Assembly: GCF_038049935.1 (NCBI RefSeq)
Contig: NZ_CP145886.1
Coordinates: 558,001 to 622,000, forward strand
Direction: 5' to 3'
Source: Rossellomorea sp. y25
Lineage (GTDB): Bacteria > Bacillota > Bacilli > Bacillales > Bacillaceae_B
DNA length: 64,000 nucleotides
This document shows positions 1 to 64,000 of this stretch, one piece after another (the stretch's first letter is position 1; each line of letters opens with the position of its first letter). The notes under the pieces are model-generated. The model saw only the letters and a program-made list of their open reading frames with translations. It made no database searches and was not told the DNA's origin. The translations under genes were made by a program, and so were the position numbers.

Positions 1-2
1 TG

Positions 3-863
3 ATTCCATTTGCGATTCAGCATGCCTATGTTTTACTGTTGATCGTGCTGGGCCGGGATGAGCGGGTAAGTGCCGAAATGATTCCTGCTTTGGTATCAGG
101 CTCATTTATCCTTCTTGGATTGTTGAATGATATTTACGCAGTGATCCCGCTCTTTTATTATGTGACTTTCGCTGCGGTGTATATCGGCGTATCGTTCATT
201 GAACCGAAGGAAAAGAAACAAACAAAGGATGTTCTGCTGGTCTTAGGTTTCCTGCATGTGCTCCTCTTCTTACTTGAACTATTCGAATACGATTGGCGCT
301 TTGTCTTAGTCGGCATTCAGGCTACTGCCCTTTTATGGCTTGCGGGAAGAAGGGAAAGCTATCTTGGTTTGATCGCTTCCATTCTTTTGATGATGGGTTC
401 ATTCCTCGGGGTACCGGGTGGTGCATCTGATGATTTCTTTACGATTGAGCTGCCGATTTTTGTGATCGCTTTTGGGTATGTGCATCTGTTTTCCCGCTAC
501 AATAAGAGTGAGTCCTCGTTCTTAAACGTGTCGACAACGGCGATTAAAGTCGTGTTGACGGGGCTTGTGATGTTCTTCGTATTACGTTTAACGGATTTCA
601 TTGTGATCGGCTGGGAATATACCCCGCGGACAACCGCCTTCACCGTAGCGATTGCGGCTCTGTCCATTGCTTATCTCATCTTCGGTGAAAGCAGGAAGGA
701 CACCTTTTACCGCTGGGTGGGGATCAGCTTTTTAGCTCTGGCATTGATCAAATTCTTCCTGGCAGATCTCGTGTTCCTGGATTTCACGATCCGTGCCATG
801 ATCCTGATTCCAATCGGGGCGATCGGTCTTGTGTTATCAAGAATTTTATATAAAAAGAAATAA
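3..863 (+). CDS. Polytopic membrane protein, DUF2339-like (C-terminal part)
   Basis: The frame is open from base 3 with no stop, so the 5' end lies outside the window; a TTG at 39 is only an internal candidate. At least 286 residues are visible, almost all hydrophobic, with about nine to ten predicted membrane segments and short loops. The end (FLADLVFLDFTIRAMILIPIGAIGLVLS followed by a lysine-rich tail, quoted in parts) has the pattern I associate with DUF2339 membrane proteins, whose C-terminus carries a conserved 'K-hydrophobic-D-x5-R' stretch. No catalytic motif is visible and the function of this family is not known to me. A promoter for the next unit starts just after its stop. Family assignment is from pattern memory, so moderate. 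Confidence 0.6.
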   Translation: MPFAIQHAYVLLLIVLGRDERVSAEMIPALVSGSFILLGLLNDIYAVIPLFYYVTFAAVYIGVSFIEPKEKKQTKDVLLVLGFLHVLLFLLELFEYDWRFVLVGIQATALLWLAGRRESYLGLIASILLMMGSFLGVPGGASDDFFTIELPIFVIAFGYVHLFSRYNKSESSFLNVSTTAIKVVLTGLVMFFVLRLTDFIVIGWEYTPRTTAFTVAIAALSIAYLIFGESRKDTFYRWVGISFLALALIKFFLADLVFLDFTIRAMILIPIGAIGLVLSRILYKKK

Positions 864-868
864 ACACA

Positions 869-898
869 TTGCAAAAGCTTTCAGAATAATTATATAAT
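869..898 (+). promoter_or_regulatory. SigA-type promoter of the ABC-F leader
   Basis: TTGCAA (869-874), an 18-nt spacer and a perfect TATAAT (893-898). It sits between the upstream stop codon and the leader peptide, so the transcript would start near 905 and carry a leader of about 375 nt before the ABC-F gene. Confidence 0.7.
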
Positions 899-942
899 GA
901 TGATATTAACTAACGTGTAATGGAGAAGGAGGTGGAATTGAG

Positions 943-1056
943 ATGAATCGTTCTGTAGGGTTGCGTGGAAAGTATTTAGACTATATTTACATTTGCCGTG
1001 CAATTTTTCATGCATTTGCGTTCAAGGGGACACGTATGCCCTTTTTCAGCAAGTGA
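943..1056 (+). CDS. Leader peptide of the ABC-F gene (37 aa)
   Basis: A 37-codon frame starts with ATG at 943 behind a strong ribosome site (AAGGAGG, 927-933) and ends at 1054-1056. The peptide is basic and aromatic (MNRSVGLRGKYLDYIYICR..., ending MPFFSK) with no recognisable domain. It is followed 58 nt later by a strong rho-independent hairpin and then by an ABC-F gene. In Firmicutes, ABC-F resistance genes are commonly preceded by a short translated frame whose stalling by a ribosome-targeting drug controls a downstream terminator; that role is inferred here from the layout. The first codons lie inside an 11-bp long-range complement to 1081-1091. Confidence 0.65.
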   Translation: MNRSVGLRGKYLDYIYICRAIFHAFAFKGTRMPFFSK

Positions 1057-1114
1057 ATATGAATACTGAACGGTAAGAGGTCTCAATTCCAATCACTTTT
1101 CTATAAAGAATCGG

Positions 1115-1144
1115 AAAAAGGGGGCGTTTTCGCTCTCTTTTTTT
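1115..1144 (+). terminator. Attenuator terminator before the ABC-F gene
   Basis: A 12-bp stem (1115-1126 with 1131-1142, two G-U pairs) with a TTTT loop runs into a T-rich tract. Because the ABC-F gene lies downstream in the same transcript, this is best read as a conditional terminator. Confidence 0.75.
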
Positions 1145-1280
1145 ATGCCTTCTTTTATAAAAGGGGGAAATGCGTACAATCGCATTTCATGTCAGCCATG
1201 GGTGAGCCTTCTGCTTCCTCATGGCTTTTTTGTGATAAAAACCTCTTACCTTAAAATAGATGACCGAAAGGAAGAGGAAA

Positions 1281-3158
1281 ATGATACTATGCAGTGCACA
1301 GGAATTAAGCAAGATGTTTGGAGGACATTTAATATTTGAGGACTTATCCTTTGAAATACCAGAAAGAGCAAGAGTCGGTCTCGTTGGCAGAAATGGGACG
1401 GGGAAGACGACGATATTTAAATTATTATCAGGAGTCGAATCCCCTGATAAAGGTCTTGTTCATTTAAAGAAGGGAGCCAGGGTAGGCTACCTTGCGCAAA
1501 TCCCTCATTATCCGGAAGGTACGAAAGGACTTGACGTATTACGCTCTGCGTTTTCCGAATTAATCAAGACCGGTGAGCGATTAAAAGAATTGGAATATCA
1601 AATGGGGACGGAGCAAGATGCCGATACTCTCAACCGATTATTAGAGGAATACGGCAAAACCCAGGACCGATTCACTCTTGCCGGGGGATATGAAATTGAA
1701 TCCAATATTTCAAAGATCGTCAATGGATTGGACATCAGTGAATTGGTGGATAAGGACTTCAATGACTGCAGCGGTGGGGAACAAACGAAGCTTTGTTTAG
1801 GCTTGATACTTTTGCAAAAACCTGACCTTCTGCTCCTTGATGAACCAACGAACCACCTGGATATCGGAGCCGTGGAATGGCTGGAGGATTTTTTGAGAGA
1901 GTATGAGGGCACCGTCGTCTGTATTTCCCATGATCGCTATTTTCTCGATAACGTGATTACGAAGGTGTATGACTTAGAGGACGGGGAATTGACGATTTAT
2001 CATACGAATTACTCCGGTTTTGTGAAGGAAAAGGAAGAACGTTTGATGATCGAATTTCAAGCCTATCAGGAGCAACAGAAGAAAATCAAGAAAATGAAAG
2101 AAGCCATTAAACGATTGAAAGAATGGGCTAATCAGGCTAATCCTCCTAACGAAGCTTTGCATAAACGGGCACGTAACATGGAGAGGGCGTTAGAACGGAT
2201 GGAGAAGATCAAGCGCCCGGTTCTGGACCGTAAGAAGATGGGATTGGAATTTGAGGAAACGGATCGAAGCGGGAAAATCGTTTTTTCCATGGAGGGTGCT
2301 TCAAAGGCTTATGGAGACAAAAGCTTGTTCAGTGGCGCCGATCTCCTCGTCCACTTCAAGGATCGTACTGCGATTGTCGGACAGAATGGAACCGGTAAAT
2401 CAACGATTATCAGAATGCTTCTCGGGGAAGAAACCGCCGATGCAGGTGTTGTGAAAGTCGGAAGCAACGTGAAATTAGGTTACCTTTCTCAGCACTTTAC
2501 GGTGGCGGATCCAAGTGTTCGTTTGATTGATGCGTTCCGGGAAGAGGTTCCAGTGACAGAGGGGGATGCCCGGCATATTCTAGCTAAATTTTTATTTTAT
2601 GGACCGAATGTGTTCAGGAAAGTAGGCCAGCTGAGCGGTGGGGAAAAAATGAGACTCCGCCTTGCCCAATTGATGCATCAGGACATTAACTTCCTTGTCC
2701 TTGATGAGCCGACGAACCATCTGGATATCGACTCACGAGAAGTGTTGGAGGACGCCCTGGAGGACTTTAAAGGCACGATCCTGGCTGTCTCTCATGACCG
2801 GTACTTTTTAAATAAGTTATTTAAGAAAACGTACTGGATTCATAAAGGGGAGCTCTATTTCTTTGATGGACCCTATAGCTGGGCAAAAGAAAAGCTGCCT
2901 GAGCTGGTTCCCCAGGAAGTGCCTGCAACACCCGTGAAAAAACAAGCAGCCCCTAAAGCTGTGCCGAAAAAAGCGTCGCGGACGATGGAGGAAATAGAAG
3001 CTGAGCTTGAACAGGTTGAAGAAGAAATTTTTGCTATTGAAGAGAAGCTTCTCTCACAAGGGGACTTGGACATTCTTCAGGAGTTATATAGGGAAAAAGA
3101 ACAGAAAGAGCAGGATCGGGACAAAATGTATCAGGAGTTAGAAGAATTATTGGCGTAG
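1281..3158 (+). CDS. ABC-F family ATPase, probable ribosome-protection protein
   Basis: 625 residues with two ABC cassettes and no membrane segments, the ABC-F design. Cassette 1 has Walker A GRNGTGKTT (about residue 36), a CSGGEQ signature and Walker B LLLLDEPTNHLD; cassette 2 has GQNGTGKST, LSGGEKMRLRL and LVLDEPTNHLD. A basic, coiled linker of about 85 residues (QAYQEQQKKIKKMKE...) lies between them, the segment that reaches the ribosomal E site and peptidyl-transferase centre in this family. The C-terminal extension is helical and charged. ATG 1281 is preferred over the upstream in-frame ATG (1260) because GGAAGAGG lies 4-11 nt before it. The attenuator leader suggests induction by translation inhibitors, like VmlR- or VgaL-type genes; a housekeeping ABC-F role cannot be excluded. 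Confidence 0.85.
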   Translation: MILCSAQELSKMFGGHLIFEDLSFEIPERARVGLVGRNGTGKTTIFKLLSGVESPDKGLVHLKKGARVGYLAQIPHYPEGTKGLDVLRSAFSELIKTGERLKELEYQMGTEQDADTLNRLLEEYGKTQDRFTLAGGYEIESNISKIVNGLDISELVDKDFNDCSGGEQTKLCLGLILLQKPDLLLLDEPTNHLDIGAVEWLEDFLREYEGTVVCISHDRYFLDNVITKVYDLEDGELTIYHTNYSGFVKEKEERLMIEFQAYQEQQKKIKKMKEAIKRLKEWANQANPPNEALHKRARNMERALERMEKIKRPVLDRKKMGLEFEETDRSGKIVFSMEGASKAYGDKSLFSGADLLVHFKDRTAIVGQNGTGKSTIIRMLLGEETADAGVVKVGSNVKLGYLSQHFTVADPSVRLIDAFREEVPVTEGDARHILAKFLFYGPNVFRKVGQLSGGEKMRLRLAQLMHQDINFLVLDEPTNHLDIDSREVLEDALEDFKGTILAVSHDRYFLNKLFKKTYWIHKGELYFFDGPYSWAKEKLPELVPQEVPATPVKKQAAPKAVPKKASRTMEEIEAELEQVEEEIFAIEEKLLSQGDLDILQELYREKEQKEQDRDKMYQELEELLA

Positions 3159-3163
3159 GGAAG

Positions 3164-3193
3164 AAGGGGGATGACGACGGAGTCATCTCCCTT
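3164..3193 (+). terminator. Hairpin after the ABC-F gene
   Basis: Twelve-bp stem AAGGGGGATGAC/GTCATCTCCCTT with a six-base loop. The following tract (CCATTATTTCC) is only moderately T-rich, so termination strength is uncertain. Confidence 0.5.
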
Positions 3194-3244
3194 CCATTAT
3201 TTCCAAAGACCTTTGTATAATGAAAAAAGAGAGGATGAGAAGAA

Positions 3245-4219
3245 ATGACAACGAAAGAAGTGATTATCATAGGTGGCGGTTTGTCGGGAATCATGGCTGC
3301 CAGAACGTTAATAGAAAATGGAATAACGGATATCCTGATCATTGAAAAGAGTAAAAGTGTCGGAGGGCGACTCGCCACAAGAAGGATACAAAAAGGAAAA
3401 GCGGATCACGGTGCCCAATTCTTCACAGTGCGTTCCGCAGGACTTCAAAAGGATGTAGAGAATTGGCTCCAGTCAGGCTGGATCAAAAGATGGTTCGGCA
3501 ACCCCTACCCGCGATACACCTCCGTTAATGGAATGAACGCCCTTGCCCAAAAACTGGCCGAAACACTTCCTATAAACCTCAACACAAAAGTCTTCTCCAT
3601 CCGTGATGGGAGGGACGGACCTCTGGAAGTGGTGCTGGATAATGGTGAAAAGATCATTGGGGAACATATCATTGTAACGGCTCCCGTACCTCAGGCCCTT
3701 ACATTGCTGTCTGAAGTCAGGGGCACGGCGCTGTTGAACACTATCACATTCGCTCCATGCTTTGTAGGTATGTTCACCTTTGTTAATGAGAGCATCGTAC
3801 CTGCACCGGGACATAAAGACGAACAGCTGCCCCCGGGAGTAGAACGGGTGGTGGATCATCACAAGAAAGGAATTTCTTCTACCGTAACGGTGAGTGTGTA
3901 TATGAAGGGAGTCTGGTCGAAGAAGCGCTTTGACCTGGAGGACGACACCATTTTGGGTGAAATTCAGAAGGTTGCAGAGCTTCATCTGGGAGAGGGAAAT
4001 CAATTGGTCGATGCTCAATTGAAACGTTGGAAATATGCTGAGGCAGAAGAAGTCCTTCACTCTCCTTATGTGGAACTTGGAAGTGATAAGCGGGTTATGG
4101 TTTGTGGAGATGCCTTTTTAAGGGAAAAGGATGAAGCAGGACGAACACGGTTTGAAAGTGCTTATTTATCCGGGATTTCAGCCGGGGAAAGAGTGGCAGA
4201 AAAGCTGAAGGGAACATGA
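3245..4219 (+). CDS. NAD(P)/FAD-dependent oxidoreductase, renalase-like
   Basis: 324 residues. The N-terminus VIIIGGGLSGIMAARTL is a dinucleotide-binding GxGxxG motif, followed by the second FAD-contact motif GGRLATRR and 'DHGAQFFTVRS', which together mark the amine-oxidase/renalase branch. The C-terminus ends with a typical FAD-binding segment (VCGDAF... AYLSGISAGERVA). Bacterial renalases oxidise aberrant dihydro forms of NAD(P)H; the substrate here is not shown by the sequence. The ATG at 3245 follows GAGGATGAG. It appears to be transcribed alone or with the following GNAT gene. Confidence 0.75.
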   Translation: MTTKEVIIIGGGLSGIMAARTLIENGITDILIIEKSKSVGGRLATRRIQKGKADHGAQFFTVRSAGLQKDVENWLQSGWIKRWFGNPYPRYTSVNGMNALAQKLAETLPINLNTKVFSIRDGRDGPLEVVLDNGEKIIGEHIIVTAPVPQALTLLSEVRGTALLNTITFAPCFVGMFTFVNESIVPAPGHKDEQLPPGVERVVDHHKKGISSTVTVSVYMKGVWSKKRFDLEDDTILGEIQKVAELHLGEGNQLVDAQLKRWKYAEAEEVLHSPYVELGSDKRVMVCGDAFLREKDEAGRTRFESAYLSGISAGERVAEKLKGT

Positions 4220-4316
4220 ACTGTGTAAGGTTGATTGTGGGGGTTCAGTATAACCACCTTATCATCAAGAAACACTAGAAGAGTACATTAATTCAATGAT
4301 AAGAAGAGGAAATAAA

Positions 4317-4832
4317 ATGAACATACAACTAAAGCAAGCGAACCCTGACCATCTCGACACGATTATGGACGTTTACTTGAGATGTAAAAAGGATCTGGAT
4401 GAAAAAGGATTACTTCAATGGAATGAAGTCTACCCGAGCCGTGAATATTTTGAGGAAGAAATGACCAATGAAAATCTGTACGTACTCATGATAGATGAAA
4501 AAATAGCAGGATCCGCGACCCTGAATGAATGGCAGTCCCCGGAATGGTCCGAGATTCCTTGGAGATTTGCGAAGGAGTGGGTGATTCATGCATTGTTTCT
4601 TGATCCCCTTCAGCAGGGAAATGGATTGGGGAAAGTTTTCATGGGGAAGTGTGAAGAGCTCGCTCGTAAAAAAGGGTTCGAGAGTATCAGATTAGATGCG
4701 TATTCGAGGAACACGGGAGCCAATTCCCTTTATGAAAAAATGGGCTATGAGTACCGGGGATCGGTCTATTTTACCTCTAAACCAGAGGGACATCAAGAAT
4801 ATCGATGCTATGAGAAAGCCCTGACTCTCTAA
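4317..4832 (+). CDS. GNAT family N-acetyltransferase
   Basis: 171 residues. The acetyl-CoA binding signature is visible as 'LFLDPLQQGNGLGKVFM' (Q/R-x-x-G-x-G/A motif) followed by 'ARKKGFESIRLDAYSRNTGANSLYEKMGYEYRG', the usual beta5-alpha5 end of the fold. ATG 4317 is chosen because AAGAGG precedes it by 7 nt; the upstream ATG at 4296 has no ribosome site. Substrate unknown. It lies 97 nt after the renalase-like gene in the same direction. Confidence 0.8.
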   Translation: MNIQLKQANPDHLDTIMDVYLRCKKDLDEKGLLQWNEVYPSREYFEEEMTNENLYVLMIDEKIAGSATLNEWQSPEWSEIPWRFAKEWVIHALFLDPLQQGNGLGKVFMGKCEELARKKGFESIRLDAYSRNTGANSLYEKMGYEYRGSVYFTSKPEGHQEYRCYEKALTL

Positions 4833-4934
4833 GATTCAATGGTTGTTCATATGTACCAAGGAAAAGAACATAGGATAAATGGTATACTTGAAGGTACAGT
4901 ATGCGCTGAATAAGATAGCAGGGAAGCGATTATA

Positions 4935-6014
4935 TTGACACCGATTTTGGATGAGGCGAGGGCCTTCATTGAGCAATGTTATCAGGAACTGAATAAAAGC
5001 GAATCAGACATGATGCTTCGCTTACAACAAATAGAAGATGAACTAAAAACAGAAGGGACTTATACCCATACGAGGGAAGAGCTTATGCACGGAGCCAAGA
5101 TGGCATGGAGAAACAGCAATCGCTGTATCGGCCGGTTGTTCTGGAATTCATTGAACGTATTTGACGAAAGGGATGCCTCCACTGAAGATGAGGTGTTCGA
5201 AGCGTTAGAACGGCACCTTGACTATGCTTCTAATAACGGTAGAATACGTCCGACGATTACCATCTTCAGACCGTCACAGCGACATCAACCGGACATCCGA
5301 ATATGGAATCATCAATTGATCAGATATGCTGGCTATGTGGAGGATGGTCAATATATAGGCGATCCCCATTCCATTGCGTTTACCAAGAAATGCGAAGGGT
5401 TCGGCTGGAAAGGGCAGGGGACTCACTTTGATGTCCTGCCTTTCGTCGTGCAGATCGGGGACGGACCTCCACAGTGGAAAGAGATTGATCTTAATCTGAG
5501 ATTGGAGGTTTCCCTGCGTCACCCTGAATTTGACTGGTTTCAGGATTTGGGGTTGAAGTGGTATGGAGTCCCGATCATTTCTGATATGGAATTGAAGATA
5601 GGAGGCATCTCCTATAAAGCGGCTCCGTTTAACGGCTGGTATATGGAAACGGAAATCGGCGCACGGAATCTTGCGGACGAGAATCGCTATAATCTTTTGC
5701 CGAAAGTAGCGAGCTGCATGGGGTTGGAAATGTCGAGAGCGGCAACGTTGTGGAAAGATAAAGCGCTGATCGAGTTGAATATCGCCGTGCTCCATTCCTT
5801 TAAGGAAGATGGGGTAAGCATCGTGGATCATCATACGGCTGCCCAGCAGTTCCGCTTGTTTGAAGAGAACGAGAAGAGCGCTGACCGTGATGTGACCGGG
5901 GATTGGACATGGTTGATTCCGCCTGTGTCACCGGCAACGACTCATATTTTTCATAAAGAATACGACAATACGTGGAATACGACGAATTATTTCTATCAGG
6001 ATAGACCTTATTAA
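4935..6014 (+). CDS. nos: Nitric oxide synthase, oxygenase-only (bacterial NOS)
   Basis: 359 residues, the usual length of Bacillus NOS, which has only the heme/tetrahydrobiopterin oxygenase domain and borrows electrons from cellular flavodoxins. Heme-ligating Cys64 lies in [13 protein letters not shown], and the arginine-binding region reads [23 protein letters not shown]. The C-terminus '[19 protein letters not shown]' is the conserved pterin/dimer end. It makes NO and citrulline from arginine, known in Bacillus to protect against oxidative stress and antibiotics. TTG 4935 is the likely start (AGGGAAG about 8 nt upstream; matches the family N-terminus). A strong terminator follows. NO-sensing nsrR and NO-detoxifying hmp lie 15 kb away in the same window. 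Confidence 0.95.
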
Positions 6015-6017
6015 GGG

Positions 6018-6053
6018 GAGCTGTTTTCTGTTTCGTGCAGAAAGCAGCTTTTT
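6018..6053 (+). terminator. Terminator of nos
   Basis: AGCTGTTTTCTG pairs with CAGAAAGCAGCT (one G-U), followed by TTTTTT. Confidence 0.85.
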
Positions 6054-6284
6054 TCAATACGTAAAGGGCGGGCGTTTGGACACCTCATAGTATTGAAACC
6101 AAAACCTGAATTCATCAAATAAGACAGGACCATCGAATGTGAAATTCTCAAAGAAATCCTCAAGCAATTCTGCGTCGGCATCATCCATAATGCCAGTCAC
6201 ATAAAGAGGCGTCTTGAATCGTTTGTATAAATCCTCATATCCATAAAAGCTAAACAGATCTTGCAGTTGTTGTTCATTCATCAT
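6054..6284 (-). CDS. Small acidic hypothetical protein
   Basis: About 76 residues, rich in Phe, Asp and Glu (MMNEQQLQDLFSFYGY...), without membrane segment or known motif. An AAGGAAGG ribosome site lies just upstream of ATG 6284 (ATG 6281 is equally possible). I do not recognise the family. Its stop abuts the nos terminator, making a convergent pair, and it is separated from the upstream sortase gene by a terminator. Confidence 0.7.
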   Translation of the reverse strand: MMNEQQLQDLFSFYGYEDLYKRFKTPLYVTGIMDDADAELLEDFFENFTFDGPVLFDEFRFWFQYYEVSKRPPFTY

Positions 6285-6332
6285 CTTCACCTTCCTTACT
6301 AATAGGTTTTCTCTATCTTGTAAAAATATCCA

Positions 6333-6368
6333 TAAAAAAACAGCAGCGGAAGGAGTCCGTGCTGTTTT
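6333..6368 (-). terminator. Terminator of the sortase gene
   Basis: On the minus strand ACAGCACGGA pairs with TCCGCTGCTGT (one bulge), followed by a T-run. Confidence 0.8.
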
Positions 6369-7016
6369 TTATTGCTTCAATTCTGTATAAACGACCAGGC
6401 GCTTGCTGTAGTTTCTTGAGGAACGGTCAAAGTCACCAGTGCAAGTGATCAAATTAAGGGTACTGGCATGGGAGTATCCAAAGATTGATTGAAGGGGGGC
6501 GTCATTCCAAGGATATTCCTTCATGTCTGTTACAACGAAGGTTCGTTCTTCGCCATCTTTATTCTTTACAATGATTTCATCACCTTTTGAAACCTTGTTC
6601 AGGTTATAAAAAATAGCGGGACCATTCCGGCTGTCTACGTGACCCCCGATGACGGCATTACCCGGTTCACCCGGCATATATCCACCTTCGTACCATCCAG
6701 TCTTTTCGAAACTTTCCGTTACGGCCATTTCCCCGTTTTCCTTTAATCCGACAGCTTCTACAGGTGCCGATAAATCGATCGCCGGGATTTCAATGGTCGT
6801 TGGCACGATTCCACTTCGCTCATCTTTAATGATCGTTTCAGCAAATGGGGAAGGGGAAGTAGTGGTACTCGCCATTTGAGCTTTTGGCTTTTCCTCTTGC
6901 TTTTCGATTGTTTGTGTTTTCGCTTTATCCTCTTGAGAACTTGAACTTAATCCTGCAGAACAGGCAGAAATGGGCAATAGTACAAGCACAAGTAGTACAA
7001 CCCTCATAGTATACAT
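6369..7016 (-). CDS. Class F-type sortase, lipoprotein
   Basis: 215 residues. The N-terminus is hydrophobic and ends in a lipobox-like ISAC (Cys19), so the enzyme is probably lipid-anchored outside the membrane. A low-complexity Lys/Glu/Thr linker (20-60) leads into a sortase barrel with the catalytic triad visible: His126 (GGHVDS), Cys192 (NLITCTG) and Arg206 (KRLVVY). The TCTG and 'RSSRNYSKRLVVY' pattern is that of class F sortases. Its likely substrate is the adjacent upstream gene, which ends in an MPNTG sorting signal. AAAGGAGTGG precedes ATG 7016. A 26-nt perfect hairpin lies between the substrate gene and this one. Confidence 0.88.
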   Translation of the reverse strand: MYTMRVVLLVLVLLPISACSAGLSSSSQEDKAKTQTIEKQEEKPKAQMASTTTSPSPFAETIIKDERSGIVPTTIEIPAIDLSAPVEAVGLKENGEMAVTESFEKTGWYEGGYMPGEPGNAVIGGHVDSRNGPAIFYNLNKVSKGDEIIVKNKDGEERTFVVTDMKEYPWNDAPLQSIFGYSHASTLNLITCTGDFDRSSRNYSKRLVVYTELKQ

Positions 7017-7049
7017 TATGTGAAGCCACTCCTTTCATCTTCACACTGG

Positions 7050-7075
7050 GGGACGGACCTTAATAGGTCCGTCCC
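7050..7075 (-). terminator. Intergenic GGGACGGACCT palindrome between wall protein and sortase
   Basis: Perfect 11-bp stem GGGACGGACCT/AGGTCCGTCCC with a 4-nt loop. There is no good T-run on the minus strand, so it may act as an mRNA-processing or partial attenuation hairpin that lowers sortase relative to substrate. The same palindrome recurs at 16262-16316. Confidence 0.5.
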
Positions 7076-7090
7076 TCTCATCTTTTCCTA

Positions 7091-8443
7091 TTATTTTTTG
7101 TGTGTAGCGTATTTTTTCATTCCGAGTGTTGTTCCACCAGCGATGATTAAGAGCGCTGCAAGAAGGAACTCGAATGGGAATTCGTTTCCGGCTGTTCCAC
7201 CCATACCGGTGTTTGGCATTTCAGAAGGCATATTGGCTTTGAATTTGTCAGGGAACTGATCGGCAAATGCTCCTGATAATCCTTTTGCCGGATTCAGCAT
7301 ATGCTCATACGCCATACGGATTTGCTCCCATGATTTTTCATAATCCCCGGCTGCATAGCTATCAAATGCTCCAACAAGTTGCTCAACGTGCATTTGAAGT
7401 CCTTCTGCAAGGGCGTCAGATTTCAAACGGCCATCCGTTGCCGTTTCAAGGAATTTGGAGAATTCTGCACGATATCCATCCAGGTTCTTAAGGGCTTCTT
7501 CTTTTGCTGCTTCATCTTCAGCACCTGTTGCTTCAACATAATCAACGAAGAATCCGATGTGCTTTGACCACATGTCTTTAAATTGGTTACCTGCTTCTTC
7601 ACCATATACAGAAGCGATCGCTGCAGACAGGTCTTCAGTATTAGCATTCAAGGCACCAACAGATGCATCGAAGTCTTCTGATCCGTCAATCCCGTTTTGC
7701 ATCGCCATCGTTGCAAGGGCAGCATGCTCTGTTAATAAGTGGTTAAGGGTTGAACGTAAATCAGTTGCGGGTGTTACAGCCATCGTATTTTCAAACTTCT
7801 CGGGATATTGATCCGTAATGGCACTTGATAATCCTTTTGATACCATTCCCATATGTCCGATTGCTTCACGCTCGTATTCGTAAGCCTTTTCATAGTCTCC
7901 GGCTACATAGCTGTCAAATGCACCGATCAGTTGGTTGATATGCATTTGAAGTCCTTCTGCCAGACTATCAGATTTTAAACGTTCACCCGTTGCCGTTTCA
8001 AGGAAAGTAGAAAACTCTTCTTTATAGCCTGCGAGATTTGCAAGTGCTTCATCTTTTGCCGCTTGATCTTCAGCACCCGTTGCTTTTACATAGTCAACGA
8101 AGAACCCGATGTGATTCGTCCAAATCGTATTGAATTGATTACCGGCTTCTTCACCGTAAACAGAAGCGATCGCTCCTTTTAAATCGGCTGCGTTATCATT
8201 CAGGGCACCGGCTGCTGCGTCAAAATCTTCAGCGCCCTCAGCTCCGCGTCTCATCGCTTCCACTGCTAAGTATGCATGCTCAGTAAGTAAGTGATCTAAT
8301 GTTGTTCTTAATTCTCCTGCTGGAGTATCCACTTTCACCTCGTGTGAATGATCTTCACCGTTGTGGGCTGAAACTGTACCTACAGTCGGTACTAGTAATG
8401 TCATACTTAATGGGACCGCTAAATAACTTTTTTTCATTTTCAT
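7091..8443 (-). CDS. LPXTG-like wall-anchored protein with two histidine-rich helical repeats
   Basis: 450 residues. Signal peptide 1-26 (cut after VSA), then a His/Asp/Glu cluster (HNGEDHSHE). Two long helical repeats follow, about 45-215 and 229-399, with a constant offset of 184 residues. Five histidines are conserved at equivalent places in both: 51/235, 56/240, 111/295, 168/352 and 197/381, in helices (DHLLTEHA, NHIGFFVDY, LQMHINQL, IGHMGM). The C-terminus has MPNTG (409-413), a hydrophobic segment and a basic tail, a variant sorting signal for the neighbouring sortase. Similar repeats are, as I recall, loosely labelled 'copper amine oxidase' in Bacilli although no oxidase domain is seen. 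Metal binding is inferred. Start ATG 8443 follows AAGGAGAG; an ECF promoter lies 40 nt upstream. Confidence 0.85.
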   Translation of the reverse strand: MKMKKSYLAVPLSMTLLVPTVGTVSAHNGEDHSHEVKVDTPAGELRTTLDHLLTEHAYLAVEAMRRGAEGAEDFDAAAGALNDNAADLKGAIASVYGEEAGNQFNTIWTNHIGFFVDYVKATGAEDQAAKDEALANLAGYKEEFSTFLETATGERLKSDSLAEGLQMHINQLIGAFDSYVAGDYEKAYEYEREAIGHMGMVSKGLSSAITDQYPEKFENTMAVTPATDLRSTLNHLLTEHAALATMAMQNGIDGSEDFDASVGALNANTEDLSAAIASVYGEEAGNQFKDMWSKHIGFFVDYVEATGAEDEAAKEEALKNLDGYRAEFSKFLETATDGRLKSDALAEGLQMHVEQLVGAFDSYAAGDYEKSWEQIRMAYEHMLNPAKGLSGAFADQFPDKFKANMPSEMPNTGMGGTAGNEFPFEFLLAALLIIAGGTTLGMKKYATHKK

Positions 8444-8482
8444 ATTGGAATCTCTCCTTTTGGTTTTTTTATATTTTCATAG

Positions 8483-8512
8483 AGCTAACGAGAGGAGTTG
8501 AAACTTGGATCA
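8483..8512 (-). promoter_or_regulatory. ECF sigma promoter of the wall-protein gene
   Basis: Minus-strand TGATCCAA, 14 nt, CGTTAGCT. The same two boxes with the same spacing precede the sigma gene at 10142-10171, so this is almost certainly the site of the locus's own sigma factor. Confidence 0.75.
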
Positions 8513-8751
8513 CTTTTTTTGAAAAAACTTTTGCACTTTTTTTTAGAAAGAGATAAAAGTAGGGTGAAAGTATGTAGAGAGTGGGGTCTTCTTTAACTAT
8601 GTATCCTTAATAAAAGAGTAGAAAAGATTGTAGCGGGATCTGTAATAGATTTGTACAACTTCTGTTCTAATAGGACTAAATTCCCTAGTTCTATTTTCTT
8701 GAACATCCAGATGTGCTAAAAAAATATGGGTGCTTTCTTAATGAAAATATA
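8513..8751. other. Intergenic region without a gene
   Basis: AT-rich interval between the anti-sigma terminator and the wall-protein promoter. I see no frame with a ribosome site, no repeat array and no clear structured RNA. Confidence 0.5.
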
Positions 8752-8779
8752 AAAGCCCAGCAGTAATGGACTGCAGGGC
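8752..8779 (-). terminator. Terminator of the anti-sigma gene
   Basis: Minus-strand GCCCTGCAGT/ACTGCTGGGC (one T-T mismatch) with a CCATT loop, followed by TTTTAT. Confidence 0.75.
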
Positions 8780-8794
8780 GAGGAGAAAAGATTA

Positions 8795-9511
8795 TTAAAT
8801 TTCTGAAGCCAGCACAATTTCTCCCTGTGGAAGCTGGCTATCGGCATCCGGTTCGAGTGTAATGGCCACCGTATCCCAAACTTTCTTTGTGAACTCTTCG
8901 TTAAACTTAAATACAACCGATCCTTTGCCATCTTTACTCGTGACAAATGTTCCGGCACGTTCAGGTTTGTCGTCTTTAATGAGCCATACCTGATAGACTT
9001 CTTCGTTAGAAAGATCCTGAAGCTCAGAAGCCTGGACAACCATGCTTGTCTGTTCACCCTGCTTAATGATACTGGCTGTTCCCTTGGCATTTCCACTGAC
9101 GGCAGCGAGGTCGACATATTGTACTACCTGATCGATGGTTGCTTGTTCCACCACTTCGTTTTGATCCTCAAGCTGCGTAAACAGGTACGCATTCCCGACT
9201 AAGGAAAGGGCCAGGGCGGCTGCGACAGAAGGGAGGAACCACGCTCTCTTTTTCTTATTGGAGAAAGGTCCGACCTCAGCTTCTGGCTTCTCTTCACCCA
9301 GAATGTTAGCCAAAACACGGTCTTCCAGGTCTTTGGGGGGCTCGACAACATCAGATGCGAAAGGCATATATTCTGCTAACTGCTCCAGTTCATGAAGCTC
9401 TTCCCGGCACTGGGGACAGCTTTCCAGATGCTTTTCAAATTGGGCTCTCTCAAGTTCAGATAAATGACCGTTGTAGTAATCCAGTAAGTGCTCGCATTGG
9501 TGTGTAGTCAT
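8795..9511 (-). CDS. Anti-sigma factor, zinc-finger/RskA type
   Basis: 238 residues. The cytoplasmic N-terminus has a ZAS zinc motif H28-x3-C32-x2-C35 (KHLESCPQC), which binds the partner sigma factor. A single membrane segment lies at about 90-112, and the outer half (about 120-235) has the RskA pattern 'YQVWLIKDDKPERAGTF...' ending 'ITLEPDADSQLPQGEIVLASEI'. Its ATG overlaps the sigma gene stop by 4 nt (ATGA), a standard cotranslated sigma/anti-sigma pair. RskA-family proteins are usually released by regulated proteolysis; no protease gene is present here. Confidence 0.92.
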   Translation of the reverse strand: MTTHQCEHLLDYYNGHLSELERAQFEKHLESCPQCREELHELEQLAEYMPFASDVVEPPKDLEDRVLANILGEEKPEAEVGPFSNKKKRAWFLPSVAAALALSLVGNAYLFTQLEDQNEVVEQATIDQVVQYVDLAAVSGNAKGTASIIKQGEQTSMVVQASELQDLSNEEVYQVWLIKDDKPERAGTFVTSKDGKGSVVFKFNEEFTKKVWDTVAITLEPDADSQLPQGEIVLASEI

Positions 9512-10071
9512 TCGAATTGACCTCCTTTCCCTTTAAGACACGTGTGTAAATGCTTTAGCGCCAAACGTATTCTTCCCTTGACAGTCCCTAGTGGAGTGTC
9601 GGTGGAATATGCAATGGATTGCTGAGTCAATCCTTTAAAGTAGAATAATTGCACAATGTGTTGCTGGTCTTCTTTTAACGATTGGATACACTCCCGAATC
9701 GCTGCCCCTTTTTCCTTCCATTCCAATTGATCAGCCGGAGTTTCGTAGGTGACCTGCAGGGAGTCCTTCTCAATATATTCAACAGACTCATGTTTCTTTC
9801 GTCTGCGGATTGCATCGAGGCAAGTGTTCCTTGTCATCGTTAACAGCCAGGACGAAAACTTCCCTTTACTGTGATCATACGGAGAGTGCTTTTTCCAGAG
9901 CTTCATGAATACCTCTTGAATCACTTCCTCGGCGATTTCACGGTCTCCTGTCATTTTATATGAGAAAGAATAGATCAGTTTTTCATATTGTTGATAAAGC
10001 TGTCGCAGTGCAGTCGAATCTTTGGCTAACACTTGTTGATACAGTTCTAAATCGTGACGATCATTGGGCAT
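9508..10071 (-). CDS. ECF-type RNA polymerase sigma factor
   Basis: 187 residues with region 2 (LYQQYEKLIYSFSYKMTGDREIAEEVIQEVFMKLWKK) and region 4 (LKEDQQHIVQLFYFKGLTQQSIAYSTDTPLGTVKGRIRLALKHL, quoted for the motif), joined by a short linker: the SigK/RpoE-like ECF group. It pairs with the RskA-type anti-sigma downstream. A good ribosome site (AAGGAGCG) precedes ATG 10071. Its own promoter region contains the same element found before the wall-protein gene, so it probably autoregulates and drives that gene. Confidence 0.92.
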   Translation of the reverse strand: MPNDRHDLELYQQVLAKDSTALRQLYQQYEKLIYSFSYKMTGDREIAEEVIQEVFMKLWKKHSPYDHSKGKFSSWLLTMTRNTCLDAIRRRKKHESVEYIEKDSLQVTYETPADQLEWKEKGAAIRECIQSLKEDQQHIVQLFYFKGLTQQSIAYSTDTPLGTVKGRIRLALKHLHTCLKGKGGQFE

Positions 10072-10141
10072 AAAACGCTCCTTATCTTTGACATGAATAC
10101 AATAAGGATACTAAACAACGGAGCTGAACTCAATTTTAAAA

Positions 10142-10171
10142 AGCTAACGTAAGAAATAAGAATTTGGATCA
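10142..10171 (-). promoter_or_regulatory. ECF autoregulatory promoter of the sigma gene
   Basis: Minus-strand TGATCCAA, 14 nt, CGTTAGCT, about 70 nt before the sigma start. It is identical in both boxes and in spacing to 8483-8512. Confidence 0.75.
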
Positions 10172-10280
10172 TAAATGTTTGGGGAAATTGTTAGTGGGGT
10201 ATACAAATGAGTTTGAAGTGGGAGCTGGACTTGTCTATCTCATTATGCGGCGATAAAGCAATTGAATATTCCCCAAAACA

Positions 10281-10306
10281 AAATCCCCCAAATCATTGGG
10301 GGATTT
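10281..10306 (-). terminator. Terminator of mreBH
   Basis: AAATCCCCCAA/TTGGGGGATTT perfect stem with an ATCA/TGAT loop; on the minus strand it runs into TTTTGTTTT. Confidence 0.85.
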
Positions 10307-10313
10307 CTCCAGC

Positions 10314-11318
10314 TTATTTTACTTTTTGTAACTTATCAATCACGGATAAAGAACGTCCTGTTCCGATTGCCACTGATTCAAGCGGGTTAGGAGCTAAGTG
10401 AACCGGTACAACGATCTCTTGGCTTAACCAATCTTGAAGTCCGTTCAATAATGCTCCGCCACCAGTCAGGATTACACCGCGGTCAACAATGTCACCGCTT
10501 AGTTCAGGAGGACAATTTTCCAATGTTGCACGGATCGTTTCCAGGATGTGAAGAAGAGATTCTTTCAACGCATCTTGAATCTCATTGGACGATAGTTCAA
10601 TCGTTTTTGGAAGACCGGTAACCAAGTCACGTCCACGAATATCCATCGTTCTTTCCTCATGGTCGATCAGTGCTTGACCCACTTCGATTTTTACCAATTC
10701 AGCCGTTCTTTCACCGATCAGTAGATTGTAGCGTTTGCGTACGTATTGAACGATGTCTTCATCCATTTGGTCTCCGCCGATACGGATCGTGTTACAGGAA
10801 ACAACACCGCCATAAGAGATGATCGCAACTTCCGTTGTTCCGCCACCGATATCAACGATTACGTTGGCGACAGGCTCGCCTACAGGCAAGTCAGCACCGA
10901 TCGCAGCAGCGACAGGTTCTTCAATAAGTGTCACTGATTTCGCGCCGCTTCCTCTCACTGCATCCTGAATCGCTCTTCTCTCGACACTCGTTGCACCAGA
11001 AGGCGTACACACGACAACCGTTGGCTTGCGGATGGAAAATCCAAGTTTTTTACTCGCTTTTTTCATCACTTGTTTTAACATTTCAGTTGTCACATCAAAG
11101 TCGGCAATCACACCATCTTTAAGTGGGCGTACAGCCACGATCTTTCCTGGCGTTTTCCCGATCATGCTCTTGGCTTCGGTTCCAACCGCCAATACCGTTT
11201 TATTTTCTGTGTCAATCGCCACAACAGATGGTTCATTAAGTATAATTCCTTTATTTTTACTATAAACAAGTATATTTGCAGTTCCTAAATCGATACCAAT
11301 TTCAGAGTTTGATAACAT
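10314..11318 (-). CDS. mreBH: Actin-like cell-shape protein MreBH
   Basis: 334 residues of the MreB family: phosphate-1 loop [13 protein letters not shown], phosphate-2 region [14 protein letters not shown] and adenosine motif [11 protein letters not shown]. '[22 protein letters not shown]' and '[19 protein letters not shown]' match B. subtilis MreBH better than MreB or Mbl, as does the lack of neighbouring mreC/mreD or spoIIID. It forms membrane-bound filaments that guide wall synthesis and, in B. subtilis, the LytE hydrolase. ATG 11318 is preferred over TTG 11321 because GGAGG lies 7 nt upstream. A near-consensus CcpA-like motif (TGAAAGCGTTAACG, 11442-11455) lies about 125 nt upstream, too weak to call. 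Confidence 0.9.
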
Positions 11319-11339
11319 CAATATTCCTCCAACTATAAG

Positions 11340-11850
11340 AATTCTAGACAGTATATCCTTCTATACAGTATAGGAGATTTCTGTCGGTTATGAAGGTGGA
11401 GATATTTACCACCGACAAAATGTTACAAAGTATGACAGATATGAAAGCGTTAACGAAAAAATAAAAAGCTTGTACGGAGGTGTTTTGTATACCTGGGTGT
11501 GTATATGAGGGCGGACCTTGAAATATTGTTCGTTAAAAAAATTTAAACGTTCTGTAATATAGGTGGGGAGATTTGGAGTAGTCGGATGGTGGTGAGGGGA
11601 GTGATTGTGAAGGTTGGATTGGTCTTTGGGAGGAGGGTGTGGGGCAAAAGTAGAGAGGAGGTGTGGGAGGGTGTCGAAGGTAGGCGAGTTTTCTTTGGGC
11701 TGTAACTAAAATGGGAAAATCGGGTGGAATCGGCAATTAACATAGGGAATTGCATTTTTTTGGAGTGGAATCGCTATTAATGTTGGCTGAAAAGAGGGAG
11801 GAGATGGATTTTGGATGGAAAATGAGAAGAATTTTAGGTAACGAATTCAA
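11340..11850. other. Intergenic region upstream of mreBH
   Basis: About 500 bases with no convincing gene. The segment 11560-11700 is strikingly purine-rich (G/A) on the plus strand; possible frames lack ribosome sites. No hairpin or repeat was found before the arrays that start near 11851. Confidence 0.4.
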
Positions 11851-11986
11851 GAGATCAGCGGAATTCCCGATATATCAGCGAAGTCGGTTCATATATCAGC
11901 GAACTAGGTCCACATATCAGCGAAATTCTGGATATATCAGCGAAATCGGTCCATATATCAGCGGAATTCTCAATATATCAGCGAAC
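11851..11986 (-). repeat. 20-bp tandem array, core TTCGCTGATA (7 units)
   Basis: On the plus strand the core reads ATCAGCG at 11854, 11874, 11895, 11916, 11936, 11957 and 11977, giving steps of 20 or 21 bp. Each core (usually TATCAGCGAA) is separated by about 10 variable bases. The reverse-complement core TTCGCTGATA is the same word as the array at 54701-54812. Confidence 0.9.
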
Positions 11987-12059
11987 TGCCATTTCGCCTT
12001 CTTAAATAACACTATGAATTCTCCTACTTTTAATAAGCGTAATAGGAGAAGAACCCAAG

Positions 12060-12152
12060 ATAACGGCGAAAATCAGAATATAACGGCGATATTTTAAATA
12101 TAACGGCGAAATCTCTGATTTAACGGCGAAAATCCAATTATAACGGCGAACA
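12060..12152 (+). repeat. 20-bp tandem array, core TAACGGCGAA (5 units)
   Basis: TAACGGCGA begins at 12061, 12081, 12101, 12121 and 12141, an exact 20-bp step, with variable AT-rich filler. Its reverse complement TTCGCCGTTA resembles the TTCGCTGATA core of the array 75 bp away. Confidence 0.9.
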
Positions 12153-12214
12153 GACAAATTACCAGTTCTCTCCCAACAAAAAAAGAGATGCTCTCATCAA
12201 GCATCTCCCCTTCA

Positions 12215-12718
12215 TTAATACGCTTTACGGAAAAACTCCGCAAGTTCCTGACTATGTTTTTTGCGGGCTTTACGATGTTCTGCACGGTTCTTGGCAGTTT
12301 CGTTCAACCATTTTTCCTCTTCTGTTTCCGGTACGACTTCCGCAATGACGGCTGGTTTATTGCCTTCTAAAGCAACAAAGGTCAAGAAGGAGATGGCTGC
12401 CACATTGGTTTCCCCTGTTAGAAGCACCTCTGAAGTGACCTTCACACATACCTCCATGGAGCTGCGTCCGGTATACGTCACCATCGCTTCCAACGTCACG
12501 GCATCCCCGACTTTTATGGGCTGCAGGAAGTCTACGGAATCTGTTGAAGCCGTGACGACGGGCTTGCGGGCGTGACGGGTAGCGGCAATGGATGCCACGT
12601 CGTCTATATAGGCCATCAGTTTTCCACCAAACAATGTACCGTGATGGTTGGTGTCGGGTGGAAGAACGTGGGTCGTTTTACTTGTTTTCGTTTCTTTCAT
12701 GAACTTTTTTTCTCTCAA
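12215..12718 (-). CDS. Acyl-CoA thioesterase, hotdog fold (YkhA-like)
   Basis: About 167 residues. The signature 'DTNHHGTLFGGKLMAYIDDVASIAATRHARKPVVTASTDSVDFLQPIKVGD' (quoted for the motif) is that of the BFIT/YciA acyl-CoA hydrolase branch; Asp-Thr-Asn-x-x-G and the following helix form the active-site edge. It hydrolyses acyl-CoA thioesters in the cytosol; chain preference is not visible. The C-terminus is Arg/Lys-rich and helical. I favour TTG 12718 (GGAAGG 8 nt upstream) over the upstream GTG 12727; the ATG at 12691 is also possible. Confidence 0.85.
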   Translation of the reverse strand: MREKKFMKETKTSKTTHVLPPDTNHHGTLFGGKLMAYIDDVASIAATRHARKPVVTASTDSVDFLQPIKVGDAVTLEAMVTYTGRSSMEVCVKVTSEVLLTGETNVAAISFLTFVALEGNKPAVIAEVVPETEEEKWLNETAKNRAEHRKARKKHSQELAEFFRKAY

Positions 12719-12809
12719 TGAATTCACCTTCCGTTATCAATGTGCAAAAAGATTGCTACCTTATACTATTCACTAAAGTGGGGTGGAAGAAACATGAAAA
12801 CAGAAAAAG

Positions 12810-14003
12810 TTATAGAAATATACTAATGATAATGGCCGTTATGAAGCTCGCCAGTGTTCCTGCGATGATGGCCTTCAAGCTTAATTTAGAAACCATAGGT
12901 CGTTGTGTCGGCTCTAAAGAACCCAAGCCGACAATCAATTGTCCGATCGAAGACAGGTTCGCAAAGTTGCAAAGGGCAACGGAAAGAATGGCAACGGTCT
13001 TAGGGGAAAGCTCGCTCATCATTCCTGATAGTTCTTTGTATGCGACGAACTCATTCACAGAAAGCTTCGTCCCGATGATGGAGGCTGCACGGAACGCTTC
13101 ATCCATTGGAATACCGACGAGTAGTGCCAGTGGATAGAACAGGTAGCCGAAGACCGTGGAAAGACTCATGTCGACAGCACCCAGTAATCCGTTGACGAGA
13201 GCAAGGATCCCGATAAACGCGATGAGCAGTCCCCCAATATTGATGGCAAGTTGTGTACCACTGAGGGCACCTTCGGAAATCGCTTCGAATACGTTTGTAT
13301 GAGTGGTTTTTCCTAACGAAATATCTCCATTCGTCTTGGACTCTTCCGTTTCAGGTTCGATGATTTTGGCCATCACAAGAGAGACGATTGGCACACTAAA
13401 GACGGATAGAAGAAGGAATTTCATGTCGATTCCCATCAATGAGTATCCGATTAATATCGCTCCGCTTGCTGAAGCTGTTCCCCCAACCATCACGGCAAAA
13501 AGTTCTGAACGAGTCAACTTCGCTAAATAAGGCTTAATCAAAAGAGGAGCCTCTGCTAATCCGAGAAAGGAATTCCCAATGGCATTAAAGGATTCAACCT
13601 TGGTTGTACCAAGGATTTTCCCCAACCCGATTCCGATATATTTTACGAAAAACGGGATGATTCGCAAGTAATAAAGAGCCGAAATGAGTGCAGAAATAAA
13701 GATGATCGCACCCAGGACATTGATCGCGAAAACGAATGAAATATTCGTCCCTTTTTCGAAGAATCCACCGAATACGAACATGATTCCTTCATTGCTGTAG
13801 TCGATGACTTTCTGTACGCCTAAGGCTGCTTTTTTCAAAATGGTTTGTCCAAATGGGACTTTTAATACAAACAAGACAAGCAGGAACTCAAGACAGATCC
13901 CGATGATGATCGTACGCCATTGAATGGCTGAGCGGTTGCTGCTCAACAGCCATGCTAAAAATAGAACTCCAAGTAATGATAATACGCCATATACTAAACT
14001 CAT
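12810..14003 (-). CDS. nupG: Concentrative nucleoside transporter (NupC/NupG family)
   Basis: 397 residues, about ten membrane segments. Family motifs: 'GFFEKGTNISFVFAINVLGAIIFISAL', 'SFLGLAEAPLLIKPYLAKLTRSELFAVMVGGTASASG' and 'CNFANLSSIGQLIVGLGSLEPTQRPMVSKLSLKA' (quoted in parts). It is a cation-coupled nucleoside importer in the membrane. ATG 14003 is chosen because GGGGGA precedes it; an upstream extension of the frame would translate the riboswitch and is not real. The guanine-class riboswitch in its leader suggests purine nucleosides as substrate, as for B. subtilis NupG, hence the symbol; pyrimidine-type NupC cannot be excluded from protein sequence alone. Confidence 0.88.
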   Translation of the reverse strand: MSLVYGVLSLLGVLFLAWLLSSNRSAIQWRTIIIGICLEFLLVLFVLKVPFGQTILKKAALGVQKVIDYSNEGIMFVFGGFFEKGTNISFVFAINVLGAIIFISALISALYYLRIIPFFVKYIGIGLGKILGTTKVESFNAIGNSFLGLAEAPLLIKPYLAKLTRSELFAVMVGGTASASGAILIGYSLMGIDMKFLLLSVFSVPIVSLVMAKIIEPETEESKTNGDISLGKTTHTNVFEAISEGALSGTQLAINIGGLLIAFIGILALVNGLLGAVDMSLSTVFGYLFYPLALLVGIPMDEAFRAASIIGTKLSVNEFVAYKELSGMMSELSPKTVAILSVALCNFANLSSIGQLIVGLGSLEPTQRPMVSKLSLKAIIAGTLASFITAIIISIFL

Positions 14004-14115
14004 AATACCAATCCCCCAACATGTAATCTTCAACGAATTCTCAGGTTTACGTCGTATGATGTCTGACCTCTCAGGGAAATAAAAAAAGTGCATGAAGACA
14101 TTCTCTAAAAAATAG

Positions 14116-14157
14116 GGAAAGTCTCCATACACAAACAGCATATAGAAAAGACTTTCC
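14116..14157 (-). terminator. Riboswitch-controlled terminator of the nucleoside transporter
   Basis: Minus-strand GGAAAGTCT pairs with AGACTTTCC across a 24-nt loop and is followed by CTATTTTTTA. The stem can extend (one mismatch) into TATAAGGAA, which is the 3' strand of the aptamer's P1. Confidence 0.8.
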
Positions 14158-14226
14158 TTATAGTCCGGCACTTTACGGCTGCCAGGTAGAGACTTATGGT
14201 CCATATCACCATAGATATATAAGGAA
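14154..14226 (-). ncRNA. Purine riboswitch, guanine class
   Basis: Minus-strand aptamer with P1 TTCCTTATA/TATAAGGAA (perfect 9 bp), P2 TATGGT...ACCATA, P3 TGGCA...TGCCG, and the conserved joining segments GATATGG, GTCTCTACC and GACTATA. The specificity base is C (GACTAT, position 74 in B. subtilis xpt numbering), which pairs with guanine or hypoxanthine; adenine riboswitches have U here. It lies about 150 nt upstream of the nucleoside transporter. P1's 3' strand overlaps the 5' arm of the downstream terminator. Confidence 0.95.
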
Positions 14227-14433
14227 TTCGTATGAAGTTGATTTGAAATATGTTTTCTACTCTATCACACGATTGAAGACTATCACAATAGTTTTTTTGA
14301 AAAGAAAAGCATGGAAAAACGTGGTGGTTCATTTTTACTGTTTTTAGCAAAATTCCAAAAATAATAGTTTACTAGTATAACATTTGGGGAACTTTCACAA
14401 ACACATGTAGTAAATATGAAGGGAAGAGGATGC

Positions 14434-16257
14434 ATGTTTGAAAGTGGATTGCTATTTACTCTATTGTCCTGTGTGTTTTTTATGGGGCTGGTTGCTTGGG
14501 TTTCATACATAAAGACCAAAGGATCATTGAACGACTCGACAGGATATTTTTTAGCCGGAAGAGGATTGACTGGAACGTTTATCGCTGGTTCCTTACTTTT
14601 AACCAATTTATCAGCTGAACAGTTAGTTGGTTTGAATGGACAAGCTTTCAGGGCGAACCTTTCGAATATGGCGTGGGAAGTGACAGCCGCCATCGCGATT
14701 ATCATCATGGCCTTATATTTGCTTCCGAAGTATTTAGGAAGAAGCTTCACGACGTTGCCCGAGTTTCTGAATCAGCGCTATGACAAAGGGGTTCGTCAGT
14801 ATACAACCATCCTCTTTATGCTGGGGTATGTATTTGTTACGATCCCTTCCATGCTTTATTCAGGAGCACTAGCCGTTTTAAAATTATTTGATGTCCCCGA
14901 CCTCATGGGCATTTCCTATACACAATCAATCTGGATGATTGTGTGGGTGATCGGGATCATCGGCAGCATTTATGCCATCTTCGGCGGACTGAAAGCCGTT
15001 GCGATTTCCGATACGTTGAATGGAGTCGGACTCCTGATCATCGGGATTCTCGTTCCGATACTGGGGTTTTATGCTTTAGGAGAAGGAAGTTTCCTATCAG
15101 GTGTGAAAGAGATTGCCACCAACAATCCGGAAAAACTGAATTCGATTGGTTCATCTTCAGATTCAGTGCCGTTTTCAACGATTTTTACCGGAATGATTTT
15201 TGCGAATTTATTTTATTGGGCATCAAACCAGTACGTGATCCAAAGGACTCTGGGGGCTAAAAACTTAGCAGAAGGACAGAAGGGTGTCCTCATTTCGGGG
15301 TTCTATAAGCTGCTTGTGCCGTTCATGATGATGCTTCCGGGAGTCATTGCATTCCACCTTTATGGAGATTCTTTGAAAAGTGTGGATCTGGCATATCCGG
15401 CTTTAATCAATGCGGTCCTGCCGTCTTACTTAACAGGCTTCTTCTTGGCCGTGCTACTGGGAGCGGTGTTGAGCTCGTTTAATTCTCTATTAAATAGTGC
15501 AGCGACTTTATTTGCACTGGATATCTATAAGCCTCAGTTCAATCCCGATGTCAGTGATCAGAAGCTGATCACGATCAGTAAATGGTTCGGTGCTGCACTC
15601 GCAGTCGTTTCTATGTGTGTGTCACCTATGTTAATAAACGCGACAGATGGCTTGTGGGACCTGATTCGAAAGTTCACAGGATTCTTCAATATTCCGATTA
15701 TCGTCGTTCTATTGGTGGGAGTGTTCTCAAAACGCATCCCGGCTTTAGCCGCCAAAACAGTCATTATTCTTCACGTGTTCACGTACTATATGCTTGTATG
15801 GGGAACAGGGCATCTATTTGGATTCACGATAAACATTAACTTTATCCATATCTATGGAATCCTATTTGTTTCAGAAATTGTACTGATGGTCTTGATCGGC
15901 TGGTGGAAGCCGTTGAAGAAACCATACGAATATCGTTACAATCCCAAGGTGGATATGATGCCTTGGAAATATAGCATTCCATTGTCCATCGTGCTCATGG
16001 CGTCCGTAGTGCAAACATATTTCTTATTTTCTCCTGTTGGACTGGCATATGAAACAAGTGTCATTTCACCTTACTTCTGGCCAGCCACAATCGGATTGGC
16101 CCTTGTCACCACAGGATTGATCTACTGGTCAATGAAGAGCTGGACCCGGAAATACCAAGCCTACCTGCTGAAAAACAAAACGTACAAACTAAACCGAACC
16201 AAAAAATACTCCCTGCAAAACCTGAACCCAATCTATTCATCAAAGCTGCTAAAATAA
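14434..16257 (+). CDS. Solute:sodium symporter (SSS/SLC5 family)
   Basis: 607 residues with about 14 membrane segments. The fold is recognisable from 'GYFLAGRGLTGTFIAGSLLLTNLSAEQLVGLNGQAF' and 'GGLKAVAISDTLNGVGLLIIG', the sodium:sugar branch of SLC5 (SGLT, YidK-like), and 'FFLAVLLGAVLSSFNSLLNSAATLFALDIYKP' in the middle. The C-terminal tail (YLLKNKTYKLNRTKKYS...) is basic. Substrate probably a sugar or related solute, not determined. ATG 14434 is chosen because GAAGAGG lies upstream; ATG 14416 has no site. It is divergent from the riboswitch-nucleoside transporter unit. Confidence 0.85.
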   Translation: MFESGLLFTLLSCVFFMGLVAWVSYIKTKGSLNDSTGYFLAGRGLTGTFIAGSLLLTNLSAEQLVGLNGQAFRANLSNMAWEVTAAIAIIIMALYLLPKYLGRSFTTLPEFLNQRYDKGVRQYTTILFMLGYVFVTIPSMLYSGALAVLKLFDVPDLMGISYTQSIWMIVWVIGIIGSIYAIFGGLKAVAISDTLNGVGLLIIGILVPILGFYALGEGSFLSGVKEIATNNPEKLNSIGSSSDSVPFSTIFTGMIFANLFYWASNQYVIQRTLGAKNLAEGQKGVLISGFYKLLVPFMMMLPGVIAFHLYGDSLKSVDLAYPALINAVLPSYLTGFFLAVLLGAVLSSFNSLLNSAATLFALDIYKPQFNPDVSDQKLITISKWFGAALAVVSMCVSPMLINATDGLWDLIRKFTGFFNIPIIVVLLVGVFSKRIPALAAKTVIILHVFTYYMLVWGTGHLFGFTININFIHIYGILFVSEIVLMVLIGWWKPLKKPYEYRYNPKVDMMPWKYSIPLSIVLMASVVQTYFLFSPVGLAYETSVISPYFWPATIGLALVTTGLIYWSMKSWTRKYQAYLLKNKTYKLNRTKKYSLQNLNPIYSSKLLK

Positions 16258-16261
16258 AAAG

Positions 16262-16316
16262 GAGGGACGGACCTTCATTCCTATGACCAGGTCATAGGAA
16301 TCGAGGTCCGTCCCTC
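16262..16316 (+). terminator. Large hairpin terminator with GAGGGACGGACCT arms
   Basis: Nested inverted repeat: outer arms GAGGGACGGACCT/AGGTCCGTCCCTC and inner arms ATTCCTATGACC/GGTCATAGGAAT, giving about 25 bp of stem. It ends the symporter gene and shares its outer arms with 7050-7075. Confidence 0.8.
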
Positions 16317-16325
16317 GCTTATGTT

Positions 16326-16454
16326 TTATTTTATGCGTTCTAATAGGTTTGCCAGAACATGTTTTTTATAGGATTCTACTTTGCGTTCCTCGTAGCGGCG
16401 AACGCCTGCTTTTTTTAGTTCTTCCACGTACCAGCCTTTGCTTCCGATATGCAT
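16326..16454 (-). CDS. Small DUF2639-family protein (YflJ-like)
   Basis: 42 residues: MHIGSKGWYVEELKKAGVRR then a basic stretch ending HVLANLLERIK. 'HIGSKGWY-x-EELKKAG' with 'ESYKKHVLANL' is the DUF2639/YflJ pattern of Bacilli. No function known. ATG 16454 is given; an in-frame ATG at 16466 sits directly against AAAGG and is less likely. Convergent with the symporter gene. Confidence 0.8.
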   Translation of the reverse strand: MHIGSKGWYVEELKKAGVRRYEERKVESYKKHVLANLLERIK

Positions 16455-16490
16455 TGAAATAAACATCCTTTCTTTGCGTAGTATTGATTG

Positions 16491-16536
16491 GAATCTCCGA
16501 CTAGCTCATTTCACATGAGCTACGCTAAGATTGCTT
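16491..16536. other. Unexplained hairpin upstream of the DUF2639 gene
   Basis: AATCT...TAGCTC pairs with GAGCTA...AGATT around a short loop (ATTTCACAT). No T-run. It could lie in the 5' leader of the small gene; role unknown. Confidence 0.35.
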
Positions 16537-16703
16537 ACGGTTGTACATTGTAACATCTCATTTTTTATGAAAAAAGGGGGTGAAGGGAATTTTTCGGATT
16601 CATCCTTTTCTGAAAATTTTTCGAGGAAAATGAAGGGGTCTTAATACAATGCTGCAGTGAGATGATAAAGGTTTTGATTCAAGACTGTAACTTGAAAGAA
16701 AAG

Positions 16704-16735
16704 GAATGATCCGCATCGGATCATTCCTTTTTTAA
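16704..16735. terminator. Bidirectional terminator at the MFS gene end
   Basis: GGAATGATCCG/CGGATCATTCC with a CAT/ATG loop, T-run on the plus strand and T-rich sequence on the minus strand. On the minus strand it follows the MFS gene. Confidence 0.8.
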
Positions 16736-18021
16736 TGAACAGCTTTCTTCAATTCCAATTCTTCTTTTTCAAAACGCTCGAACATGATGAAGAAGAGTCC
16801 CGCGCTCACAAGAGCAAGAATCGACAGGATGATGAACGTCCAATCATACCCTAGATAAAGTGACAGGGTGATGGATAGAGGTGCAATGGTCCTTGCAATC
16901 GTGAATCGTAAACTTGCTGCTGCAAAGTACTGCCCCCGCATATGATCCGGTGCAAGCTTCGATACAAAGCTTTGCTGGATACCTGCTGTCATGAGCTCTG
17001 CGAAAGTGAATACTGCCATCGCAATCACAAACATCCAAACCGAGCTTGTTTGTCCAAACATAAAGATCGAAATGGCGTAAATGACAGAAGAAAGGATGAA
17101 CACATTACGTTCACGGAACTTCGTGATCCAGCGAGTGATGACCACGGTAAGAAGGGCCACCAGGAATCCATTTTCAGATAGAATTAACCCGAATACCTGC
17201 TCACTCACAAGGGTCAATGACCAGTCCCCGAAGCTGAACAGAGTGGCTTGATCCATCACATCTTTAATATATACGGGAATCAGCAGGTCCAATTGCATAA
17301 AGGTTTGACCCACGAGAATCCCTGCTAATATGAATAATAAAAACGTTTTGTCTTTAAAAATAACACTATAATCCTTCATCTGATCTGATATCACACTATG
17401 CCAGGCTTTCTTTTCACCTTCTGTCACTAAAAGCTTACTTTTATCTCGAGGTGCAGTTTCTCTCGTCATTTTATATAAAAGAAGAGCTAAGAACATGCAA
17501 ATAAGCGCAGCTGCAATTAATAGCTGGAAGCGGTAGTGAACATAGAAAATTCCGCCAAGTATCGGTCCTACGACTACTGCGATATTTATGGACGTATAAA
17601 AGACGGCAAACACGTGACTACGGTCCTTTTCATCCACTACGTCAGCTACCATCGCCTGACTTGCCGGCCAATAAAACGAACCGAATACCCCTACTAAACT
17701 GAAACAGATAAATCCGATCATGGCAGAATCGAGCCAAGGTGAACTGGCAAGCCCAAAGATTAAAAAAGCAAAGCCTTGTCCGAAAGCGGAGATGACCATC
17801 ATACGCTTGCGGCCGAAACGGTCTGCGCAATAGCCTCCCATCAGGTTCGCCAATACTGCAAATACCTGCGAGAGAACCAATAGTAATCCTGCCGTTTGCT
17901 TTCCGAATGACTCTGTAAAATAGATCGTCAAAAACGGAAAGAACATCCAGAAGGTGATATTAATCGCTGCTTCCCCAAACAGCCGGACCTTTAAATTACG
18001 GTCCCAATCCCGAATTCTCAT
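16732..18021 (-). CDS. MFS transporter
   Basis: 429 residues, about 12 membrane segments in two halves. The MFS loop 2-3 signature is GGYCADRFGRKRMMV. 'SFYWPASQAMVADVVDEKDRSHVFAVFYTSINIAVVVGPILGG' (motif region) is typical of MdtG/MdtH-like drug-proton antiporters, but substrate cannot be read from sequence. GGGGAGG lies 7 nt before ATG 18021. The gene stands alone with its own terminator. Confidence 0.85.
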   Translation of the reverse strand: MRIRDWDRNLKVRLFGEAAINITFWMFFPFLTIYFTESFGKQTAGLLLVLSQVFAVLANLMGGYCADRFGRKRMMVISAFGQGFAFLIFGLASSPWLDSAMIGFICFSLVGVFGSFYWPASQAMVADVVDEKDRSHVFAVFYTSINIAVVVGPILGGIFYVHYRFQLLIAAALICMFLALLLYKMTRETAPRDKSKLLVTEGEKKAWHSVISDQMKDYSVIFKDKTFLLFILAGILVGQTFMQLDLLIPVYIKDVMDQATLFSFGDWSLTLVSEQVFGLILSENGFLVALLTVVITRWITKFRERNVFILSSVIYAISIFMFGQTSSVWMFVIAMAVFTFAELMTAGIQQSFVSKLAPDHMRGQYFAAASLRFTIARTIAPLSITLSLYLGYDWTFIILSILALVSAGLFFIMFERFEKEELELKKAVH

Positions 18022-18132
18022 CTATATTCCTCCCCTCATGAAACGCTAGATGAACTAGAATATCATAGCTCGATAGGACAAAATAAACAAGACTGATTTA
18101 CTGGTATTTACAAATTTTTTACTGGAGGTGAA

Positions 18133-18216
18133 ATGAATGCGAATGATACCAATTTCCCTTTTTTGAATACATTAAAAGTATCGCAGGGGAAAGGAACGGT
18201 GGGTGGAGGTGATTGA
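18133..18216 (+). CDS. Short peptide frame upstream of the repetitive protein (27 aa)
   Basis: ATG 18133 has an excellent ribosome site (TGGAGGTGAA) and the frame (MNANDTNFPFLNTLKV... ending VGGGD) stops inside the start region of the next gene, suggesting translational coupling. Not recognised; may be a real small protein or a leader. Confidence 0.5.
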   Translation: MNANDTNFPFLNTLKVSQGKGTVGGGD

Positions 18217-18790
18217 TAGGCTTATCCTTATTACTGGTGCTTGGACGCAAGTGATCGGAACGGTGATTGCAGCAATTGGCGAAACCATGGTCATACAAGA
18301 AGAACGATACAGTCAAGAGCCTCTCGGGTTTCGGTTAGTCTCCATCGGAAATGGATTTGAAGCGGCAGGAAATGCACTTCAAGGTGTGGGAGCTGAAAAG
18401 CTCTCGGACGGTTCGTTTGGAGAAACGTTAAGAGTGATCGGTGATTGGATTCAAGCTTCAGGAAACGTAACAAACGTCGCAGCAGCTGAACTCCAATTCG
18501 CAGGGAGAGAAGTGGAAGGATTGAACCTTGATATTTTTGGAGACACCGTCCAATCCTTAGGGGCAGGGCTGGAAGCATATGGGGCCACGTTGAGTACGCG
18601 GGAGTTTTCAGATCTCCTTGCAGCCGGAAATTCACTTCAATCCCTTGGTGCAGCAATTGAAGCGATAGGAGAAATTTATATTCTAAAGGAAATGAAGGAA
18701 ATCGGGCTGCAGATCACCGCATTCGGAAGCTATGCCCAGGCAGCCGGTGCGACGATTGCAGCCATTGCTTTAACGAAGCAGTATGGGTGA
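18203..18790 (+). CDS. Repetitive amphipathic protein, DUF6944-like
   Basis: 195 residues, no Cys and little charge, built from repeated 'G-hydrophobic-x-hQAxGAxxxAIGE' segments: IGTVIAAIGE, NALQGVGAE, VQSLGAGLEAYGA, SLQSLGAAIEAIGE, SYAQAAGATIAAIA. The pattern suggests stacked amphipathic helices with Gly/Ala faces that might associate with membranes or self-assemble. I associate it with the Bacillus 'DUF6944 repetitive' group. Start is GTG 18203 (AAAGGA 7 nt upstream) or GTG 18209, both overlapping the 27-aa frame. Function unknown. Confidence 0.75.
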   Translation: MEVIDRLILITGAWTQVIGTVIAAIGETMVIQEERYSQEPLGFRLVSIGNGFEAAGNALQGVGAEKLSDGSFGETLRVIGDWIQASGNVTNVAAAELQFAGREVEGLNLDIFGDTVQSLGAGLEAYGATLSTREFSDLLAAGNSLQSLGAAIEAIGEIYILKEMKEIGLQITAFGSYAQAAGATIAAIALTKQYG

Positions 18791-18898
18791 GCTTTTGATC
18801 GAAAGAGGAGGATTTGTTTGGAAAATGTACTAATTACATGATGAATGGAAGGTAGATGGAATCACGGAAGAAGGATACACCGATTGAAAGGGGAGAAT

Positions 18899-19000
18899 TG
18901 CGTCTTTTTTTCAGGTTTTTTGCGTCAAAATATAATTTTATGCGTGGTTTTTCAAATTTATGCGTCAAAATTTCGATATATGCGTTTTTTTTCAGTTACA
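18899..19000 (+). repeat. 20-bp tandem array, core TGCGTCAAAA (5 units)
   Basis: TGCGT begins at 18899, 18921, 18941, 18961 and 18981: one 22-bp step then three exact 20-bp steps. Filler is T-rich. It lies between the convergent ends of the repetitive-protein gene and the aminopeptidase gene and is the main content of this 320-base gap. Confidence 0.85.
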
Positions 19001-19057
19001 CCCAACAGATTGAGCGCTCAGTCAACCGATTTTCTTCCAAGCCCGTCCTCATCTCCA

Positions 19058-19098
19058 TAAAAAAATCCCAAAAGGCAGCCAAACCACCTTCCGGGATC
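19058..19098 (-). terminator. Terminator of the M29 aminopeptidase gene
   Basis: Minus-strand ATCCCGGAAGG...CCTTTTGGGAT followed by TTTTTTT. Confidence 0.7.
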
Positions 19099-19113
19099 CT
19101 CCACAGTCAAATA

Positions 19114-20346
19114 TTAAAACGCCCAACCGCCATCGCGGAATACTGCTTCAGTCGAGCCGTCTTCTTTCACTCCATCGATGTTCATTTTGTCTGAACCGAT
19201 CATAAAGTCAACGTGAGTGATACTGTTGTTTAAGCCATTTTTCTCAAGCTCTTCTTCACTCATTTTCTTTCCGCCTTCAATACAGAATGCATAGGCATTA
19301 CCGATCGCAAGGTGGTTTGATGCGTTCTCATCGAATAAAGTGTTGTAGAATAAAACGTTCGATTGAGAGATTGGGGACTGATGTGGAACAAGGGCGATTT
19401 CCCCAAGGTAATGAGATCCTTCATCTGTATCCACAAGGCGCTTCAGGATTTCTTCGCCTTCCTCAGCCTTAACGTCCACAATGCGGCCGTTTTCGAATGT
19501 AATCGTAAAGTTGTCGATCACGTTTCCGCCGTAGCTAAGCGGCTTCGTGCTTGATACTGTTCCGTTTACACCTGTTTTTAGAGGAACCGTGAATACTTCC
19601 TCCGTTGGCATGTTCGCCATGAAAGTGGTTCCTTGTTCGTTTACACTTCCAGCTCCTACCCACAGGTGACCTTGAGGAAGCTCGATCGTAAGGTCCGTCC
19701 CTGGTGCAGTGTAGTGTAGCTTTTTGTAGTTTTTGCCGTTCAGGTATGCCACTTTTTCATGAAGGTTTGCGTCGTGATCCTTCCAAGCTTGAACAGGGTC
19801 AGCCTGGTCAGCGCGGACTGCTTTAAAGATCGCATCCCATAATAGGTCCACTTGCTCTTCTTCAGAAGCGTCCGGAAATACTTTTGCAGCCCAATCTTTC
19901 GAAGGAGCAGCCAGTACGCACCAGCTCACTTTGTCCGATTGAATGAACTGACGATATTTGGACATTGCTTTTCCAGCTGCTTTTTGGAAGTTTGAGATAC
20001 GATCTGGATTTACTCCTTTAAGCAAATCAGGGCTTGAAGACACGATACTCATGAATGCAGCTCCGCCTTCAGCCAGCTCTTCGACTTCACGTGCCTTCCA
20101 CTGAGGGAACTCCTGGAATGCTTCATCTGGAGCAAGATCATATTTCGTACGATTGACCACATCATCATTCCAGTTAACGTATACGTGCTTAGCCCCAACT
20201 TCATAGGCTTTCTTTACTACTAAACGAACAAATTCTGCAGAATCGATGGACGTGTTAATGACCAGGGTTTGACCTTTTTGAACATTGACACCGACTTCTA
20301 CAGCCAGGCTTGCGTATTTCTCAAGATTTTGTTGGAAATTAGGCAT
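19114..20346 (-). CDS. ampS: Aminopeptidase, M29 family (AmpS/PepS)
   Basis: 410 residues, the usual length of M29 metallo-aminopeptidases. Metal-ligand regions are visible: 'NMPTEEVFTVP' (Glu), 'GSHYLGEIALVP' (Glu), 'NASNHLAIGNAY' (His) and 'ITHVDFMIG' (His-x-Asp). The N-terminal half carries the family's 'VGVNVQKGQTLVINTSIDSAEFVRLVVKKAYEVGAKHVYV' segment. It removes N-terminal residues from peptides in the cytosol using two metal ions. ATG 20346 follows AAAAGGAG. Monocistronic with its own terminator. Confidence 0.93.
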   Translation of the reverse strand: MPNFQQNLEKYASLAVEVGVNVQKGQTLVINTSIDSAEFVRLVVKKAYEVGAKHVYVNWNDDVVNRTKYDLAPDEAFQEFPQWKAREVEELAEGGAAFMSIVSSSPDLLKGVNPDRISNFQKAAGKAMSKYRQFIQSDKVSWCVLAAPSKDWAAKVFPDASEEEQVDLLWDAIFKAVRADQADPVQAWKDHDANLHEKVAYLNGKNYKKLHYTAPGTDLTIELPQGHLWVGAGSVNEQGTTFMANMPTEEVFTVPLKTGVNGTVSSTKPLSYGGNVIDNFTITFENGRIVDVKAEEGEEILKRLVDTDEGSHYLGEIALVPHQSPISQSNVLFYNTLFDENASNHLAIGNAYAFCIEGGKKMSEEELEKNGLNNSITHVDFMIGSDKMNIDGVKEDGSTEAVFRDGGWAF

Positions 20347-20580
20347 ATGTATTCTCCTTTTTTCAGAATGTTCTATTACATTCTTATTGTATCAGTGCGG
20401 GCATCGTTTGCAAGTGTTTACACCCATCTTTCTATCGTACGCGAAAGAATGGAAAATTATTTTGGCGCATGAAGAATATGAAAGTTCTATGGCATTCAAA
20501 CAAGAATCATAGCCTTGTCCTGGATAACTATACTATAATGATTGAAGCAATACTCTAGACAAAAAAAGGGGGAAGGAACA

Positions 20581-20973
20581 TTGGCGTGGAATGTCCTTTT
20601 ATTACGAATGTCCGCCATCTATGGGTTTATTGGAGCATTTCTCGGGTCTCATATGGCAGGAGCAGGATCGTATGCGTTTAAGCCCATTCATGCTCATATT
20701 TTAGTAGTTGGTTGGTTGAGCTTATTTGCGTATTCATCCTATTATCGTTCCTATCAAGTACCGAAATCTTCTAAACTGGCATTTGCACATGTATGGACGG
20801 CGATGATCGGTTCAATCGGATTAACAGTCGGAATGTGGATGTACAACTTAAATCCATTCAATCTGCCAGGCAGCTTCACGATGGTCTTCTACATAGTAGG
20901 AGGCAGTACGCTACTTCTGAGCTTTTTTCTATTTGTATGTATGACATTTAAATATAGTGAGAGTAAGAAGTAA
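20581..20973 (+). CDS. Small four-helix membrane protein, heme-copper-oxidase-like
   Basis: 130 residues with four membrane helices. Helix 1-2 carry 'R-x2-AIYGFIGAFLGSHMAG' and 'KPIHAHILVVGWLSLFAYSSYYR', an HxH pattern resembling part of heme-copper oxidase or NnrS-type proteins, though no complete set of heme/copper ligands is present. TTG 20581 is chosen because GGGGGAAGGA lies just upstream. It is convergent with the NO-responsive regulator nsrR, which makes an NO-related role worth considering, but no NsrR box was found before it. Confidence 0.65.
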   Translation: MAWNVLLLRMSAIYGFIGAFLGSHMAGAGSYAFKPIHAHILVVGWLSLFAYSSYYRSYQVPKSSKLAFAHVWTAMIGSIGLTVGMWMYNLNPFNLPGSFTMVFYIVGGSTLLLSFFLFVCMTFKYSESKK

Positions 20974-20977
20974 GAGA

Positions 20978-21013
20978 TAGCCTGTTTTCATGATGAAAGA
21001 CAGGCTTTTTTTT
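20978..21013 (+). terminator. Terminator of the small membrane-protein gene
   Basis: GCCTGT...ACAGGC with inner TTTCAT/ATGAAA, followed by eight Ts. Confidence 0.8.
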
Positions 21014-21042
21014 GGGGACTGTGAGTGATTTGTGGATAAATT

Positions 21043-21103
21043 GTACCTGGTACATATCGTGTGAAATGTACCAGGTACAATCTGGACAATAGGTGCCAGG
21101 GAC
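21043..21103. repeat. 25-bp tandem array of GTACCAGGTAC palindromes (3 units)
   Basis: GTACCTGGTAC at 21043, GTACCAGGTAC at 21068 and GTGCCAGGGAC at 21093: exact 25-bp steps. The palindrome and period match the nine-unit array at 47909-48119. Confidence 0.9.
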
Positions 21104-21125
21104 CACTCCACTCATATCCCCAATA

Positions 21126-21160
21126 AAAAACTCCTCCCCATCTAAATGGAGAGGAGTAAT
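21126..21160 (-). terminator. Terminator of nsrR
   Basis: Minus-strand ACTCCTCTCCAT/ATGGGGAGGAGT followed by TTTTTTATT. Confidence 0.85.
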
Positions 21161-21166
21161 CATACC

Positions 21167-21625
21167 TTATGGTGACGCTTCACCCTTCTGCTGCTCTTGA
21201 AATAAAAACCGGTAGTCCATCGGGTTTTGGATCAAATCTGCCAGGGTGTATTCGTCAAGGACAGAGAGATAGGCGTTTAACGCCTTTCCAAGTACATGCT
21301 TTAGTCCGCAAACTGGAGTGATGACGCAGTTGTTGTTTTTTGCATCAAAGCATTCGACAAGGTGGAAGTCTTCTTCTGTTGTCCTGACAAGTTTTCCGAT
21401 ATTTATATCTTCCGGGGATTGTGCAAGCTTGATACCCCCGTTCCTGCCGCGGATCGTTTCGATCAGACCGTTTTTCCCCAGTTCATACGTCACTTTCATC
21501 AGGTGATTCTTTGAGATGCTGTAGGCATCAGCGATTTCTTTTATATTAGAGAGTTCCTCCTTTGGTTTAGATGCCAGGAAGATTAGGACTCTCAGTGAGT
21601 AGTCAGTGTATAAAGTTAGTCTCAT
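21167..21625 (-). CDS. nsrR: NO-responsive Rrf2-family repressor NsrR
   Basis: 152 residues. Winged helix at the N-terminus (LYTDYSLRVLIFL, SNIKEIADAYSISKNHLMKV, IRGRNGGIKLA). Three cysteines for the iron-sulphur cluster are Cys92, Cys100 and Cys106 (VECFDAKNNNC-x5-C). The sequence follows B. subtilis NsrR closely (TETDDFH-like 'TTEEDFHLVECFDA', 'CGLKHVL'). It represses NO-stress genes until NO attacks the cluster. It is divergent from hmp and a matching operator lies between them. It may also sense NO made by the nos gene in this window. Confidence 0.95.
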   Translation of the reverse strand: MRLTLYTDYSLRVLIFLASKPKEELSNIKEIADAYSISKNHLMKVTYELGKNGLIETIRGRNGGIKLAQSPEDINIGKLVRTTEEDFHLVECFDAKNNNCVITPVCGLKHVLGKALNAYLSVLDEYTLADLIQNPMDYRFLFQEQQKGEASP

Positions 21626-21750
21626 TTATCTCACCTTTCCGATCCGTTATTATTATTATACAGAAGGAAGCATGTTTGTGTCTAAATGTGGCTGTTTTGT
21701 TAAAGGTGTATTTTGTATATTGCTTTATGGAAAAAAGAGGAGTACGCTAA

Positions 21751-21771
21751 AGATGTATTTAAAATATATCT
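21751..21771 (+). promoter_or_regulatory. NsrR operator before hmp
   Basis: AGATGTATTT-A-AAATATATCT: 10-bp arms with one mismatch, the form of the high-affinity Bacillus NsrR site, placed 16 nt before the hmp start. Confidence 0.85.
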
Positions 21772-21786
21772 TTAGAGGTGACCAAT

Positions 21787-23001
21787 ATGCTATCTCAAAA
21801 AACCATTGAAATCGTGAAGTCAACTGTGCCTGTGTTAGAAGTGAAAGGGACAGAAATTACGTCCACTTTTTATAAAAATATGTTTGCGAATCATCCTGAG
21901 TTATTGAATATTTTCAACCATGCCAATCAGAAAAAGGGAAGACAGCAAACAGCATTAGCCAATACGGTTTATGCAGCTGCACAGAATATTGATAAGCTCG
22001 AGATGATCCTGCCCGTTGTAAAGCAAATCGCTCATAAGCATCGAAGTTTAGGAGTTAAGCCCGAGCATTATCCGATTGTTGGGGAGCACTTACTTCAAGC
22101 CATCAAACAAGTACTTGGAGATGCAGCGACAGATGAGATCCTTGAAGCGTGGGGAGAAGCATACGGTGTCATCGCCGGGGTATTTATTGATGTAGAAGAA
22201 GAGATGTACCAAGAAACGGAGAACAAAGACGCTGGATACAGAGACTTTAAACCGTTTGTCGTAGCGAAAAAGGTAGTTGAAAGCGATTGCATAACCTCTT
22301 TCTATCTTCAACCAAAAGAAGGGGGCAATGTCCCAGCCTACATGCCAGGTCAATATATTTCTGTACGAGTGACCATCCCTGGTGAAGAGTTCACCCATAT
22401 TCGTCAGTACAGTTTATCAAGCGCGCCAGTGGAAAATCTCTTCAGAATTTCTGTTAAAAGAGAAGCAGAATTTGATCCGGAAGGGAAGGTGTCTAATTTC
22501 TTACATGACAAAGTTGCCGTAGGAAGTGAGATTGAGGTCAGTGCACCAGCAGGGGATTTCTATTTAACGGACGCTGAAACACCTGTTGCTTTTATAAGCG
22601 GAGGTGTGGGAATCACGCCTATGATGAGTATGCTTGAAACGGTGGCAGGAACGAAGCCGGAACGCCCGACTGCCTTTATTCATGCGAGCAAACATGAAGG
22701 GGTACATGCCTTTAGAAAAGATGTCGACGGTTTAATGGAAGAATTAATGAATGGGGAAGCGTGCTATGTTTACGAAAATCCCCGTGACGAATCTCAAGGT
22801 CATTTTAAAGGATATGTGAACAAAGAAATTCTTTCACACTATGTGGATGGAGAAACGGAATGCTATGTGTGTGGACCGGTACCATTTATGAAAGCTGTCA
22901 TCACAACGCTGAAGGAAATGGGGGTCCCTGAATCTAACATCCACTTCGAATTCTTCGGACCAGCCATGGACTTATCGAAGAAGGAAAGTGTAAATGTTTA
23001 A
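21787..23001 (+). CDS. hmp: Flavohemoglobin, nitric oxide dioxygenase
   Basis: 404 residues. Globin domain 1-140 with Tyr29, Gln53 and proximal His85 ([15 protein letters not shown]); FAD domain with [12 protein letters not shown] domain with [12 protein letters not shown] and [10 protein letters not shown]. It converts NO and O2 to nitrate using NADH in the cytosol. ATG 21787 is used (TTAGAGGTG upstream) rather than the in-frame GTG 21778. The NsrR operator immediately upstream indicates induction by NO. Confidence 0.97.
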
Positions 23002-23022
23002 AAAGCGGATCGGGAATTGGAT

Positions 23023-23080
23023 TTGAAAATAAAATGGGAAAGTTGAAAATAAATGGGCCGAAATTGAAAATAAAATCAGT
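23023..23080 (+). repeat. 20-bp tandem array, core TTGAAAATAAA (3 units)
   Basis: TTGAAAATAAA begins at 23023, 23043 and 23064. Short and AT-rich, but step and location (3' of hmp, convergent gap) match the other 20-bp arrays. Confidence 0.65.
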
Positions 23081-23132
23081 TTTCGCCTCTCTCAACATTC
23101 CAATTTGCCCTCATTTCAGCCAATCAAACGGA

Positions 23133-23158
23133 AAAACGCCAGGAAATCCTGGCGTTTT
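23133..23158. terminator. Bidirectional terminator between hmp and the 56-aa gene
   Basis: AAAACGCCAGGA/TCCTGGCGTTTT, perfect 12-bp stem with an AA loop and T/A flanks on both strands. Confidence 0.85.
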
Positions 23159-23164
23159 GTGTAT

Positions 23165-23335
23165 TTACAGACGATGTTCGTCCTCATCCACCCGGTTTTT
23201 AAACGCTTCCTGGGTCACAATCAGTTCTTCATCCCCTGCTGCGTCTTCTGAGTGTTTTCCCTCTGGTGTACTATACTGAGGAAAGTTTCCTGGATGTCCC
23301 TTTTTCTTTGATTCGAACGATTTTCCGCGTGCCAT
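23165..23335 (-). CDS. Small hydrophilic protein (56 aa)
   Basis: Starts MARGKSFESKKKGHPGNFPQ, basic first half and acidic second half (SEDAAGDEELIVTQEAF), no hydrophobic segment. AAAAGGAGTGG precedes ATG 23335. I do not recognise the family; the composition recalls small spore or stress proteins but nothing specific supports that. Confidence 0.75.
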   Translation of the reverse strand: MARGKSFESKKKGHPGNFPQYSTPEGKHSEDAAGDEELIVTQEAFKNRVDEDEHRL

Positions 23336-23536
23336 GGTATCCACTCCTTTTAATTCGTGATACAGGTAGTTTTTCCAGCACGTACGAAAATATGTGAGAT
23401 GAATTGTCAGAAAATAGACGTATCTAAAGCATTCAAAGCCGGAGTCTTTTGGATATACTAATGGTAACAAGTGGGTAGTAAACGATACGTCTAAGACCAG
23501 CCGCGTCCACTATAGTTTGGAGTAGGAGGGGTAGAA

Positions 23537-23914
23537 TTGGATTTTTCGATGATCATGTCCGAGCAACGAATTAAGAAGGCCTATGAAGAGGGGGAGTTTA
23601 AAGAGCTTCCGGGATTCGGTAAACCTCTTAATTTAGACGATGATTTAGGAGTTCCCCAGGAGTTGAAGATGGCCCATCGGATGATGAAGAATGCCGGCTT
23701 TACAACAGATGAAATGAATCTCAAAAAAGAAATGATGCGCATAGAAGACTTGATTAAAGCATGCGATGACGACTTGGAGAAGCGGGAGCTGCAGAAGAAT
23801 CTGAATGAAAACATCCTGAAATACAACGCGATGCTTTCCAGGAAGAGAATCAATACGAATGGTTCCTTATTCAAAAATTATGAGCACAAAATAGAAAACA
23901 AGCTCCTGAAATAA
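23537..23914 (+). CDS. DUF1992 (DnaJ-homologue-like) protein
   Basis: 125 residues, helical and charged. 'SEQRIKKAYEEGEFKELPGFGKPLNLDDD' is the DUF1992 signature, whose members are annotated as DnaJ-family homologues although no J-domain HPD motif is present. TTG 23537 follows AGGAGGGG. Function unknown; a terminator follows. Confidence 0.88.
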   Translation: MDFSMIMSEQRIKKAYEEGEFKELPGFGKPLNLDDDLGVPQELKMAHRMMKNAGFTTDEMNLKKEMMRIEDLIKACDDDLEKRELQKNLNENILKYNAMLSRKRINTNGSLFKNYEHKIENKLLK

Positions 23915-23918
23915 TGAA

Positions 23919-23951
23919 AACACCACTTTCAGAAAATGAAAGTGGTGTTTC
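23919..23951. terminator. Terminator between DUF1992 gene and small membrane gene
   Basis: AAACACCACTTTC/GAAAGTGGTGTTT with a 7-nt loop; convergent genes on both sides. Confidence 0.85.
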
Positions 23952-23952
23952 T

Positions 23953-24138
23953 TTATTTCTTCTCGGGTTCATCTTTAAATAAGAAGAATGAGATCACTCC
24001 GGATAAGAGTGCCGCTCCTATGATGATCATGGTTTTGGCTTCAGAAGGGATTTCAGAGTATCCTTTGCCGATCATCCAAGTCGCTACCACGGCTACGATA
24101 AACATGATGGGGATCATCATGATGATTCTTCGTTTCAA
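23953..24138 (-). CDS. Small two-helix membrane protein (61 aa)
   Basis: MKRRIIMMIPIMFIVAVVATWM, a short polar loop (KGYSEIPSEAK) and a second hydrophobic helix ending in KDEPEKK. TTG 24138 start with AAAGGATG upstream. No known motif. Confidence 0.7.
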   Translation of the reverse strand: MKRRIIMMIPIMFIVAVVATWMIGKGYSEIPSEAKTMIIIGAALLSGVISFFLFKDEPEKK

Positions 24139-24186
24139 GGTGCCACATCCTTTAGTACTCTAATAATGCTTTTAGTTTATCATATT

Positions 24187-25668
24187 TTACAACTCTACAC
24201 TGCGTTGAATTCGCTCTGCACTTGTGGCGGTATCTTGAACATATTGAGCAATCATACGGTTATCACCATGAAGGGTCTCGATAGTGGCACTGATTTCTTC
24301 GAGTCCTGCAGAGGTTTGCTGAATGACGGCTGCAAGCTCTTTCGTTGATAGTTCGGCTTCTTCGGTTTGGCCTCTTACTTCTGATGCGGTAGAGGTCAAG
24401 GTCTTGAACTCGTTTGAAAGGGAATCAAGCTTTTCGCGAAGTGTCGTGAAATACTCCGTTACCTCTCCCGTTGCTCCCACATTTTCATTTAGCTTTTCTG
24501 AGCTGAGATTCATGATTTCGACAGCAGAAGAGTTCACTAAGTTAACGGAAGCAAGATTGTCGTTAATGCGGATGGCTGTGTGTCGTGTAATCTCTGCAAG
24601 TTTCCGGATTTCATCGGCCACGATACTGAATCCCCGCCCGGCTTCTCCTGCCCTCGCCGCTTCTATAGATGCATTTAAGGCAAGTAAATTGGTTTGGTCC
24701 GTAATGTCTTGAATGCTTCCAATGAACGTATTCGTTTCTTCTATTTTGCTTGTTAATTCGCTGAACGTTTGACGTAGTCCTTCAATAATGTTTTTCAGTT
24801 CAATCATGTTTTCCTGCAGATATGTGACACGCTCGCTTCCTGAAACGGCGATAGAATTCGCTTGGGTAGAATGAACAGTGAGATTGTTTGAAAGCTTGGA
24901 AACCTCCTCCATTTTACTCATCGTCGTTTCCGAAACGGCAGCAATGTTGTTAATCTGGTCACTTTGTGTGACGCTTCCAGCCGATATTTCATTAACGGCG
25001 GTTCTCATTTCATCATGTGAGACGAGGTGGGTTTGAATCTGCTCGTTTATTTGATGAATGCTCGTAGAGATGGTCGCTAATTCTGTTTGTAGGAAGTTTC
25101 GTTGTTCTTCTTTTTTCATGCTGTCGCTTTCTGTCATTTTGATCAATTCCTGAAGCTGCTTGAATTGATTGCGGTTCAAGTGTATCACCACTCCAAGGAC
25201 CGTCCCCAACAGAACATAGACAAGCAATGCCGGAATGAATAATTCTGTGAAAATCGGGTCGTTGTCGGGCGCAAGGATTCCATTTAAGATGAACAATGCA
25301 AGTCCCGATACATATCCGATTCCAAAGATCACTGGATTAAAGTGAATCGCACTGATGACAGCCAAAAATAATAAGATGACTAATTCTGTGGGATTGGATC
25401 CTTCTAAAAATAGCCAGATTCCGATGATGGCATAAACGGTAGGAATGCTGAAATAAACATAGGAATGTGGCTTTTTCAAGATTACTTGCAGCACAATAAA
25501 GTATCCTGTAAGAAATAGAATCTGGGAAGCGAAGACGGTTACGGCGATGATTCCTGACTCATTTATGATGGAATACGTGAGGGCTGCGACCAGACTGATG
25601 GAATACGTGATCAGGAACAGCAGGTTTTTTCTTTTACTATCGATTTCTTTCAATTGCTCTGGGGTCAT
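24187..25668 (-). CDS. Methyl-accepting chemotaxis protein with six-helix N-terminus
   Basis: 493 residues. The first 175 form about six membrane helices with short loops and no periplasmic sensor domain. A cytoplasmic part follows with the MCP hairpin tip '[39 protein letters not shown]' (quoted for the motif), which binds CheA/CheW. There is no HAMP domain. The sensor helices may detect a membrane-linked signal such as proton motive force or a hydrophobic ligand; this is inference. AAAGGAG precedes ATG 25668. A SigD-type promoter lies upstream, back to back with that of motAB. Confidence 0.9.
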
Positions 25669-25709
25669 GACGTTTTCTCTCCTTTAATAGTGACACCTGT
25701 ATAGTACAT

Positions 25710-25736
25710 ATATCGACAAGATCAGGTAGTACTTCA
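25710..25736 (-). promoter_or_regulatory. SigD-type promoter of the chemoreceptor gene
   Basis: Minus-strand TGAA, 15 nt, GTCGATAT: one mismatch in each box from the motility consensus TAAA-N15-GCCGATAT. Confidence 0.65.
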
Positions 25737-25783
25737 TAACGATTTACGGTAATTTATAAGAAAATTTTGAACACTTTCACCTC

Positions 25784-25810
25784 TCAATAATTAGAAATTC
25801 CATCCGATAC
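25784..25810 (+). promoter_or_regulatory. SigD-type promoter of motAB
   Basis: TCAA, 15 nt, TCCGATAC, close to TAAA-N15-GCCGATAT and 37 nt before the motA start. Confidence 0.6.
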
Positions 25811-25846
25811 TAGTAGTAGACTACGATGAGTAAGGTGGAGCGATCG

Positions 25847-26638
25847 ATGGATAAGACGTCTTTAATAGGAGTCATTTTAGGATTGATAGCGGTTGGAGTG
25901 GGGATGGTTTTCAAGGGAGTAAGCCCTGTTGCCTTATTGAACCCTGCAGCCATTTTGATTATTTTGCTTGGAACAGTGGCAGCAGTGACCATTGCCTTTC
26001 CAACCCATGAAATTAAAAAAGTACCTAAGCTATTCGGCATACTGTTTAAGGAACAAAAACTGCAGGACCCGAAACAAACGATTCAATTCTTCTCTCAATT
26101 AGCAGATCTTGCCCGAAAAGAAGGACTGCTTGCACTCGAGGCCAAAACACAGGAAGTCGAAGATCCTTTTTTGAGGGACGGACTTTCATTAGCGGTGGAT
26201 GGACAAAGTGCTGATTATATACGGGATGTGCTTCATGAAGAAATTGATGCCATGGAAGAGAGACACAGTGCCGGGGCGCTCATTTTTACACAAGCAGGGA
26301 CCTATGCACCGACACTCGGTGTGCTTGGAGCGGTGATTGGACTTATAGCGGCCCTCAGTCACATGGACAATACGGATGAACTTGGCTACGCGATTTCAGC
26401 GGCCTTCGTTGCAACACTCCTCGGTATCTTCACGGGTTACGTTCTTTGGCATCCATTTGCCAACAAGCTGAAGCGCAAGTCAAAGCTTGAAGTACAGATG
26501 AAAATGATGATGGTGGAAGGGATCCTGTCGATCATCGAGGGAGAATCGCCGCGGGTGATTGAACAGAAGCTGGCGTCCTATTTACCGGCAAGTGAACGAT
26601 TATTGTTATTAAAGGGGGATGAGGATGAGGCGGCGTAA
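25847..26638 (+). CDS. motA: Flagellar stator protein MotA
   Basis: 263 residues, four membrane helices and the cytoplasmic loop 'RKEGLLALEAKTQEVEDPFLRDGLSLAVDGQ'. The segment 'QAGTYAPTLGVLGAVIGLIAALSHMDNTDELGYAISAAFVATLLGIFTGYV' (motif) is characteristic of MotA. It forms the proton channel of the flagellar motor with MotB. ATG 25847 is chosen (AAGGTGGAG six nt upstream; matches B. subtilis MotA MDKTSLIG). It overlaps motB by 14 nt. Confidence 0.95.
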   Translation: MDKTSLIGVILGLIAVGVGMVFKGVSPVALLNPAAILIILLGTVAAVTIAFPTHEIKKVPKLFGILFKEQKLQDPKQTIQFFSQLADLARKEGLLALEAKTQEVEDPFLRDGLSLAVDGQSADYIRDVLHEEIDAMEERHSAGALIFTQAGTYAPTLGVLGAVIGLIAALSHMDNTDELGYAISAAFVATLLGIFTGYVLWHPFANKLKRKSKLEVQMKMMMVEGILSIIEGESPRVIEQKLASYLPASERLLLLKGDEDEAA

Positions 26639-27416
26639 GAAGAAACATGACGACGAGCATATGGACGAGTCCTGGCTGATTCCATACGCTGACTTACTCA
26701 CCCTGCTGCTGGCCCTGTTTATCGTGCTTTATGCGTCAAGCTCGGTGGACGCTCAAAAATTCAGGGAGCTTTCCCAGGTGTTCAGTGAAATCTTCACGGG
26801 AGGGACGGGAATGATGGAGTACCCCAGCCCCGTAGCACCTCAGCAGTCGAGCGATCAGGAAAGCAAACAGGCAGCATCTTCAGGGAATGAAGAGGAAAAA
26901 GAGAAGGAATTAAGCAAGGAAGAACTTGATAAGCAGGCTTTTCTAAAGGATCAGGAAGAGCTAAAGGAAATACAGGAAAAAATAAATCAGTACATCAAAA
27001 CGAATAATCTGGAAATTCAATTCGTCACGAAGCTTACCGATGAAGGCTTGCTTCTCACGATTCGGGACAATGTCTTATTCGACTCGGGATCAGCCATTGT
27101 CCAAGGCAATGACCTGAGCGTGGCCGGGGAATTATCTGCGCTGCTTGAAATGAATCCTCCACGGAACATTATTATTAGCGGCCATACGGATAACGTGCCC
27201 ATCAGTAATGCGGAATACGATTCAAACTGGGAGCTAAGCGTCATGCGGGCAGTTAATTTCATGAAAATCATTTTGGACAATCCAAAGCTTGATCCCCAGT
27301 GGTTCAGTGCAAAAGGATTCGGAGAATTTGAACCGATTGCCGACAACACTACATCAGAAGGCCGGGGCCAAAATCGCCGGGTGGAAGTGTTGATTCTGCC
27401 CAGGGTATCAGATTAA
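26625..27416 (+). CDS. motB: Flagellar stator protein MotB
   Basis: 263 residues. A basic N-terminus, one membrane helix with the proton-carrying Asp in 'WLIPYADLLTLLLALFIVLYA', a Glu/Ser-rich linker, and an OmpA/MotB peptidoglycan-binding domain (IISGHTDNVPISN... GFGEFEPIADN... NRRVEVLILP). ATG 26625 has AAAGGGGG six nt upstream; ATG 26619 is too close to it. The Asp in PYAD indicates proton coupling of the MotB type; sodium-type MotS cannot be fully excluded. Confidence 0.95.
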   Translation: MRRRKKKHDDEHMDESWLIPYADLLTLLLALFIVLYASSSVDAQKFRELSQVFSEIFTGGTGMMEYPSPVAPQQSSDQESKQAASSGNEEEKEKELSKEELDKQAFLKDQEELKEIQEKINQYIKTNNLEIQFVTKLTDEGLLLTIRDNVLFDSGSAIVQGNDLSVAGELSALLEMNPPRNIIISGHTDNVPISNAEYDSNWELSVMRAVNFMKIILDNPKLDPQWFSAKGFGEFEPIADNTTSEGRGQNRRVEVLILPRVSD

Positions 27417-27423
27417 GAAATAG

Positions 27424-27455
27424 GATCTGCAGTCAGAAGTTGGCTGCAGATTTTT
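27424..27455 (+). terminator. Terminator of motAB
   Basis: ATCTGCAG/CTGCAGAT with an 11-nt loop and TTTTTT. Confidence 0.85.
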
Positions 27456-27735
27456 TGTTGGTCAGAAATTGCCGTATTTCCGGGGAAATGAACGGGTTTT
27501 GTCGAAAGGACCTTGGTTTTAACCAACTAAATCATCCTCATCCTTCCTCATTTTTAAACAATATGTTTCACACCACCAAATTTAGGGAAAAGTTTGAAAA
27601 ACCATTTAGAAGTAGTGGCTAATTTTTCAGGAACAGGGGTCTCTATATGCGGAGGAAGGGCATTATACATACTTTTCCACCATCATTTACGCCTTCCCCA
27701 ACCAACAATTCCAAACCTTAGCCACTGCCTCTACT
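27456..27735. other. Leader or intergenic region before the AgcS gene
   Basis: About 280 bases with no convincing gene; a 60-codon frame at 27440 lacks a ribosome site. A split inverted repeat GTGGCTAA (27614-27621) / TTAGCCAC (27719-27726) could close a leader structure, but I cannot match it to a known riboswitch. Confidence 0.35.
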
Positions 27736-27751
27736 AAAAGGAGGAGCACGA

Positions 27752-29143
27752 TTGGATACGTTTTTTGACATCATAGGTAAAGTTTCGGCATGGTTATGGG
27801 GGCCCCCATTAATCATTGTCCTGGGTGCAACGGGTTTGTACCTGACATTCTTATTGAAATTCATACAATTTCGCTATCCTCTCTACATCTTTAAACAAAC
27901 GATAGGGAGCGTTTTTAAGAAGCCGAAAGGCGAAGGAACGGTGACGCCGTTGCAGGCCTTGACATCGGCTCTATCGTCCACCATCGGGGCGGCGAATATT
28001 GTCGGTGTACCGGCAGCGATCATGTTTGGTGGGCCGGGAGCTGTTTTCTGGATGTGGGTGATTGCCTTAATTGGAATGGCTCTTAAGTTTTCCGAGAGTG
28101 TACTTGCGGTCCGCTATCGTGAGAAGAATGAAAAGGGGGAATATGTTGGCGGTCCCATGTACTACATGACGAAAGGATTAAACATGAGATGGCTCGGTGT
28201 ATGGTTTGCCTTTGCCCTTATGATCGAGCTGATTCCAAGTGTGATGGTGCAAGGGAATGCTGTGGCATCAACGGTAGAAGAAACATTTAATGTAGATGGA
28301 CTTATCACGGGCATTGTTGTGGCCCTCATCGTTGTATTAATCGTATTTGGTGGAATAAAGCGTATTGGTAAAGTAACGGAAATATTTGTCCCATTCATGG
28401 CTCTGATCTATGTAGGAAGCGCTTTGGTCATTCTATTTATGAACATTGGTGCAGTGCCCGAATTCTTCAGTCTGATTCTGTCAAACGCTTTCCAACCCAT
28501 GTCCGCAATGGGTGGGTTCGCCGGGGTAGCAGTGGCTGAAACGATCCGTTGGGGATTTGCCCGTGGATTATACTCAAATGAGGCAGGACTTGGAACTGCG
28601 CCGATTGCCCACGCTGCGGCACAAACCGATCATCCCGTCAGGCAGGGGCTTTGGGCTATCGTTGGGATCGTGATTGATACGATCATTGTCTGTACGGCAA
28701 CGGCCTTCGTAGTGTTATCATCAGGGGTGTGGACAGCAGAGAATGCATTGGATGACCCGTCAGCCCTTACGACAGAAGCATTCACAAGTTATTTCGGGGA
28801 ATTTGGTGGAATCCTCGTTACGATTTCATTGATTTTCTTCGTACTATCGACGATTATCGTCATCGTCTTTTACGGAGCAAAGCAAGCGGAATTCCTATTT
28901 GGCTGGAAGGCAGCACAAGGAATCAAGGTTGTATATACGGTTGCGATCGTGCTTGGTTCAGTTGGTGCAGCAAAAGTCATTTGGCAATTCCTTGACTTAG
29001 CCCTTGCAGCGATCTTAATTCCGAATATCATTGCGGTTCTTCTTTTAAGTAAAGAAGTTAAGAGGCTTACACATGAGTTCTTTACGTCGGATGAGTATTA
29101 CATGAAAGACACCGGCAAGGTAAAAGAAAAGAAAATATCATAG
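27752..29143 (+). CDS. Sodium:alanine symporter family transporter (AgcS/AlsT)
   Basis: 463 residues, about eleven membrane helices. Family motifs: 'LTSALSSTIGAANIVGVPAAIMFGGPGAVFWMW', 'GGPMYYMTKGL', and 'GFARGLYSNEAGLGTAPIAHAAAQTDHPVRQGLW' (quoted in parts). It imports alanine, glycine or glutamine with sodium; the exact substrate is not readable. TTG 27752 has AAAGGAGG eight nt upstream. A strong terminator follows. Confidence 0.92.
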   Translation: MDTFFDIIGKVSAWLWGPPLIIVLGATGLYLTFLLKFIQFRYPLYIFKQTIGSVFKKPKGEGTVTPLQALTSALSSTIGAANIVGVPAAIMFGGPGAVFWMWVIALIGMALKFSESVLAVRYREKNEKGEYVGGPMYYMTKGLNMRWLGVWFAFALMIELIPSVMVQGNAVASTVEETFNVDGLITGIVVALIVVLIVFGGIKRIGKVTEIFVPFMALIYVGSALVILFMNIGAVPEFFSLILSNAFQPMSAMGGFAGVAVAETIRWGFARGLYSNEAGLGTAPIAHAAAQTDHPVRQGLWAIVGIVIDTIIVCTATAFVVLSSGVWTAENALDDPSALTTEAFTSYFGEFGGILVTISLIFFVLSTIIVIVFYGAKQAEFLFGWKAAQGIKVVYTVAIVLGSVGAAKVIWQFLDLALAAILIPNIIAVLLLSKEVKRLTHEFFTSDEYYMKDTGKVKEKKIS

Positions 29144-29148
29144 TCCAA

Positions 29149-29190
29149 AAGACTTGTTTTTCCGAGTGGGGAAGCAAGTCTTTTTTTTAT
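29149..29190 (+). terminator. Terminator of the AgcS gene
   Basis: AAGACTTG/CAAGTCTT with inner TTCC/GGGGAA pairing, then TTTTTTT. Confidence 0.85.
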
Positions 29191-29252
29191 GGAATTCTGG
29201 CTGCCCTGCGCATTGCGACCTACTTCTGGTTCGTGGATGATTATGGAATTAG

Positions 29253-29267
29253 TGATAATCATTTTCA
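29253..29267 (+). promoter_or_regulatory. Fur box 1
   Basis: TGATAATCATTTTCA, 13 of 15 bases of the 7-1-7 Fur consensus TGATAATnATTATCA, upstream of the -35 box at 29276. Confidence 0.8.
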
Positions 29268-29275
29268 ATTAGGTG

Positions 29276-29305
29276 TTGACACCTTTTGAAAATGCAGTAT
29301 ATGAT
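29276..29305 (+). promoter_or_regulatory. SigA promoter of the ferri-siderophore operon
   Basis: TTGACA (29276-29281) and TATGAT (29300-29305) with an 18-nt spacer, bracketed by two Fur boxes. Confidence 0.75.
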
Positions 29306-29319
29306 AGTCATGTGCTAAA

Positions 29320-29334
29320 TGATAATGATTTTCA
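29320..29334 (+). promoter_or_regulatory. Fur box 2
   Basis: TGATAATGATTTTCA, near-perfect 7-1-7 Fur site just downstream of the -10 box, where bound Fur would block transcription in iron-replete cells. Confidence 0.85.
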
Positions 29335-29380
29335 ATATCAATGAAATTTAGTAAAATCAATGAAAGTTTTGGGGATAGTC

Positions 29381-30331
29381 ATGAAACAACGTTACCTTTT
29401 TATTGCGCTCATCTTGCTGTCACTCCTGTCTTTATTTGTAGGAGTGAGCCATATTACACCGATGGATTTACTTCAATTTCAATCCGAAGAGACACAGATT
29501 TTTCTCATCAGTCGATTCCCCCGATTATTGGCGATCTTACTTGCCGGTGCGGGAATGAGCATTGCAGGGTTGATCATGCAAAGCTTGAGTCGAAACAAGT
29601 TCGTATCCCCTACGACGGTGGGGACGATTGATGCTGCCCGGCTGGGGATCCTTGTATCGATGATTGTGTTTGTAAACGCCTCTTTACTTGAGAAGATGAT
29701 TGTTGCTTTTGCATTTGCGTTAGCCGGCACATTGCTTTTTATGCAAATACTCGATCGGATCAAGTTCAAGGATGCAGTCTTTATCCCCCTCGTCGGGTTG
29801 ATGCTTGGGAATGTGTTGTCTTCGGTGACAACGTTTTTTGCCTACAAGGCAAATGTGATTCAAAATATGGCGGCATGGCTGCAGGGTGATTTCTCATTGA
29901 TCATGAAAGGCCGATATGAACTTTTGTACATAAGCATTCCCATTATGATCATTGCCTATCTTTATGCGAATCGGTTTACTGTCGCCGGGATGGGGGAGGA
30001 CTTCTCCAAGAACCTTGGTGTTTCTTATCGCAGAATAGTGAATACTGGTCTCGTTCTGGTGGCCCTCATTACGGTGACAGTCGTATTGACTGTCGGGATG
30101 ATCCCATTTCTGGGTTTGATCATACCCAATATCGTTTCCATCTTTAAAGGAGATCACTTACAGAAGACATTGCCTCATACGGCCTTACTTGGAGCGATCT
30201 TCCTTCTTGTCTGTGATATTTTAGGCCGGATTATCATCTACCCGTACGAAATTTCGATTAGTTTAATGGTTGGGGTCATCGGCAGTGCCATCTTCCTATA
30301 CTTGCTGGTAAGGAGGAAGGCATATGCGTAA
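29381..30331 (+). CDS. yclN: Ferri-siderophore ABC permease, YclN-like
   Basis: 316 residues, FecCD/BtuC fold with about nine helices. 'AGMSIAGLIMQSLSRNKFVSPTTVGTIDAARLG' and 'FLGLIIPNIVSIFKGDHLQ' closely follow B. subtilis YclN (FpbN), half of the petrobactin/catecholate import channel. ATG 29381 (GGGGA six nt upstream) matches the YclN N-terminus MKxRYLF; the in-frame ATG 29360 is less likely. First gene of the Fur-controlled yclNOPQ-type operon. Confidence 0.92.
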   Translation: MKQRYLFIALILLSLLSLFVGVSHITPMDLLQFQSEETQIFLISRFPRLLAILLAGAGMSIAGLIMQSLSRNKFVSPTTVGTIDAARLGILVSMIVFVNASLLEKMIVAFAFALAGTLLFMQILDRIKFKDAVFIPLVGLMLGNVLSSVTTFFAYKANVIQNMAAWLQGDFSLIMKGRYELLYISIPIMIIAYLYANRFTVAGMGEDFSKNLGVSYRRIVNTGLVLVALITVTVVLTVGMIPFLGLIIPNIVSIFKGDHLQKTLPHTALLGAIFLLVCDILGRIIIYPYEISISLMVGVIGSAIFLYLLVRRKAYA

Positions 30332-31274
30332 TCGGTGGAAAATGCTTATTTTATTATTTGTAGCCCTGTTATTTTGCGGGATTTATTTATTCTACGAGCT
30401 AAATGGAAGCTATGATTATGCACTGCCTCGACGGGGGATGAAGGTGCTTGCTATGGTCATTACGGGAATCGCAATCGCCTATTCAACGGTCGTATTTCAA
30501 ACGATCACACATAATAGGATCTTAACACCGAGTATTATGGGGCTTGATTCTCTTTATCTCCTTCTTCAAACGGTGATCATTTTCTTCCTGGGATCGGATC
30601 ACATGCTTGTCATCAACAAGAATATAAACTTCTTACTATCGGTTGCAGCCATGATTGTATTTGCTCTTATCCTGTATCAATTATTATTCCGTCATAGTAA
30701 TCAACCCATCTACTATTTATTGTTGATCGGAATCATCGTTGGTACATTCTTTGGAAGCATCACCACATTCCTGCAAGTGTTGATTGACCCCAATGAGTTT
30801 TTAATGGTTCAGGATAAGATGTTTGCGAGTTTCAATAACATGAATGCGGATCTGGTTTGGCTTGCCCTTATCGTGGTAACCATCGTGATGATGATTGGCT
30901 GGAGGAAGATCCATTACCTGGATGTCATGTCATTGGGAAGGGAGATGTCCATTAATCTTGGTGTGCCTTATGATCGAATGGTGCGTCGTATGCTGGTGAT
31001 TGCGTCTGTACTCATTGCTGTTTCAACCGCCCTGGTCGGGCCGATTACCTTTTTCGGATTAATCGTCGCAAACTTAGCTTATCAATTCTTCCGGACCTAC
31101 AAACACAGCATGTTCATTACCGGCGCGGGCTTGATGAGTATCATTGCCCTCGTTGGCGGACAGTGGGTGGTAGAACGGATCTTCACGTTTTCCACGACCC
31201 TAAGTGTGATTGTAAACTTCATCGGAGGAATGTACTTTATATATCTTTTGTTAAAGGAGAGTAAAGCCAAATGA
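30324..31274 (+). CDS. yclO: Ferri-siderophore ABC permease, YclO-like
   Basis: 316 residues, FecCD family, overlapping the previous gene by 8 nt. 'TITHNRILTPSIMGLDSLYLLLQT' and 'FFGLIVANLAYQFFRTYKHS' mark the YclO partner subunit. AGGAGG precedes ATG 30324. It pairs with the YclN-like permease in the membrane. Confidence 0.92.
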   Translation: MRNRWKMLILLFVALLFCGIYLFYELNGSYDYALPRRGMKVLAMVITGIAIAYSTVVFQTITHNRILTPSIMGLDSLYLLLQTVIIFFLGSDHMLVINKNINFLLSVAAMIVFALILYQLLFRHSNQPIYYLLLIGIIVGTFFGSITTFLQVLIDPNEFLMVQDKMFASFNNMNADLVWLALIVVTIVMMIGWRKIHYLDVMSLGREMSINLGVPYDRMVRRMLVIASVLIAVSTALVGPITFFGLIVANLAYQFFRTYKHSMFITGAGLMSIIALVGGQWVVERIFTFSTTLSVIVNFIGGMYFIYLLLKESKAK

Positions 31275-32032
31275 TACACATTCGAGGGCTATCCAAGTCG
31301 TACGGGAAAAAGCTGGTGGTTGAAGACGTGACTGTCACGATTCAGCCTGGTCAAATTACTTCGTTTATTGGACCGAATGGTGCCGGGAAGTCGACCCTTT
31401 TATCAATGGTAAGCCGTCTGCTCGACTCAGATAGTGGTGAAATCATACTGGATCAAGCTGATCTCAAGAAAATGAAATCAGATGATCTTGCCAAAAGAGT
31501 CGCGATCCTAAAGCAATCGAACTTCCTTAACGTCCGTTTGACGGTGAGAGAACTGGTATCGTTTGGACGATTTCCTTATTCGAAAGGCCGATTAAAGGAA
31601 GAAGATGAAAAGGCAGTTAATCAGGCACTTGACTATATGAATCTGGGGGAGTTAGAGGGGAACTACTTAGATGAATTATCCGGGGGGCAAAGGCAGCGTG
31701 CTTTCATTGCCATGGTCATCGCCCAGGATACAGATTATATTCTCCTGGATGAGCCCCTGAATAACCTGGACATGAAACACTCCGTCCAGATCATGAAAAT
31801 TCTGCGCAGATTAGTGGATGATCTGGGGAAGACGGTCGTCATTGTCCTGCATGACATCAATTTTGCCTCGGTGTATTCAGACAGAATCGTTGCAATGAAA
31901 AATGGCAGGGTCATAAATGAAGGTTCAACAGATACCATCATTCAAACCCAAGCGTTAAAGGAAATCTATGATATGGACATTCCTGTACAACAGATGAACG
32001 AAAATCGGATTTGTGTTTATTTTAATTCATAA
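31271..32032 (+). CDS. yclP: Ferri-siderophore ABC ATPase, YclP-like
   Basis: 253 residues. Walker A GPNGAGKST (about 33-41), signature LSGGQRQRAFIAM, Walker B ILLDEPLNNLD and the switch His in VLHDINF. FepC-type importer ATPase that drives siderophore uptake. ATG 31271 overlaps the permease stop by 4 nt. Confidence 0.95.
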   Translation: MIHIRGLSKSYGKKLVVEDVTVTIQPGQITSFIGPNGAGKSTLLSMVSRLLDSDSGEIILDQADLKKMKSDDLAKRVAILKQSNFLNVRLTVRELVSFGRFPYSKGRLKEEDEKAVNQALDYMNLGELEGNYLDELSGGQRQRAFIAMVIAQDTDYILLDEPLNNLDMKHSVQIMKILRRLVDDLGKTVVIVLHDINFASVYSDRIVAMKNGRVINEGSTDTIIQTQALKEIYDMDIPVQQMNENRICVYFNS

Positions 32033-32050
32033 AAAAGAGGAGAAAAGATA

Positions 32051-33001
32051 ATGAAAAAATGGTCATTAATAACACTATTACTTACAGTTTTACTAGTATT
32101 GGCAGCGTGCGGTTCAAAGGAAGAATCAACGACAGAATCGGAGAGTTCCGGTGGAAACGAAGAACTGAAAGAAATCACAGTCAAGCATGAACTTGGCGAA
32201 ACGAAGGTTAAGCAAAATCCTGAAAAGGTCGTCGTGTTTGATTTCGGTGTCCTTGATACGTTAGATGAGCTTGGAGTGGAAGTAGCGGGAGTACCGCAAG
32301 CAACCATTCCTCCATACCTTGAGAAATACAGCGGTTCTGACTACACGAACGTAGGAAGTTTGAAAGAAGCAGACTTTGAAGCGATCAGCTCCATGAAACC
32401 GGATGTGATTTTCATCTCTGCCCGCCAATCGGAAATGTATGAAGAATTCGCGAAAATCGCTCCCACCGTGTATGTTCAGACGGATTACACAAATTACATG
32501 GAATCATTCACAAGCAACATGAAAACCATTGCAGAAATCTTTAATAAAGAAGATGAAATGAAGAAGGAATTAGAGGATGTTCAAGCGGGTGTCGACGGTA
32601 TTAAAGAGAAGACTGGAAGCCTTGATAGCAAAGCGTTGATCTTGATGGGGAATGAAGGGGAAGTCAGTGCATACGGTCCTGGCTCCCGTTTCGGAATTCT
32701 CCATGATGTATTCGGATTCAAGCCTTCTGATGAAAACATAGAGGAATCCACTCATGGTCAAAATGTGACGTTTGAATATGTATTGGAACAAAATCCCGAT
32801 GTTCTGTTTGTGATCGACCGTGATGCTGCCTTTGATCCAAACGCAAGCGTCAAAGATTCAATTGAAAACGAACTTGTACAAAAAACGAACGCCTACAAAA
32901 ATGAAAAAATCGTCTATCTGAATGGGGGCCCATGGTACCTTTCAGGAGGCGGACTTCAATCGATGAAACAAATGGTTGAAGATGCGAAGGCAGGTTTATA
33001 A
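32051..33001 (+). CDS. yclQ: Ferri-siderophore binding lipoprotein, YclQ-like
   Basis: 316 residues. Lipoprotein signal peptide with lipobox LAAC, Ser/Glu-rich linker, then a periplasmic-type binding fold (PBP III: 'VVVFDFGVLDTLDELGVEVAGVP', 'LKEADFEAISSMKPDVIFISARQ', 'NGGPWYLSGGG'). B. subtilis YclQ binds petrobactin and its catecholate precursors. AAGAGGAG precedes ATG 32051. Last transporter subunit of the operon. Confidence 0.93.
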   Translation: MKKWSLITLLLTVLLVLAACGSKEESTTESESSGGNEELKEITVKHELGETKVKQNPEKVVVFDFGVLDTLDELGVEVAGVPQATIPPYLEKYSGSDYTNVGSLKEADFEAISSMKPDVIFISARQSEMYEEFAKIAPTVYVQTDYTNYMESFTSNMKTIAEIFNKEDEMKKELEDVQAGVDGIKEKTGSLDSKALILMGNEGEVSAYGPGSRFGILHDVFGFKPSDENIEESTHGQNVTFEYVLEQNPDVLFVIDRDAAFDPNASVKDSIENELVQKTNAYKNEKIVYLNGGPWYLSGGGLQSMKQMVEDAKAGL

Positions 33002-33002
33002 T

Positions 33003-33311
33003 ATGTTTTATCAAATAAAGAGACTGGTAGTGAAAGAGGGAACCTCATCAAAAGTGGTTGAAAGGTTTTCCGGTGAGGGATTAATTGAAAAACAGCCAGG
33101 GTTTATCGACTTAAAAGTCCTCGTCAAAAAAGTACGCCGCGGCGACGAAGAAGTGATTGTCATGATTCAATGGGAATCGGAAGCGGATTGGAAAAATTGG
33201 GAGAAGAGCCCTGAGCATATTGCAGGTCATAAAGCGAGTGCCGGCAAGCCTAAACCCGACCATATTCTTGAATCGAGTCAACATGTGTATGAGGTAAAGG
33301 CAAGTAAATAG
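33003..33311 (+). CDS. hmoA: Heme-degrading monooxygenase, HmoA/ABM-like
   Basis: 102 residues with the antibiotic-biosynthesis-monooxygenase fold: 'FYQIKRLVVKEGTSSKVVERFSGEGLIEKQPGFI' and 'VMIQWESEADWKNWEKSPEHIAGHKASAGKPKPDHIL' (quoted for motifs), as in B. subtilis HmoA. It cleaves heme to release iron. It starts one base after the binding-protein stop, so it is cotranscribed with the siderophore importer and should be Fur-regulated. The AAGGCAGG ribosome site is moderate. Symbol given by resemblance. Confidence 0.8.
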   Translation: MFYQIKRLVVKEGTSSKVVERFSGEGLIEKQPGFIDLKVLVKKVRRGDEEVIVMIQWESEADWKNWEKSPEHIAGHKASAGKPKPDHILESSQHVYEVKASK

Positions 33312-33318
33312 GGAAAAG

Positions 33319-33351
33319 AAGTGTCCTGAGGTATATCGGGACGCTTTTTCT
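33319..33351 (+). terminator. Terminator of the siderophore operon
   Basis: GTGTCC...GGGACGC hairpin followed by TTTTTCTTTT. Confidence 0.7.
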
Positions 33352-33432
33352 TTTATTTTCCTTCTTGTCTAAATTTAAACAAAAGTTTAAAATATTAACA
33401 AAAGTTATTTTTCTTTATAGGGGTGGGAGCTT

Positions 33433-34527
33433 GTGAACGAAAAAGAAAAGCTTTTGTTGACGTATATTGAGGAAAATCCATTTATGACTCAACAGGAATT
33501 GTCCGAGCGAAGTGGGATGTCACGCTCAGCGGTTGCAGGGTATATTTCGAATCTGGTGAAGCAGGGGAAAATCATGGGGCGTGCGTATGTTCTTCCGAAG
33601 AAAAACGGGATCACGTGCATCGGAGGAGCGAATATCGACCGGAAGCTTCAGTTGGACGGTACGTTTATTCCTGAAACCTCAAACCCTGCGAGAACAGAGC
33701 AATCCAGTGGCGGCGTAGCACGCAATATTGCCGAAAACTTAGGCCGGCTGGGAAAACAGGCCAATTTGATAACGGTTGTAGGCGAAGATACGGAAGGAAG
33801 CTGGCTTTTATCTCAAACGAAGTCGTATGCCGATGTATCCGCATCCCAGCGGCTTCTAAATGAAAGCACCGGGGCTTACTCCGCCATATTGGACGAAAAA
33901 GGGGAAATGCTGTTTGCCTTGGCTGATATGAACATTTATGAAAGCGTTGACATTGGTTTTATTGATAAGAGATGGGGATTGATTTCTTCATCTGAAATGG
34001 TGCTGCTCGACACCAATTTTCCAGAGGATGTACTGAAGTACATCATCCGCAGGTGCCAAACGGAGGGAGTGCCCCTTACGATCATCCCGGTTTCTGAACC
34101 GAAAGTGTTGAAGCTTCCTACATCATTGGAAGGGGTTTCCTGGTTCATATGCAACAAAGGGGAAGCGGAAACGTATGTAGGAATGACGATTGAGACAGAG
34201 GGCGACTATTTTAGAGCGGCCAAAGCCATCACACAAAGAGGGGCGGAAAGGGTCGTGATTACACGGGGAGATCAGGGATTGGTCTATTACACTACTTATA
34301 AAGAAGCGAGAGCCGTGTTACCTCCCAAAGTTGAAGTCGCTGATGTAACAGGTGCTGGAGATGCCCTTGTTGCGGGAATATTATTTGGCTATTTAAAAGG
34401 ATCCGATACAGAAGGAGCTTGCCGGATCGGAGTGATCTGCTCGTCCATTACACTGCAATCCAAATTTACGGTGGCACCTACGCTGAACAAGTCCAAGCTT
34501 CAACAAGAGTTTAGTCATTACTATTGA
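33433..34527 (+). CDS. psuK: Pseudouridine kinase with N-terminal winged helix
   Basis: 364 residues. Residues 1-58 are a MarR/LexA-like helix-turn-helix (FMTQQELSERSGMSRSAVAGYISNLVKQGKI); residues 65-360 are a PfkB kinase with 'GGANIDRKLQ', 'SGGVARNIAENLGRLG' and the catalytic 'DVTGAGDALVAG'. It phosphorylates pseudouridine to pseudouridine 5'-phosphate for the downstream glycosidase. The fused DNA-binding domain is shared with some YeiI/PsuK relatives and suggests self-regulation. GTG 33433 follows AGGGGTGGGAG. Confidence 0.9.
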   Translation: MNEKEKLLLTYIEENPFMTQQELSERSGMSRSAVAGYISNLVKQGKIMGRAYVLPKKNGITCIGGANIDRKLQLDGTFIPETSNPARTEQSSGGVARNIAENLGRLGKQANLITVVGEDTEGSWLLSQTKSYADVSASQRLLNESTGAYSAILDEKGEMLFALADMNIYESVDIGFIDKRWGLISSSEMVLLDTNFPEDVLKYIIRRCQTEGVPLTIIPVSEPKVLKLPTSLEGVSWFICNKGEAETYVGMTIETEGDYFRAAKAITQRGAERVVITRGDQGLVYYTTYKEARAVLPPKVEVADVTGAGDALVAGILFGYLKGSDTEGACRIGVICSSITLQSKFTVAPTLNKSKLQQEFSHYY

Positions 34528-34543
34528 TTAGGGGGAAATGTAC

Positions 34544-35479
34544 GTGAATATCAACTCATATATTGAATACTCGCAGGAAGTATCAGAAGCCAAAAAGGCA
34601 GGAAAGGCAATTGTGGCATTGGAATCAACGATTATTTCTCATGGAATGCCTTATCCACAAAATGTGAAAACCGCTCGTGAAGTGGAGGGTATCATTCGTT
34701 CAAAGGGTGCAGTTCCAGCAACGATTGCCATCTTGAACGGGAAGATCAAGATTGGTTTATCTAATGAAGAGCTTGAATATTTAGGACAGGCTTCAGACGT
34801 GATCAAGGCAAGTCGCCGCGACATCCCTTATATCCTTGCTTTTAAAAAGGACGGGGCGACTACGGTTGCTGCCACCATGATCTGCGCGGAGCTTGCTGGT
34901 ATTTCGGTTTTCGTGACAGGAGGCATCGGGGGTGTGCATCGGAATGCAGAAGTGACGATGGATGTTTCGGCGGATCTTGAGGAGCTTGCTGTGACGAACG
35001 TGGCCGTTGTCTGTGCCGGTGCTAAATCCATCCTGGATATAGGCTTGACGATGGAGTACCTGGAAACAAAAGGAGTGCCTGTTTTAGGATACGGAACAGA
35101 TTCCTTACCGGCCTTTTATACACGAAGCAGTCCTTTTTCAGTGAACTATAAAGTAGAGACCGCCCAAGAGACGGCTGATATTCTAAAAGCGAAATGGGAC
35201 CTTGGATTAAAAGGAGGCGTGGTCATCGCTAACCCGATCCCTGCCCAGGACGCACTGGATGAAAACGAGATGAATAGTATCATAGAAAGAGCGTTAAACG
35301 AAGCGGAAGAACAACGTATTTCAGGTAAGGAAGCTACGCCTTTCCTCCTTGGGAAAGTAAAAGAATTAACAGAAGGAAAGAGCCTTACAGCCAATATCGA
35401 ACTCGTGAAGAACAATGCTCATGTAGGGGCAGATATTGCAGTTCATTATGCCAAACTTGCGAAGGTGAAAACCTTCTAA
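34544..35479 (+). CDS. psuG: Pseudouridine-5'-phosphate glycosidase
   Basis: 311 residues. '[24 protein letters not shown]', '[24 protein letters not shown]', '[23 protein letters not shown]' and '[19 protein letters not shown]' are the PsuG (indigoidine synthase A-like) motifs. It splits pseudouridine phosphate into uracil and ribose 5-phosphate. GTG 34544 has GGGGG eight nt upstream; ATG 34538 is too close to it. It follows psuK in one operon. Confidence 0.96.
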
Positions 35480-35495
35480 TACTGTGAAAATAGGA

Positions 35496-35530
35496 GAAAC
35501 CTGGGCAGATGGTTGTGCCCGGGTTTTTTA
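35496..35530 (+). terminator. Terminator of psuKG
   Basis: AACCTGGGC/GCCCGGGTT followed by TTTTTTAT. Confidence 0.85.
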
Positions 35531-35575
35531 TATGAAATATATTGACCGTTTATATGTTTGAAGAGGTAGGGTAAA

Positions 35576-38053
35576 ATGGTGGTAAATAACGATACAAAAA
35601 AGGAAGGTACTATGGCTGATATGCAACCCTATCATGCATTGAGTGTTGACTCGATTCCAGTCCCGGCTGCAATAATAGATGTGCAAGACCAAAATTTTAT
35701 AGAAGAGAATGAAGAATGGAAAGGTTTGACCCTGCAAGAAGATAATCTTCTTCAGAAAATATTAGTAGAAAAGAATTGTTCCATCCGATTAAATCATTAT
35801 ACCTACAAAGTTAAACGTAAACAGATCGATGAACAAAAAGAATTAGTGATGATTGTTCCGGAGGTGTGTGGAGAGAAGCACGTATCCGATGATTATTCAA
35901 ATAACTCCCGTTCGGCCATATATGAGTCTCTTATTTATAACACCCCAACTTGTGTTTGTATTCTTGATAACAAAGGGAAAGTAGTGGAGATGAATCAATC
36001 CTTTCAGGAGCTGTTTCATATTTCCGATACCGTTTTGGGTGAGTCCCTGTGCAATCAAACACCCCTTCAGAATCAAGCCTTTATCAACTTAGTGATGAAC
36101 GGAATAAGGGGAGTGAATACGACCGGGGAAGAAGTAACCTTCATGATGGATAATCGACGGAAGATTACATGCAATATTACCATTTCCCCGGCCAATTACA
36201 AAAGTGACGGAACTGTAGACAGTGTCGGAATCATCCTTCACGACATCACGGAGAAGAAAAACTATGAAAACGAACTAGTCTCATTGAAGGCGGAACTTGA
36301 GAACACACTTCGCCTCCAAAAGACGATCACCTATAAGATTAATAAGAGGGACAATGAATTTGTCATCGAGATGGCGGCAGGGGAGCTATTGAAAAAATTA
36401 AATCTGACTCCTTCAAAGGTGATTGGTAAAACCATTGAAGAAGTATTTGATTCCCATCATTTAGGGAAAATCCAACCTAAACTAAAGCGTATATGGGAAA
36501 CAGGGGAAGAGTTGACGTATGAGGATGAATACAAGGATTTAGAATATATCGCCTCCATCGTCCCAGTGGTACAAGATGGAAAAGTAGCGGAAATCATCTG
36601 CTCCATTTCAGATATTTCCCTGATCAAAGATATTCAGAGAAAACTGATCGAAAGCGAGCAAAAGTATAAGTCAATTGTGAAATACAGTCCTGATAATATT
36701 TATATGGTTGATACGAAGGGGATCATCCAGGAAGTGAACCCTGCTGTGAAACAGCAATGGAATCATATCTCTCCTTATATGATCGGCAGTCACTTCAGTG
36801 AATTCATCGCGGAAGGCAGTAAGCATTCAGCCATCAATCACTTTGAAGTCGCCCTAAAAGGAGAAGCGTCAAGATTTGTCACCACCTTCGAAAATGGTGA
36901 AGGTGGCAAAAGCCATGTAGCGGTCACCAACATCCCGATCCGGGTCAAAAACAAGGTCATCGGAATTTATGGATTCGGACAGGATATCACAGAGAAACTG
37001 AAGATGGAAGAAGAACTAAAAGAAGCGAAAGAATTACTGGAAGCGTACTTTGAGCATGCCGGTGATGGAATTGTTCTTTTAGATCCAGAGGGAAGCGTAT
37101 TGAAGGTCAATCAGCAGTTTGAATCGATGTTCGGTTGGAATAAAGATGAAATTACAGGAAATAAAATCACCTTTATTCACCAGGAAGACCAGGTAGGACA
37201 ATTCAAACAGAATTTAATGACCATCAAGGCCGGGAAGCGAATAAAGGATTATGAAACGGTGCGGTACCGAAAAGACGGCACGCCAATTGAAATTGCCTTT
37301 AACATGAACCCGATCTTAAATGACGATGGAAACCTGATCGGTATTTCAGCCATCATCCGGGACCTATCCGAGAAGAAGCGAAATGAAGACTTACTGAAGA
37401 AATCGGAACAGTTAGCGATGATCGGACAGCTCGCAGCAGGAGTGGCCCATGAAATCAGAAATCCGCTGACGACCCTGAAAGGCTTCCTTCAACTGATGAA
37501 AGAAAATGCGAAGGATGACTTTTACTTAGGGGTCATCCAGGGAGAGCTCGATCGAATCGAAATCATCACCAATGAGTTTCTGGCCTTGGCGAAACCGAGA
37601 GCCGTTCAATTTTCCCTGACCTCCCTGACGACACTGCTCACAAGCTCTGTCGAATTCATTAAGATGGAATGCCTGAAGCAAGGAGTCGATGTAAGGTTCT
37701 CCGTGGAAGAAGCGGAAATTTATTGTGATTCCCATCAAATGAAACAGGTCATATTAAATGTCATGAAAAATGCCCTGGAAGCCATGCCAAGTGGGGGTCT
37801 CCTCAGTGTTCAACTTGAAAAAGAAGACGGTTATGCGAAAATCTCCATTCAGGATAATGGAAATGGAATCCCGCCTGAGCGAATGAAGCATTTAGGTGAA
37901 CCTTTCTACAGCACGAAAGAGAAAGGGACCGGTCTCGGATTGATGATCTGCCAAAAAATCATCAAAGAACATCACGGCTCACTATCGATTCAAAGCAATG
38001 TATCGGAAGGAACGACCGTTACGATCTTGCTGCCGATTGCAAATGAAAAATAG
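35576..38053 (+). CDS. Multi-PAS soluble sensor histidine kinase
   Basis: 825 residues without membrane segments. Four or more PAS domains (about 120-235, 260-350, 365-490 and 500-605) precede a HisKA/HATPase core with phospho-acceptor His625 in GVAHEIRNPLTTLKGFLQ, N-box NVMKNALEAMP, DNGNGI and GTGLGL. This layout, with PAS tandem and the HEIRNPLT motif, is that of sporulation-type kinases (KinA/KinE) that feed Spo0F; the partner is not nearby, so an orphan phosphorelay kinase is inferred. ATG 35576 has GAGGTAGGG upstream; ATG 35612 has a stronger AAGGAAGG and may be the true start. Confidence 0.9.
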   Translation: MVVNNDTKKEGTMADMQPYHALSVDSIPVPAAIIDVQDQNFIEENEEWKGLTLQEDNLLQKILVEKNCSIRLNHYTYKVKRKQIDEQKELVMIVPEVCGEKHVSDDYSNNSRSAIYESLIYNTPTCVCILDNKGKVVEMNQSFQELFHISDTVLGESLCNQTPLQNQAFINLVMNGIRGVNTTGEEVTFMMDNRRKITCNITISPANYKSDGTVDSVGIILHDITEKKNYENELVSLKAELENTLRLQKTITYKINKRDNEFVIEMAAGELLKKLNLTPSKVIGKTIEEVFDSHHLGKIQPKLKRIWETGEELTYEDEYKDLEYIASIVPVVQDGKVAEIICSISDISLIKDIQRKLIESEQKYKSIVKYSPDNIYMVDTKGIIQEVNPAVKQQWNHISPYMIGSHFSEFIAEGSKHSAINHFEVALKGEASRFVTTFENGEGGKSHVAVTNIPIRVKNKVIGIYGFGQDITEKLKMEEELKEAKELLEAYFEHAGDGIVLLDPEGSVLKVNQQFESMFGWNKDEITGNKITFIHQEDQVGQFKQNLMTIKAGKRIKDYETVRYRKDGTPIEIAFNMNPILNDDGNLIGISAIIRDLSEKKRNEDLLKKSEQLAMIGQLAAGVAHEIRNPLTTLKGFLQLMKENAKDDFYLGVIQGELDRIEIITNEFLALAKPRAVQFSLTSLTTLLTSSVEFIKMECLKQGVDVRFSVEEAEIYCDSHQMKQVILNVMKNALEAMPSGGLLSVQLEKEDGYAKISIQDNGNGIPPERMKHLGEPFYSTKEKGTGLGLMICQKIIKEHHGSLSIQSNVSEGTTVTILLPIANEK

Positions 38054-38063
38054 AATAGAAGAA

Positions 38064-38106
38064 ACTCCATGATGAGAGGGAACTCTTGTCGTGGAGTTTT
38101 TTTATT
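38064..38106 (+). terminator. Terminator of the PAS kinase gene
   Basis: AACTCCATGA/TCGTGGAGTT stem followed by seven Ts. Confidence 0.75.
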
Positions 38107-38339
38107 TCCTCGGCTATTGTCGATTTAACTAAGGGAAATCATCCGACAAAAAATGTAAATTCCAGATAAGGTGGACTCTTGAAATGCTGATATTTTCCGG
38201 GAAATAGTACGTTCTACAAATTTCTTATTTCTCTTTTCTTTCTTAAGAACTTGTCTACTCGTGGCGATTGGATGAGAGCACATCGCCACGTTTCAACATC
38301 CCGGAAAAAGGTTAAAGAGAGAGAAAGAGGTGAGGAGAA

Positions 38340-39656
38340 ATGGAGACAAACGTCTTTATTAGTGGTGGAGGAATCGGCGGTCTGACACTCGGCTTGAAAT
38401 TAGCGCAGTGCAATATAGACGTAACGGTAGTGGAACGGTTACCAGGTCCAGGTTCCGTATACAAAGGCGAACTCCTCCAGCCAAAAAGCCTGGAAATATT
38501 CGATTCATTGGGGGTCATTGGCTCCGTCTCCGAAAACGGCCATATCATTTCCGATTTGGAACTCATTGAATTGAAACGTGCGAAATCAAAAGCGGAGAAC
38601 TCCACGATGAGCTACTCGATTCTTCCCAGTCGATACCCTTATTCATTAATGATCCATCATGAAACGTTAAAGGAGATTTTACGAGATAAAGGGCAGGAGT
38701 ATCCAACATTTCATTATCGATCAAATACAGCCTGTAAGAAAATAGACGGTCACATGGTGACCATCGAGGATCGGAAGACGAAAGAGATACACGAGATTCA
38801 TAGTGATTTCATTATAGGGGCTGAAGGAAGAAGCTCTGTCACCCGTGACTATATGGAAGTGGATGTAAAGGAAAGAAAGTACAACCATCATTTCTTGACG
38901 GTGACGTTTCCACGTCCAAAGGAAATGGTGAAGGGACGTATCATTTCTACATATCAATCATTCCTGGGTCTGTTCCCGTTACCAAACGATGAAGTACGAT
39001 CCGTTTATCTCATTCCAGCAGGGGAATATAAGTCTCTTCGGAAAAAACCGATTTCAGAATTTCATAAGCTCTATATCCAAATGTGCCCGGATCTCGATGG
39101 GTATGTGAACCAAATAGAGGACTGGAAAAAAATTCAGCTGATGGTACCCCTGAAATATCATGCGGAAACCTATGTGAAGAATCATCTTGCCCTCATAGGA
39201 GACGCCGTCCACACGGTTCACCCTATGGCAGGAGAAGGAATGAATATGGCGATACAGGATGGGAGCATTCTTGGAGAATTGTTGTGTGATATGTATTCGG
39301 CCGGTAAATTAGATCCTGCTAATTTAGAGTGGTACCCAAAGGTCCGGAAAAGAAGGGTGGCCCATCAAATGCATCTCAGTCATTTATCGGCCCTGGTTTA
39401 TTCATATCCGTATCGCCCGGTTGGCTGGCTGCGAAATAAGAGCCTTCAGCGCATGGAGAGGGATTCGATCTCCCATTACAAGCAGATGCTGAACATATCC
39501 GGTCTCGGCATGTGGAGAGAAACCCTGTACGACCGGATGGTCCAGGGGGGAGTGCTTCCAATCAGAAATGATTCGTTAACAGAAGAAGAAAAATCCAACA
39601 CAAAATTTACGGAAGTTCAGGATTATCCCTGGAAAGGAAAGGAGGCACTACGATGA
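38340..39656 (+). CDS. FAD-dependent monooxygenase, PHBH/UbiH-like
   Basis: 438 residues. FAD motifs: GGGIGGLTLGLKLA at the N-terminus, 'DFIIGAEGRSSVTRD' (DG-like motif) and 'LALIGDAVHTVHPMAGEGMNMAIQDG' (GD motif), as in aromatic hydroxylases and squalene/ubiquinone hydroxylases. The C-terminal 100 residues are basic, helical and hydrophobic in part. It overlaps the methyltransferase gene by 4 nt, so the two probably act in sequence: hydroxylation then O- or C-methylation. Substrate unknown. GAGGTGAGGAG precedes ATG 38340. Confidence 0.88.
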   Translation: METNVFISGGGIGGLTLGLKLAQCNIDVTVVERLPGPGSVYKGELLQPKSLEIFDSLGVIGSVSENGHIISDLELIELKRAKSKAENSTMSYSILPSRYPYSLMIHHETLKEILRDKGQEYPTFHYRSNTACKKIDGHMVTIEDRKTKEIHEIHSDFIIGAEGRSSVTRDYMEVDVKERKYNHHFLTVTFPRPKEMVKGRIISTYQSFLGLFPLPNDEVRSVYLIPAGEYKSLRKKPISEFHKLYIQMCPDLDGYVNQIEDWKKIQLMVPLKYHAETYVKNHLALIGDAVHTVHPMAGEGMNMAIQDGSILGELLCDMYSAGKLDPANLEWYPKVRKRRVAHQMHLSHLSALVYSYPYRPVGWLRNKSLQRMERDSISHYKQMLNISGLGMWRETLYDRMVQGGVLPIRNDSLTEEEKSNTKFTEVQDYPWKGKEALR

Positions 39657-40642
39657 TCGGAGAAATGGTGAAAGTATGGCGGGCAAGAACATGGATGAAA
39701 AAGAATGTGCCGTTTCTGTACAGCTGGCACGCTTATGTAGGGTATGAAATGGATCTTTTTGAAAGCTTTACAAAGCCTGCCTCCATTCAGGAAGTTGCGC
39801 TTGAAAAAAATATCGAAATGGACCTCCTTGAACAGTGGGTAGAAGTTGGCATCACCATCAAGCATATGAAGCGGGTGGAGGATGAGAAAGTCACCACGAG
39901 AAACCGATGGAAGCTTCCGACTCCCAAGAGGGACCCTCATTCGTCAGGTATTTTGCTGAAAGAAATGATGGAGCTTCACATACCGGCCCTCTTGTCGTAT
40001 CCACAATTATTACGTAATCAAACGAAGCAGCATTTCAATTCCGATGTCCATGGCTCGACTGTAGCCAAAACGTCGATTCTGTTAGAGCGCTTTGCCTTTC
40101 CAAAGGTACAGAAGGCGATTAAAAGATACAATGTGAATTCGATATTGGATCTGGGCTGTGGTGAAGGCGGGTATGTGAAAAGAATAGGAGATCGCTATCC
40201 TGATAAGAGAATGGTAGGGATCGAGATTCATGAAGCCGTCGCAAAGGCTGCTGAAGAATCGCTCAGTGACTATGAAAATATTGAAATTCTTTGTAAGGAC
40301 CTCCATGAATATGAACCTGGTCAGCTCTTTGACATGATCATGGCCAATAATCTCTTTCACTATATCGATCCGTCCGATAGACTGCAATTCTTTGAGAAAG
40401 CATCGACTTGGCTTGAAAAAGAAGGCTTGTTCTTTGTTCTGACACCTATGCAGAAATCAAAGCACGGTCAGCAGTTTTCCAGCGCCTTCAACAGCTTCTT
40501 CATGACCTTCCAGAACCTGTATCCGATTCCGTCGCAGAAGGAGATGGAGACATTGGCCGCTAAAACAAATTTCAAAGTGGAGTCCGTCGAACCGATCGTG
40601 AAAGAAGGCGGATGGTATGTGATGATATTCAGGAAGAACTGA
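39653..40642 (+). CDS. SAM-dependent methyltransferase
   Basis: 329 residues. An N-terminal helical, winged-helix-like region (1-140; 'ASIQEVALEKNIEMDLLEQWVEVG') precedes a class I methyltransferase core with SAM motif I 'ILDLGCGEGGYVKRIG', acidic 'VGIEIHE' and 'FDMIMANNLFHYID'. The N-terminal dimerisation-type domain is typical of small-molecule O-methyltransferases. Translationally coupled to the flavin monooxygenase (ATGA overlap, AAAGGAGG upstream). Substrate unknown. Confidence 0.88.
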   Translation: MIGEMVKVWRARTWMKKNVPFLYSWHAYVGYEMDLFESFTKPASIQEVALEKNIEMDLLEQWVEVGITIKHMKRVEDEKVTTRNRWKLPTPKRDPHSSGILLKEMMELHIPALLSYPQLLRNQTKQHFNSDVHGSTVAKTSILLERFAFPKVQKAIKRYNVNSILDLGCGEGGYVKRIGDRYPDKRMVGIEIHEAVAKAAEESLSDYENIEILCKDLHEYEPGQLFDMIMANNLFHYIDPSDRLQFFEKASTWLEKEGLFFVLTPMQKSKHGQQFSSAFNSFFMTFQNLYPIPSQKEMETLAAKTNFKVESVEPIVKEGGWYVMIFRKN

Positions 40643-40668
40643 TCCTTGTGGTGGGATCGGTTTTTTTG
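40637..40668 (+). terminator. Terminator of the monooxygenase-methyltransferase pair
   Basis: ACTGATCC/GGATCGGT hairpin, overlapping the last codons, followed by TTTTTTT. Confidence 0.75.
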
Positions 40669-40732
40669 TTTGGGTATGTGGTGCTGGCGTGTGTGGCGGA
40701 GGTGTATGTCGGTTTGTGTCGTTTTATCCTTA

Positions 40733-40855
40733 GTCGATAATAAAAGTGCCGAAGTCGATAATATATCTGGAAAGTCGATAATATATGGGAGTAAAGTCGA
40801 TAATATAATCCGAAAGTCGATAATATTATATAGTGGAAACTCGATAATAAAAAGT
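40733..40855 (+). repeat. 20-bp tandem array, core AGTCGATAAT (6 units)
   Basis: GTCGATAAT begins at 40733, 40754, 40774, 40796 and 40816, with a sixth variant (CTCGATAAT) at 40840; steps 21, 20, 22, 20 and 24. Filler variable and AT-rich. It occupies the gap after the methyltransferase terminator. Confidence 0.88.
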
Positions 40856-40981
40856 TTCGCATCCCCTTTGAAGTACCGCATCTATACACATTTGTCCCTT
40901 TCCTTAACCAATATTCAATCGCGAATAATAAAAAACACCGTTAAGGGTGCAATTCTTAAAGCGAATCAATTAAAATAGTTC

Positions 40982-41076
40982 AGCAGCTGAATATCGGGTA
41001 TATTTTAACAGTCAAATTCCGATTGAAAATCAACTGTTAAATATCACGCGAAATTCACCAGTCAAAATATTCGCCC
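40982..41076 (+). repeat. 25-bp tandem array, core aACAGTCAAATw (4 units)
   Basis: Related words begin at 40982 (AGCAGCTGAATAT), 41007 (AACAGTCAAATT), 41032 (AACTGTTAAATAT) and 41057 (ACCAGTCAAAATAT), exact 25-bp steps with variable filler. The cores are degenerate, so this is weaker than the GTACCAGGTAC arrays, but the period is the same. It lies just upstream of the N-hydroxylase gene. Confidence 0.65.
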
Positions 41077-41176
41077 ACCACACACATCCGTCACAATTAT
41101 TTTCACTAAAAAGGGTAATCCCCCATCGTTTTAGGGTAAAAATAGAAAGATGATTACAAATGTGGAGGAGAGCCAA

Positions 41177-42484
41177 TTGAGTAGACAGGATGTATATGAT
41201 TGTATCGGTATTGGGATTGGTCCATACAATTTAAGTTTGGCGGCGTTGATGGAGGAGAAGACGGATTTGAAGGTGAAGTTTTTTGATCAGACACCTGAGT
41301 TTCAGTGGCATCCGGGGATGTTGATCAATCTGACGGATCTGCAGGTTCCATTTATTGCGGATTTGGTGACGTTTGCGAATCCACAAAGCCGGTACAGTTA
41401 TTTGAATTACTTACATACGCATAATCGTTTATATAAATTTTTCTTTTTTCAAAAGTTTGAAATGCCCAGGCAGGAGTACAATGATTATGCCCGCTGGGTG
41501 GTGAGTCAGCTAAGCTGCTGTCAATTTCATAGTGAAGTGATCGGGGTCACGGATCAGGGCGACTGCTATAAGGTTGTGATCGATAACCGGTTGACCGACG
41601 AGCGTGAGATCTATTATGCGAAGCATGTGGTGATGGGGACGGGAAGTAAGCCGTTGATTTTAGACGGGATGGATGGTCTGCCGGATGTGGACGTACATCA
41701 TACGAGTAAGTATCTGTTCCATAAAAACACAACAATGGAAGGTTCCGCGATTACAATTGTTGGATCCGGTCAAAGTGCAGCCGAGGTGTTCTTTGATTTA
41801 TTGAAGGAGCAGGAAAATCATTCATATCAGCTTACATGGCTGACCCGTTCAGAAGGAATATTGCAGCTCGAGTCGTCGAAGCTTGGACAGGAATTCTTTG
41901 CCCCTGACTATGTGGATTATTTTCATGGGCTGACGTATGAGAAGCGTGTGGAGGCATTAGAAACGTTGGATCAGCTGCGGAATGGGATTGATCCCGATAC
42001 CCTCAATAATATTTACAACATCCTTTATAATCATTCGGTCAGTGATCACTCACCGGACATTATGATTCAGCCTTTAACGGAAGTGAGTAAGATCCGGAAA
42101 GAGGAGGATCAGTACGTTCTGAATTGCCGTCAATGGCAGGAAGAGCGTGATTTTTCATATCAGACGGATAAAGTGATATTGGCGACGGGTTATAAGCCGA
42201 ATATTCCTGATTGGTTTTTTGAGGAGTTCAAGGACAAAATCGTTTGGGAGGATGAGAAGAAGTATAAAGTCTCCCGAAATTATAAGCTGGAATTCAAAGA
42301 GAACAGAGACCGGGATCATCACTTCTATACGGTGACGAGCCTGGAGCATTCTCACGGTGCAGGGGCAACGAACTTAGGGTTGGCTGTGGACCGTAATATT
42401 CAAATCATCAATGATATCGTGGGTGAAGAAGTGTATGAAGTGCAGAGGAACACGATTTTTTCTCAATTCACGATGGATAAATAA
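41177..42484 (+). CDS. Lysine/ornithine N-hydroxylase (IucD/SidA family)
   Basis: 435 residues. FAD motif 'DCIGIGIGPYNLSLAALME', substrate region 'PEFQWHPGMLINLTDLQVPFIADLVTFANP' (quoted for the motif), NADPH motif 'ITIVGSGQSAAEVFFDLL' and the C-terminal 'ATGYKPNIPDW'. This family makes N-hydroxylysine or N-hydroxyornithine for hydroxamate siderophores. No NIS synthetase, NRPS or acetyltransferase gene is adjacent and no Fur box was found, so it is an orphan in this window. TTG 41177 (GGAGGAG six nt upstream) is preferred to ATG 41150. Confidence 0.88.
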   Translation: MSRQDVYDCIGIGIGPYNLSLAALMEEKTDLKVKFFDQTPEFQWHPGMLINLTDLQVPFIADLVTFANPQSRYSYLNYLHTHNRLYKFFFFQKFEMPRQEYNDYARWVVSQLSCCQFHSEVIGVTDQGDCYKVVIDNRLTDEREIYYAKHVVMGTGSKPLILDGMDGLPDVDVHHTSKYLFHKNTTMEGSAITIVGSGQSAAEVFFDLLKEQENHSYQLTWLTRSEGILQLESSKLGQEFFAPDYVDYFHGLTYEKRVEALETLDQLRNGIDPDTLNNIYNILYNHSVSDHSPDIMIQPLTEVSKIRKEEDQYVLNCRQWQEERDFSYQTDKVILATGYKPNIPDWFFEEFKDKIVWEDEKKYKVSRNYKLEFKENRDRDHHFYTVTSLEHSHGAGATNLGLAVDRNIQIINDIVGEEVYEVQRNTIFSQFTMDK

Positions 42485-42493
42485 GGGTGTTGT

Positions 42494-42518
42494 GTTTGAA
42501 TGTATGCACAAAGGGTAA
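42494..42518 (+). promoter_or_regulatory. SigB-type promoter of the PfpI gene
   Basis: GTTTGA, 13 nt, GGGTAA, matching the general-stress consensus GTTTaa-N13-15-GGGwAw, 50 nt before the gene. Confidence 0.75.
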
Positions 42519-42567
42519 AGTACATGTGTGGTAAAAAACAAACGATAACTAGGAGTGTTTCAATTTT

Positions 42568-43086
42568 ATGGCTAAAATAGCAACGTTAATCACAGACATG
42601 TTTGAAGACGTAGAATTTACAGATCCTGAAAAAGCGTTTAAAGAAGCAGGTCACGAAGTTGTGACGATTGAAAAAGAAAAAGGGAAATCAGTGAAAGGGA
42701 AGCAGGGCGATGCAACGGTGAAAATTGATGAAAGCATCGATGACGTTAATCCTGCAGACTTTGATGCCCTATTATTACCAGGGGGATTCTCTCCTGATCA
42801 GCTGCGTGCAGATGACCGTTTCGTGAAATTTACGAAGCATTTCATGGATGAGAAAAAACCGGTATTCGCCATATGTCATGGTCCACAATTATTGATTACG
42901 GCAAAAGCACTGGAAGGACGCAAAGCGACTGGCTTCAAGTCCATCAAGGTTGATATGGAATATGCAGGTGTGACGTACGAGGATAAAGAAGTTGTCGTAT
43001 GCGGGAACCAGCTTGTGACAAGCAGGACACCGGATGATATTCCGGCATTCAACCGTGAATCACTGGCGCTTCTTTCTAGTAAGTAG
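42568..43086 (+). CDS. yfkM: DJ-1/PfpI family stress protein (YfkM/GSP18-like)
   Basis: 172 residues. Nucleophile elbow Cys103 in 'PVFAICHGPQLLI', with 'DALLLPGGFSPDQLR' upstream: the PfpI/YraA/YfkM branch, associated with general stress and glycation repair or deglycase activity. The SigB-type promoter upstream agrees with B. subtilis YfkM being general stress protein 18. Its position next to yfkK-yfkH also fits B. subtilis gene order. A long hairpin terminator follows. Confidence 0.9.
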   Translation: MAKIATLITDMFEDVEFTDPEKAFKEAGHEVVTIEKEKGKSVKGKQGDATVKIDESIDDVNPADFDALLLPGGFSPDQLRADDRFVKFTKHFMDEKKPVFAICHGPQLLITAKALEGRKATGFKSIKVDMEYAGVTYEDKEVVVCGNQLVTSRTPDDIPAFNRESLALLSSK

Positions 43087-43098
43087 GACAAGTAAATG

Positions 43099-43153
43099 AA
43101 AGGGGACATTCCCCAAGGTATTTTGTACCTTTGAGGGAATGTCCCCTTTTTAC
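43099..43153. terminator. Terminator between yfkM and yfkK
   Basis: AAAGGGGACATTCCC...GGGAATGTCCCCTTT with inner AAGGTA/TACCTT: a stem of over 20 bp with T-rich ends, serving convergent genes. Confidence 0.9.
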
Positions 43154-43156
43154 ATA

Positions 43157-43378
43157 TCATTTTCGCAGGTTACCCATTTCTTCAATGATCGCAGTCATTT
43201 CACTCGGGCTGAATCTGTCCTTGCGATCGACCATTACGTAAAGGTCGTGAAGATCTTCATACATTTCTTCATTGAAGTCTTCAGGCTTTACGGCTCCGGC
43301 ATTGACAATTTTTAATTTTTCTTTAATGGCAGTGACCATGAATTCGATATTTTCCGTTGTATTTTGTGATAAATCCAT
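43157..43378 (-). CDS. yfkK: UPF0435/DUF1128 protein YfkK
   Basis: 73 residues: '[22 protein letters not shown]', '[11 protein letters not shown]' and '[18 protein letters not shown]' match the small helical YfkK family. ATG 43378 has AAAGGACG seven nt upstream; an upstream extension is not supported. Function unknown. Confidence 0.92.
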
Positions 43379-43544
43379 ATGGAATCGTCCTTTCTGACGT
43401 GCATTCATTATATTTATCTTTCCATGATTCCTTGAACCTGTCAACATAACTTCCACCCGAGAAGGATTTTTTTCTGAGAATGTTTTACACTATTAAGGAA
43501 TGGGAAATGAGTAGGTAAGTTAAAACGTTAGGAGAGGCACGTTC

Positions 43545-44036
43545 ATGGTATCTGTGTTATTTGTATGTTTGGGAAATATTTGCCGGTCCCCTATGGCGGA
43601 GGCGATATTCAGGTCAAAGGTTAAAGAAGGGAATCTGGATGGCGTGATTGAAGTTGACTCTGCAGGCACGGGAGATTGGCATGTCGGGAAGAAACCTCAT
43701 GAAGGAACTTTAGCCATTCTTAGAGAAAATAATATAAAGAGTGATGGCTTGCTCGCACGACAATTTCATGGTGAAGATAAGAAATATGATTACATCGTGG
43801 CCATGGACGCTTCGAATGAACAAAATATGAAGAAGATCCTTGATCGTGATCATCACGGAAAGGTGTTCAAGCTCCTGGACCTGGTGGAAGAAAGCCGGGA
43901 GAAAGATGTTCCCGATCCATACTTCACGGGGAATTTTCACGAGGTATATGATCTGGTGGAGTCTGGCTGCAGCCAATTATTAGATAAAATTAAAAAGGAA
44001 AATCATTTGAAGGAGGGTAATACATATGGGAAGTAA
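43545..44036 (+). CDS. yfkJ: Low-molecular-weight protein-tyrosine phosphatase YfkJ
   Basis: 163 residues. P-loop C8-x5-R14-S (VCLGNICRSPMAEA) with nucleophile Cys8, and the general acid in 'DVPDPYFTG'. Dephosphorylates protein tyrosine (or arginine) phosphate; in B. subtilis YfkJ is a stress-related tyrosine phosphatase. TAGGAGAGG precedes ATG 43545. It overlaps yfkI by 11 nt and starts the yfkJIH operon. Confidence 0.93.
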   Translation: MVSVLFVCLGNICRSPMAEAIFRSKVKEGNLDGVIEVDSAGTGDWHVGKKPHEGTLAILRENNIKSDGLLARQFHGEDKKYDYIVAMDASNEQNMKKILDRDHHGKVFKLLDLVEESREKDVPDPYFTGNFHEVYDLVESGCSQLLDKIKKENHLKEGNTYGK

Positions 44037-44445
44037 TAAATTTTTTAAAGGGGTTTTGTTAGGTGCCGCAGCAGGAGGTTTGCTTTCCCTGCTGGATAGA
44101 ACGACCCGTCAGGAAATGGGGACATCTTTAAAGAACAGTGGGAATTATATTTCAACGTACTCAAAAAATCCTCAAAGACTGGTCGAGTCATCGAAGGAAG
44201 TGTATGAGAAATTACGTACGACTGCCGATCAGGTCAGCAGGGATATTCAATTTATCAGTGAAAAGGTAGATGAAATCAAAGGGATGACTCCACAGGTGAA
44301 AGAAATCATCGAGGAAACAAAAGAAACCTTTGAAGACTCTTCAGAAACCTATAAAGATACGTTTTCAGATAGGGAAACATCAAATGAACTAACAACTCAG
44401 GATGAAGAAAATCAACCGATTGCTTCATCATTCAAGGGATATTAA
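44026..44445 (+). CDS. yfkI: YtxH-like protein (YfkI position)
   Basis: 139 residues. N-terminal Gly/Ala-rich hydrophobic segment 'FFKGVLLGAAAGGLLSLLDRTTR' followed by a long helical, then acidic Ser/Thr/Glu-rich tail; this is the YtxH domain pattern. Symbol by position between yfkJ and yfkH. Probably a small membrane-attached stress protein; mechanism unknown. Confidence 0.82.
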   Translation: MGSNKFFKGVLLGAAAGGLLSLLDRTTRQEMGTSLKNSGNYISTYSKNPQRLVESSKEVYEKLRTTADQVSRDIQFISEKVDEIKGMTPQVKEIIEETKETFEDSSETYKDTFSDRETSNELTTQDEENQPIASSFKGY

Positions 44446-44462
44446 TTAAACGAGGTGAGAAT

Positions 44463-45305
44463 ATGCCGGATGAGACGGTCAAAGGAGGATGGAAAGGATT
44501 TTCAAAAAGTCTTTTCTCAAATATTAGTGCGAATGATGTAACGGGGCTAGCCGCGCAAATTGCCTATTACTTTCTTTTATCGCTCTTTCCACTGCTGATT
44601 TTTATCGTAACACTTTTACCATACCTTCCCGTTGAGCAGGGTGACATCCTGGGTCTGGTCAGGGATTTTGCTCCAGGGGAAACGATGTCCATGATCGAGG
44701 AAACGCTTCAGGACATCATGTCGAACCGGAATTCCGGTTTACTGTCTGTCAGTATCATCGCCACGATCTGGTCGGCTTCCAACGGAATGAATGCCATCGT
44801 GAAAAGTTTAAACCGTGCCTATGATGTTGAGGAGACAAGATCATTCATTGCGACCCGTCTCATGTCTATTCTATTGACACTAGCCATGATTCTCGTATTT
44901 GTCATAGCTCTTTTACTTCCGGTGTTCGGGAAACAGATCGGTCTTTTATTATTTTCTCAATTCGGATTTTCAGAGCAATTTTTAACGGTATGGAACGGGA
45001 TTCGCTGGGCGATCAGTCCCATCATCCTGTTTATTATTTTCGTAGGGTTGTATTTCTTTGCTCCAAGTAAACGGATCAAATGCTTAAGCGCGTTCCCCGG
45101 GGCGATCTTTGCGACGCTTGGCTGGGTACTCGCATCCTTGGCATTTTCTTATTACGTAGGAAGCTTCGGAAATTATTCGGCCACATACGGCAGCATCGGA
45201 GGGATCATCGTCCTCATGATCTGGTTCTACTTAACGGGAATCATCATCATGATCGGCGGAGAAATCAATGCACTGGTCACGATTAAAGACAAAGATTCAT
45301 GTTAA
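44463..45305 (+). CDS. yfkH: YihY/BrkB family membrane protein YfkH
   Basis: 280 residues, six membrane helices. 'DVTGLAAQIAYYFLLSLFPLLIFI', 'WSASNGMNAIVKSLNRAYDVEETRSF' and 'GSIGGIIVLMIWFYLTGIIIMIGGEINA' (motif segments) define the YihY/BrkB family, once called ribonuclease BN. Function in Bacillus not established. GAGGTGAG precedes ATG 44463. Confidence 0.92.
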   Translation: MPDETVKGGWKGFSKSLFSNISANDVTGLAAQIAYYFLLSLFPLLIFIVTLLPYLPVEQGDILGLVRDFAPGETMSMIEETLQDIMSNRNSGLLSVSIIATIWSASNGMNAIVKSLNRAYDVEETRSFIATRLMSILLTLAMILVFVIALLLPVFGKQIGLLLFSQFGFSEQFLTVWNGIRWAISPIILFIIFVGLYFFAPSKRIKCLSAFPGAIFATLGWVLASLAFSYYVGSFGNYSATYGSIGGIIVLMIWFYLTGIIIMIGGEINALVTIKDKDSC

Positions 45306-45347
45306 AATAGGGGAAAGACTCCCCGGACATAGTACAGGTCAAAGTAG

Positions 45348-45394
45348 GGGAAGATTCTATTAAACGTGACGTTTAGTAGGTCTTCTTTTTTTAT
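45348..45394 (+). terminator. Terminator of the yfkJIH operon
   Basis: GAAGATTCTATTAAACGT pairs with ACGTTTAGTAGGTCTTC around one base, followed by TTTTTTT. Confidence 0.8.
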
Positions 45395-45420
45395 GTATAT
45401 AAGAAAGAGAGGTGGTCCCC

Positions 45421-47160
45421 TTGTTGATAGCTGCGATGGTGGAGAGGCTTGGTATCATTGTGACGATTGCTTTTATTATGACCAGGATCAGCTTCTTCCG
45501 TCATCTTATTGAACAACGAACCCATGTGAAGAAAACCCAGACTTTTTTGCTCATATTGCTATTTGGTTTCTTCGGGATCGTTGGTACATATACAGGATTG
45601 ATCGTGAATCCGTTTCAAGAGGAATATACAAAATGGCAGTGGCATCTTCAGCAGAATGAAGCGATTGCCAATTCAAGGGTGATCGGTGTCGTGGTCGCCG
45701 GGTTACTGGGTGGTCCATGGATCGGACTAGGAGCTGGATTGGTCGCTGGGGTCCACCGGTATTTTCTTGGAGGATTCACGGCATTCTCGTGCGGGATCTC
45801 GACGGTGTTAGCTGGATTACTGGCGGGGTGGATCGGGAAGCGGGAAAAGAAGAACAGGCTTGTTTCCCCTCAAAAAGCGTTTTTGGTTGGCTTTGTCGCA
45901 GAAGGGATGCAGATGCTTCTCATTCTTCTATTATCGAAGCCGTTTGATGATGCGTATTTACTCGTTTCCGATATCGGATGGCCGATGATCCTTGCAAATG
46001 GAGTCGGAACCGGGATTTTCCTGCTGATCATTAAAAGCGTTTTTTATGAAGAAGAGCGGATGGGAGCGGCTCAATCCCAGAAAGCACTGCGATTGGCAGA
46101 TAGCACGGTGAAATATATGCGAAAAGGATTGAATGCCGCCTCTGCACAGGCAACGTGTGAGATCCTGATGAGAGATGTGAACGCGCTGGCAGTTTCCATC
46201 ACGAACACTTCCCACATCCTCGCTCATGTAGGTCTTGCCTCGGATCACCATCAACAAGGGCGCCCGATTCAAACCGAAGCCACGAAACGGGTCATCGAAA
46301 CGGGAGAGCTCATGAAGGTGGGAAGAGAGGATATTCAATGTGACCGGAATGGATGCCCATTGGGAGCCGCGATCATGGCGCCTCTTTTAAAAGGGGGAGA
46401 AATTGTCGGGACGCTTAAATTCTATTTTCATTCGGAAAAAGAAATATCGCCGATCCTGATGGAATTAACGAAGGGGATCGCGACCCTGCTTAGCCATCAG
46501 CTGGAGCTTGCTGAAATCGATACCCATAAAGAGCTTGCGAAAGAGTCAGAAGTAAAGGCGCTGCAGGCACAGATCAATCCGCATTTCTTATTCAATACCA
46601 TCAATGTCATCGTATCGTTGACGAGGATCAATCCCGATAAGGCGAGGACCCTTCTGATTTCACTATCTCAATTTGTCCGTCAGAACCTGACAGGAAGCAC
46701 GAAATCCACCTCGACCCTTAAAGAAGAAGGACAGCATGTAAAGGCCTATCTCGCCATTGAAGAAGCACGATTTTTTGACCGGCTGGAAGTGGTGTATGAG
46801 ATTGACGAAGATGCTCTGCAGGCGAAAGTCCCTTCGATTACCCTTCAGCCTCTTGTTGAAAATGCGATTAAGCACGGGATGAAGAATGTTGAAGAAGGAT
46901 TTGTGCTCAAGATCTTGATTGCGCTTAATGGTGATGAGGTGACTGTCCGTGTTGAGGATAACGGCGCGGGGATTGATGAAGAGAGACTGGAGAAGCTTTT
47001 GCTTGAGCCTGTGGAATCACAGTCCGGTACAGGTATCGGACTCTATAACGTGAACAAACGATTGGAAATGATGATGGGGAAAGAAGCAGGTCTATCGATC
47101 ACTTCATCAATAGGAAATGGAACCACCGTTGAATTTACGGTAAGGAGTGATAAAGAATGA
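45421..47160 (+). CDS. lytS: LytS-type sensor histidine kinase
   Basis: 579 residues. N-terminal 5TMR-LYT membrane domain (helices to about 200; 'NSRVIGVVVAGLLGGPWIGLGAGLVAGVHRY'), a GAF domain (about 225-360) and a LytS-type kinase with phospho-His388 in 'QAQINPHFLFNTINVI' and the ATPase motifs 'LQPLVENAIKHGM', 'DNGAGI' and 'GTGIGLYNVNKRL'. LytS/BtsS kinases sense extracellular pyruvate. TTG 45421 (GAGG eight nt upstream) is preferred to GTG 45412, which sits on the ribosome site. Overlaps the regulator gene by 4 nt. Confidence 0.93.
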   Translation: MLIAAMVERLGIIVTIAFIMTRISFFRHLIEQRTHVKKTQTFLLILLFGFFGIVGTYTGLIVNPFQEEYTKWQWHLQQNEAIANSRVIGVVVAGLLGGPWIGLGAGLVAGVHRYFLGGFTAFSCGISTVLAGLLAGWIGKREKKNRLVSPQKAFLVGFVAEGMQMLLILLLSKPFDDAYLLVSDIGWPMILANGVGTGIFLLIIKSVFYEEERMGAAQSQKALRLADSTVKYMRKGLNAASAQATCEILMRDVNALAVSITNTSHILAHVGLASDHHQQGRPIQTEATKRVIETGELMKVGREDIQCDRNGCPLGAAIMAPLLKGGEIVGTLKFYFHSEKEISPILMELTKGIATLLSHQLELAEIDTHKELAKESEVKALQAQINPHFLFNTINVIVSLTRINPDKARTLLISLSQFVRQNLTGSTKSTSTLKEEGQHVKAYLAIEEARFFDRLEVVYEIDEDALQAKVPSITLQPLVENAIKHGMKNVEEGFVLKILIALNGDEVTVRVEDNGAGIDEERLEKLLLEPVESQSGTGIGLYNVNKRLEMMMGKEAGLSITSSIGNGTTVEFTVRSDKE

Positions 47161-47879
47161 AAGTCGCCATTATTGATGACGAACCATATAGCCGGGAGGA
47201 AATGAAGCATCTATTAAGCGGTTATTCATGGGTGGAAGTAGTCGGAGAAGCAAGCTCTGCCGAAAAGGGATTGGAAATCATTTTAACAAAAGAACCTGAT
47301 GTCCTATTCCTTGATATTGAAATGCCGGGCATGAGCGGGGTCGACTTAGCAGAAGCCCTGCAAAAAATGAAGCACAAACCGGAAATCGTCTTTGCCACTG
47401 CGTATCCGGATTATGCCCTTAAAGCGTTCCGGGTTGAGGCCGTTGACTACTTATTGAAACCATTTGAAGAAGATCAGCTCGGGCAAACGATGGATCGGTT
47501 GAAGAATCTTTTGAAAGTGGGAGTGAAAGAGCAAAGCGAGAGTCCGTCGATGGGGAAACTGGCGGTTCAGGATGAAGACAAAATTGTATTCATCAGCCCG
47601 AAAGACATTCTATATATCTTCCGTGAAGAGCGGGAAACCTTTATTTGTACGGAGAGGAAGAAGTATACGTGCCGCTTGCCGATCAAGGAATTGGAATCGA
47701 AGCTCAGTACATATCCATTTTTCCGGGTTCATAAAAGCTACCTCGTTCAGCTGCCCTTCGTGGAGGAGCTCATCCCGTGGGGGAGCGGTGTGTATCAGCT
47801 GAAGGTTCATGGAGCGGAAGAAGCAATTCCAGTGAGCCGGAATTATGTGAAAGAATTGAGGGAGCGGTTGGAGTTGTAG
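47157..47879 (+). CDS. lytT: LytTR-family response regulator
   Basis: 240 residues. Receiver domain with phospho-acceptor Asp53 (VLFLDIEMPG), Thr switch (FATAYPDYALKAF) and Lys in 'DYLLKPFEED', then a LytTR DNA-binding domain ('PKDILYIFREERETFICT', 'FFRVHKSYLVQLPFVEELIPWGSG', 'IPVSRNYVKELRERL'). Partner of the upstream kinase. The downstream cstA gene is its likely target by analogy with BtsSR-BtsT in E. coli and LytST-pftAB in B. subtilis. Confidence 0.93.
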   Translation: MKVAIIDDEPYSREEMKHLLSGYSWVEVVGEASSAEKGLEIILTKEPDVLFLDIEMPGMSGVDLAEALQKMKHKPEIVFATAYPDYALKAFRVEAVDYLLKPFEEDQLGQTMDRLKNLLKVGVKEQSESPSMGKLAVQDEDKIVFISPKDILYIFREERETFICTERKKYTCRLPIKELESKLSTYPFFRVHKSYLVQLPFVEELIPWGSGVYQLKVHGAEEAIPVSRNYVKELRERLEL

Positions 47880-47908
47880 GTGGGGGTGTTTTTTTGAGAG
47901 TTTGGTTT

Positions 47909-48120
47909 GTACCAGGTGCAATTGATGTTGTTTGTAATGGGTACAGGTTAATGGATTTGTACCAGGTACATATACGGTTTATTGTACCAGGTACAAATAT
48001 GGTTCATTGTACCAGGTACAAATTTGGCTTTTGGTACCTGGTACAAATCAAGCATCTGGTGCCAGGCACCAAACCCGTCATCAGTGCCAGGCACCAAACC
48101 ATCTAATAGTGCCAGGCACC
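47909..48120. repeat. 25-bp tandem array of GTACCAGGTAC/GTGCCAGGCAC palindromes (9 units)
   Basis: Palindromic cores begin at 47909, 47934, 47959, 47984, 48009, 48034, 48059, 48084 and 48109, a step of exactly 25 bp. Early units read GTACCAGGTAC, the sixth is GTACCTGGTAC and the last three GTGCCAGGCAC, so sequence drifts along the array while spacing stays fixed. It lies between lytT and the cstA promoter. Confidence 0.95.
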
Positions 48121-48194
48121 CATCATCTCCACCATGCACATTAACCCCCGCTCAGAACATCTCAACCCCGATTTACGACATCTTGAACAGAATG

Positions 48195-48224
48195 TGACAA
48201 AACTGTGAATTTGATTGCTATAAT
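48195..48224 (+). promoter_or_regulatory. SigA promoter of cstA
   Basis: TGACAA (48195-48200), an 18-nt spacer and perfect TATAAT (48219-48224). Confidence 0.6.
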
Positions 48225-48237
48225 GAAAGCGTATTCA
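48224..48237 (+). promoter_or_regulatory. CcpA (cre) site at the cstA promoter
   Basis: TGAAAGCGTATTCA fits TGNAARCGNWWWCA at every position and lies just after the -10 box, a place where CcpA would block initiation in glucose. Confidence 0.8.
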
Positions 48238-48263
48238 CAAATGAACGAAAGGGGATCATAAGC

Positions 48264-49712
48264 ATGGTCACATTTCTGGTCTCGATTGTTGTATTAATTA
48301 TCGGTTATTTCACATATGGAAAATTAATTGAAAAGATTTTTGGAATTAATGAAAGTCGTTCGACTCCTGCTTATGCGAAGGCGGATGGAGTGGATTATGT
48401 ACCAATGAAGACGGGTAAAAATTCTATGATCCAGCTTTTGAATATCGCGGGTGTAGGACCCATTTTCGGTCCGATCATGGGAGCACTTTATGGACCGGTC
48501 GCTTTCCTTTGGATCGTACTCGGTGCGATTTTTGCCGGAGCGGTGCATGATTACTTAACGGGGATGATTTCGATCCGTAACGGTGGAGCTCATTTACCGG
48601 AGCTTGCAGGACGCTTCCTTGGTAAGACGATGAAGCATGTTGTGAACGCATTCTCGATTCTATTACTCGTGCTGGTGGGTACGGTTTTCGTTACAGCACC
48701 TGCAGCATTGATCGCGAATCTGACGCCAGCCTGGATTTCTTTAGGTGTTATTATCGCCGCAATTTTTATTTATTATATTGTCGCAACCCTATTACCGATT
48801 GATAAAATCATCGGTAAAGTATATCCGCTTTTCGGAGCACTGCTTGTAGTGAGTGCAGTTGGTATCGGAGCGGGATTAGTAATTACCGGGGCGGATATTC
48901 CTGAGATCAGCTTAACGAATATGCATCCTGAATCAGTAGCGATTTTCCCATTATTATTCTTGACGATTTCTTGTGGGGCACTTTCAGGGTTCCATGCCAC
49001 ACAATCACCAATCATTTCAAGAACGACTCAAAATGAAAAGAACGGACGCAAAATTTTCTACGGAATGATGATTTTAGAAGCGATCATTGCGATGATCTGG
49101 GCAGCAGCTGCCATGAGCTTATTCCAGCCTGGTGAACTGAATGCCATCCTGAAAGAAGGCGGACCTGCAGCGGTTGTAAGTGAAGTATCGATCCTTATGC
49201 TTGGATCAATCGGTGGAACACTCGCCATCCTTGGAGTAATCATTCTTCCGATCACGTCTGGTGATACATCATTCAGAAGTGCGCGTATGATCATTGCCGA
49301 TTATATCAAAGTAGGACAAGTGAAAATCTCGAGCAGACTTTGGATTGCGATTCCATTGTTCGTGATCTCGGTCGTATTGACCCGAATTGATTTTAATCTA
49401 TTATGGAGATATTTCTCCTGGGCGAACCAATCGACAGCAATGATTGCTCTTTGGGTAGGTGCCATGTATCTGGCCCTCCAAAAGAAACCGCACTGGGTCG
49501 CAACGATTCCAGCGATCTTCATGACAATGGTGACATTCACTTATATCCTGAATGCACCAATCGGTTTCGGTTTATCCATGGGTACAGCCTATATGGGAGC
49601 AACAGTCGTAACCATCGCCGCAATCTTAGCTTTTATTTACACATTAAGAAAGCGCTTAAACGATGGATCCGTCATTCAAGTCGACGAAGACGTACCTCAA
49701 ACGGCAGCTTGA
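48264..49712 (+). CDS. cstA: CstA-family peptide/pyruvate transporter
   Basis: 482 residues, about fifteen membrane helices. 'DYVPMKTGKNSMIQLLNIAGVGPIFGPIMGALYGP', 'LTISCGALSGFHATQSPIISRTTQNEKNGRKIFYGMM' and 'ITSGDTSFRSARMIIADYI' (motif segments) define CstA. Known members import peptides or, for BtsT, pyruvate with protons. At 482 residues it is of the shorter Bacillus type. The upstream lytST pair and the cre site argue for pyruvate or another overflow substrate taken up when preferred sugar is gone. AAAGGGG precedes ATG 48264. Confidence 0.93.
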   Translation: MVTFLVSIVVLIIGYFTYGKLIEKIFGINESRSTPAYAKADGVDYVPMKTGKNSMIQLLNIAGVGPIFGPIMGALYGPVAFLWIVLGAIFAGAVHDYLTGMISIRNGGAHLPELAGRFLGKTMKHVVNAFSILLLVLVGTVFVTAPAALIANLTPAWISLGVIIAAIFIYYIVATLLPIDKIIGKVYPLFGALLVVSAVGIGAGLVITGADIPEISLTNMHPESVAIFPLLFLTISCGALSGFHATQSPIISRTTQNEKNGRKIFYGMMILEAIIAMIWAAAAMSLFQPGELNAILKEGGPAAVVSEVSILMLGSIGGTLAILGVIILPITSGDTSFRSARMIIADYIKVGQVKISSRLWIAIPLFVISVVLTRIDFNLLWRYFSWANQSTAMIALWVGAMYLALQKKPHWVATIPAIFMTMVTFTYILNAPIGFGLSMGTAYMGATVVTIAAILAFIYTLRKRLNDGSVIQVDEDVPQTAA

Positions 49713-49717
49713 TTAGA

Positions 49718-49757
49718 AAAGAGTTTTCCGGTAATTACCGGGAGACTCTTTTCATTT
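49718..49757 (+). terminator. Terminator of cstA
   Basis: AAAAGAGTTTTCCGGTA/TACCGGGAGACTCTTTT stem followed by a T-rich tract. Confidence 0.85.
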
Positions 49758-49830
49758 TTGGCACAAAATAAGAATGGTTCAAAAACCACAAGTTTTCTTG
49801 ATGACGACTACTTATTAGGAGTGATTCAGC

Positions 49831-49935
49831 ATGACAAAGAAAACGAAAAAAGACGGCGGTACAAAGCAAAACGGCAAGCACAAACCGAAACAGAAAACAT
49901 CCGGTTCTGCTAACGGGCAGAATGGATATCACTAG
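49831..49935 (+). CDS. Very small basic protein (34 aa)
   Basis: MTKKTKKDGGTKQNGKHKPK followed by 14 polar residues, entirely hydrophilic. ATTAGGAGTG lies seven nt before ATG 49831 and a terminator follows the stop, so it looks like a real gene. Composition resembles small spore or nucleic-acid-binding proteins, but I cannot name the family. Confidence 0.65.
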   Translation: MTKKTKKDGGTKQNGKHKPKQKTSGSANGQNGYH

Positions 49936-49943
49936 AAAATGAC

Positions 49944-49974
49944 GGCCAATCCTTTACGGGTTGGCTTTTTTATT
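49944..49974 (+). terminator. Terminator of the 34-aa gene
   Basis: GCCAATCC/GGGTTGGC (G-U pair allowed) with TTTTTT. Confidence 0.75.
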
Positions 49975-50059
49975 TGGAACTTGAGATGTTTTCTGGTGGT
50001 GGATGTATTATAATAGAGGTAGTTTCAAAAATTTAGTAGTCTCAAAAGGAGATTCCATT

Positions 50060-50260
50060 ATGTCGAATAATAATGATCAGCAAATACAGCCAGAAAAGAA
50101 AAAAATCAGCCTGCAGGAAGCAATGAAGCAGCAGCTGGCAAAGAAGAAAGAAGCTCAGGCAGGCGGCAAGCAAGCAACTGGGGGCATTGCTTCCAATCAA
50201 CGCATGCAAAGTCAACAAACGAAGAAGCCCAGCAATACTCGTCGTAAGATGGGGAGCTAA
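50060..50260 (+). CDS. Small Lys/Gln-rich hypothetical protein (66 aa)
   Basis: MSNNNDQQIQPEKKKISLQE, then AMKQQLAKKKEAQ and a Gly/Gln-rich basic tail. Probably disordered with one helix. AAAAGGAG precedes ATG 50060; an upstream in-frame ATG (50003) is not supported. No known function. Confidence 0.75.
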   Translation: MSNNNDQQIQPEKKKISLQEAMKQQLAKKKEAQAGGKQATGGIASNQRMQSQQTKKPSNTRRKMGS

Positions 50261-50264
50261 TGGG

Positions 50265-50302
50265 GAAGAGCGCTCGGGAATTGGGGAGTGCTCTTTTTTT
50301 TG
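50265..50302 (+). terminator. Terminator of the 66-aa gene
   Basis: AGAGCGCTC/GAGTGCTCT with an 11-nt loop and a run of eight Ts. Confidence 0.8.
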
Positions 50303-50364
50303 TGCTGAAATGTTGCTGTTGGCGGTGGCGGTTGGGTGTGCGAAATATGTCGCTATATGAGGAA

Positions 50365-50481
50365 CGGTCGATATCTTGAAAATACGGTTGATATAAAGAA
50401 AAAACGGTCGATAAATCCCAATAGCGGTTGATAAAATCCTATAAAGGTCGAAAAATCGAAGTAAAAGGTCGATAAAACCGA
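50365..50481 (+). repeat. 20-bp tandem array, core CGGTYGATAAA (6 units)
   Basis: CGGTCGATA/CGGTTGATA-like cores begin at 50365, 50385, 50405, 50425, 50445 and 50466: four exact 20-bp steps and one of 21. Cores alternate between TCG and TTG. It fills most of the gap before the second sigma gene. One lone unit of the same word lies at about 63571. Confidence 0.88.
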
Positions 50482-50538
50482 AGTCAACCTCATCGTCCCA
50501 CCACAATTCCCTTCGAAAATCAACTCCACAAAAAAAAA

Positions 50539-50565
50539 TCAAACTTTTTCGTCTCCGCTGTCGTC
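50539..50565 (+). promoter_or_regulatory. ECF-type promoter of the second sigma gene
   Basis: TCAAAC, 17 nt, CGTC, close to the Bacillus ECF consensus TGAAAC-N16-17-CGTM, 28 nt before the start codon; suggests autoregulation. Confidence 0.6.
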
Positions 50566-50593
50566 AAAGTACTAGAAAAGAGGTGATCTCCGA

Positions 50594-51145
50594 TTGAATG
50601 AAGTCCAGGAATGCGAATTCACCGAGTCAAAGGAGGATATTCTGGAAGAAGTGATGAATGAATACGGCAAAGAGGTGTTGTATATCGCTTATTCTTATGT
50701 GAAGGATCACAGTCTTGCTGAAGATATTGCTCAAGAGGTGTTTGTCCGGTTTTATCAAAGGTACGATTCGTTTCGGGGAGACTCCTCGTTGAAGACGTGG
50801 ATCATCCGGATTGCCGTCAATCAGAGTAAGGATCATCTCAAGAAGTGGGAAACGAGGAAGTTGCTTTTTACAAATAAGCTGAGTAAATGGATTCAAGAGA
50901 GCAGGAGTTCATGTCCGGAATCCCACACGATACATAAGGAAATGGGCAGGGAGCTGCATACCAGGTTATTGTCCTTGCCAATCAAATACAGGGAAGTCCT
51001 ATTCCTATTTTATTATGAGGAACTTAAAATCACGGAAATTGCCGATTGCTTGGAAATCAACATCAATACGGCTAAAACCCGTTTGAAAACAGGGAAAGAG
51101 AAACTAAAAAATATGTATCCAAAAGGGGTGCATCAGGATGGATAA
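50594..51145 (+). CDS. ECF-type RNA polymerase sigma factor (second)
   Basis: 183 residues. Region 2 'YGKEVLYIAYSYVKDHSLAEDIAQEVFVRFYQRY' and region 4 'LPIKYREVLFLFYYEELKITEIADCLEININTAKTRLKTGKEKL' (motif segments). TTG 50594 follows GAGGTGATCTCC. It overlaps the next gene, whose product is a one-helix membrane protein, by 8 nt: a sigma/anti-sigma pair unrelated to the RskA pair at 9 kb. Confidence 0.92.
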   Translation: MNEVQECEFTESKEDILEEVMNEYGKEVLYIAYSYVKDHSLAEDIAQEVFVRFYQRYDSFRGDSSLKTWIIRIAVNQSKDHLKKWETRKLLFTNKLSKWIQESRSSCPESHTIHKEMGRELHTRLLSLPIKYREVLFLFYYEELKITEIADCLEININTAKTRLKTGKEKLKNMYPKGVHQDG

Positions 51146-51776
51146 GGAGCTTCAGCGACAGGTTAGAAAAATGACGGAAGAAGGATTACAAGGATTCGAT
51201 TTTAACAGCAAAATGAAGGATCATGTACGGAAAAGAGTGGCTGAGGGGAAGGAGAAAATAGAGTATCGACGCAGGTGGTATGCTCCATTGACCAGTTTTA
51301 CCATTGTTCTCATCGTTGTATTTGCGTTTGCCGTAGTGAAGGGGGAGCAATGGGGAATCCTTGGTAGCGAGAAGCTGAGTGGTTTCTTCACGAATAAATC
51401 GAACTTTGATGTGGAAATCCGCTTTGATGGAGGGATGACCATAAGTACGTTTACGGACACGATTACAAATCAAGATGGTGAGGAAAAAGCTCTAACCTTC
51501 TCTAAAGACGAAATGAGTGAAGTTTACACAAAGATAGAGAGCCTGAATCTGAAAGGGAACAAACAGTTGTCTTACCGGAAAGATTGCACCATTCTATCTC
51601 TTGAGGATTACATGATGAAGATAAGAGTGAATGAAGATGAATATGAATACTATCATTCAGAGTGTGCGACGACGGCTGACAGAAGGGAATTCGACGAGTT
51701 ACGCCAACTCATCATCACCATCATCAAACAAAAACCTGGGTACGAAGAAATGTTAAAGGAAAGATTGAAGGTGTAA
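51138..51776 (+). CDS. Probable membrane anti-sigma factor
   Basis: 212 residues. A charged cytoplasmic N-terminus (1-48) without the ZAS zinc motif, one membrane helix (about 51-68, SFTIVLIVVFAFAVV) and an extracytoplasmic domain of about 140 residues with two cysteines (RKDCTIL, HSECATT) that could form a disulphide. Coupled to the upstream sigma gene, which is the main reason for the call. No domain name recognised; signal sensed unknown. Confidence 0.7.
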   Translation: MDKELQRQVRKMTEEGLQGFDFNSKMKDHVRKRVAEGKEKIEYRRRWYAPLTSFTIVLIVVFAFAVVKGEQWGILGSEKLSGFFTNKSNFDVEIRFDGGMTISTFTDTITNQDGEEKALTFSKDEMSEVYTKIESLNLKGNKQLSYRKDCTILSLEDYMMKIRVNEDEYEYYHSECATTADRREFDELRQLIITIIKQKPGYEEMLKERLKV

Positions 51777-51784
51777 ATATTCCA

Positions 51785-51813
51785 TTTACTTCCTCTCCCA
51801 ATCATGCTATCAT
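51785..51813 (+). promoter_or_regulatory. SigA-type promoter of the T-box leader
   Basis: TTTACT, 17 nt, TATCAT, about 10-15 nt before the start of stem I. Confidence 0.55.
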
Positions 51814-51824
51814 AATAAAAATTT

Positions 51825-52068
51825 CAATTAAATGCCATGAAGAGAAGAGTAGATATCCTGAAATCTTTAACAGAGAGCTCCGGCAGCTGAAAAGGAGCAA
51901 GAGGGACGGTATTGAATCAAGACTCTGAGCAGCGCATCGGAACCGGGCAATGGGGATGGTGTGACGGGAGCTCCCGTTATCGGGCTAGGGTATAAGCCTG
52001 TTGGCCGTACCCGAAAAGGTTAGTATGGCGACATATTAACGAACTGGGGTGGCACCGCGATATCGAAT
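51825..52068 (+). ncRNA. T-box leader of the MFS transporter
   Basis: Typical stem I apical loop AGAGAGCTCC...GGAGC, specifier region TTGAATCAAGACTCTGAG, and the T-box proper CTGGGGTGGCACCGCG (52044-52059). The variable base in TGGCACC is C, which pairs with a discriminator G73, as in tRNA-Ser and many tRNA-Gln. Depending on alignment the specifier reads UCA (Ser, directly after GAA) or CAA (Gln, one purine before the closing helix ACTCT). The element is certain; the amino acid is not. Confidence 0.93.
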
Positions 52069-52110
52069 CTCGCCCCCAAGATCAACGTCTTGGGGGTGGG
52101 ATTTTTTTTG
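52069..52110 (+). terminator. T-box terminator
   Basis: TCTCGCCCCCAAGA/TCTTGGGGGTGGGA stem followed by eight Ts; its 5' arm competes with the antiterminator carrying the T-box sequence. Confidence 0.9.
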
Positions 52111-52143
52111 TTTTTCTAGACATATCGCGGGGAGGAATAACCA

Positions 52144-53367
52144 ATGAGGAAGTGGAAGTATCCTTTATTGCTGCTGGCAGGCATCGGGATTTCGAATGTA
52201 GGAGGGTGGATTTATTTAATCTCCCTAAATTTGATTGTTTTAGACGAGTGGGGATCACCTCTGGCAGTGGTGATTTTATATGTCTTGAAGCCTGTGGCGG
52301 CCATTTTGACAAATGGCTGGGCGGGAAGCTTGATTGACCGGGTCAACAAGCGGAATCTGATGGCGGGTCTTGATTTTTTCAGAGGGGTGTTGATTGCGGC
52401 ATTGCCTTTTCTTTCGTCCAATTGGTGGGTGTATGCGGTTGTGTTGATCATCAATATGGGAAGCGCCATGTTTTATCCGGCGTCCATGGCGTACATCACG
52501 ACCATCATTCCCCGGGGTAATAGACAGCGATTCAATGCTATCAGGGGGCTGATCGGATCGGGTGCGTTTCTTATTGGACCTGGAATTGCCGGACTGATGT
52601 TCATGATGGGGACACCTACGTTTGCCCTTTATATGAATGCATTGGCCCTCTTTTTATCAGGAGTGATCACCCTGTTTCTACCGAAGCTTGAGGATGGAAT
52701 CCCAGTTGATACAGGTGATACCAAATGGGAAGTCATCAAAGAGGATTGGCGGATGGTGTGGAGGTTCAGCCGGCGCGCTACTTATGTGATGGTTCTTTAC
52801 GTCTTGTTCAGCATTCTGCTTGTGATGACGGCAGCCATCGATTCCCTTGAGGCCGCATTTTCTAAAGAGGTATTGCAGCTTTCGAACAGTACGTATGGAT
52901 ATCTTGTAAGCGTTGCAGGTGGTGGATTTGTATTGGGGTCGATCCTGAACGCGTCCCTTTCCCATAAGCTCCATCACATGCATCTGATGGGATTTGGTTC
53001 TCTGCTCGTTTCCGGAGGATATCTGATTTATTCTTTCTCAGAAGGTTTCTTATTAGCGGCGATTGGGTTTGCTGTTTTATCATTTGCCCTGGCCTTTGCG
53101 ACGACAGGGTTTGAAACCTTTTATCAAGAACATATTCCCGCTGTGATCATGGGGCGGGTAGGCAGTATTTATGGATTGCTGGAAGGGGTATTGGTCATCC
53201 TTTCCACGGTGCTTATTGGAGTGGGAGCCGAGTTGGTGTCGATTCGATTTGTTGTGATTGCGGGTTCGATGATCATGCTTGGGGTTACAGTGATTTTGTA
53301 TATTAGCTCTACCAGGAATTATTGGGAAAAACAGTTAAGACGTAATTCTGAATGTTATAATAAATAA
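52144..53367 (+). CDS. MFS transporter under T-box control
   Basis: 407 residues, 12 membrane helices. 'TNGWAGSLIDRVNKRNLMAGLDFFRGV' carries the MFS loop signature and 'YPASMAYITTIIPRGNRQRFNAIRGLIGSGAFLIGPGIAG' the motif C region of exporters. Protein sequence alone suggests a generic drug- or metabolite-exporter-type MFS, but the T-box upstream implies expression when a particular tRNA is uncharged, hence a link to amino acid or dipeptide uptake or efflux. GGGGAGG precedes ATG 52144. Confidence 0.88.
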   Translation: MRKWKYPLLLLAGIGISNVGGWIYLISLNLIVLDEWGSPLAVVILYVLKPVAAILTNGWAGSLIDRVNKRNLMAGLDFFRGVLIAALPFLSSNWWVYAVVLIINMGSAMFYPASMAYITTIIPRGNRQRFNAIRGLIGSGAFLIGPGIAGLMFMMGTPTFALYMNALALFLSGVITLFLPKLEDGIPVDTGDTKWEVIKEDWRMVWRFSRRATYVMVLYVLFSILLVMTAAIDSLEAAFSKEVLQLSNSTYGYLVSVAGGGFVLGSILNASLSHKLHHMHLMGFGSLLVSGGYLIYSFSEGFLLAAIGFAVLSFALAFATTGFETFYQEHIPAVIMGRVGSIYGLLEGVLVILSTVLIGVGAELVSIRFVVIAGSMIMLGVTVILYISSTRNYWEKQLRRNSECYNK

Positions 53368-53391
53368 AAAAGGCACAAAGGGGGTCAGTGG

Positions 53392-54406
53392 ATGAAGATG
53401 ACGGCTGATCAATACTGGGACCGGTGGGAAGAGTTGATGGGCCAGGAAGAAGCAAGTTATGAGAAATGGAACGATTTAGAGGATCTGTTGTCCATTGCTC
53501 AGAAAGAAAAGGACCTCTATAAGGAGTTTTGCTGCCGGTTCGGGATCATGAGGACCGTCAACTATCTTGGGGAGTATGAGGAATTATTCGATCATTTCGA
53601 GTGGTGCAACGGCTTCTTTTTAGATAATGAAGAGAGCCTGCAGGATTGGGTGGAAAGCCTCTTTTGGATCTATAAATGGATGGCGGAGCATCTGGTGAAG
53701 ATGCCCGGCATTGACACGGAACTGTTAGATGCCTTTTTCAGTGACTTTCAAGAAGCGTATGACCGTTATGGCTACAGTCTAGGCCCCTTTTACCAGCATC
53801 AGCATAAACGTGCGTTGAAAACAGGGAATGTAGAGGAAGCGGAAGAGTATTATCAAAAGTGGATGACAGCGGAAAGAGACTCGCTTTCAGACTGTGAAGC
53901 CTGTGAATATCAGACACAGCTTGAGTATTTTTATTTTACCGGGGAAAAGGAAAAAGCCCGCCCCATTGAAATGCTTTTATTATCAAAAGAAGTGACATGT
54001 GGTGAAATTCCCCACTTGACCTATAGTAAGCTGCTCTTGCCTTATCTTGGTGGAGGAAGCCTCGCGCTATCAGTCAGAAGGATACTTTTTCATCTATGAT
54101 AAGCCACACTTTTTAGTCGAAGCTTCCGAACATATCCGGTTTCTTGCTTTAACGGAACCTGTCAGGGGAATTAAAGTATTGGAGCGTCACATCGAGTATG
54201 CGGATAGCGGGAAGGATCCTTACGGGTTGTTTTACTTTTATATGAGTGCGATTGTCCTTCACCGTAAGCTTGTGGAAGCCGGTCATCGTCCGGGATTTGC
54301 CATTGATGTGATGAGTGAAATTGCGAAAGAGATCGCCGGAGATTTTGATGAGAGGAATGGGAATGATTTCTTTAGTCGGGAGATGGAGAGAATTTATTCT
54401 TTGTAA
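53392..54406 (+). pseudogene. Helical repeat (TPR-like) protein, frameshifted
   Basis: The first frame (235 codons, from ATG 53392) runs to 54099 and the second frame (to 54406) continues the same kind of protein. Joined at about 54046, the text reads LLLPYL then VEEASRYQSEGYFFIYDKPH, giving about 338 residues of alpha-helical, Trp/Tyr/Glu-rich sequence. The frames differ by one extra base in CTTATCTTGG. The C-terminal tail after the shift in frame one (GGGSLALSVRRILFHL) is unlike the rest. Family not recognised; helical-repeat by pattern only. Could be a true disruption, a phase-variable or programmed shift, or a sequencing error. AAAGGGGG precedes the start. Confidence 0.7.
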
Positions 54407-54412
54407 CAAATA

Positions 54413-54441
54413 TTGACACCCCCATCAAATCTATATATAAT
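54413..54441 (+). promoter_or_regulatory. SigA promoter of proS
   Basis: Perfect TTGACA (54413-54418), 17-nt spacer and perfect TATAAT (54436-54441). It overlaps the end of the frameshifted gene by none and starts the T-box transcript. Confidence 0.9.
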
Positions 54442-54449
54442 CATCTAAA

Positions 54450-54644
54450 ATATGTGAAACATTGCCGAGGATCAGTAAAGGGATCTTGTCTTTATAGAGA
54501 GGGAGCGTTTTGGTGAAAAGCTCCTATAGATGAACCTTTGAACCTGCCTCTAAGTTCTGTATCGAATGAAGATATCAGCGGTCCGAAACCGTTATCATGG
54601 AATGAGTGTAAAGCTTTGCTTTGAATCAGGGTGGTACCGCCAGA
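54450..54644 (+). ncRNA. T-box leader of proS (proline specifier)
   Basis: Stem I with AGTA (loop E), apical AGAGGGAGC...GCTCC, specifier GAA-CCT-G-CCTC giving CCU (Pro), and T-box AGGGTGGTACCGCC (54629-54642). The variable base T in TGGTACC matches a discriminator A73, right for tRNA-Pro. All details agree with the downstream prolyl-tRNA synthetase. Confidence 0.95.
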
Positions 54645-54677
54645 AATGGTCCCTGATGAGAAGCAGGGCTTTTTTTG
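54645..54677 (+). terminator. proS T-box terminator
   Basis: CCCTG/CAGGG hairpin with flanking pairing, followed by TTTTTTTG. Confidence 0.85.
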
Positions 54678-54700
54678 TTTTATGGGTGTCGATCAGGCGA

Positions 54701-54812
54701 TTCGCTGATAAATCCGGTATTTCGCTGATAAAACGAAAATTTCGCTGATAAAACGAAAATTTCGCTGATAAATCCGGTATTTCGCTGATAAAATGAAAAT
54801 TTCGCTGATAAC
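54701..54812 (+). repeat. 20-bp tandem array, core TTCGCTGATAAA (6 units)
   Basis: TTCGCTGATA begins at 54701, 54721, 54741, 54761, 54781 and 54801, exact 20-bp steps. Fillers repeat too: ATCCGGTAT in units 1 and 4 and ACGAAAAT/ATGAAAAT in units 2, 3 and 5. The core is the reverse complement of that at 11851-11986. The array lies inside the proS transcript, between the T-box terminator and the ribosome site. Confidence 0.95.
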
Positions 54813-54848
54813 TAAACCAATCCAATTAAAAATAAGAGGTGCTTTCAA

Positions 54849-56279
54849 ATGGCAAAAGAATTTGTAAAAGATGTTACGGGCATGAATGAGGATTTTGCCC
54901 AATGGTATACGGATGTCGTGACGAAGGCGGAGCTGATCGATTACTCAAGCGTCCGCGGGTCGATGATCATCAGACCTTACGGGTACGCCCTGTGGGAAAA
55001 TATCAAAGATGCCCTTGATGCGAAAATAAAAGAAACAGGGCATGAAAATGTGTATATGCCACTTTTCATACCTGAAAGCCTCCTGCAACGGGAGAAGGAT
55101 CATATCGAAGGCTTCGCGCCTGAAGTGGCATGGGTGACCCATGGAGGGGAAGAGGAGCTGGCGGAACGACTATGTGTCCGTCCGACTTCCGAGGTATTGT
55201 TCGGAGAGCACTATAAAAACATTATCCATTCCTACCGTGATCTGCCTAAGCTTTATAACCAGTGGGCCAATGTGGTCCGCTGGGAAAAGACGACCCGTCC
55301 TTTCCTGAGAACATTGGAATTCCTCTGGCAGGAGGGACATACGTGTCATGAAACGGACCAGGAGGCACATGATGAAACGGTGAAAATGCTTGAGGTGTAT
55401 GCGGAGCTTTGTGAAGAGCTGCTGGCGATCCCGGTCATCAAGGGGCAGAAAACGGAAAAAGAAAAGTTTGCCGGTGCGAAGTATACGTATACGATCGAGA
55501 GCCTGATGCATGACGGGAAGGCTTTGCAATCAGGAACGTCCCACCATTTAGGTGATGGATTTGCGAAAGCATTCGGCATTCAATTCACGGACCGTGATGG
55601 AAAGCTTCAGCATGTGCAGCAAACGTCCTGGGGATTCACGACCCGCATCATCGGTGCGATGATCATGGTTCACGGGGATGACCGGGGGCTGGTGGTTCCT
55701 CCACGAATCGCACCGACTCAGCTGATGATCGTGCCGATTGCCCAGCACAAGGAAGGCGTCCTTGATTTTGCCTATAATCTAAAAGGTCAGCTTGCTTCCA
55801 TCGCCCGCGTTGACATCGATGCGAGTGATAAGAAGCCGGGCTGGAAGTTTAATGAATATGAAATGAAGGGAATCCCACTTCGCCTGGAGGTCGGTCCACG
55901 GGACATCGAGAACGGGCAGGTGATTTTAGCAAGACGAGATACGGGTGAGAAGATCACGGTTGCCATGGAAGAGCTGGAGGGGAAAGTCACAGAACTTCTA
56001 GAGGACATTCAACACAATCTTTTAGAAAAAGCGAGAGCTCACCGTGAAGAAAAAACCACGGTAGCGAAAACCTTTGAAGAATTCAAAACGACGGTGAACG
56101 AGAAAGGTGGATTCGTCAAAGCCATGTGGTGTGGAGACCGCGCCTGCGAAGACAAGATCAAAGAAGAAACGAGTGCTACATCACGATGTATGCCATTTGA
56201 GCAGGTGCAGGTGTCCGATACGTGTGTGTGCTGTGAAAAAGGTGCGAAACACCTAGTATATTGGGCAAAAGCGTACTAA
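54849..56279 (+). CDS. proS: Prolyl-tRNA synthetase, eukaryotic/archaeal type
   Basis: 476 residues, class II synthetase of the shorter archaeal/eukaryote-like ProS form without the bacterial editing insertion. Motif 2 '[31 protein letters not shown]', '[17 protein letters not shown]' and motif 3 '[18 protein letters not shown]' are clear. The C-terminus has a zinc-type Cys set ([27 protein letters not shown]) and ends in WAKAY. It charges tRNA-Pro. Some Bacilli carry this as a second ProS beside the bacterial type; T-box control makes it respond to proline limitation. AAGAGG precedes ATG 54849. Confidence 0.96.
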
Positions 56280-56374
56280 GAGACAAAAGACTGGTTCTTC
56301 CGTCCTTTTTCTTACAAAAGTCGTCTTTTTATCGTGTTTGATTAATAAACATAGGTAAAGGAGGCGTCGATTAT

Positions 56375-56548
56375 ATGGATTTTGAACTCATCATCGTTTT
56401 GTTTATGGTATTCGTGGTAATCAGCCTTTGGGTCGTGCATACCAAGCTCAACCGGATCACCGAGCATGTGCAGCAAATGGATGAAGAATACTTATCCGAT
56501 GAGCAAATCGAGAGGGAATTAGAGGAAGAATGGAATAATGATAAGTAA
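56375..56548 (+). CDS. Small single-helix membrane protein (57 aa)
   Basis: MDFELIIVLFMVFVVISLWV, then a polar helical tail rich in Glu (DEEYLSDEQIERELEEEW). AAAGGAGG precedes ATG 56375 and a hairpin follows. No known family. Similar in design to the next small gene (one N-terminal helix, charged coiled tail). Confidence 0.7.
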   Translation: MDFELIIVLFMVFVVISLWVVHTKLNRITEHVQQMDEEYLSDEQIERELEEEWNNDK

Positions 56549-56552
56549 TGAC

Positions 56553-56592
56553 TAAGGCGTTTCTCCTCAGAGGAACGCCTTCCGTTTTTATG
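56553..56592 (+). terminator. Terminator of the 57-aa gene
   Basis: AAGGCGTTTCTC/GAGGAACGCCTT followed by CCGTTTTTA. Confidence 0.8.
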
Positions 56593-56653
56593 AAAAAAAA
56601 CTACCAATCTAAATGGCCGGTTGATACTATTAAACGTATGAGGGGTGAGGGAA

Positions 56654-56803
56654 GTGGGGGCTTTTGTCATCATTTTGGTCCTAGTGCTATCGCTATGGTC
56701 TATAACAGTCACCATTGAGAAGCAAACAAGCAGACTGGTAGAAAGCCAGCGTGAGCAGATCGAATGGCTAAAGAAGATACAATCAAAATTAGAAGAAAAA
56801 TGA
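56654..56803 (+). CDS. Small single-helix membrane protein (49 aa)
   Basis: GTG start at 56654 with GGGGTGAGGG upstream; MGAFVIILVLVLSLWSITVT helix, then a basic coiled tail (ESQREQIEWLKKIQSKLEEK). It ends 28 nt before the GNAT gene and may be cotranscribed with it. Function unknown. Confidence 0.65.
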   Translation: MGAFVIILVLVLSLWSITVTIEKQTSRLVESQREQIEWLKKIQSKLEEK

Positions 56804-56831
56804 CTTATATAAACGAAAGGGAGGGGCAAAG

Positions 56832-57392
56832 ATGAAATATAAGGACTTAATCATCGAAACACCCCGATTGGTCATCAGACCCTTTGTAAACCGGGATTAC
56901 AAAAACTGGTTAAGGGAACACCTGAACAGGCTCCCATCCCAGCATAAATATGATGTTGGCTATCAGGACATGAGTGAGTGCACGGAGTTCTGGTTCAGGG
57001 AGATGCTTCTGAAGCATGATGAAATGATCGATCGGGACCAGGTCTATATTCTGGGGATCTTTCTGAAAGAAGGTGGCGCGAATATTGGGACCATCGACTT
57101 CTCCACTCTGATGCGGTACAACTTTAACTGGGGAAGGGTCGGTTACACGGTACATAATCGTTACTGGAACCGGGGCTACGGGAAAGAAGCTGTGAAGGCA
57201 GCCCTTCAGCTGGCTTTTGTCAAATTGAATTACCACAGGATCGAGGCCCATATCAATCTCGATAACGCGCCATCGATCAGCCTTGCAGAAGGTGTCGGCA
57301 TGCAGTATGAGTGCACGCGGAAAGGATTCATTTATGAGTTTGGGAAGTGGACGGATAATCTGGTGTATTATGTGAATGCCGGTGAATCATAA
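56832..57392 (+). CDS. GNAT acetyltransferase, RimJ/RimL type
   Basis: 186 residues. 'LIIETPRLVIRPFVNRDYKNW' at the start, 'NRYWNRGYGKEAVKAALQLAFVKLNYHRIEAHINLDNAPSISLAEGVGM' (motif region) in the acetyl-CoA site: the RimJ/RimL subfamily that modifies protein N-termini or small amines. GGGAGGGG precedes ATG 56832. Substrate not determined. Confidence 0.9.
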   Translation: MKYKDLIIETPRLVIRPFVNRDYKNWLREHLNRLPSQHKYDVGYQDMSECTEFWFREMLLKHDEMIDRDQVYILGIFLKEGGANIGTIDFSTLMRYNFNWGRVGYTVHNRYWNRGYGKEAVKAALQLAFVKLNYHRIEAHINLDNAPSISLAEGVGMQYECTRKGFIYEFGKWTDNLVYYVNAGES

Positions 57393-57396
57393 AAAA

Positions 57397-57433
57397 ACGA
57401 TGAGAGCTCATGAGCCCTCATCGTTTTTTTATT
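57397..57433. terminator. Shared terminator, GNAT and large membrane-protein genes
   Basis: AACGATGAG(A)GCTC/GAGC(C)CTCATCGTT with T-runs on both strands; convergent genes. Confidence 0.85.
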
Positions 57434-59111
57434 ATAATCCTTCGATGGTCAGTTCTTTCACTGGCAGGAATTCTTCCCCTGTATCCATGTACTTCACGTT
57501 CACCTTGTCATTTTCCTTCAGGTAGATCGCAAGTAAGCTGTTTTCGGAGGAGACGATATAGTTGTTGCCGTTGTCGAGTAAGAATGATACGACTGTGGAG
57601 TCGCCTGTCTTTTCTTTATAGACCCGGACGACTGTACCATTTGTCTGTTTCTCCTCGGCTTTTGAGCTGCCGTCAACGCTCCCGCCTCCTCGTTGAAGGG
57701 CGGTTTTGTATTGCTTCAATGCCTGGTTTGGTGTGCCCGCATAGGCTGATATTTCCGGGTTGGCTGCCGAGACGATGAAGTAGTTTTGTAAGAAACCATT
57801 CGCATCGAGCACCGGGGTCAGCCAGCTTGCTTCTCCGTAGAAGTTATAGAGCACCGGCATTTCGCCGTCCCATTTTTTCTCGATGAATTTCTTCTGGATG
57901 ATCTGTAGGGCTCCTTGTGAATCCATGTAGGATTCTTCAAGATTTCCTGTGTAGAATGTCGCTTCTCCCGTTCTTGAGTTCGTCAGGGAGTAACCGAGCA
58001 TGGAATCGACACCTTCTTTTGGCGAGGTGAAATCGGTGAAGTAGTACATGTCACCATTTTCGTCAAAAATAGGGCTCACATTGGCTTCGGTCCCTTCATC
58101 TGAAGGAAGCTTGACGTCTGATTTACCGAAGCGGCTGTTCCAGAATCCTTGAACGTAGTTACCGAAATAACTGTTTTGGAGGCTGACGGTTTCCGGTGAA
58201 ATCGCGCCGTCAATGAAATCCGGTACGTCATCGATTTTGTATGACTTGGTATCACCGGATTTTGGATCTACCATGACGATTCCTTTCGCTTCAAATCCAT
58301 TTCGTGCAGAAATGAACTCACCGTACGTTCGAATATAGAATGGCTTTCCTTCGTCATCGACCTCAAGCTGAACATCACCATTGAAGATCTGCTTCGGATA
58401 GTTCAAGCGGATGTGTCGCTCGATCTTTTTATTAAAGAAGGCAGATGGTGTGTAGACCATTTCCTCTTTAATGAATTTAGGGTTTGCTGATGAATCGGTG
58501 GCACTTAGCGTGAAGTAACCAGGTGTTTCATCCCCCTTGAACCATTTAAAGAATCCGGAGAATTCAACCGGTGCAATGTAGACGTACTCGCCATTGACCT
58601 TTTGAATCTGCAGTCGTCCAAGCTCATAGTAACTCGTATTCGGAACCTGACCGAATGCTTTCTTCATTTTGTTACGGGCGAATTGTGGAGGGACGCTTGC
58701 CGGCGTTTCCTTCTCATCGAACGCTTCGATTTCCGTTTTTACCTCCATTTTCGCTGATTCAAATTTCTGATCGGCGTTGAAGACAAAGGCAGTCAGGAAG
58801 TAAGCCCCGATGAGGAGACTTCCAAGGAACAATGCGCCCTTCACCATTCGTTCGGTCCCGGTTGCAAGTGTGGCGCCGAATCCTGCAGCTACGATGAGCA
58901 AGATCCACATGCTCGTAAAGTTCTGATCAAGATTCGTCATGTAATAGAAGACGAATACAATGATCGTCGTGATCAGGAGAGTGGCTCCGGACAGTGCTGC
59001 AAATGACGGATACCCCTCTTTTTTATTCTGCTTTTTCATGATTGCCATCGGTACGACGAGTAAGGCCATGACCAATCCGACAATGACTGAAAATAGTAAT
59101 ATATTTCCCAT
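57432..59111 (-). CDS. Large membrane-anchored protein of unknown function
   Basis: 559 residues. Four membrane helices in the first 115 residues, then about 440 residues of soluble, beta-rich sequence, probably outside the cell: 'YYELGRLQIQKVNGEYVYIAPVEFSGFFKWFKGDETPGYF', 'NYPKQIFNGDVQLEVDDEGKPFYIRTYG', 'SPIFDENGDMYYFTDFTSPKEG' (landmarks). The sequence pattern (alternating 'ENG-x-YYFTD' strands) suggests repeated beta domains similar to PepSY or propeller-like folds, but I do not recognise the family. It ends with a small OB-like domain ('VVSFLLDNGNNYIVSSENSLLAIYLKENDKVNVKY'). AAAGGGG precedes ATG 59111. Confidence 0.8.
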   Translation of the reverse strand: MGNILLFSVIVGLVMALLVVPMAIMKKQNKKEGYPSFAALSGATLLITTIIVFVFYYMTNLDQNFTSMWILLIVAAGFGATLATGTERMVKGALFLGSLLIGAYFLTAFVFNADQKFESAKMEVKTEIEAFDEKETPASVPPQFARNKMKKAFGQVPNTSYYELGRLQIQKVNGEYVYIAPVEFSGFFKWFKGDETPGYFTLSATDSSANPKFIKEEMVYTPSAFFNKKIERHIRLNYPKQIFNGDVQLEVDDEGKPFYIRTYGEFISARNGFEAKGIVMVDPKSGDTKSYKIDDVPDFIDGAISPETVSLQNSYFGNYVQGFWNSRFGKSDVKLPSDEGTEANVSPIFDENGDMYYFTDFTSPKEGVDSMLGYSLTNSRTGEATFYTGNLEESYMDSQGALQIIQKKFIEKKWDGEMPVLYNFYGEASWLTPVLDANGFLQNYFIVSAANPEISAYAGTPNQALKQYKTALQRGGGSVDGSSKAEEKQTNGTVVRVYKEKTGDSTVVSFLLDNGNNYIVSSENSLLAIYLKENDKVNVKYMDTGEEFLPVKELTIEGL

Positions 59112-59298
59112 AGTGTTCCCCTTTCAAGTGCTTCTGTTTATAGTGTATATACGGATGAGGGGGTGGGGAGGTTTCAATTGTTTTTAGGAGCGTTGACTGA
59201 GTGTTCGATTGGGTGGATCGATCGTCCGATCATGGCTATATATCCAACCTAAGCATCATTCGGTATAATAAAAGAAAGCAACCATTCAGGAGGAGTCT

Positions 59299-60321
59299 AT
59301 GGATATATTTGATATTGCGAGGATTGCGGGGGTGTCTCGGAAGACGGTACAGCGTGTATTGAACAATTCGGATCAGGTACGAGCGGAGACCCGGGAACGC
59401 ATTCTGCAGATTATGGAGGAGAATCACTATCAGCCCAATGTGTCAGCGAGAAGGCTGGTGAAAAAAAAGACGCACACGATCGGCCTTTTTATCATTCAAG
59501 ATCCTTCGAAGCATCGTATATATTCGGATGACCTATTTTACAGTGTGGTGATCGGGGCCATGATCAATGCCTGTTCAGAGCGGGGCTATAATATGCTGGT
59601 GACTATGACGGATCTGAATGATTCCTCCCCGGTTTTAAAACTTTACCGTGAAAAGAGCATCGATGCGGGGATCATCATCAGTTGGAGCAACGTCCAATCA
59701 ATCGTGGATCAAATTTCCGCAGCGGGCTTCTTGGTGGGGGTCTTTGATCAAAACAACGTGTCAAGGTGGACACCTGAGATCCCGATGCCCGTATTACAAA
59801 ACGAGGTGAGTGCACTGGGGGCGACCAATCATTTCATTGAGCTTGGTCATGAGGCGATCGGGATCATTACGGGTGATGAAGATAATCCTGCAGCAATGGC
59901 GCGATTGAGAGGCTATCAAATAGCGATGCAAACAGCAGGGCTTCCCGTGCAAACGGATTACATATATAAAGGTAAGTTCATCGAGGAGTCAGGACGGGAT
60001 GCCGTCAATCATTGGATCGGGCGGGGGACTCTTCCTTCAGCTATCGTTTGTTCGAATGATCATATTGCATTCGGTGCCCTCAAGGCGTTAAAAAAAGCCG
60101 GCAAAAATGTCCCTGACGATGTGTCTCTCATTGGCTTTGATAATCTATTGCTTACGGAATATACGTCTCCCGCATTAACGACCATGCATGTACCTAGAGT
60201 TGAGATGGCGGTGGCTCTGGTGGAGCAGCTGATTCATAGAATCGAGGAGATTCCCTATGAAAAGATGAGTCCATTTCAAGCTGCACTCGTCAAACGAGCT
60301 TCCTGTCGTCAAAAAGATTAA
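59299..60321 (+). CDS. LacI-family transcriptional regulator
   Basis: 340 residues. N-terminal LacI HTH 'DIARIAGVSRKTVQRVLNNSDQVRAETRERILQIMEE' with hinge helix 'PNVSARRLVKK', then a sugar-binding PBP-I domain ('AIVCSNDHIAFGALKALKKAGKNVPDDVSLIGFDN'). It probably represses the downstream GH16 beta-glucanase gene, whose promoter carries a LacI-type palindrome. AGGAGG precedes ATG 59299. Confidence 0.92.
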   Translation: MDIFDIARIAGVSRKTVQRVLNNSDQVRAETRERILQIMEENHYQPNVSARRLVKKKTHTIGLFIIQDPSKHRIYSDDLFYSVVIGAMINACSERGYNMLVTMTDLNDSSPVLKLYREKSIDAGIIISWSNVQSIVDQISAAGFLVGVFDQNNVSRWTPEIPMPVLQNEVSALGATNHFIELGHEAIGIITGDEDNPAAMARLRGYQIAMQTAGLPVQTDYIYKGKFIEESGRDAVNHWIGRGTLPSAIVCSNDHIAFGALKALKKAGKNVPDDVSLIGFDNLLLTEYTSPALTTMHVPRVEMAVALVEQLIHRIEEIPYEKMSPFQAALVKRASCRQKD

Positions 60322-60397
60322 GAAGAGAAAATGCTGTATTCCCAAGGGAGTAGGCATTTTTTTTCGTTAAAAATGGAATTGTTATTGTAAAAAAATG

Positions 60398-60426
60398 TTG
60401 TCAAAGAGTGGTGATGCTTTTATAGT
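60398..60426 (+). promoter_or_regulatory. SigA promoter of the GH16 gene
   Basis: TTGTCA (60398-60403), 17-nt spacer and TATAGT (60421-60426). Confidence 0.7.
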
Positions 60427-60436
60427 TATATACAAA

Positions 60437-60452
60437 TGTCCCACGTGAGACA
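60437..60452 (+). promoter_or_regulatory. LacI-type operator before the GH16 gene
   Basis: TGTCCCACGTGAGACA, a 16-bp palindrome with one mismatch and the central CG typical of LacI-family sites, about 10 nt after the -10 box. The regulator gene ends 116 nt upstream. Confidence 0.7.
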
Positions 60453-60476
60453 TCAATCAAAACAGGAGGCGTTCCA

Positions 60477-63436
60477 ATGATTAAAAAAGCTGTCACCTCT
60501 TTTACCGCTGCATGTCTCATCATGAGTCTTACACCAGGAAACATAGGAAAAGCAACGCAGAAAGAAAAGCCTTTTCACCTCAAGGATTCGACATTAATAG
60601 ATAAAACGATTGAAGGCGACCTGGTGATCACACCTGATGCCGGAAAAGACATCACCCTTGAAAACGTGACGGTTCACGGGAAGACCCTTATCAAAGGGGA
60701 AGCGCCTGATACCCTTCAGCTGTCCGATTCGGAGTTACACAATCTATCGGTTCAAGGACCTGGTCACCCTACAAAGATCACCGTCTCTGGGGAATCAATA
60801 GTCGAAGAAACCCTGTTGGATGGAAATGCCGAGCTTGAAGAAAGAGAACTTTCGTCCGTTGGATTCCAAAACGTAACCGTATCGGCATCCACGGTCAAAA
60901 CGAAGAAAGCTGATTTGAAAGGCGAGTTCGAAACGATTACAACCACTGGTAAAAAAGGAAAGGCTGAAGTAGAGCTTGACGGCGTTGCAGATCGGTTTGA
61001 AATGAACGCGCTTTCAAACGTCAACCTTGCTAAGGATGCGTTAGTAAAGGAACTTACTGTATCAGCATCCGGTAAAGGGTCGATTATCGATGGAGACGGT
61101 AACGTGGAGAAAGCAACTTTGAACGGCACCGTTATATATAAGGGAGAAGAAACAAGTGATGCATCTTCTTTTGCTTCACCATGGTCCCTCGTATGGAATG
61201 ACGAATTCAATCAGGCCGAAATTGACCGTTCGAAATGGACGTTCGATATCGGCAACGGGTTTACCGATGCCAATGGTACCTTTATACCCGGGTGGGGGAA
61301 TAATGAAAAACAATATTACACAGACCGCCCTGATAACGCTAAGGCAGAAGATGGAAAGCTCGTCATCACGGCTAAAGAAGAAGAGTATGAAGGCCACTCT
61401 TATACGTCCGCACGCCTGAAAACGAAGGGGCTTTTTTCAAAAACGTATGGGAAATTCGAAATGAAGGCGTCGCTTCCAGTCGGGAAAGGCTACTGGCCGG
61501 CGTTCTGGATGCTCCCGGAAGATGATAAGTATGGAGGATGGGCAGCCTCCGGTGAAATCGATATATTAGAAGCCCAGGGAAGTAATCCACAAGAAGCGAT
61601 CGGGACGATTCATTACGGTGAAACCTGGCCGAACAATAAATACACCGGCGCTCACTATGCCTTTGAAGATGGATCGACCATTGCCGACGAGCATGTATAC
61701 TCAGTTGAATGGGAGCCGGGGGAAATTCGTTGGTATGTGGATGGAAAGCTCCGCCAAACCCAAAACAATTGGTATAGCAAAGGGACAGGCAATGCGGCCA
61801 ACTTCACGTATCCTGCACCATTTGATCAGCCTTTTCACATGTTATTGAATGTGGCGATCGGCGGGAATTTTGACGGGGATCCAACAGAGGATACCATGTT
61901 CCCTCAATCCATGGACGTTGACTATGTGCGGGTTTATGATCTGACGGGAAGACCGTATAAAACGCCGGAGTTGCCTGTATTCGAACAGCAACCATTACCG
62001 GAAGAAGCGAAACAACCCCTCGAAGACGGAAATCTCATTTACAATAATGGATTTGATCAGGACTGGGATGACGTTGAAGGGATTGAAGGGGTGGAGAATA
62101 CGGATTACTGGTATTTCTTGACCGTCCCTGATTTTGGAGGGAAAGCGAATGTGTCCCTTGATCAGTTGGATAGCGTGAACTACGCAAAAGTCGATATACA
62201 GGAGCCCGGTAATCAACCTTATTCTGTCCAGCTGATACAAGATGCCTCTATTGGAAAAGGACGTTATTATCGTGTGTCTTTTGATGCGAAGTCCAGTGAG
62301 GCGCGTCCGATTAATGTAAAAGTCAGCGGGGGTCCAGAGAGGGGATATGCCACGTATTCACGAAGTGAGTCGTTTGAGTTAACAGATCAGGTGCAAACCT
62401 ATGAAACGGTGTTCCAAATGACGGAGGAAACCGATCTTGCAGCCCGACTGGAGTTTAATTTAGGCTTGTCCACCCTGCCTGTCTGGATCGGAAATGTCCG
62501 GGTCGAGGAAATCCCTCCTGTGAAAGTGGATCCGGATGCTTCCAAGTCTGCGCTTCCTGACGGGAACCTTGTCTATAATGGGACGTTCGACCAGGGATTC
62601 CCTGACCGTTTGCTTTATTGGAATTTGGTAGATTCCGAGAATGCTGAGTTCATCGGGGTGGATCCCGATGAGCGGGTATTTTCTGCCAAGCCTTTAAATG
62701 AAACGGACAAAGTACAATTAGTGCAAAAAGGTGTTCAGCTTCAAGCTGGAAGTGAATATGAACTGACACTGGACGGGATGGCTGAAAGTGCCCGTGATAT
62801 TCAGATTGAGATGAGAAGCAAGGATGGAGAGGTTTCCTATGCAGCGGAAACGATTCCTCTGAATGGTGATTGGGAGAGTCATGGCATGGCTTTCAAGATG
62901 CGGGATGTAACGGATTTGGAAGCGCAGCTGGTCATCCACCTTGGGGGCAGCACTCATAAAGTGAAGCTGGATAATATGAAACTATTGAAAAAAGTGGGAC
63001 CCATTGATCCGTTTCCTATTAAAAACGGGACATTCGACAATGCTTTAGATCCCTGGGAGTCTTACATCCATTTTGATGCAGGGGCAAGTATTCAGCATGT
63101 CGATGGTGAAGCACATATCTCCATCGGGAATGAAGGGAAGGAAGCATGGAGCGTTCAACTCTTTCAAGGGAATCTGGTGCTAGAGCCCGGGAAAGAATAC
63201 ACGCTATCCTCGATGCAAGCTCTTCAGTAGCACGGTCGATGGAAGTGACGCTGGAAAACAGTCAATATACGCGGTACCTTTCGGAATTTGCTGAACTTAA
63301 TGAAAATCTGGGTCGCTTTGAATATACGTTTACCACCCCTTTGAGGGAGGAAACGAGTTTGAAGTTTTTACTTGGTGCCACTGGAGAGGTGCTTGGCGCA
63401 CATGATGTGGTGATTGATAATGTGGAGTTGAAATAA
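60477..63436 (+). pseudogene. Secreted GH16 beta-glucanase, C-terminus frameshifted
   Basis: Signal peptide 1-26; residues 35-225 are beta-helix-like repeats of short strands ('STLIDKTIEGDLVITPDAGKDITLENVTVHGKTLIKG'); GH16 catalytic domain about 235-478 with catalytic Glu360 and Glu365 in GEIDILEAQG; then three CBM4/9-like modules starting near 510 ('NLIYNNGFDQDW'), 690 ('NLVYNGTFDQGF') and 848 ('PIKNGTFDNALDPW'). It hydrolyses beta-1,3(-1,4)-glucans outside the cell. The frame stops at 63230 after YTLSSMQALQ, but another frame continues (DASSSVARSMEVTLEN) to 63436; one missing base near 63207-63212 explains it. The catalytic domain is intact, so activity may survive. Full length would be about 986 residues. 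Confidence 0.85.
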
Positions 63437-63444
63437 GTTTGGGT

Positions 63445-63476
63445 ACAGCGTCTTTTGGGCGCTGTGCTTTTTTGTT
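63445..63476 (+). terminator. Terminator of the GH16 gene
   Basis: TACAGCG/CGCTGTG hairpin followed by TTTTTTG. Confidence 0.75.
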
Positions 63477-63479
63477 TAG

Positions 63480-63694
63480 GTTTTGAGTGTGGGGAGGCTT
63501 GAGGGTGTGTGAATGCTTTGGACTAAATGTTCCGCCGGGTGGAGGGCGTGTAGTTTTGACGGAGAATAGTAGAACGGTCGATAAATCTCAAAGCGCCCAT
63601 AATCCCCCTGGACAAAAACGACTCCGACACCCAAAACTCGTATGATTCCCGTTCAAACTCCTCCCAAAACAACACAAACCTCATTATAATCACA
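63480..63694. other. Intergenic region after the GH16 gene
   Basis: No gene seen. One isolated unit of the CGGTCGATAAA repeat word lies at about 63571-63581. Confidence 0.4.
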
Positions 63695-63722
63695 AAAAAA
63701 GCAGCCGATCTAAGATCAGCTG
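63695..63722 (-). terminator. Terminator of the EEP-family gene
   Basis: Minus-strand GCAGCTGATCT/AGATCGGCTGC followed by seven Ts; it overlaps the stop codon. Confidence 0.85.
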
Positions 63723-64000
63723 CCTACCCCTTCACCCAAAACCACTTCAACCCCGAAGTGATCCGAGACAACAGGCTTATTGACATCATTAAAGATGACC
63801 CGGGACGACCGAACGTCCACTTTCTCACTGGACAACACAAGATCAATCCTTAAATCGACCTTATTCTCATCCCATCCGGCAATCTTCCCTTCAACGGTTA
63901 TCCCGTTGTCACGTTCAACAGCTTCATCAAATGTATCCATGAGTCCTTTGGAAAGAAGGTAATCATATCCTTCCTCACGAACCCATGCATTATTATTGAA
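63716..64000 (-). CDS. Endonuclease/exonuclease/phosphatase-family protein (C-terminal part)
   Basis: 94 residues in a frame open to the window edge, so the N-terminus is missing. 'GWDENKVDLRIDLVLSS' and 'VVSDHFGVEVVL' are the last two motifs of the EEP fold, with catalytic Asp-His in SDHFG. Candidates include sugar-phosphate phosphatases such as MapP or a secreted nuclease/sphingomyelinase relative; the missing part would decide. It faces the GH16 gene convergently. Confidence 0.75.
   Translation of the reverse strand, partial: FNNNAWVREEGYDYLLSKGLMDTFDEAVERDNGITVEGKIAGWDENKVDLRIDLVLSSEKVDVRSSRVIFNDVNKPVVSDHFGVEVVLGEGVGS

Follow-up and report, generated by a model that had tools for sequence, protein, structure and literature searches.

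Intergenic arrays of short asymmetric words at 20/21-bp steps in a Rossellomorea genome: candidate phased sites for DNA-binding proteins

Iterons are asymmetric direct repeats of ~17–22 bp with a conserved core, placed about two helical turns apart, and a CRISPR array consists of identical repeats of about 24–37 bp separated by unique spacers about as long. The pSK41 ParR is described as binding 20-bp repeats, ParR proteins of C. perfringens as binding the parC of their own family only (PMC9426499), Noc of B. subtilis as having about 70 chromosomal sites, none in the terminus region (PMC4331003), REP/REPIN sequences as extragenic elements scattered over the chromosome, a genome having several families of them (PMC3116915), and the TAACTGA repeats of Beggiatoaceae as 169 sets plus one indirect, of 2–6 copies and mostly intergenic (PMC4679880). 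Among the results listed by sequence-word and topic searches of the open-licence literature there was no description of the arrays reported here, nor does the accessible part of a survey of stem-loop families (PMC2267715) name such an array.

Here, we analyse a 64-kb window, that is, the whole stretch of DNA read for an initial annotation, which had proposed seven intergenic arrays; all seven are present in the window sequence (Table 1). Their design is a word of 8–12 letters with ~10 nt of filler, repeating every 20 or 21 letters, and a lag scan of the window gave 20, 25, 40, 41 and 50 as the sole lags in 10–59 reaching 52 of 80 matches. The words are asymmetric in sequence, and as asymmetric direct repeats with a conserved core the arrays have the repeat form of iterons; unlike iterons, which mark a replication origin, they are scattered through chromosomal gaps, and this dispersal makes a single-origin role implausible. 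They also resemble ParR-parC (ParMRC) in their direct tandem repeats with family-specific words and spacings, a likeness found for word families F1 and F3–F6, but parC usually lies upstream of parM on a plasmid, whereas the arrays form ~100 chromosomal loci in several families. Words of 8–12 nt with about 10 nt of filler do not fit the repeats that define CRISPR. Within the window, the first F1 array is flanked by mreBH and a gene that matches thioesterases weakly, the assignment of the F3-type array rests on a GACGCAA pattern match at window 18898–18926 on the minus strand, a flavohemoprotein gene ends 21 nt before the F6 array, and the last F1 array is placed between a T-box leader and the proS start codon.

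Table 1. Arrays and neighbouring features of the window (window coordinates)
Feature	Position	Strand	Remarks
F1 array, TTCGCTGATA	11851..11986	-	steps 20/21
F1 array, variant word TTCGCCGTTA	12060..12152	-	steps 20
F3-type array, GACGCAA on minus / ATGCGTC on plus	18898..19000	-	steps 20/21
F6 array, TTGAAAATA	23023..23080	+	step 20, then 21 bp
F2 array, AGTCGATAAT	40733..40855	+	steps 20-24
25-bp palindromic array (F8), GTACCAGGTAC / GTGCCAGGCAC	47907..48121		different, hairpin-forming kind
F2-like array, CGGTYGATAA	50365..50481	+	steps about 20-22
T-box leader (RF00230), upstream of proS array	54453..54657	+	context
F1 array, TTCGCTGATA x6	54701..54812	+	every step exactly 20 bp
proS (proline--tRNA ligase, family I)	54849..56279	+	anchor for comparing named relatives

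Across 773 intergenic gaps (318,327 bp, drawn from ~36% of the Rossellomorea genome) there are 48 arrays, compared with 0, 1, 0, 0 and 1 in five shuffled controls, so shuffled intergenic DNA does not give comparable arrays; the array caller returned 55 arrays in 1.656 Mb of genome and 1 in a Markov-1 control. Stretches picked without reference to a word held 29 arrays in 1.40 Mb, which scales to about 96 per genome, a count that drops 8 of 78 merged segments as word-chosen or containing the window. In the 773 gaps, the nearest recurrence of 8-mers falls at 20 bp (338 counts), 21 bp (210), 25 bp (120) and 40–42 bp (482), and stays below 30 at other lags of 10–60 bp save 31, 50 and 60 (37–50). 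The arrays had been placed outside genes, often beyond their 3′ ends, and indeed 51 of the 55 overlap called ORFs by less than 30%; at least one of these, at 4590512, resembles a cluster of DnaA boxes. Gene calls came from our own simple ORF caller (coverage 74%), and distances between arrays and genes are therefore approximate. The view that each locus carries a different core word is not supported by a whole-genome search, in which five families occur at 10 to 24 loci each; the word families common to many loci are TTCGCTGATA/TTCGCCGTTA, GTCGATAA, GACGCAA, TGGCACAA, ATCCRGCC and TTGAAAATA. That the cores are drifted versions of one word stands by eye within families (TTCGCTGATA/TTCGCCGTTA; AGTCGATAAT/CGGTCGATAA) and fails across all of them. 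Among 25 genomes of the genus, F1 pairs occur in 12, F4 in 7 and F5 in 12, and other genera have different words in the same array geometry. The search patterns for F3–F6 admitted only steps of 19–22 bp (20–22 for F5), within which 35 of 36 F4 steps are 21 bp; 16 of the 21 F4 arrays share the start TTCACAATTTGG.

Orthologous F1 arrays were compared in seven groups (seven sets, one split in two, with G and H excluded for their unequal make-up), giving 20 pairwise comparisons that are not independent. Identity is 896/923 (97%) in the word, 595/754 (79%) in the filler and 5527/6676 (83%) in the flank, the word value being biased upward because ortholog sites were located through intact words. In every one of the 20 pairs the word is better conserved than the filler and than the flank; filler exceeds flank in 7 of 20 and is not uniformly neutral, groups D have a word (93–96%) barely above filler (88–90%), and some filler positions adjoining the word hold about 1 bit. 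With steps of 12–50 bp admitted, 201 of 215 F1 steps are exactly 20 and none is 19, while indel events in the F1 flanks amount to 0.0103 per aligned base. The period is thus better held than the filler sequence, as the initial annotation had it, and we conclude that in F1 word and spacing are constrained and filler is not. The exact F1 word is almost confined to arrays, 40 of 44 copies of TTCGCTGATA having a neighbour and 4 standing alone against about 3.7 expected. Far from being absent from relatives, F1 arrays recur in the orthologous gaps of as many as four further genomes, and exact 10-letter words are preserved across loci and species. Array copy number changes at a fixed site, for example 3 versus 5 units with both ends retained; since 0 to at least 11 units precede the same essential gene, proS, in related strains, no single array seems indispensable, and in another lineage proS is preceded by another word.

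Successive F1 units differ in type in 114 of 195 steps, against a mean of 94.5 in shuffles (P 0.0002, with orthologs counted), the A or T directly after the word alternating between units. F1 filler similarity is 0.541 for adjacent units (25 pairs), 0.675 for next-nearest units (15 pairs) and 0.564 between different arrays, so that neighbours are not the most alike, as they would be in a simple minisatellite, and simple unit slippage is insufficient, as had been argued. F3 leans otherwise on 4 adjacent pairs (0.555, against 0.428 between arrays), F4 is level (0.545 and 0.524) and adjacent F5 fillers are less alike (0.355) than those of different arrays (0.468). Near-identical two-unit repeats are seen inside some arrays, such as 356018 and 3555367. 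In F6, 22 of 22 steps over 13 arrays switch between 20 and 21 bp (35 of 37 pairs counted), and this strict alternation suggests that two sites, spanning about 41 bp, work as a pair. In F3, with 41 of 64 pairs counted and the long array at 3555367 excluded, 20 of 30 steps alternate, which is not significant (P 0.06 pooled and 0.22 within arrays). F5, with 63 of 76 pairs counted, alternates weakly in AAA/TTT (26 of 45, P 0.016 pooled, 0.076 within arrays) and likewise in A/G inside the word (31 of 45, P 0.010 pooled, 0.021 within); pairs dropped from these three families were lone or did not adjoin another pair. The excluded long F3 array alternates nearly strictly by eye.

A terminator-like hairpin precedes the array in 23 of 32 cases, against 71 of 187 controls, and arrays tend to follow intrinsic terminators. 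Tandem gaps hold 34 of 47 arrays, convergent gaps 6 and divergent gaps 7, with a background of 422, 78 and 134 of 634; promoter elements were rejected on this closeness to background. F1 arrays lie in divergent gaps in 6 of 16 cases, three of these sharing one gap. Like the TAACTGA repeats, the arrays set a short word at many, mostly intergenic places of one genome; those repeats use a single 7-letter word and mostly end shortly before start codons, whereas the arrays have several words, 20/21-bp steps, a position mostly past terminators and a downstream start that is 95–483 nt away for 27 of the 34 in tandem gaps. Within 0.5 Mb of the terminus lie 6 of 84 loci (83 located by searching the whole genome with patterns, plus one F4 array) against 18.1 expected, with P 0.0003 for a region noticed before the test; F1 alone is not depleted, with 2 of 10 loci there. 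This scarcity recalls Noc sites, but Noc sites are palindromic and the arrays are asymmetric tandem words of several families.

We propose, with a probability of about 0.5, that the arrays are helically phased asymmetric sites for putative family-specific DNA-binding proteins that assemble cooperatively, the pair being the unit. Each array would be a row of asymmetric sites, phased along the helix, for a sequence-specific DNA-binding protein that may assemble cooperatively along one DNA face, with a pair of sites of 40–42 bp, about four turns, as the probable working unit. A separate protein would serve each word family, word and protein drifting together between genera, and the nucleoprotein row would occupy the gap behind a transcription terminator, where it may serve chromosome organisation or form a boundary between transcription units. 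The fixed word and spacing and drifting filler of F1 favour such a putative protein over random duplication, and we infer protein binding, cooperative assembly, a function of the arrays and a similar constraint in families beyond F1. Gap types close to background and the greater likeness of adjacent F3 fillers were counted against the protein reading, as were the variable array length, the partly conserved filler, the unclear 20/21 alternation of F3 and the upward bias in word identity. Possible, though doubtful, is the wider proposal that Bacillaceae chromosomes carry an element class set by geometry and not by sequence, namely post-terminator pairs of asymmetric words, 40–42 bp per pair and sparse near the terminus, which fast-evolving paralogous DNA-binding proteins, one per word family, would read in building a dispersed scaffold or boundary system.

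The return of the same words at 10–24 loci per family could instead be the mark of self-spreading elements, in which a transposase or recombinase reads the word, seeds arrays and grows them by two units without host benefit. Copy number shifts at fixed sites, the defined start of F4 arrays and the likeness of next-nearest over adjacent F1 fillers, expected from two-unit duplication, agree with this, but vertical descent has kept F1 arrays in orthologous gaps with their word conserved, and for one F1 array and one F1 pattern plasmids, phages and viral contigs yielded no match, so we regard self-spreading as unlikely; phage or plasmid spread was rejected on the latter result. Neutral minisatellites, which slippage would create and unequal exchange homogenise, would explain variable copy number, the two-unit repeats in 356018 and 3555367 and the somewhat similar adjacent F3 fillers. 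This already disfavoured reading is highly improbable, given that adjacent F1 fillers are no more alike than those of different arrays, that filler drifts as word and spacing hold, and that distant loci share words.

It would also be conceivable that an RNA-binding protein or a small RNA recognises the word in read-through transcripts. F4 arrays lie sense to the upstream same-strand gene, 67–300 nt beyond it, in 18 of 21 cases, a bias counted against the protein reading because it fits an RNA role too, both F2 arrays in tandem gaps are sense, and the proS array follows a T-box and precedes a start codon. Tandem-gap orientation is mixed, however, in F1 (4 sense, 6 antisense), F3 (2 and 2), F5 (1 and 3) and F6 (2 and 3), arrays tend to come after terminators, single-stranded RNA leaves the exact 20/21 spacing unexplained, and 51 arrays show no group folding signal, with mean z of +0.09 and −0.09 on the two strands against −0.30 and −0.27 for 70 control stretches. 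RNA structure as the basis of the arrays was rejected on this absence of group folding, and RNA-level elements as such seem improbable. A few single arrays reach a folding z of −2 to −3, on one strand only; the folding and curvature sets exclude arrays over 260 bp or within ORFs. Predicted curvature, calculated with assumed model parameters, has z >2 in 19 of 51 arrays and 6 of 142 control stretches, which is consistent with phased A/T tracts that would curve the DNA and absorb supercoiling or position nucleoid proteins downstream of terminators, without any reader specific to the word. A period near two helical turns, the A or T alternating after the word in F1 and weakly in F5, and the post-terminator location fit such shape elements, yet any sequence repeating at about two turns should itself raise predicted curvature, and curvature needs no exact 10-letter words, which nevertheless persist across loci and species; we hold this account to be very improbable.

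The arrays fill DNA that annotation normally leaves blank and, if proteins read them, this genome would have ~100 sites for several regulators or architectural proteins; the variable unit number before proS, with another word elsewhere, forms a natural series suited to study of protein–site co-change. Like REP/REPIN sequences, the arrays are dispersed and extragenic with multiple families; REPINs are inverted, hairpin-forming pairs, whereas the arrays are direct and as a group unfolded. The 25-bp palindromic F8 array of the window, which had escaped the initial annotation, is nearer to the REP/REPIN kind, and F8 arrays do fold (z −6.8 and −4.5).

The initial annotation reported seven intergenic arrays in which a word of 8-12 nt recurs every 20 bp, and Tandem Repeats Finder, together with a lag scan, recovered them in the window. 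The source genome is complete (4.63 Mb, the window being G000:C1:558001-622000), and in stretches of it totalling 1.656 Mb an exact-word array caller counted 55 arrays, of which 51 lie outside ORFs as defined by our own simple gene calls; a Markov control yielded 1. The refuting outcome named in the annotation, comparable arrays in shuffled intergenic DNA, was not observed: 773 intergenic gaps gave 48 arrays compared to 0, 1, 0, 0 and 1 in the controls. Distances between repeated 8-mers in these gaps peak at 20 (338), 21 (210), 25 (120) and 40-42 bp (482 in sum). At 31, 50 and 60 bp the counts are 37-50, and at every remaining distance from 10 to 60 bp below 30. The same caller found no array in 50 kb of E. 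coli K-12 sequence, nor in 234 kb drawn from 16 genomes that belong to other families of the order (5 of the 16 pieces being short contigs). Four same-genus genomes without F1, F4 or F5 word pairs (80 kb) gave no 20/21-bp array, about 2 being expected at source-genome density, and one call of 18-bp period. The surroundings of the proline--tRNA ligase gene proS in 80 named or MAG records (585 kb) held 17 arrays against 3 in the control.

The words are not private to single loci as originally claimed: in a whole-genome pattern search they recur across loci, five families occurring at 10-24 loci each, while reversed-pattern controls for F1, F3, F4, F5 and F6 gave no matches in the source genome. 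The window's arrays comprise three of F1 (one bearing the variant word TTCGCCGTTA), one of F3, one of F6 and two F2-like.

Word families (counts from the whole-genome pattern search of the source genome) and located features of the window and source chromosome (G000:C1).
Feature	Position	Word or unit	Observation
F1		TTCGCTGATA	20 pairs, 10 loci
F2		GTCGATAA	seen among sampled stretches only
F3		GACGCAA	64 pairs, 14 loci
F4		TGGCACAA	36 pairs, 20 loci; 21 arrays under a slightly looser rule
F5		ATCCRGCC	76 pairs, 24 loci
F6		TTGAAAATA	37 pairs, 15 loci
Exceptionally long F3 array	G000:C1 3555367-3555968		~600 bp; 20/21 alternation near-strict by eye; recently copied unit pairs
25-bp palindromic array	window 47907-48121	GTACCAGGTAC / GTGCCAGGCAC	folding z -6.8
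Array resembling the preceding	G000 ~3755386		
25-bp array	G000:C1 3597659-3597867	TTGCCTGTTGAATTTCAGCC	
18-bp repeats	G000:C1 2273005-2273992		picked up by array caller; mostly within ORF, collagen-like by eye; outside the array family
Second T-box leader	window 51828-52080		plus strand
Purine riboswitch	window 14141-14242		minus strand; at NupC-type transporter gene

Constraint on the word was tested in F1 only. Its unit carries 1.3-2.0 bits per position in the word, 0.9-1.5 in the next three bases, 0.2-0.5 in the middle five bases of filler and about 1 in the last two. Orthologous F1 arrays are 97.1% identical in the word (896/923), 78.9% in the filler (595/754) and 82.8% in the flanks (5527/6676), over 20 pairwise comparisons in seven groups of two to five genomes, pairs within a group not being independent and the sites having been located via intact words, which biases the test. 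The word is ahead of both filler and flank in all 20 pairs, and filler is more conserved than flank in 7. Single steps from word to word are 20 bp in 201 of 215 (21 in 11, 18 in 2, 22 in 1 and 19 in none), besides 14 double steps of 40-41 bp, a near-fixed spacing that contrasts with 0.0103 indels per aligned base in the flanks. Of 44 copies of TTCGCTGATA in the sample, 40 have a neighbour and 4 are alone, against ~3.7 expected from base composition. In F1, then, both the word, where it stands in an array, and its spacing matter. F4 steps are 21 bp in 35 of 36, under a pattern admitting 19-22 only.

Next-nearest F1 fillers (likeness 0.675, 15 pairs) are more alike than those of different arrays (0.564), while adjacent ones are not (0.541, 25 pairs); from few pairs, adjacent and between-array values are 0.555 (4 pairs) and 0.428 in F3, 0.545 and 0.524 in F4, and 0.355 and 0.468 in F5. 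Steps of 20 and 21 bp alternate in F6 in 22 of 22 cases across 13 arrays (one step is 22 bp), which was reached by 0 of 20,000 pooled shuffles and gives P 0.00035 in within-array shuffles. The F1 unit type, A or T after the word, alternates in 114 of 195 steps, orthologs included, against a shuffle mean of 94.5 (P 0.0002); alternation is weak in F5, and none is clear in F3. At one site (site B) one of two orthologous F1 arrays is exactly two units longer than the other, and both ends are retained. The F6 and F1 alternation and this two-unit difference make a pair of 40-42 bp the probable working or copying unit. A shared leader, TTCACAATTTGG, starts 16 of 21 F4 arrays, and a near variant is seen by eye in 4 of the remaining 5.

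The source-genome proS is closest to that of Rossellomorea aquimaris (97%), on which ground the genome is assigned to Rossellomorea. Among 25 genomes of the genus, F1 pairs are present in 12, F4 pairs in 7 and F5 pairs in 12; in 16 from other families there are none of F1 or F4, and a single F5 pair in one. The number of units ahead of proS is 0, 1, 2 or many in Rossellomorea strains; in Bacillus sp. CHD6a, RO1 and RO2 an array of another word, GCACGAACT, occupies this place, with the T-box inside the stretch covered for CHD6a and RO2. Genome-wide, GCACGAACT at 21 bp forms 14 pairs in RO1 and 13 in RO2, the pattern not admitting longer steps. In the strain labelled R. aquimaris EaN35-1, AATTATAGC at 20 bp was found in 49 pairs, in Bacillus sp. 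Marseille-Q3570 TTTGCACC at 21 bp in 6, and a word close to that of F1, ATCAGCGRA, at 20/21 bp in Neobacillus rhizophilus (15 pairs) and Pseudalkalibacillus decolorationis (4). Each relative's pattern had no match in the other genomes searched alongside, save one GGCACGAAC pair in CHD6a. Judged from these patterns, the word changes across lineages and the geometry is kept.

The proS of EaN35-1 (records L086 and G046), a strain with its own word family, is just 78% identical to that of the source genome, and the name Rossellomorea aquimaris on its record may be wrong. In records L050, L051 and L052, of another lineage, the stretch upstream of proS is taken up by an array with a different word, and in L054, L060 and L061 by repeat-like or palindromic sequence of other kinds; this gap seems to gain repeats repeatedly. 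Downstream of proS, Lentibacillus populi (L102) has six perfect 20-bp copies of AACATCAACCGGAGCACAAA.

Arrays in gaps between tandem genes lie 59-196 nt past the upstream stop codon in 23 of 34. The interval from that codon to the array contains a hairpin resembling a terminator in 23 of 32 cases; of the control gaps, 71 of 187 have one (Fisher P 0.00035). F1, F3, F5 and F6 are mixed in orientation relative to transcription, and 18 of 21 F4 arrays run in the sense direction of the upstream gene. Cumulative skew places the origin of the source genome near coordinate 0 and the terminus at ~2.35 Mb. Within 0.5 Mb of the terminus lie 6 of 84 loci of five families, 18.1 being expected (P 0.0003), and 1.64-3.05 Mb holds 2 of 29 arrays against 36% of the sampled intergenic DNA in stretches not chosen by word, the region having been noticed before it was put to the test; for F1 alone, 2 of 10 loci are inside the terminus region.

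We propose that putative proteins would bind the arrays on one face of the DNA, touching each other, because the exact near-two-turn spacing, the constrained asymmetric word, the drifting filler, the lack of a folding signal in the arrays as a group and the mixed orientation fit such an arrangement. The ParR-parC system has 20-bp direct repeats read by a protein, in families without cross-reaction, and offers a precedent for such reading by one-face, mutually touching proteins (PMC9426499). A bound row may act as a boundary after terminators, in chromosome organisation as with Noc sites, which avoid the terminus (PMC4331003), or both. The arrays show elevated predicted curvature (z averaging 2.11, with a median of 1.2; z >2 in 19 of 51 arrays against 6 of 142 controls), which a two-turn repeat should give by itself.

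The array caller found two more families in the source genome, of period 25 bp. The palindromic one (F8) folds strongly and is therefore treated as a different kind; its array in the window is probably REP-like. Similar arrays are seen in records L047 and L206, and 25-bp TTTGACTGTTGAA arrays in L193 and L202 look related to that of TTGCCTGTTGAATTTCAGCC.
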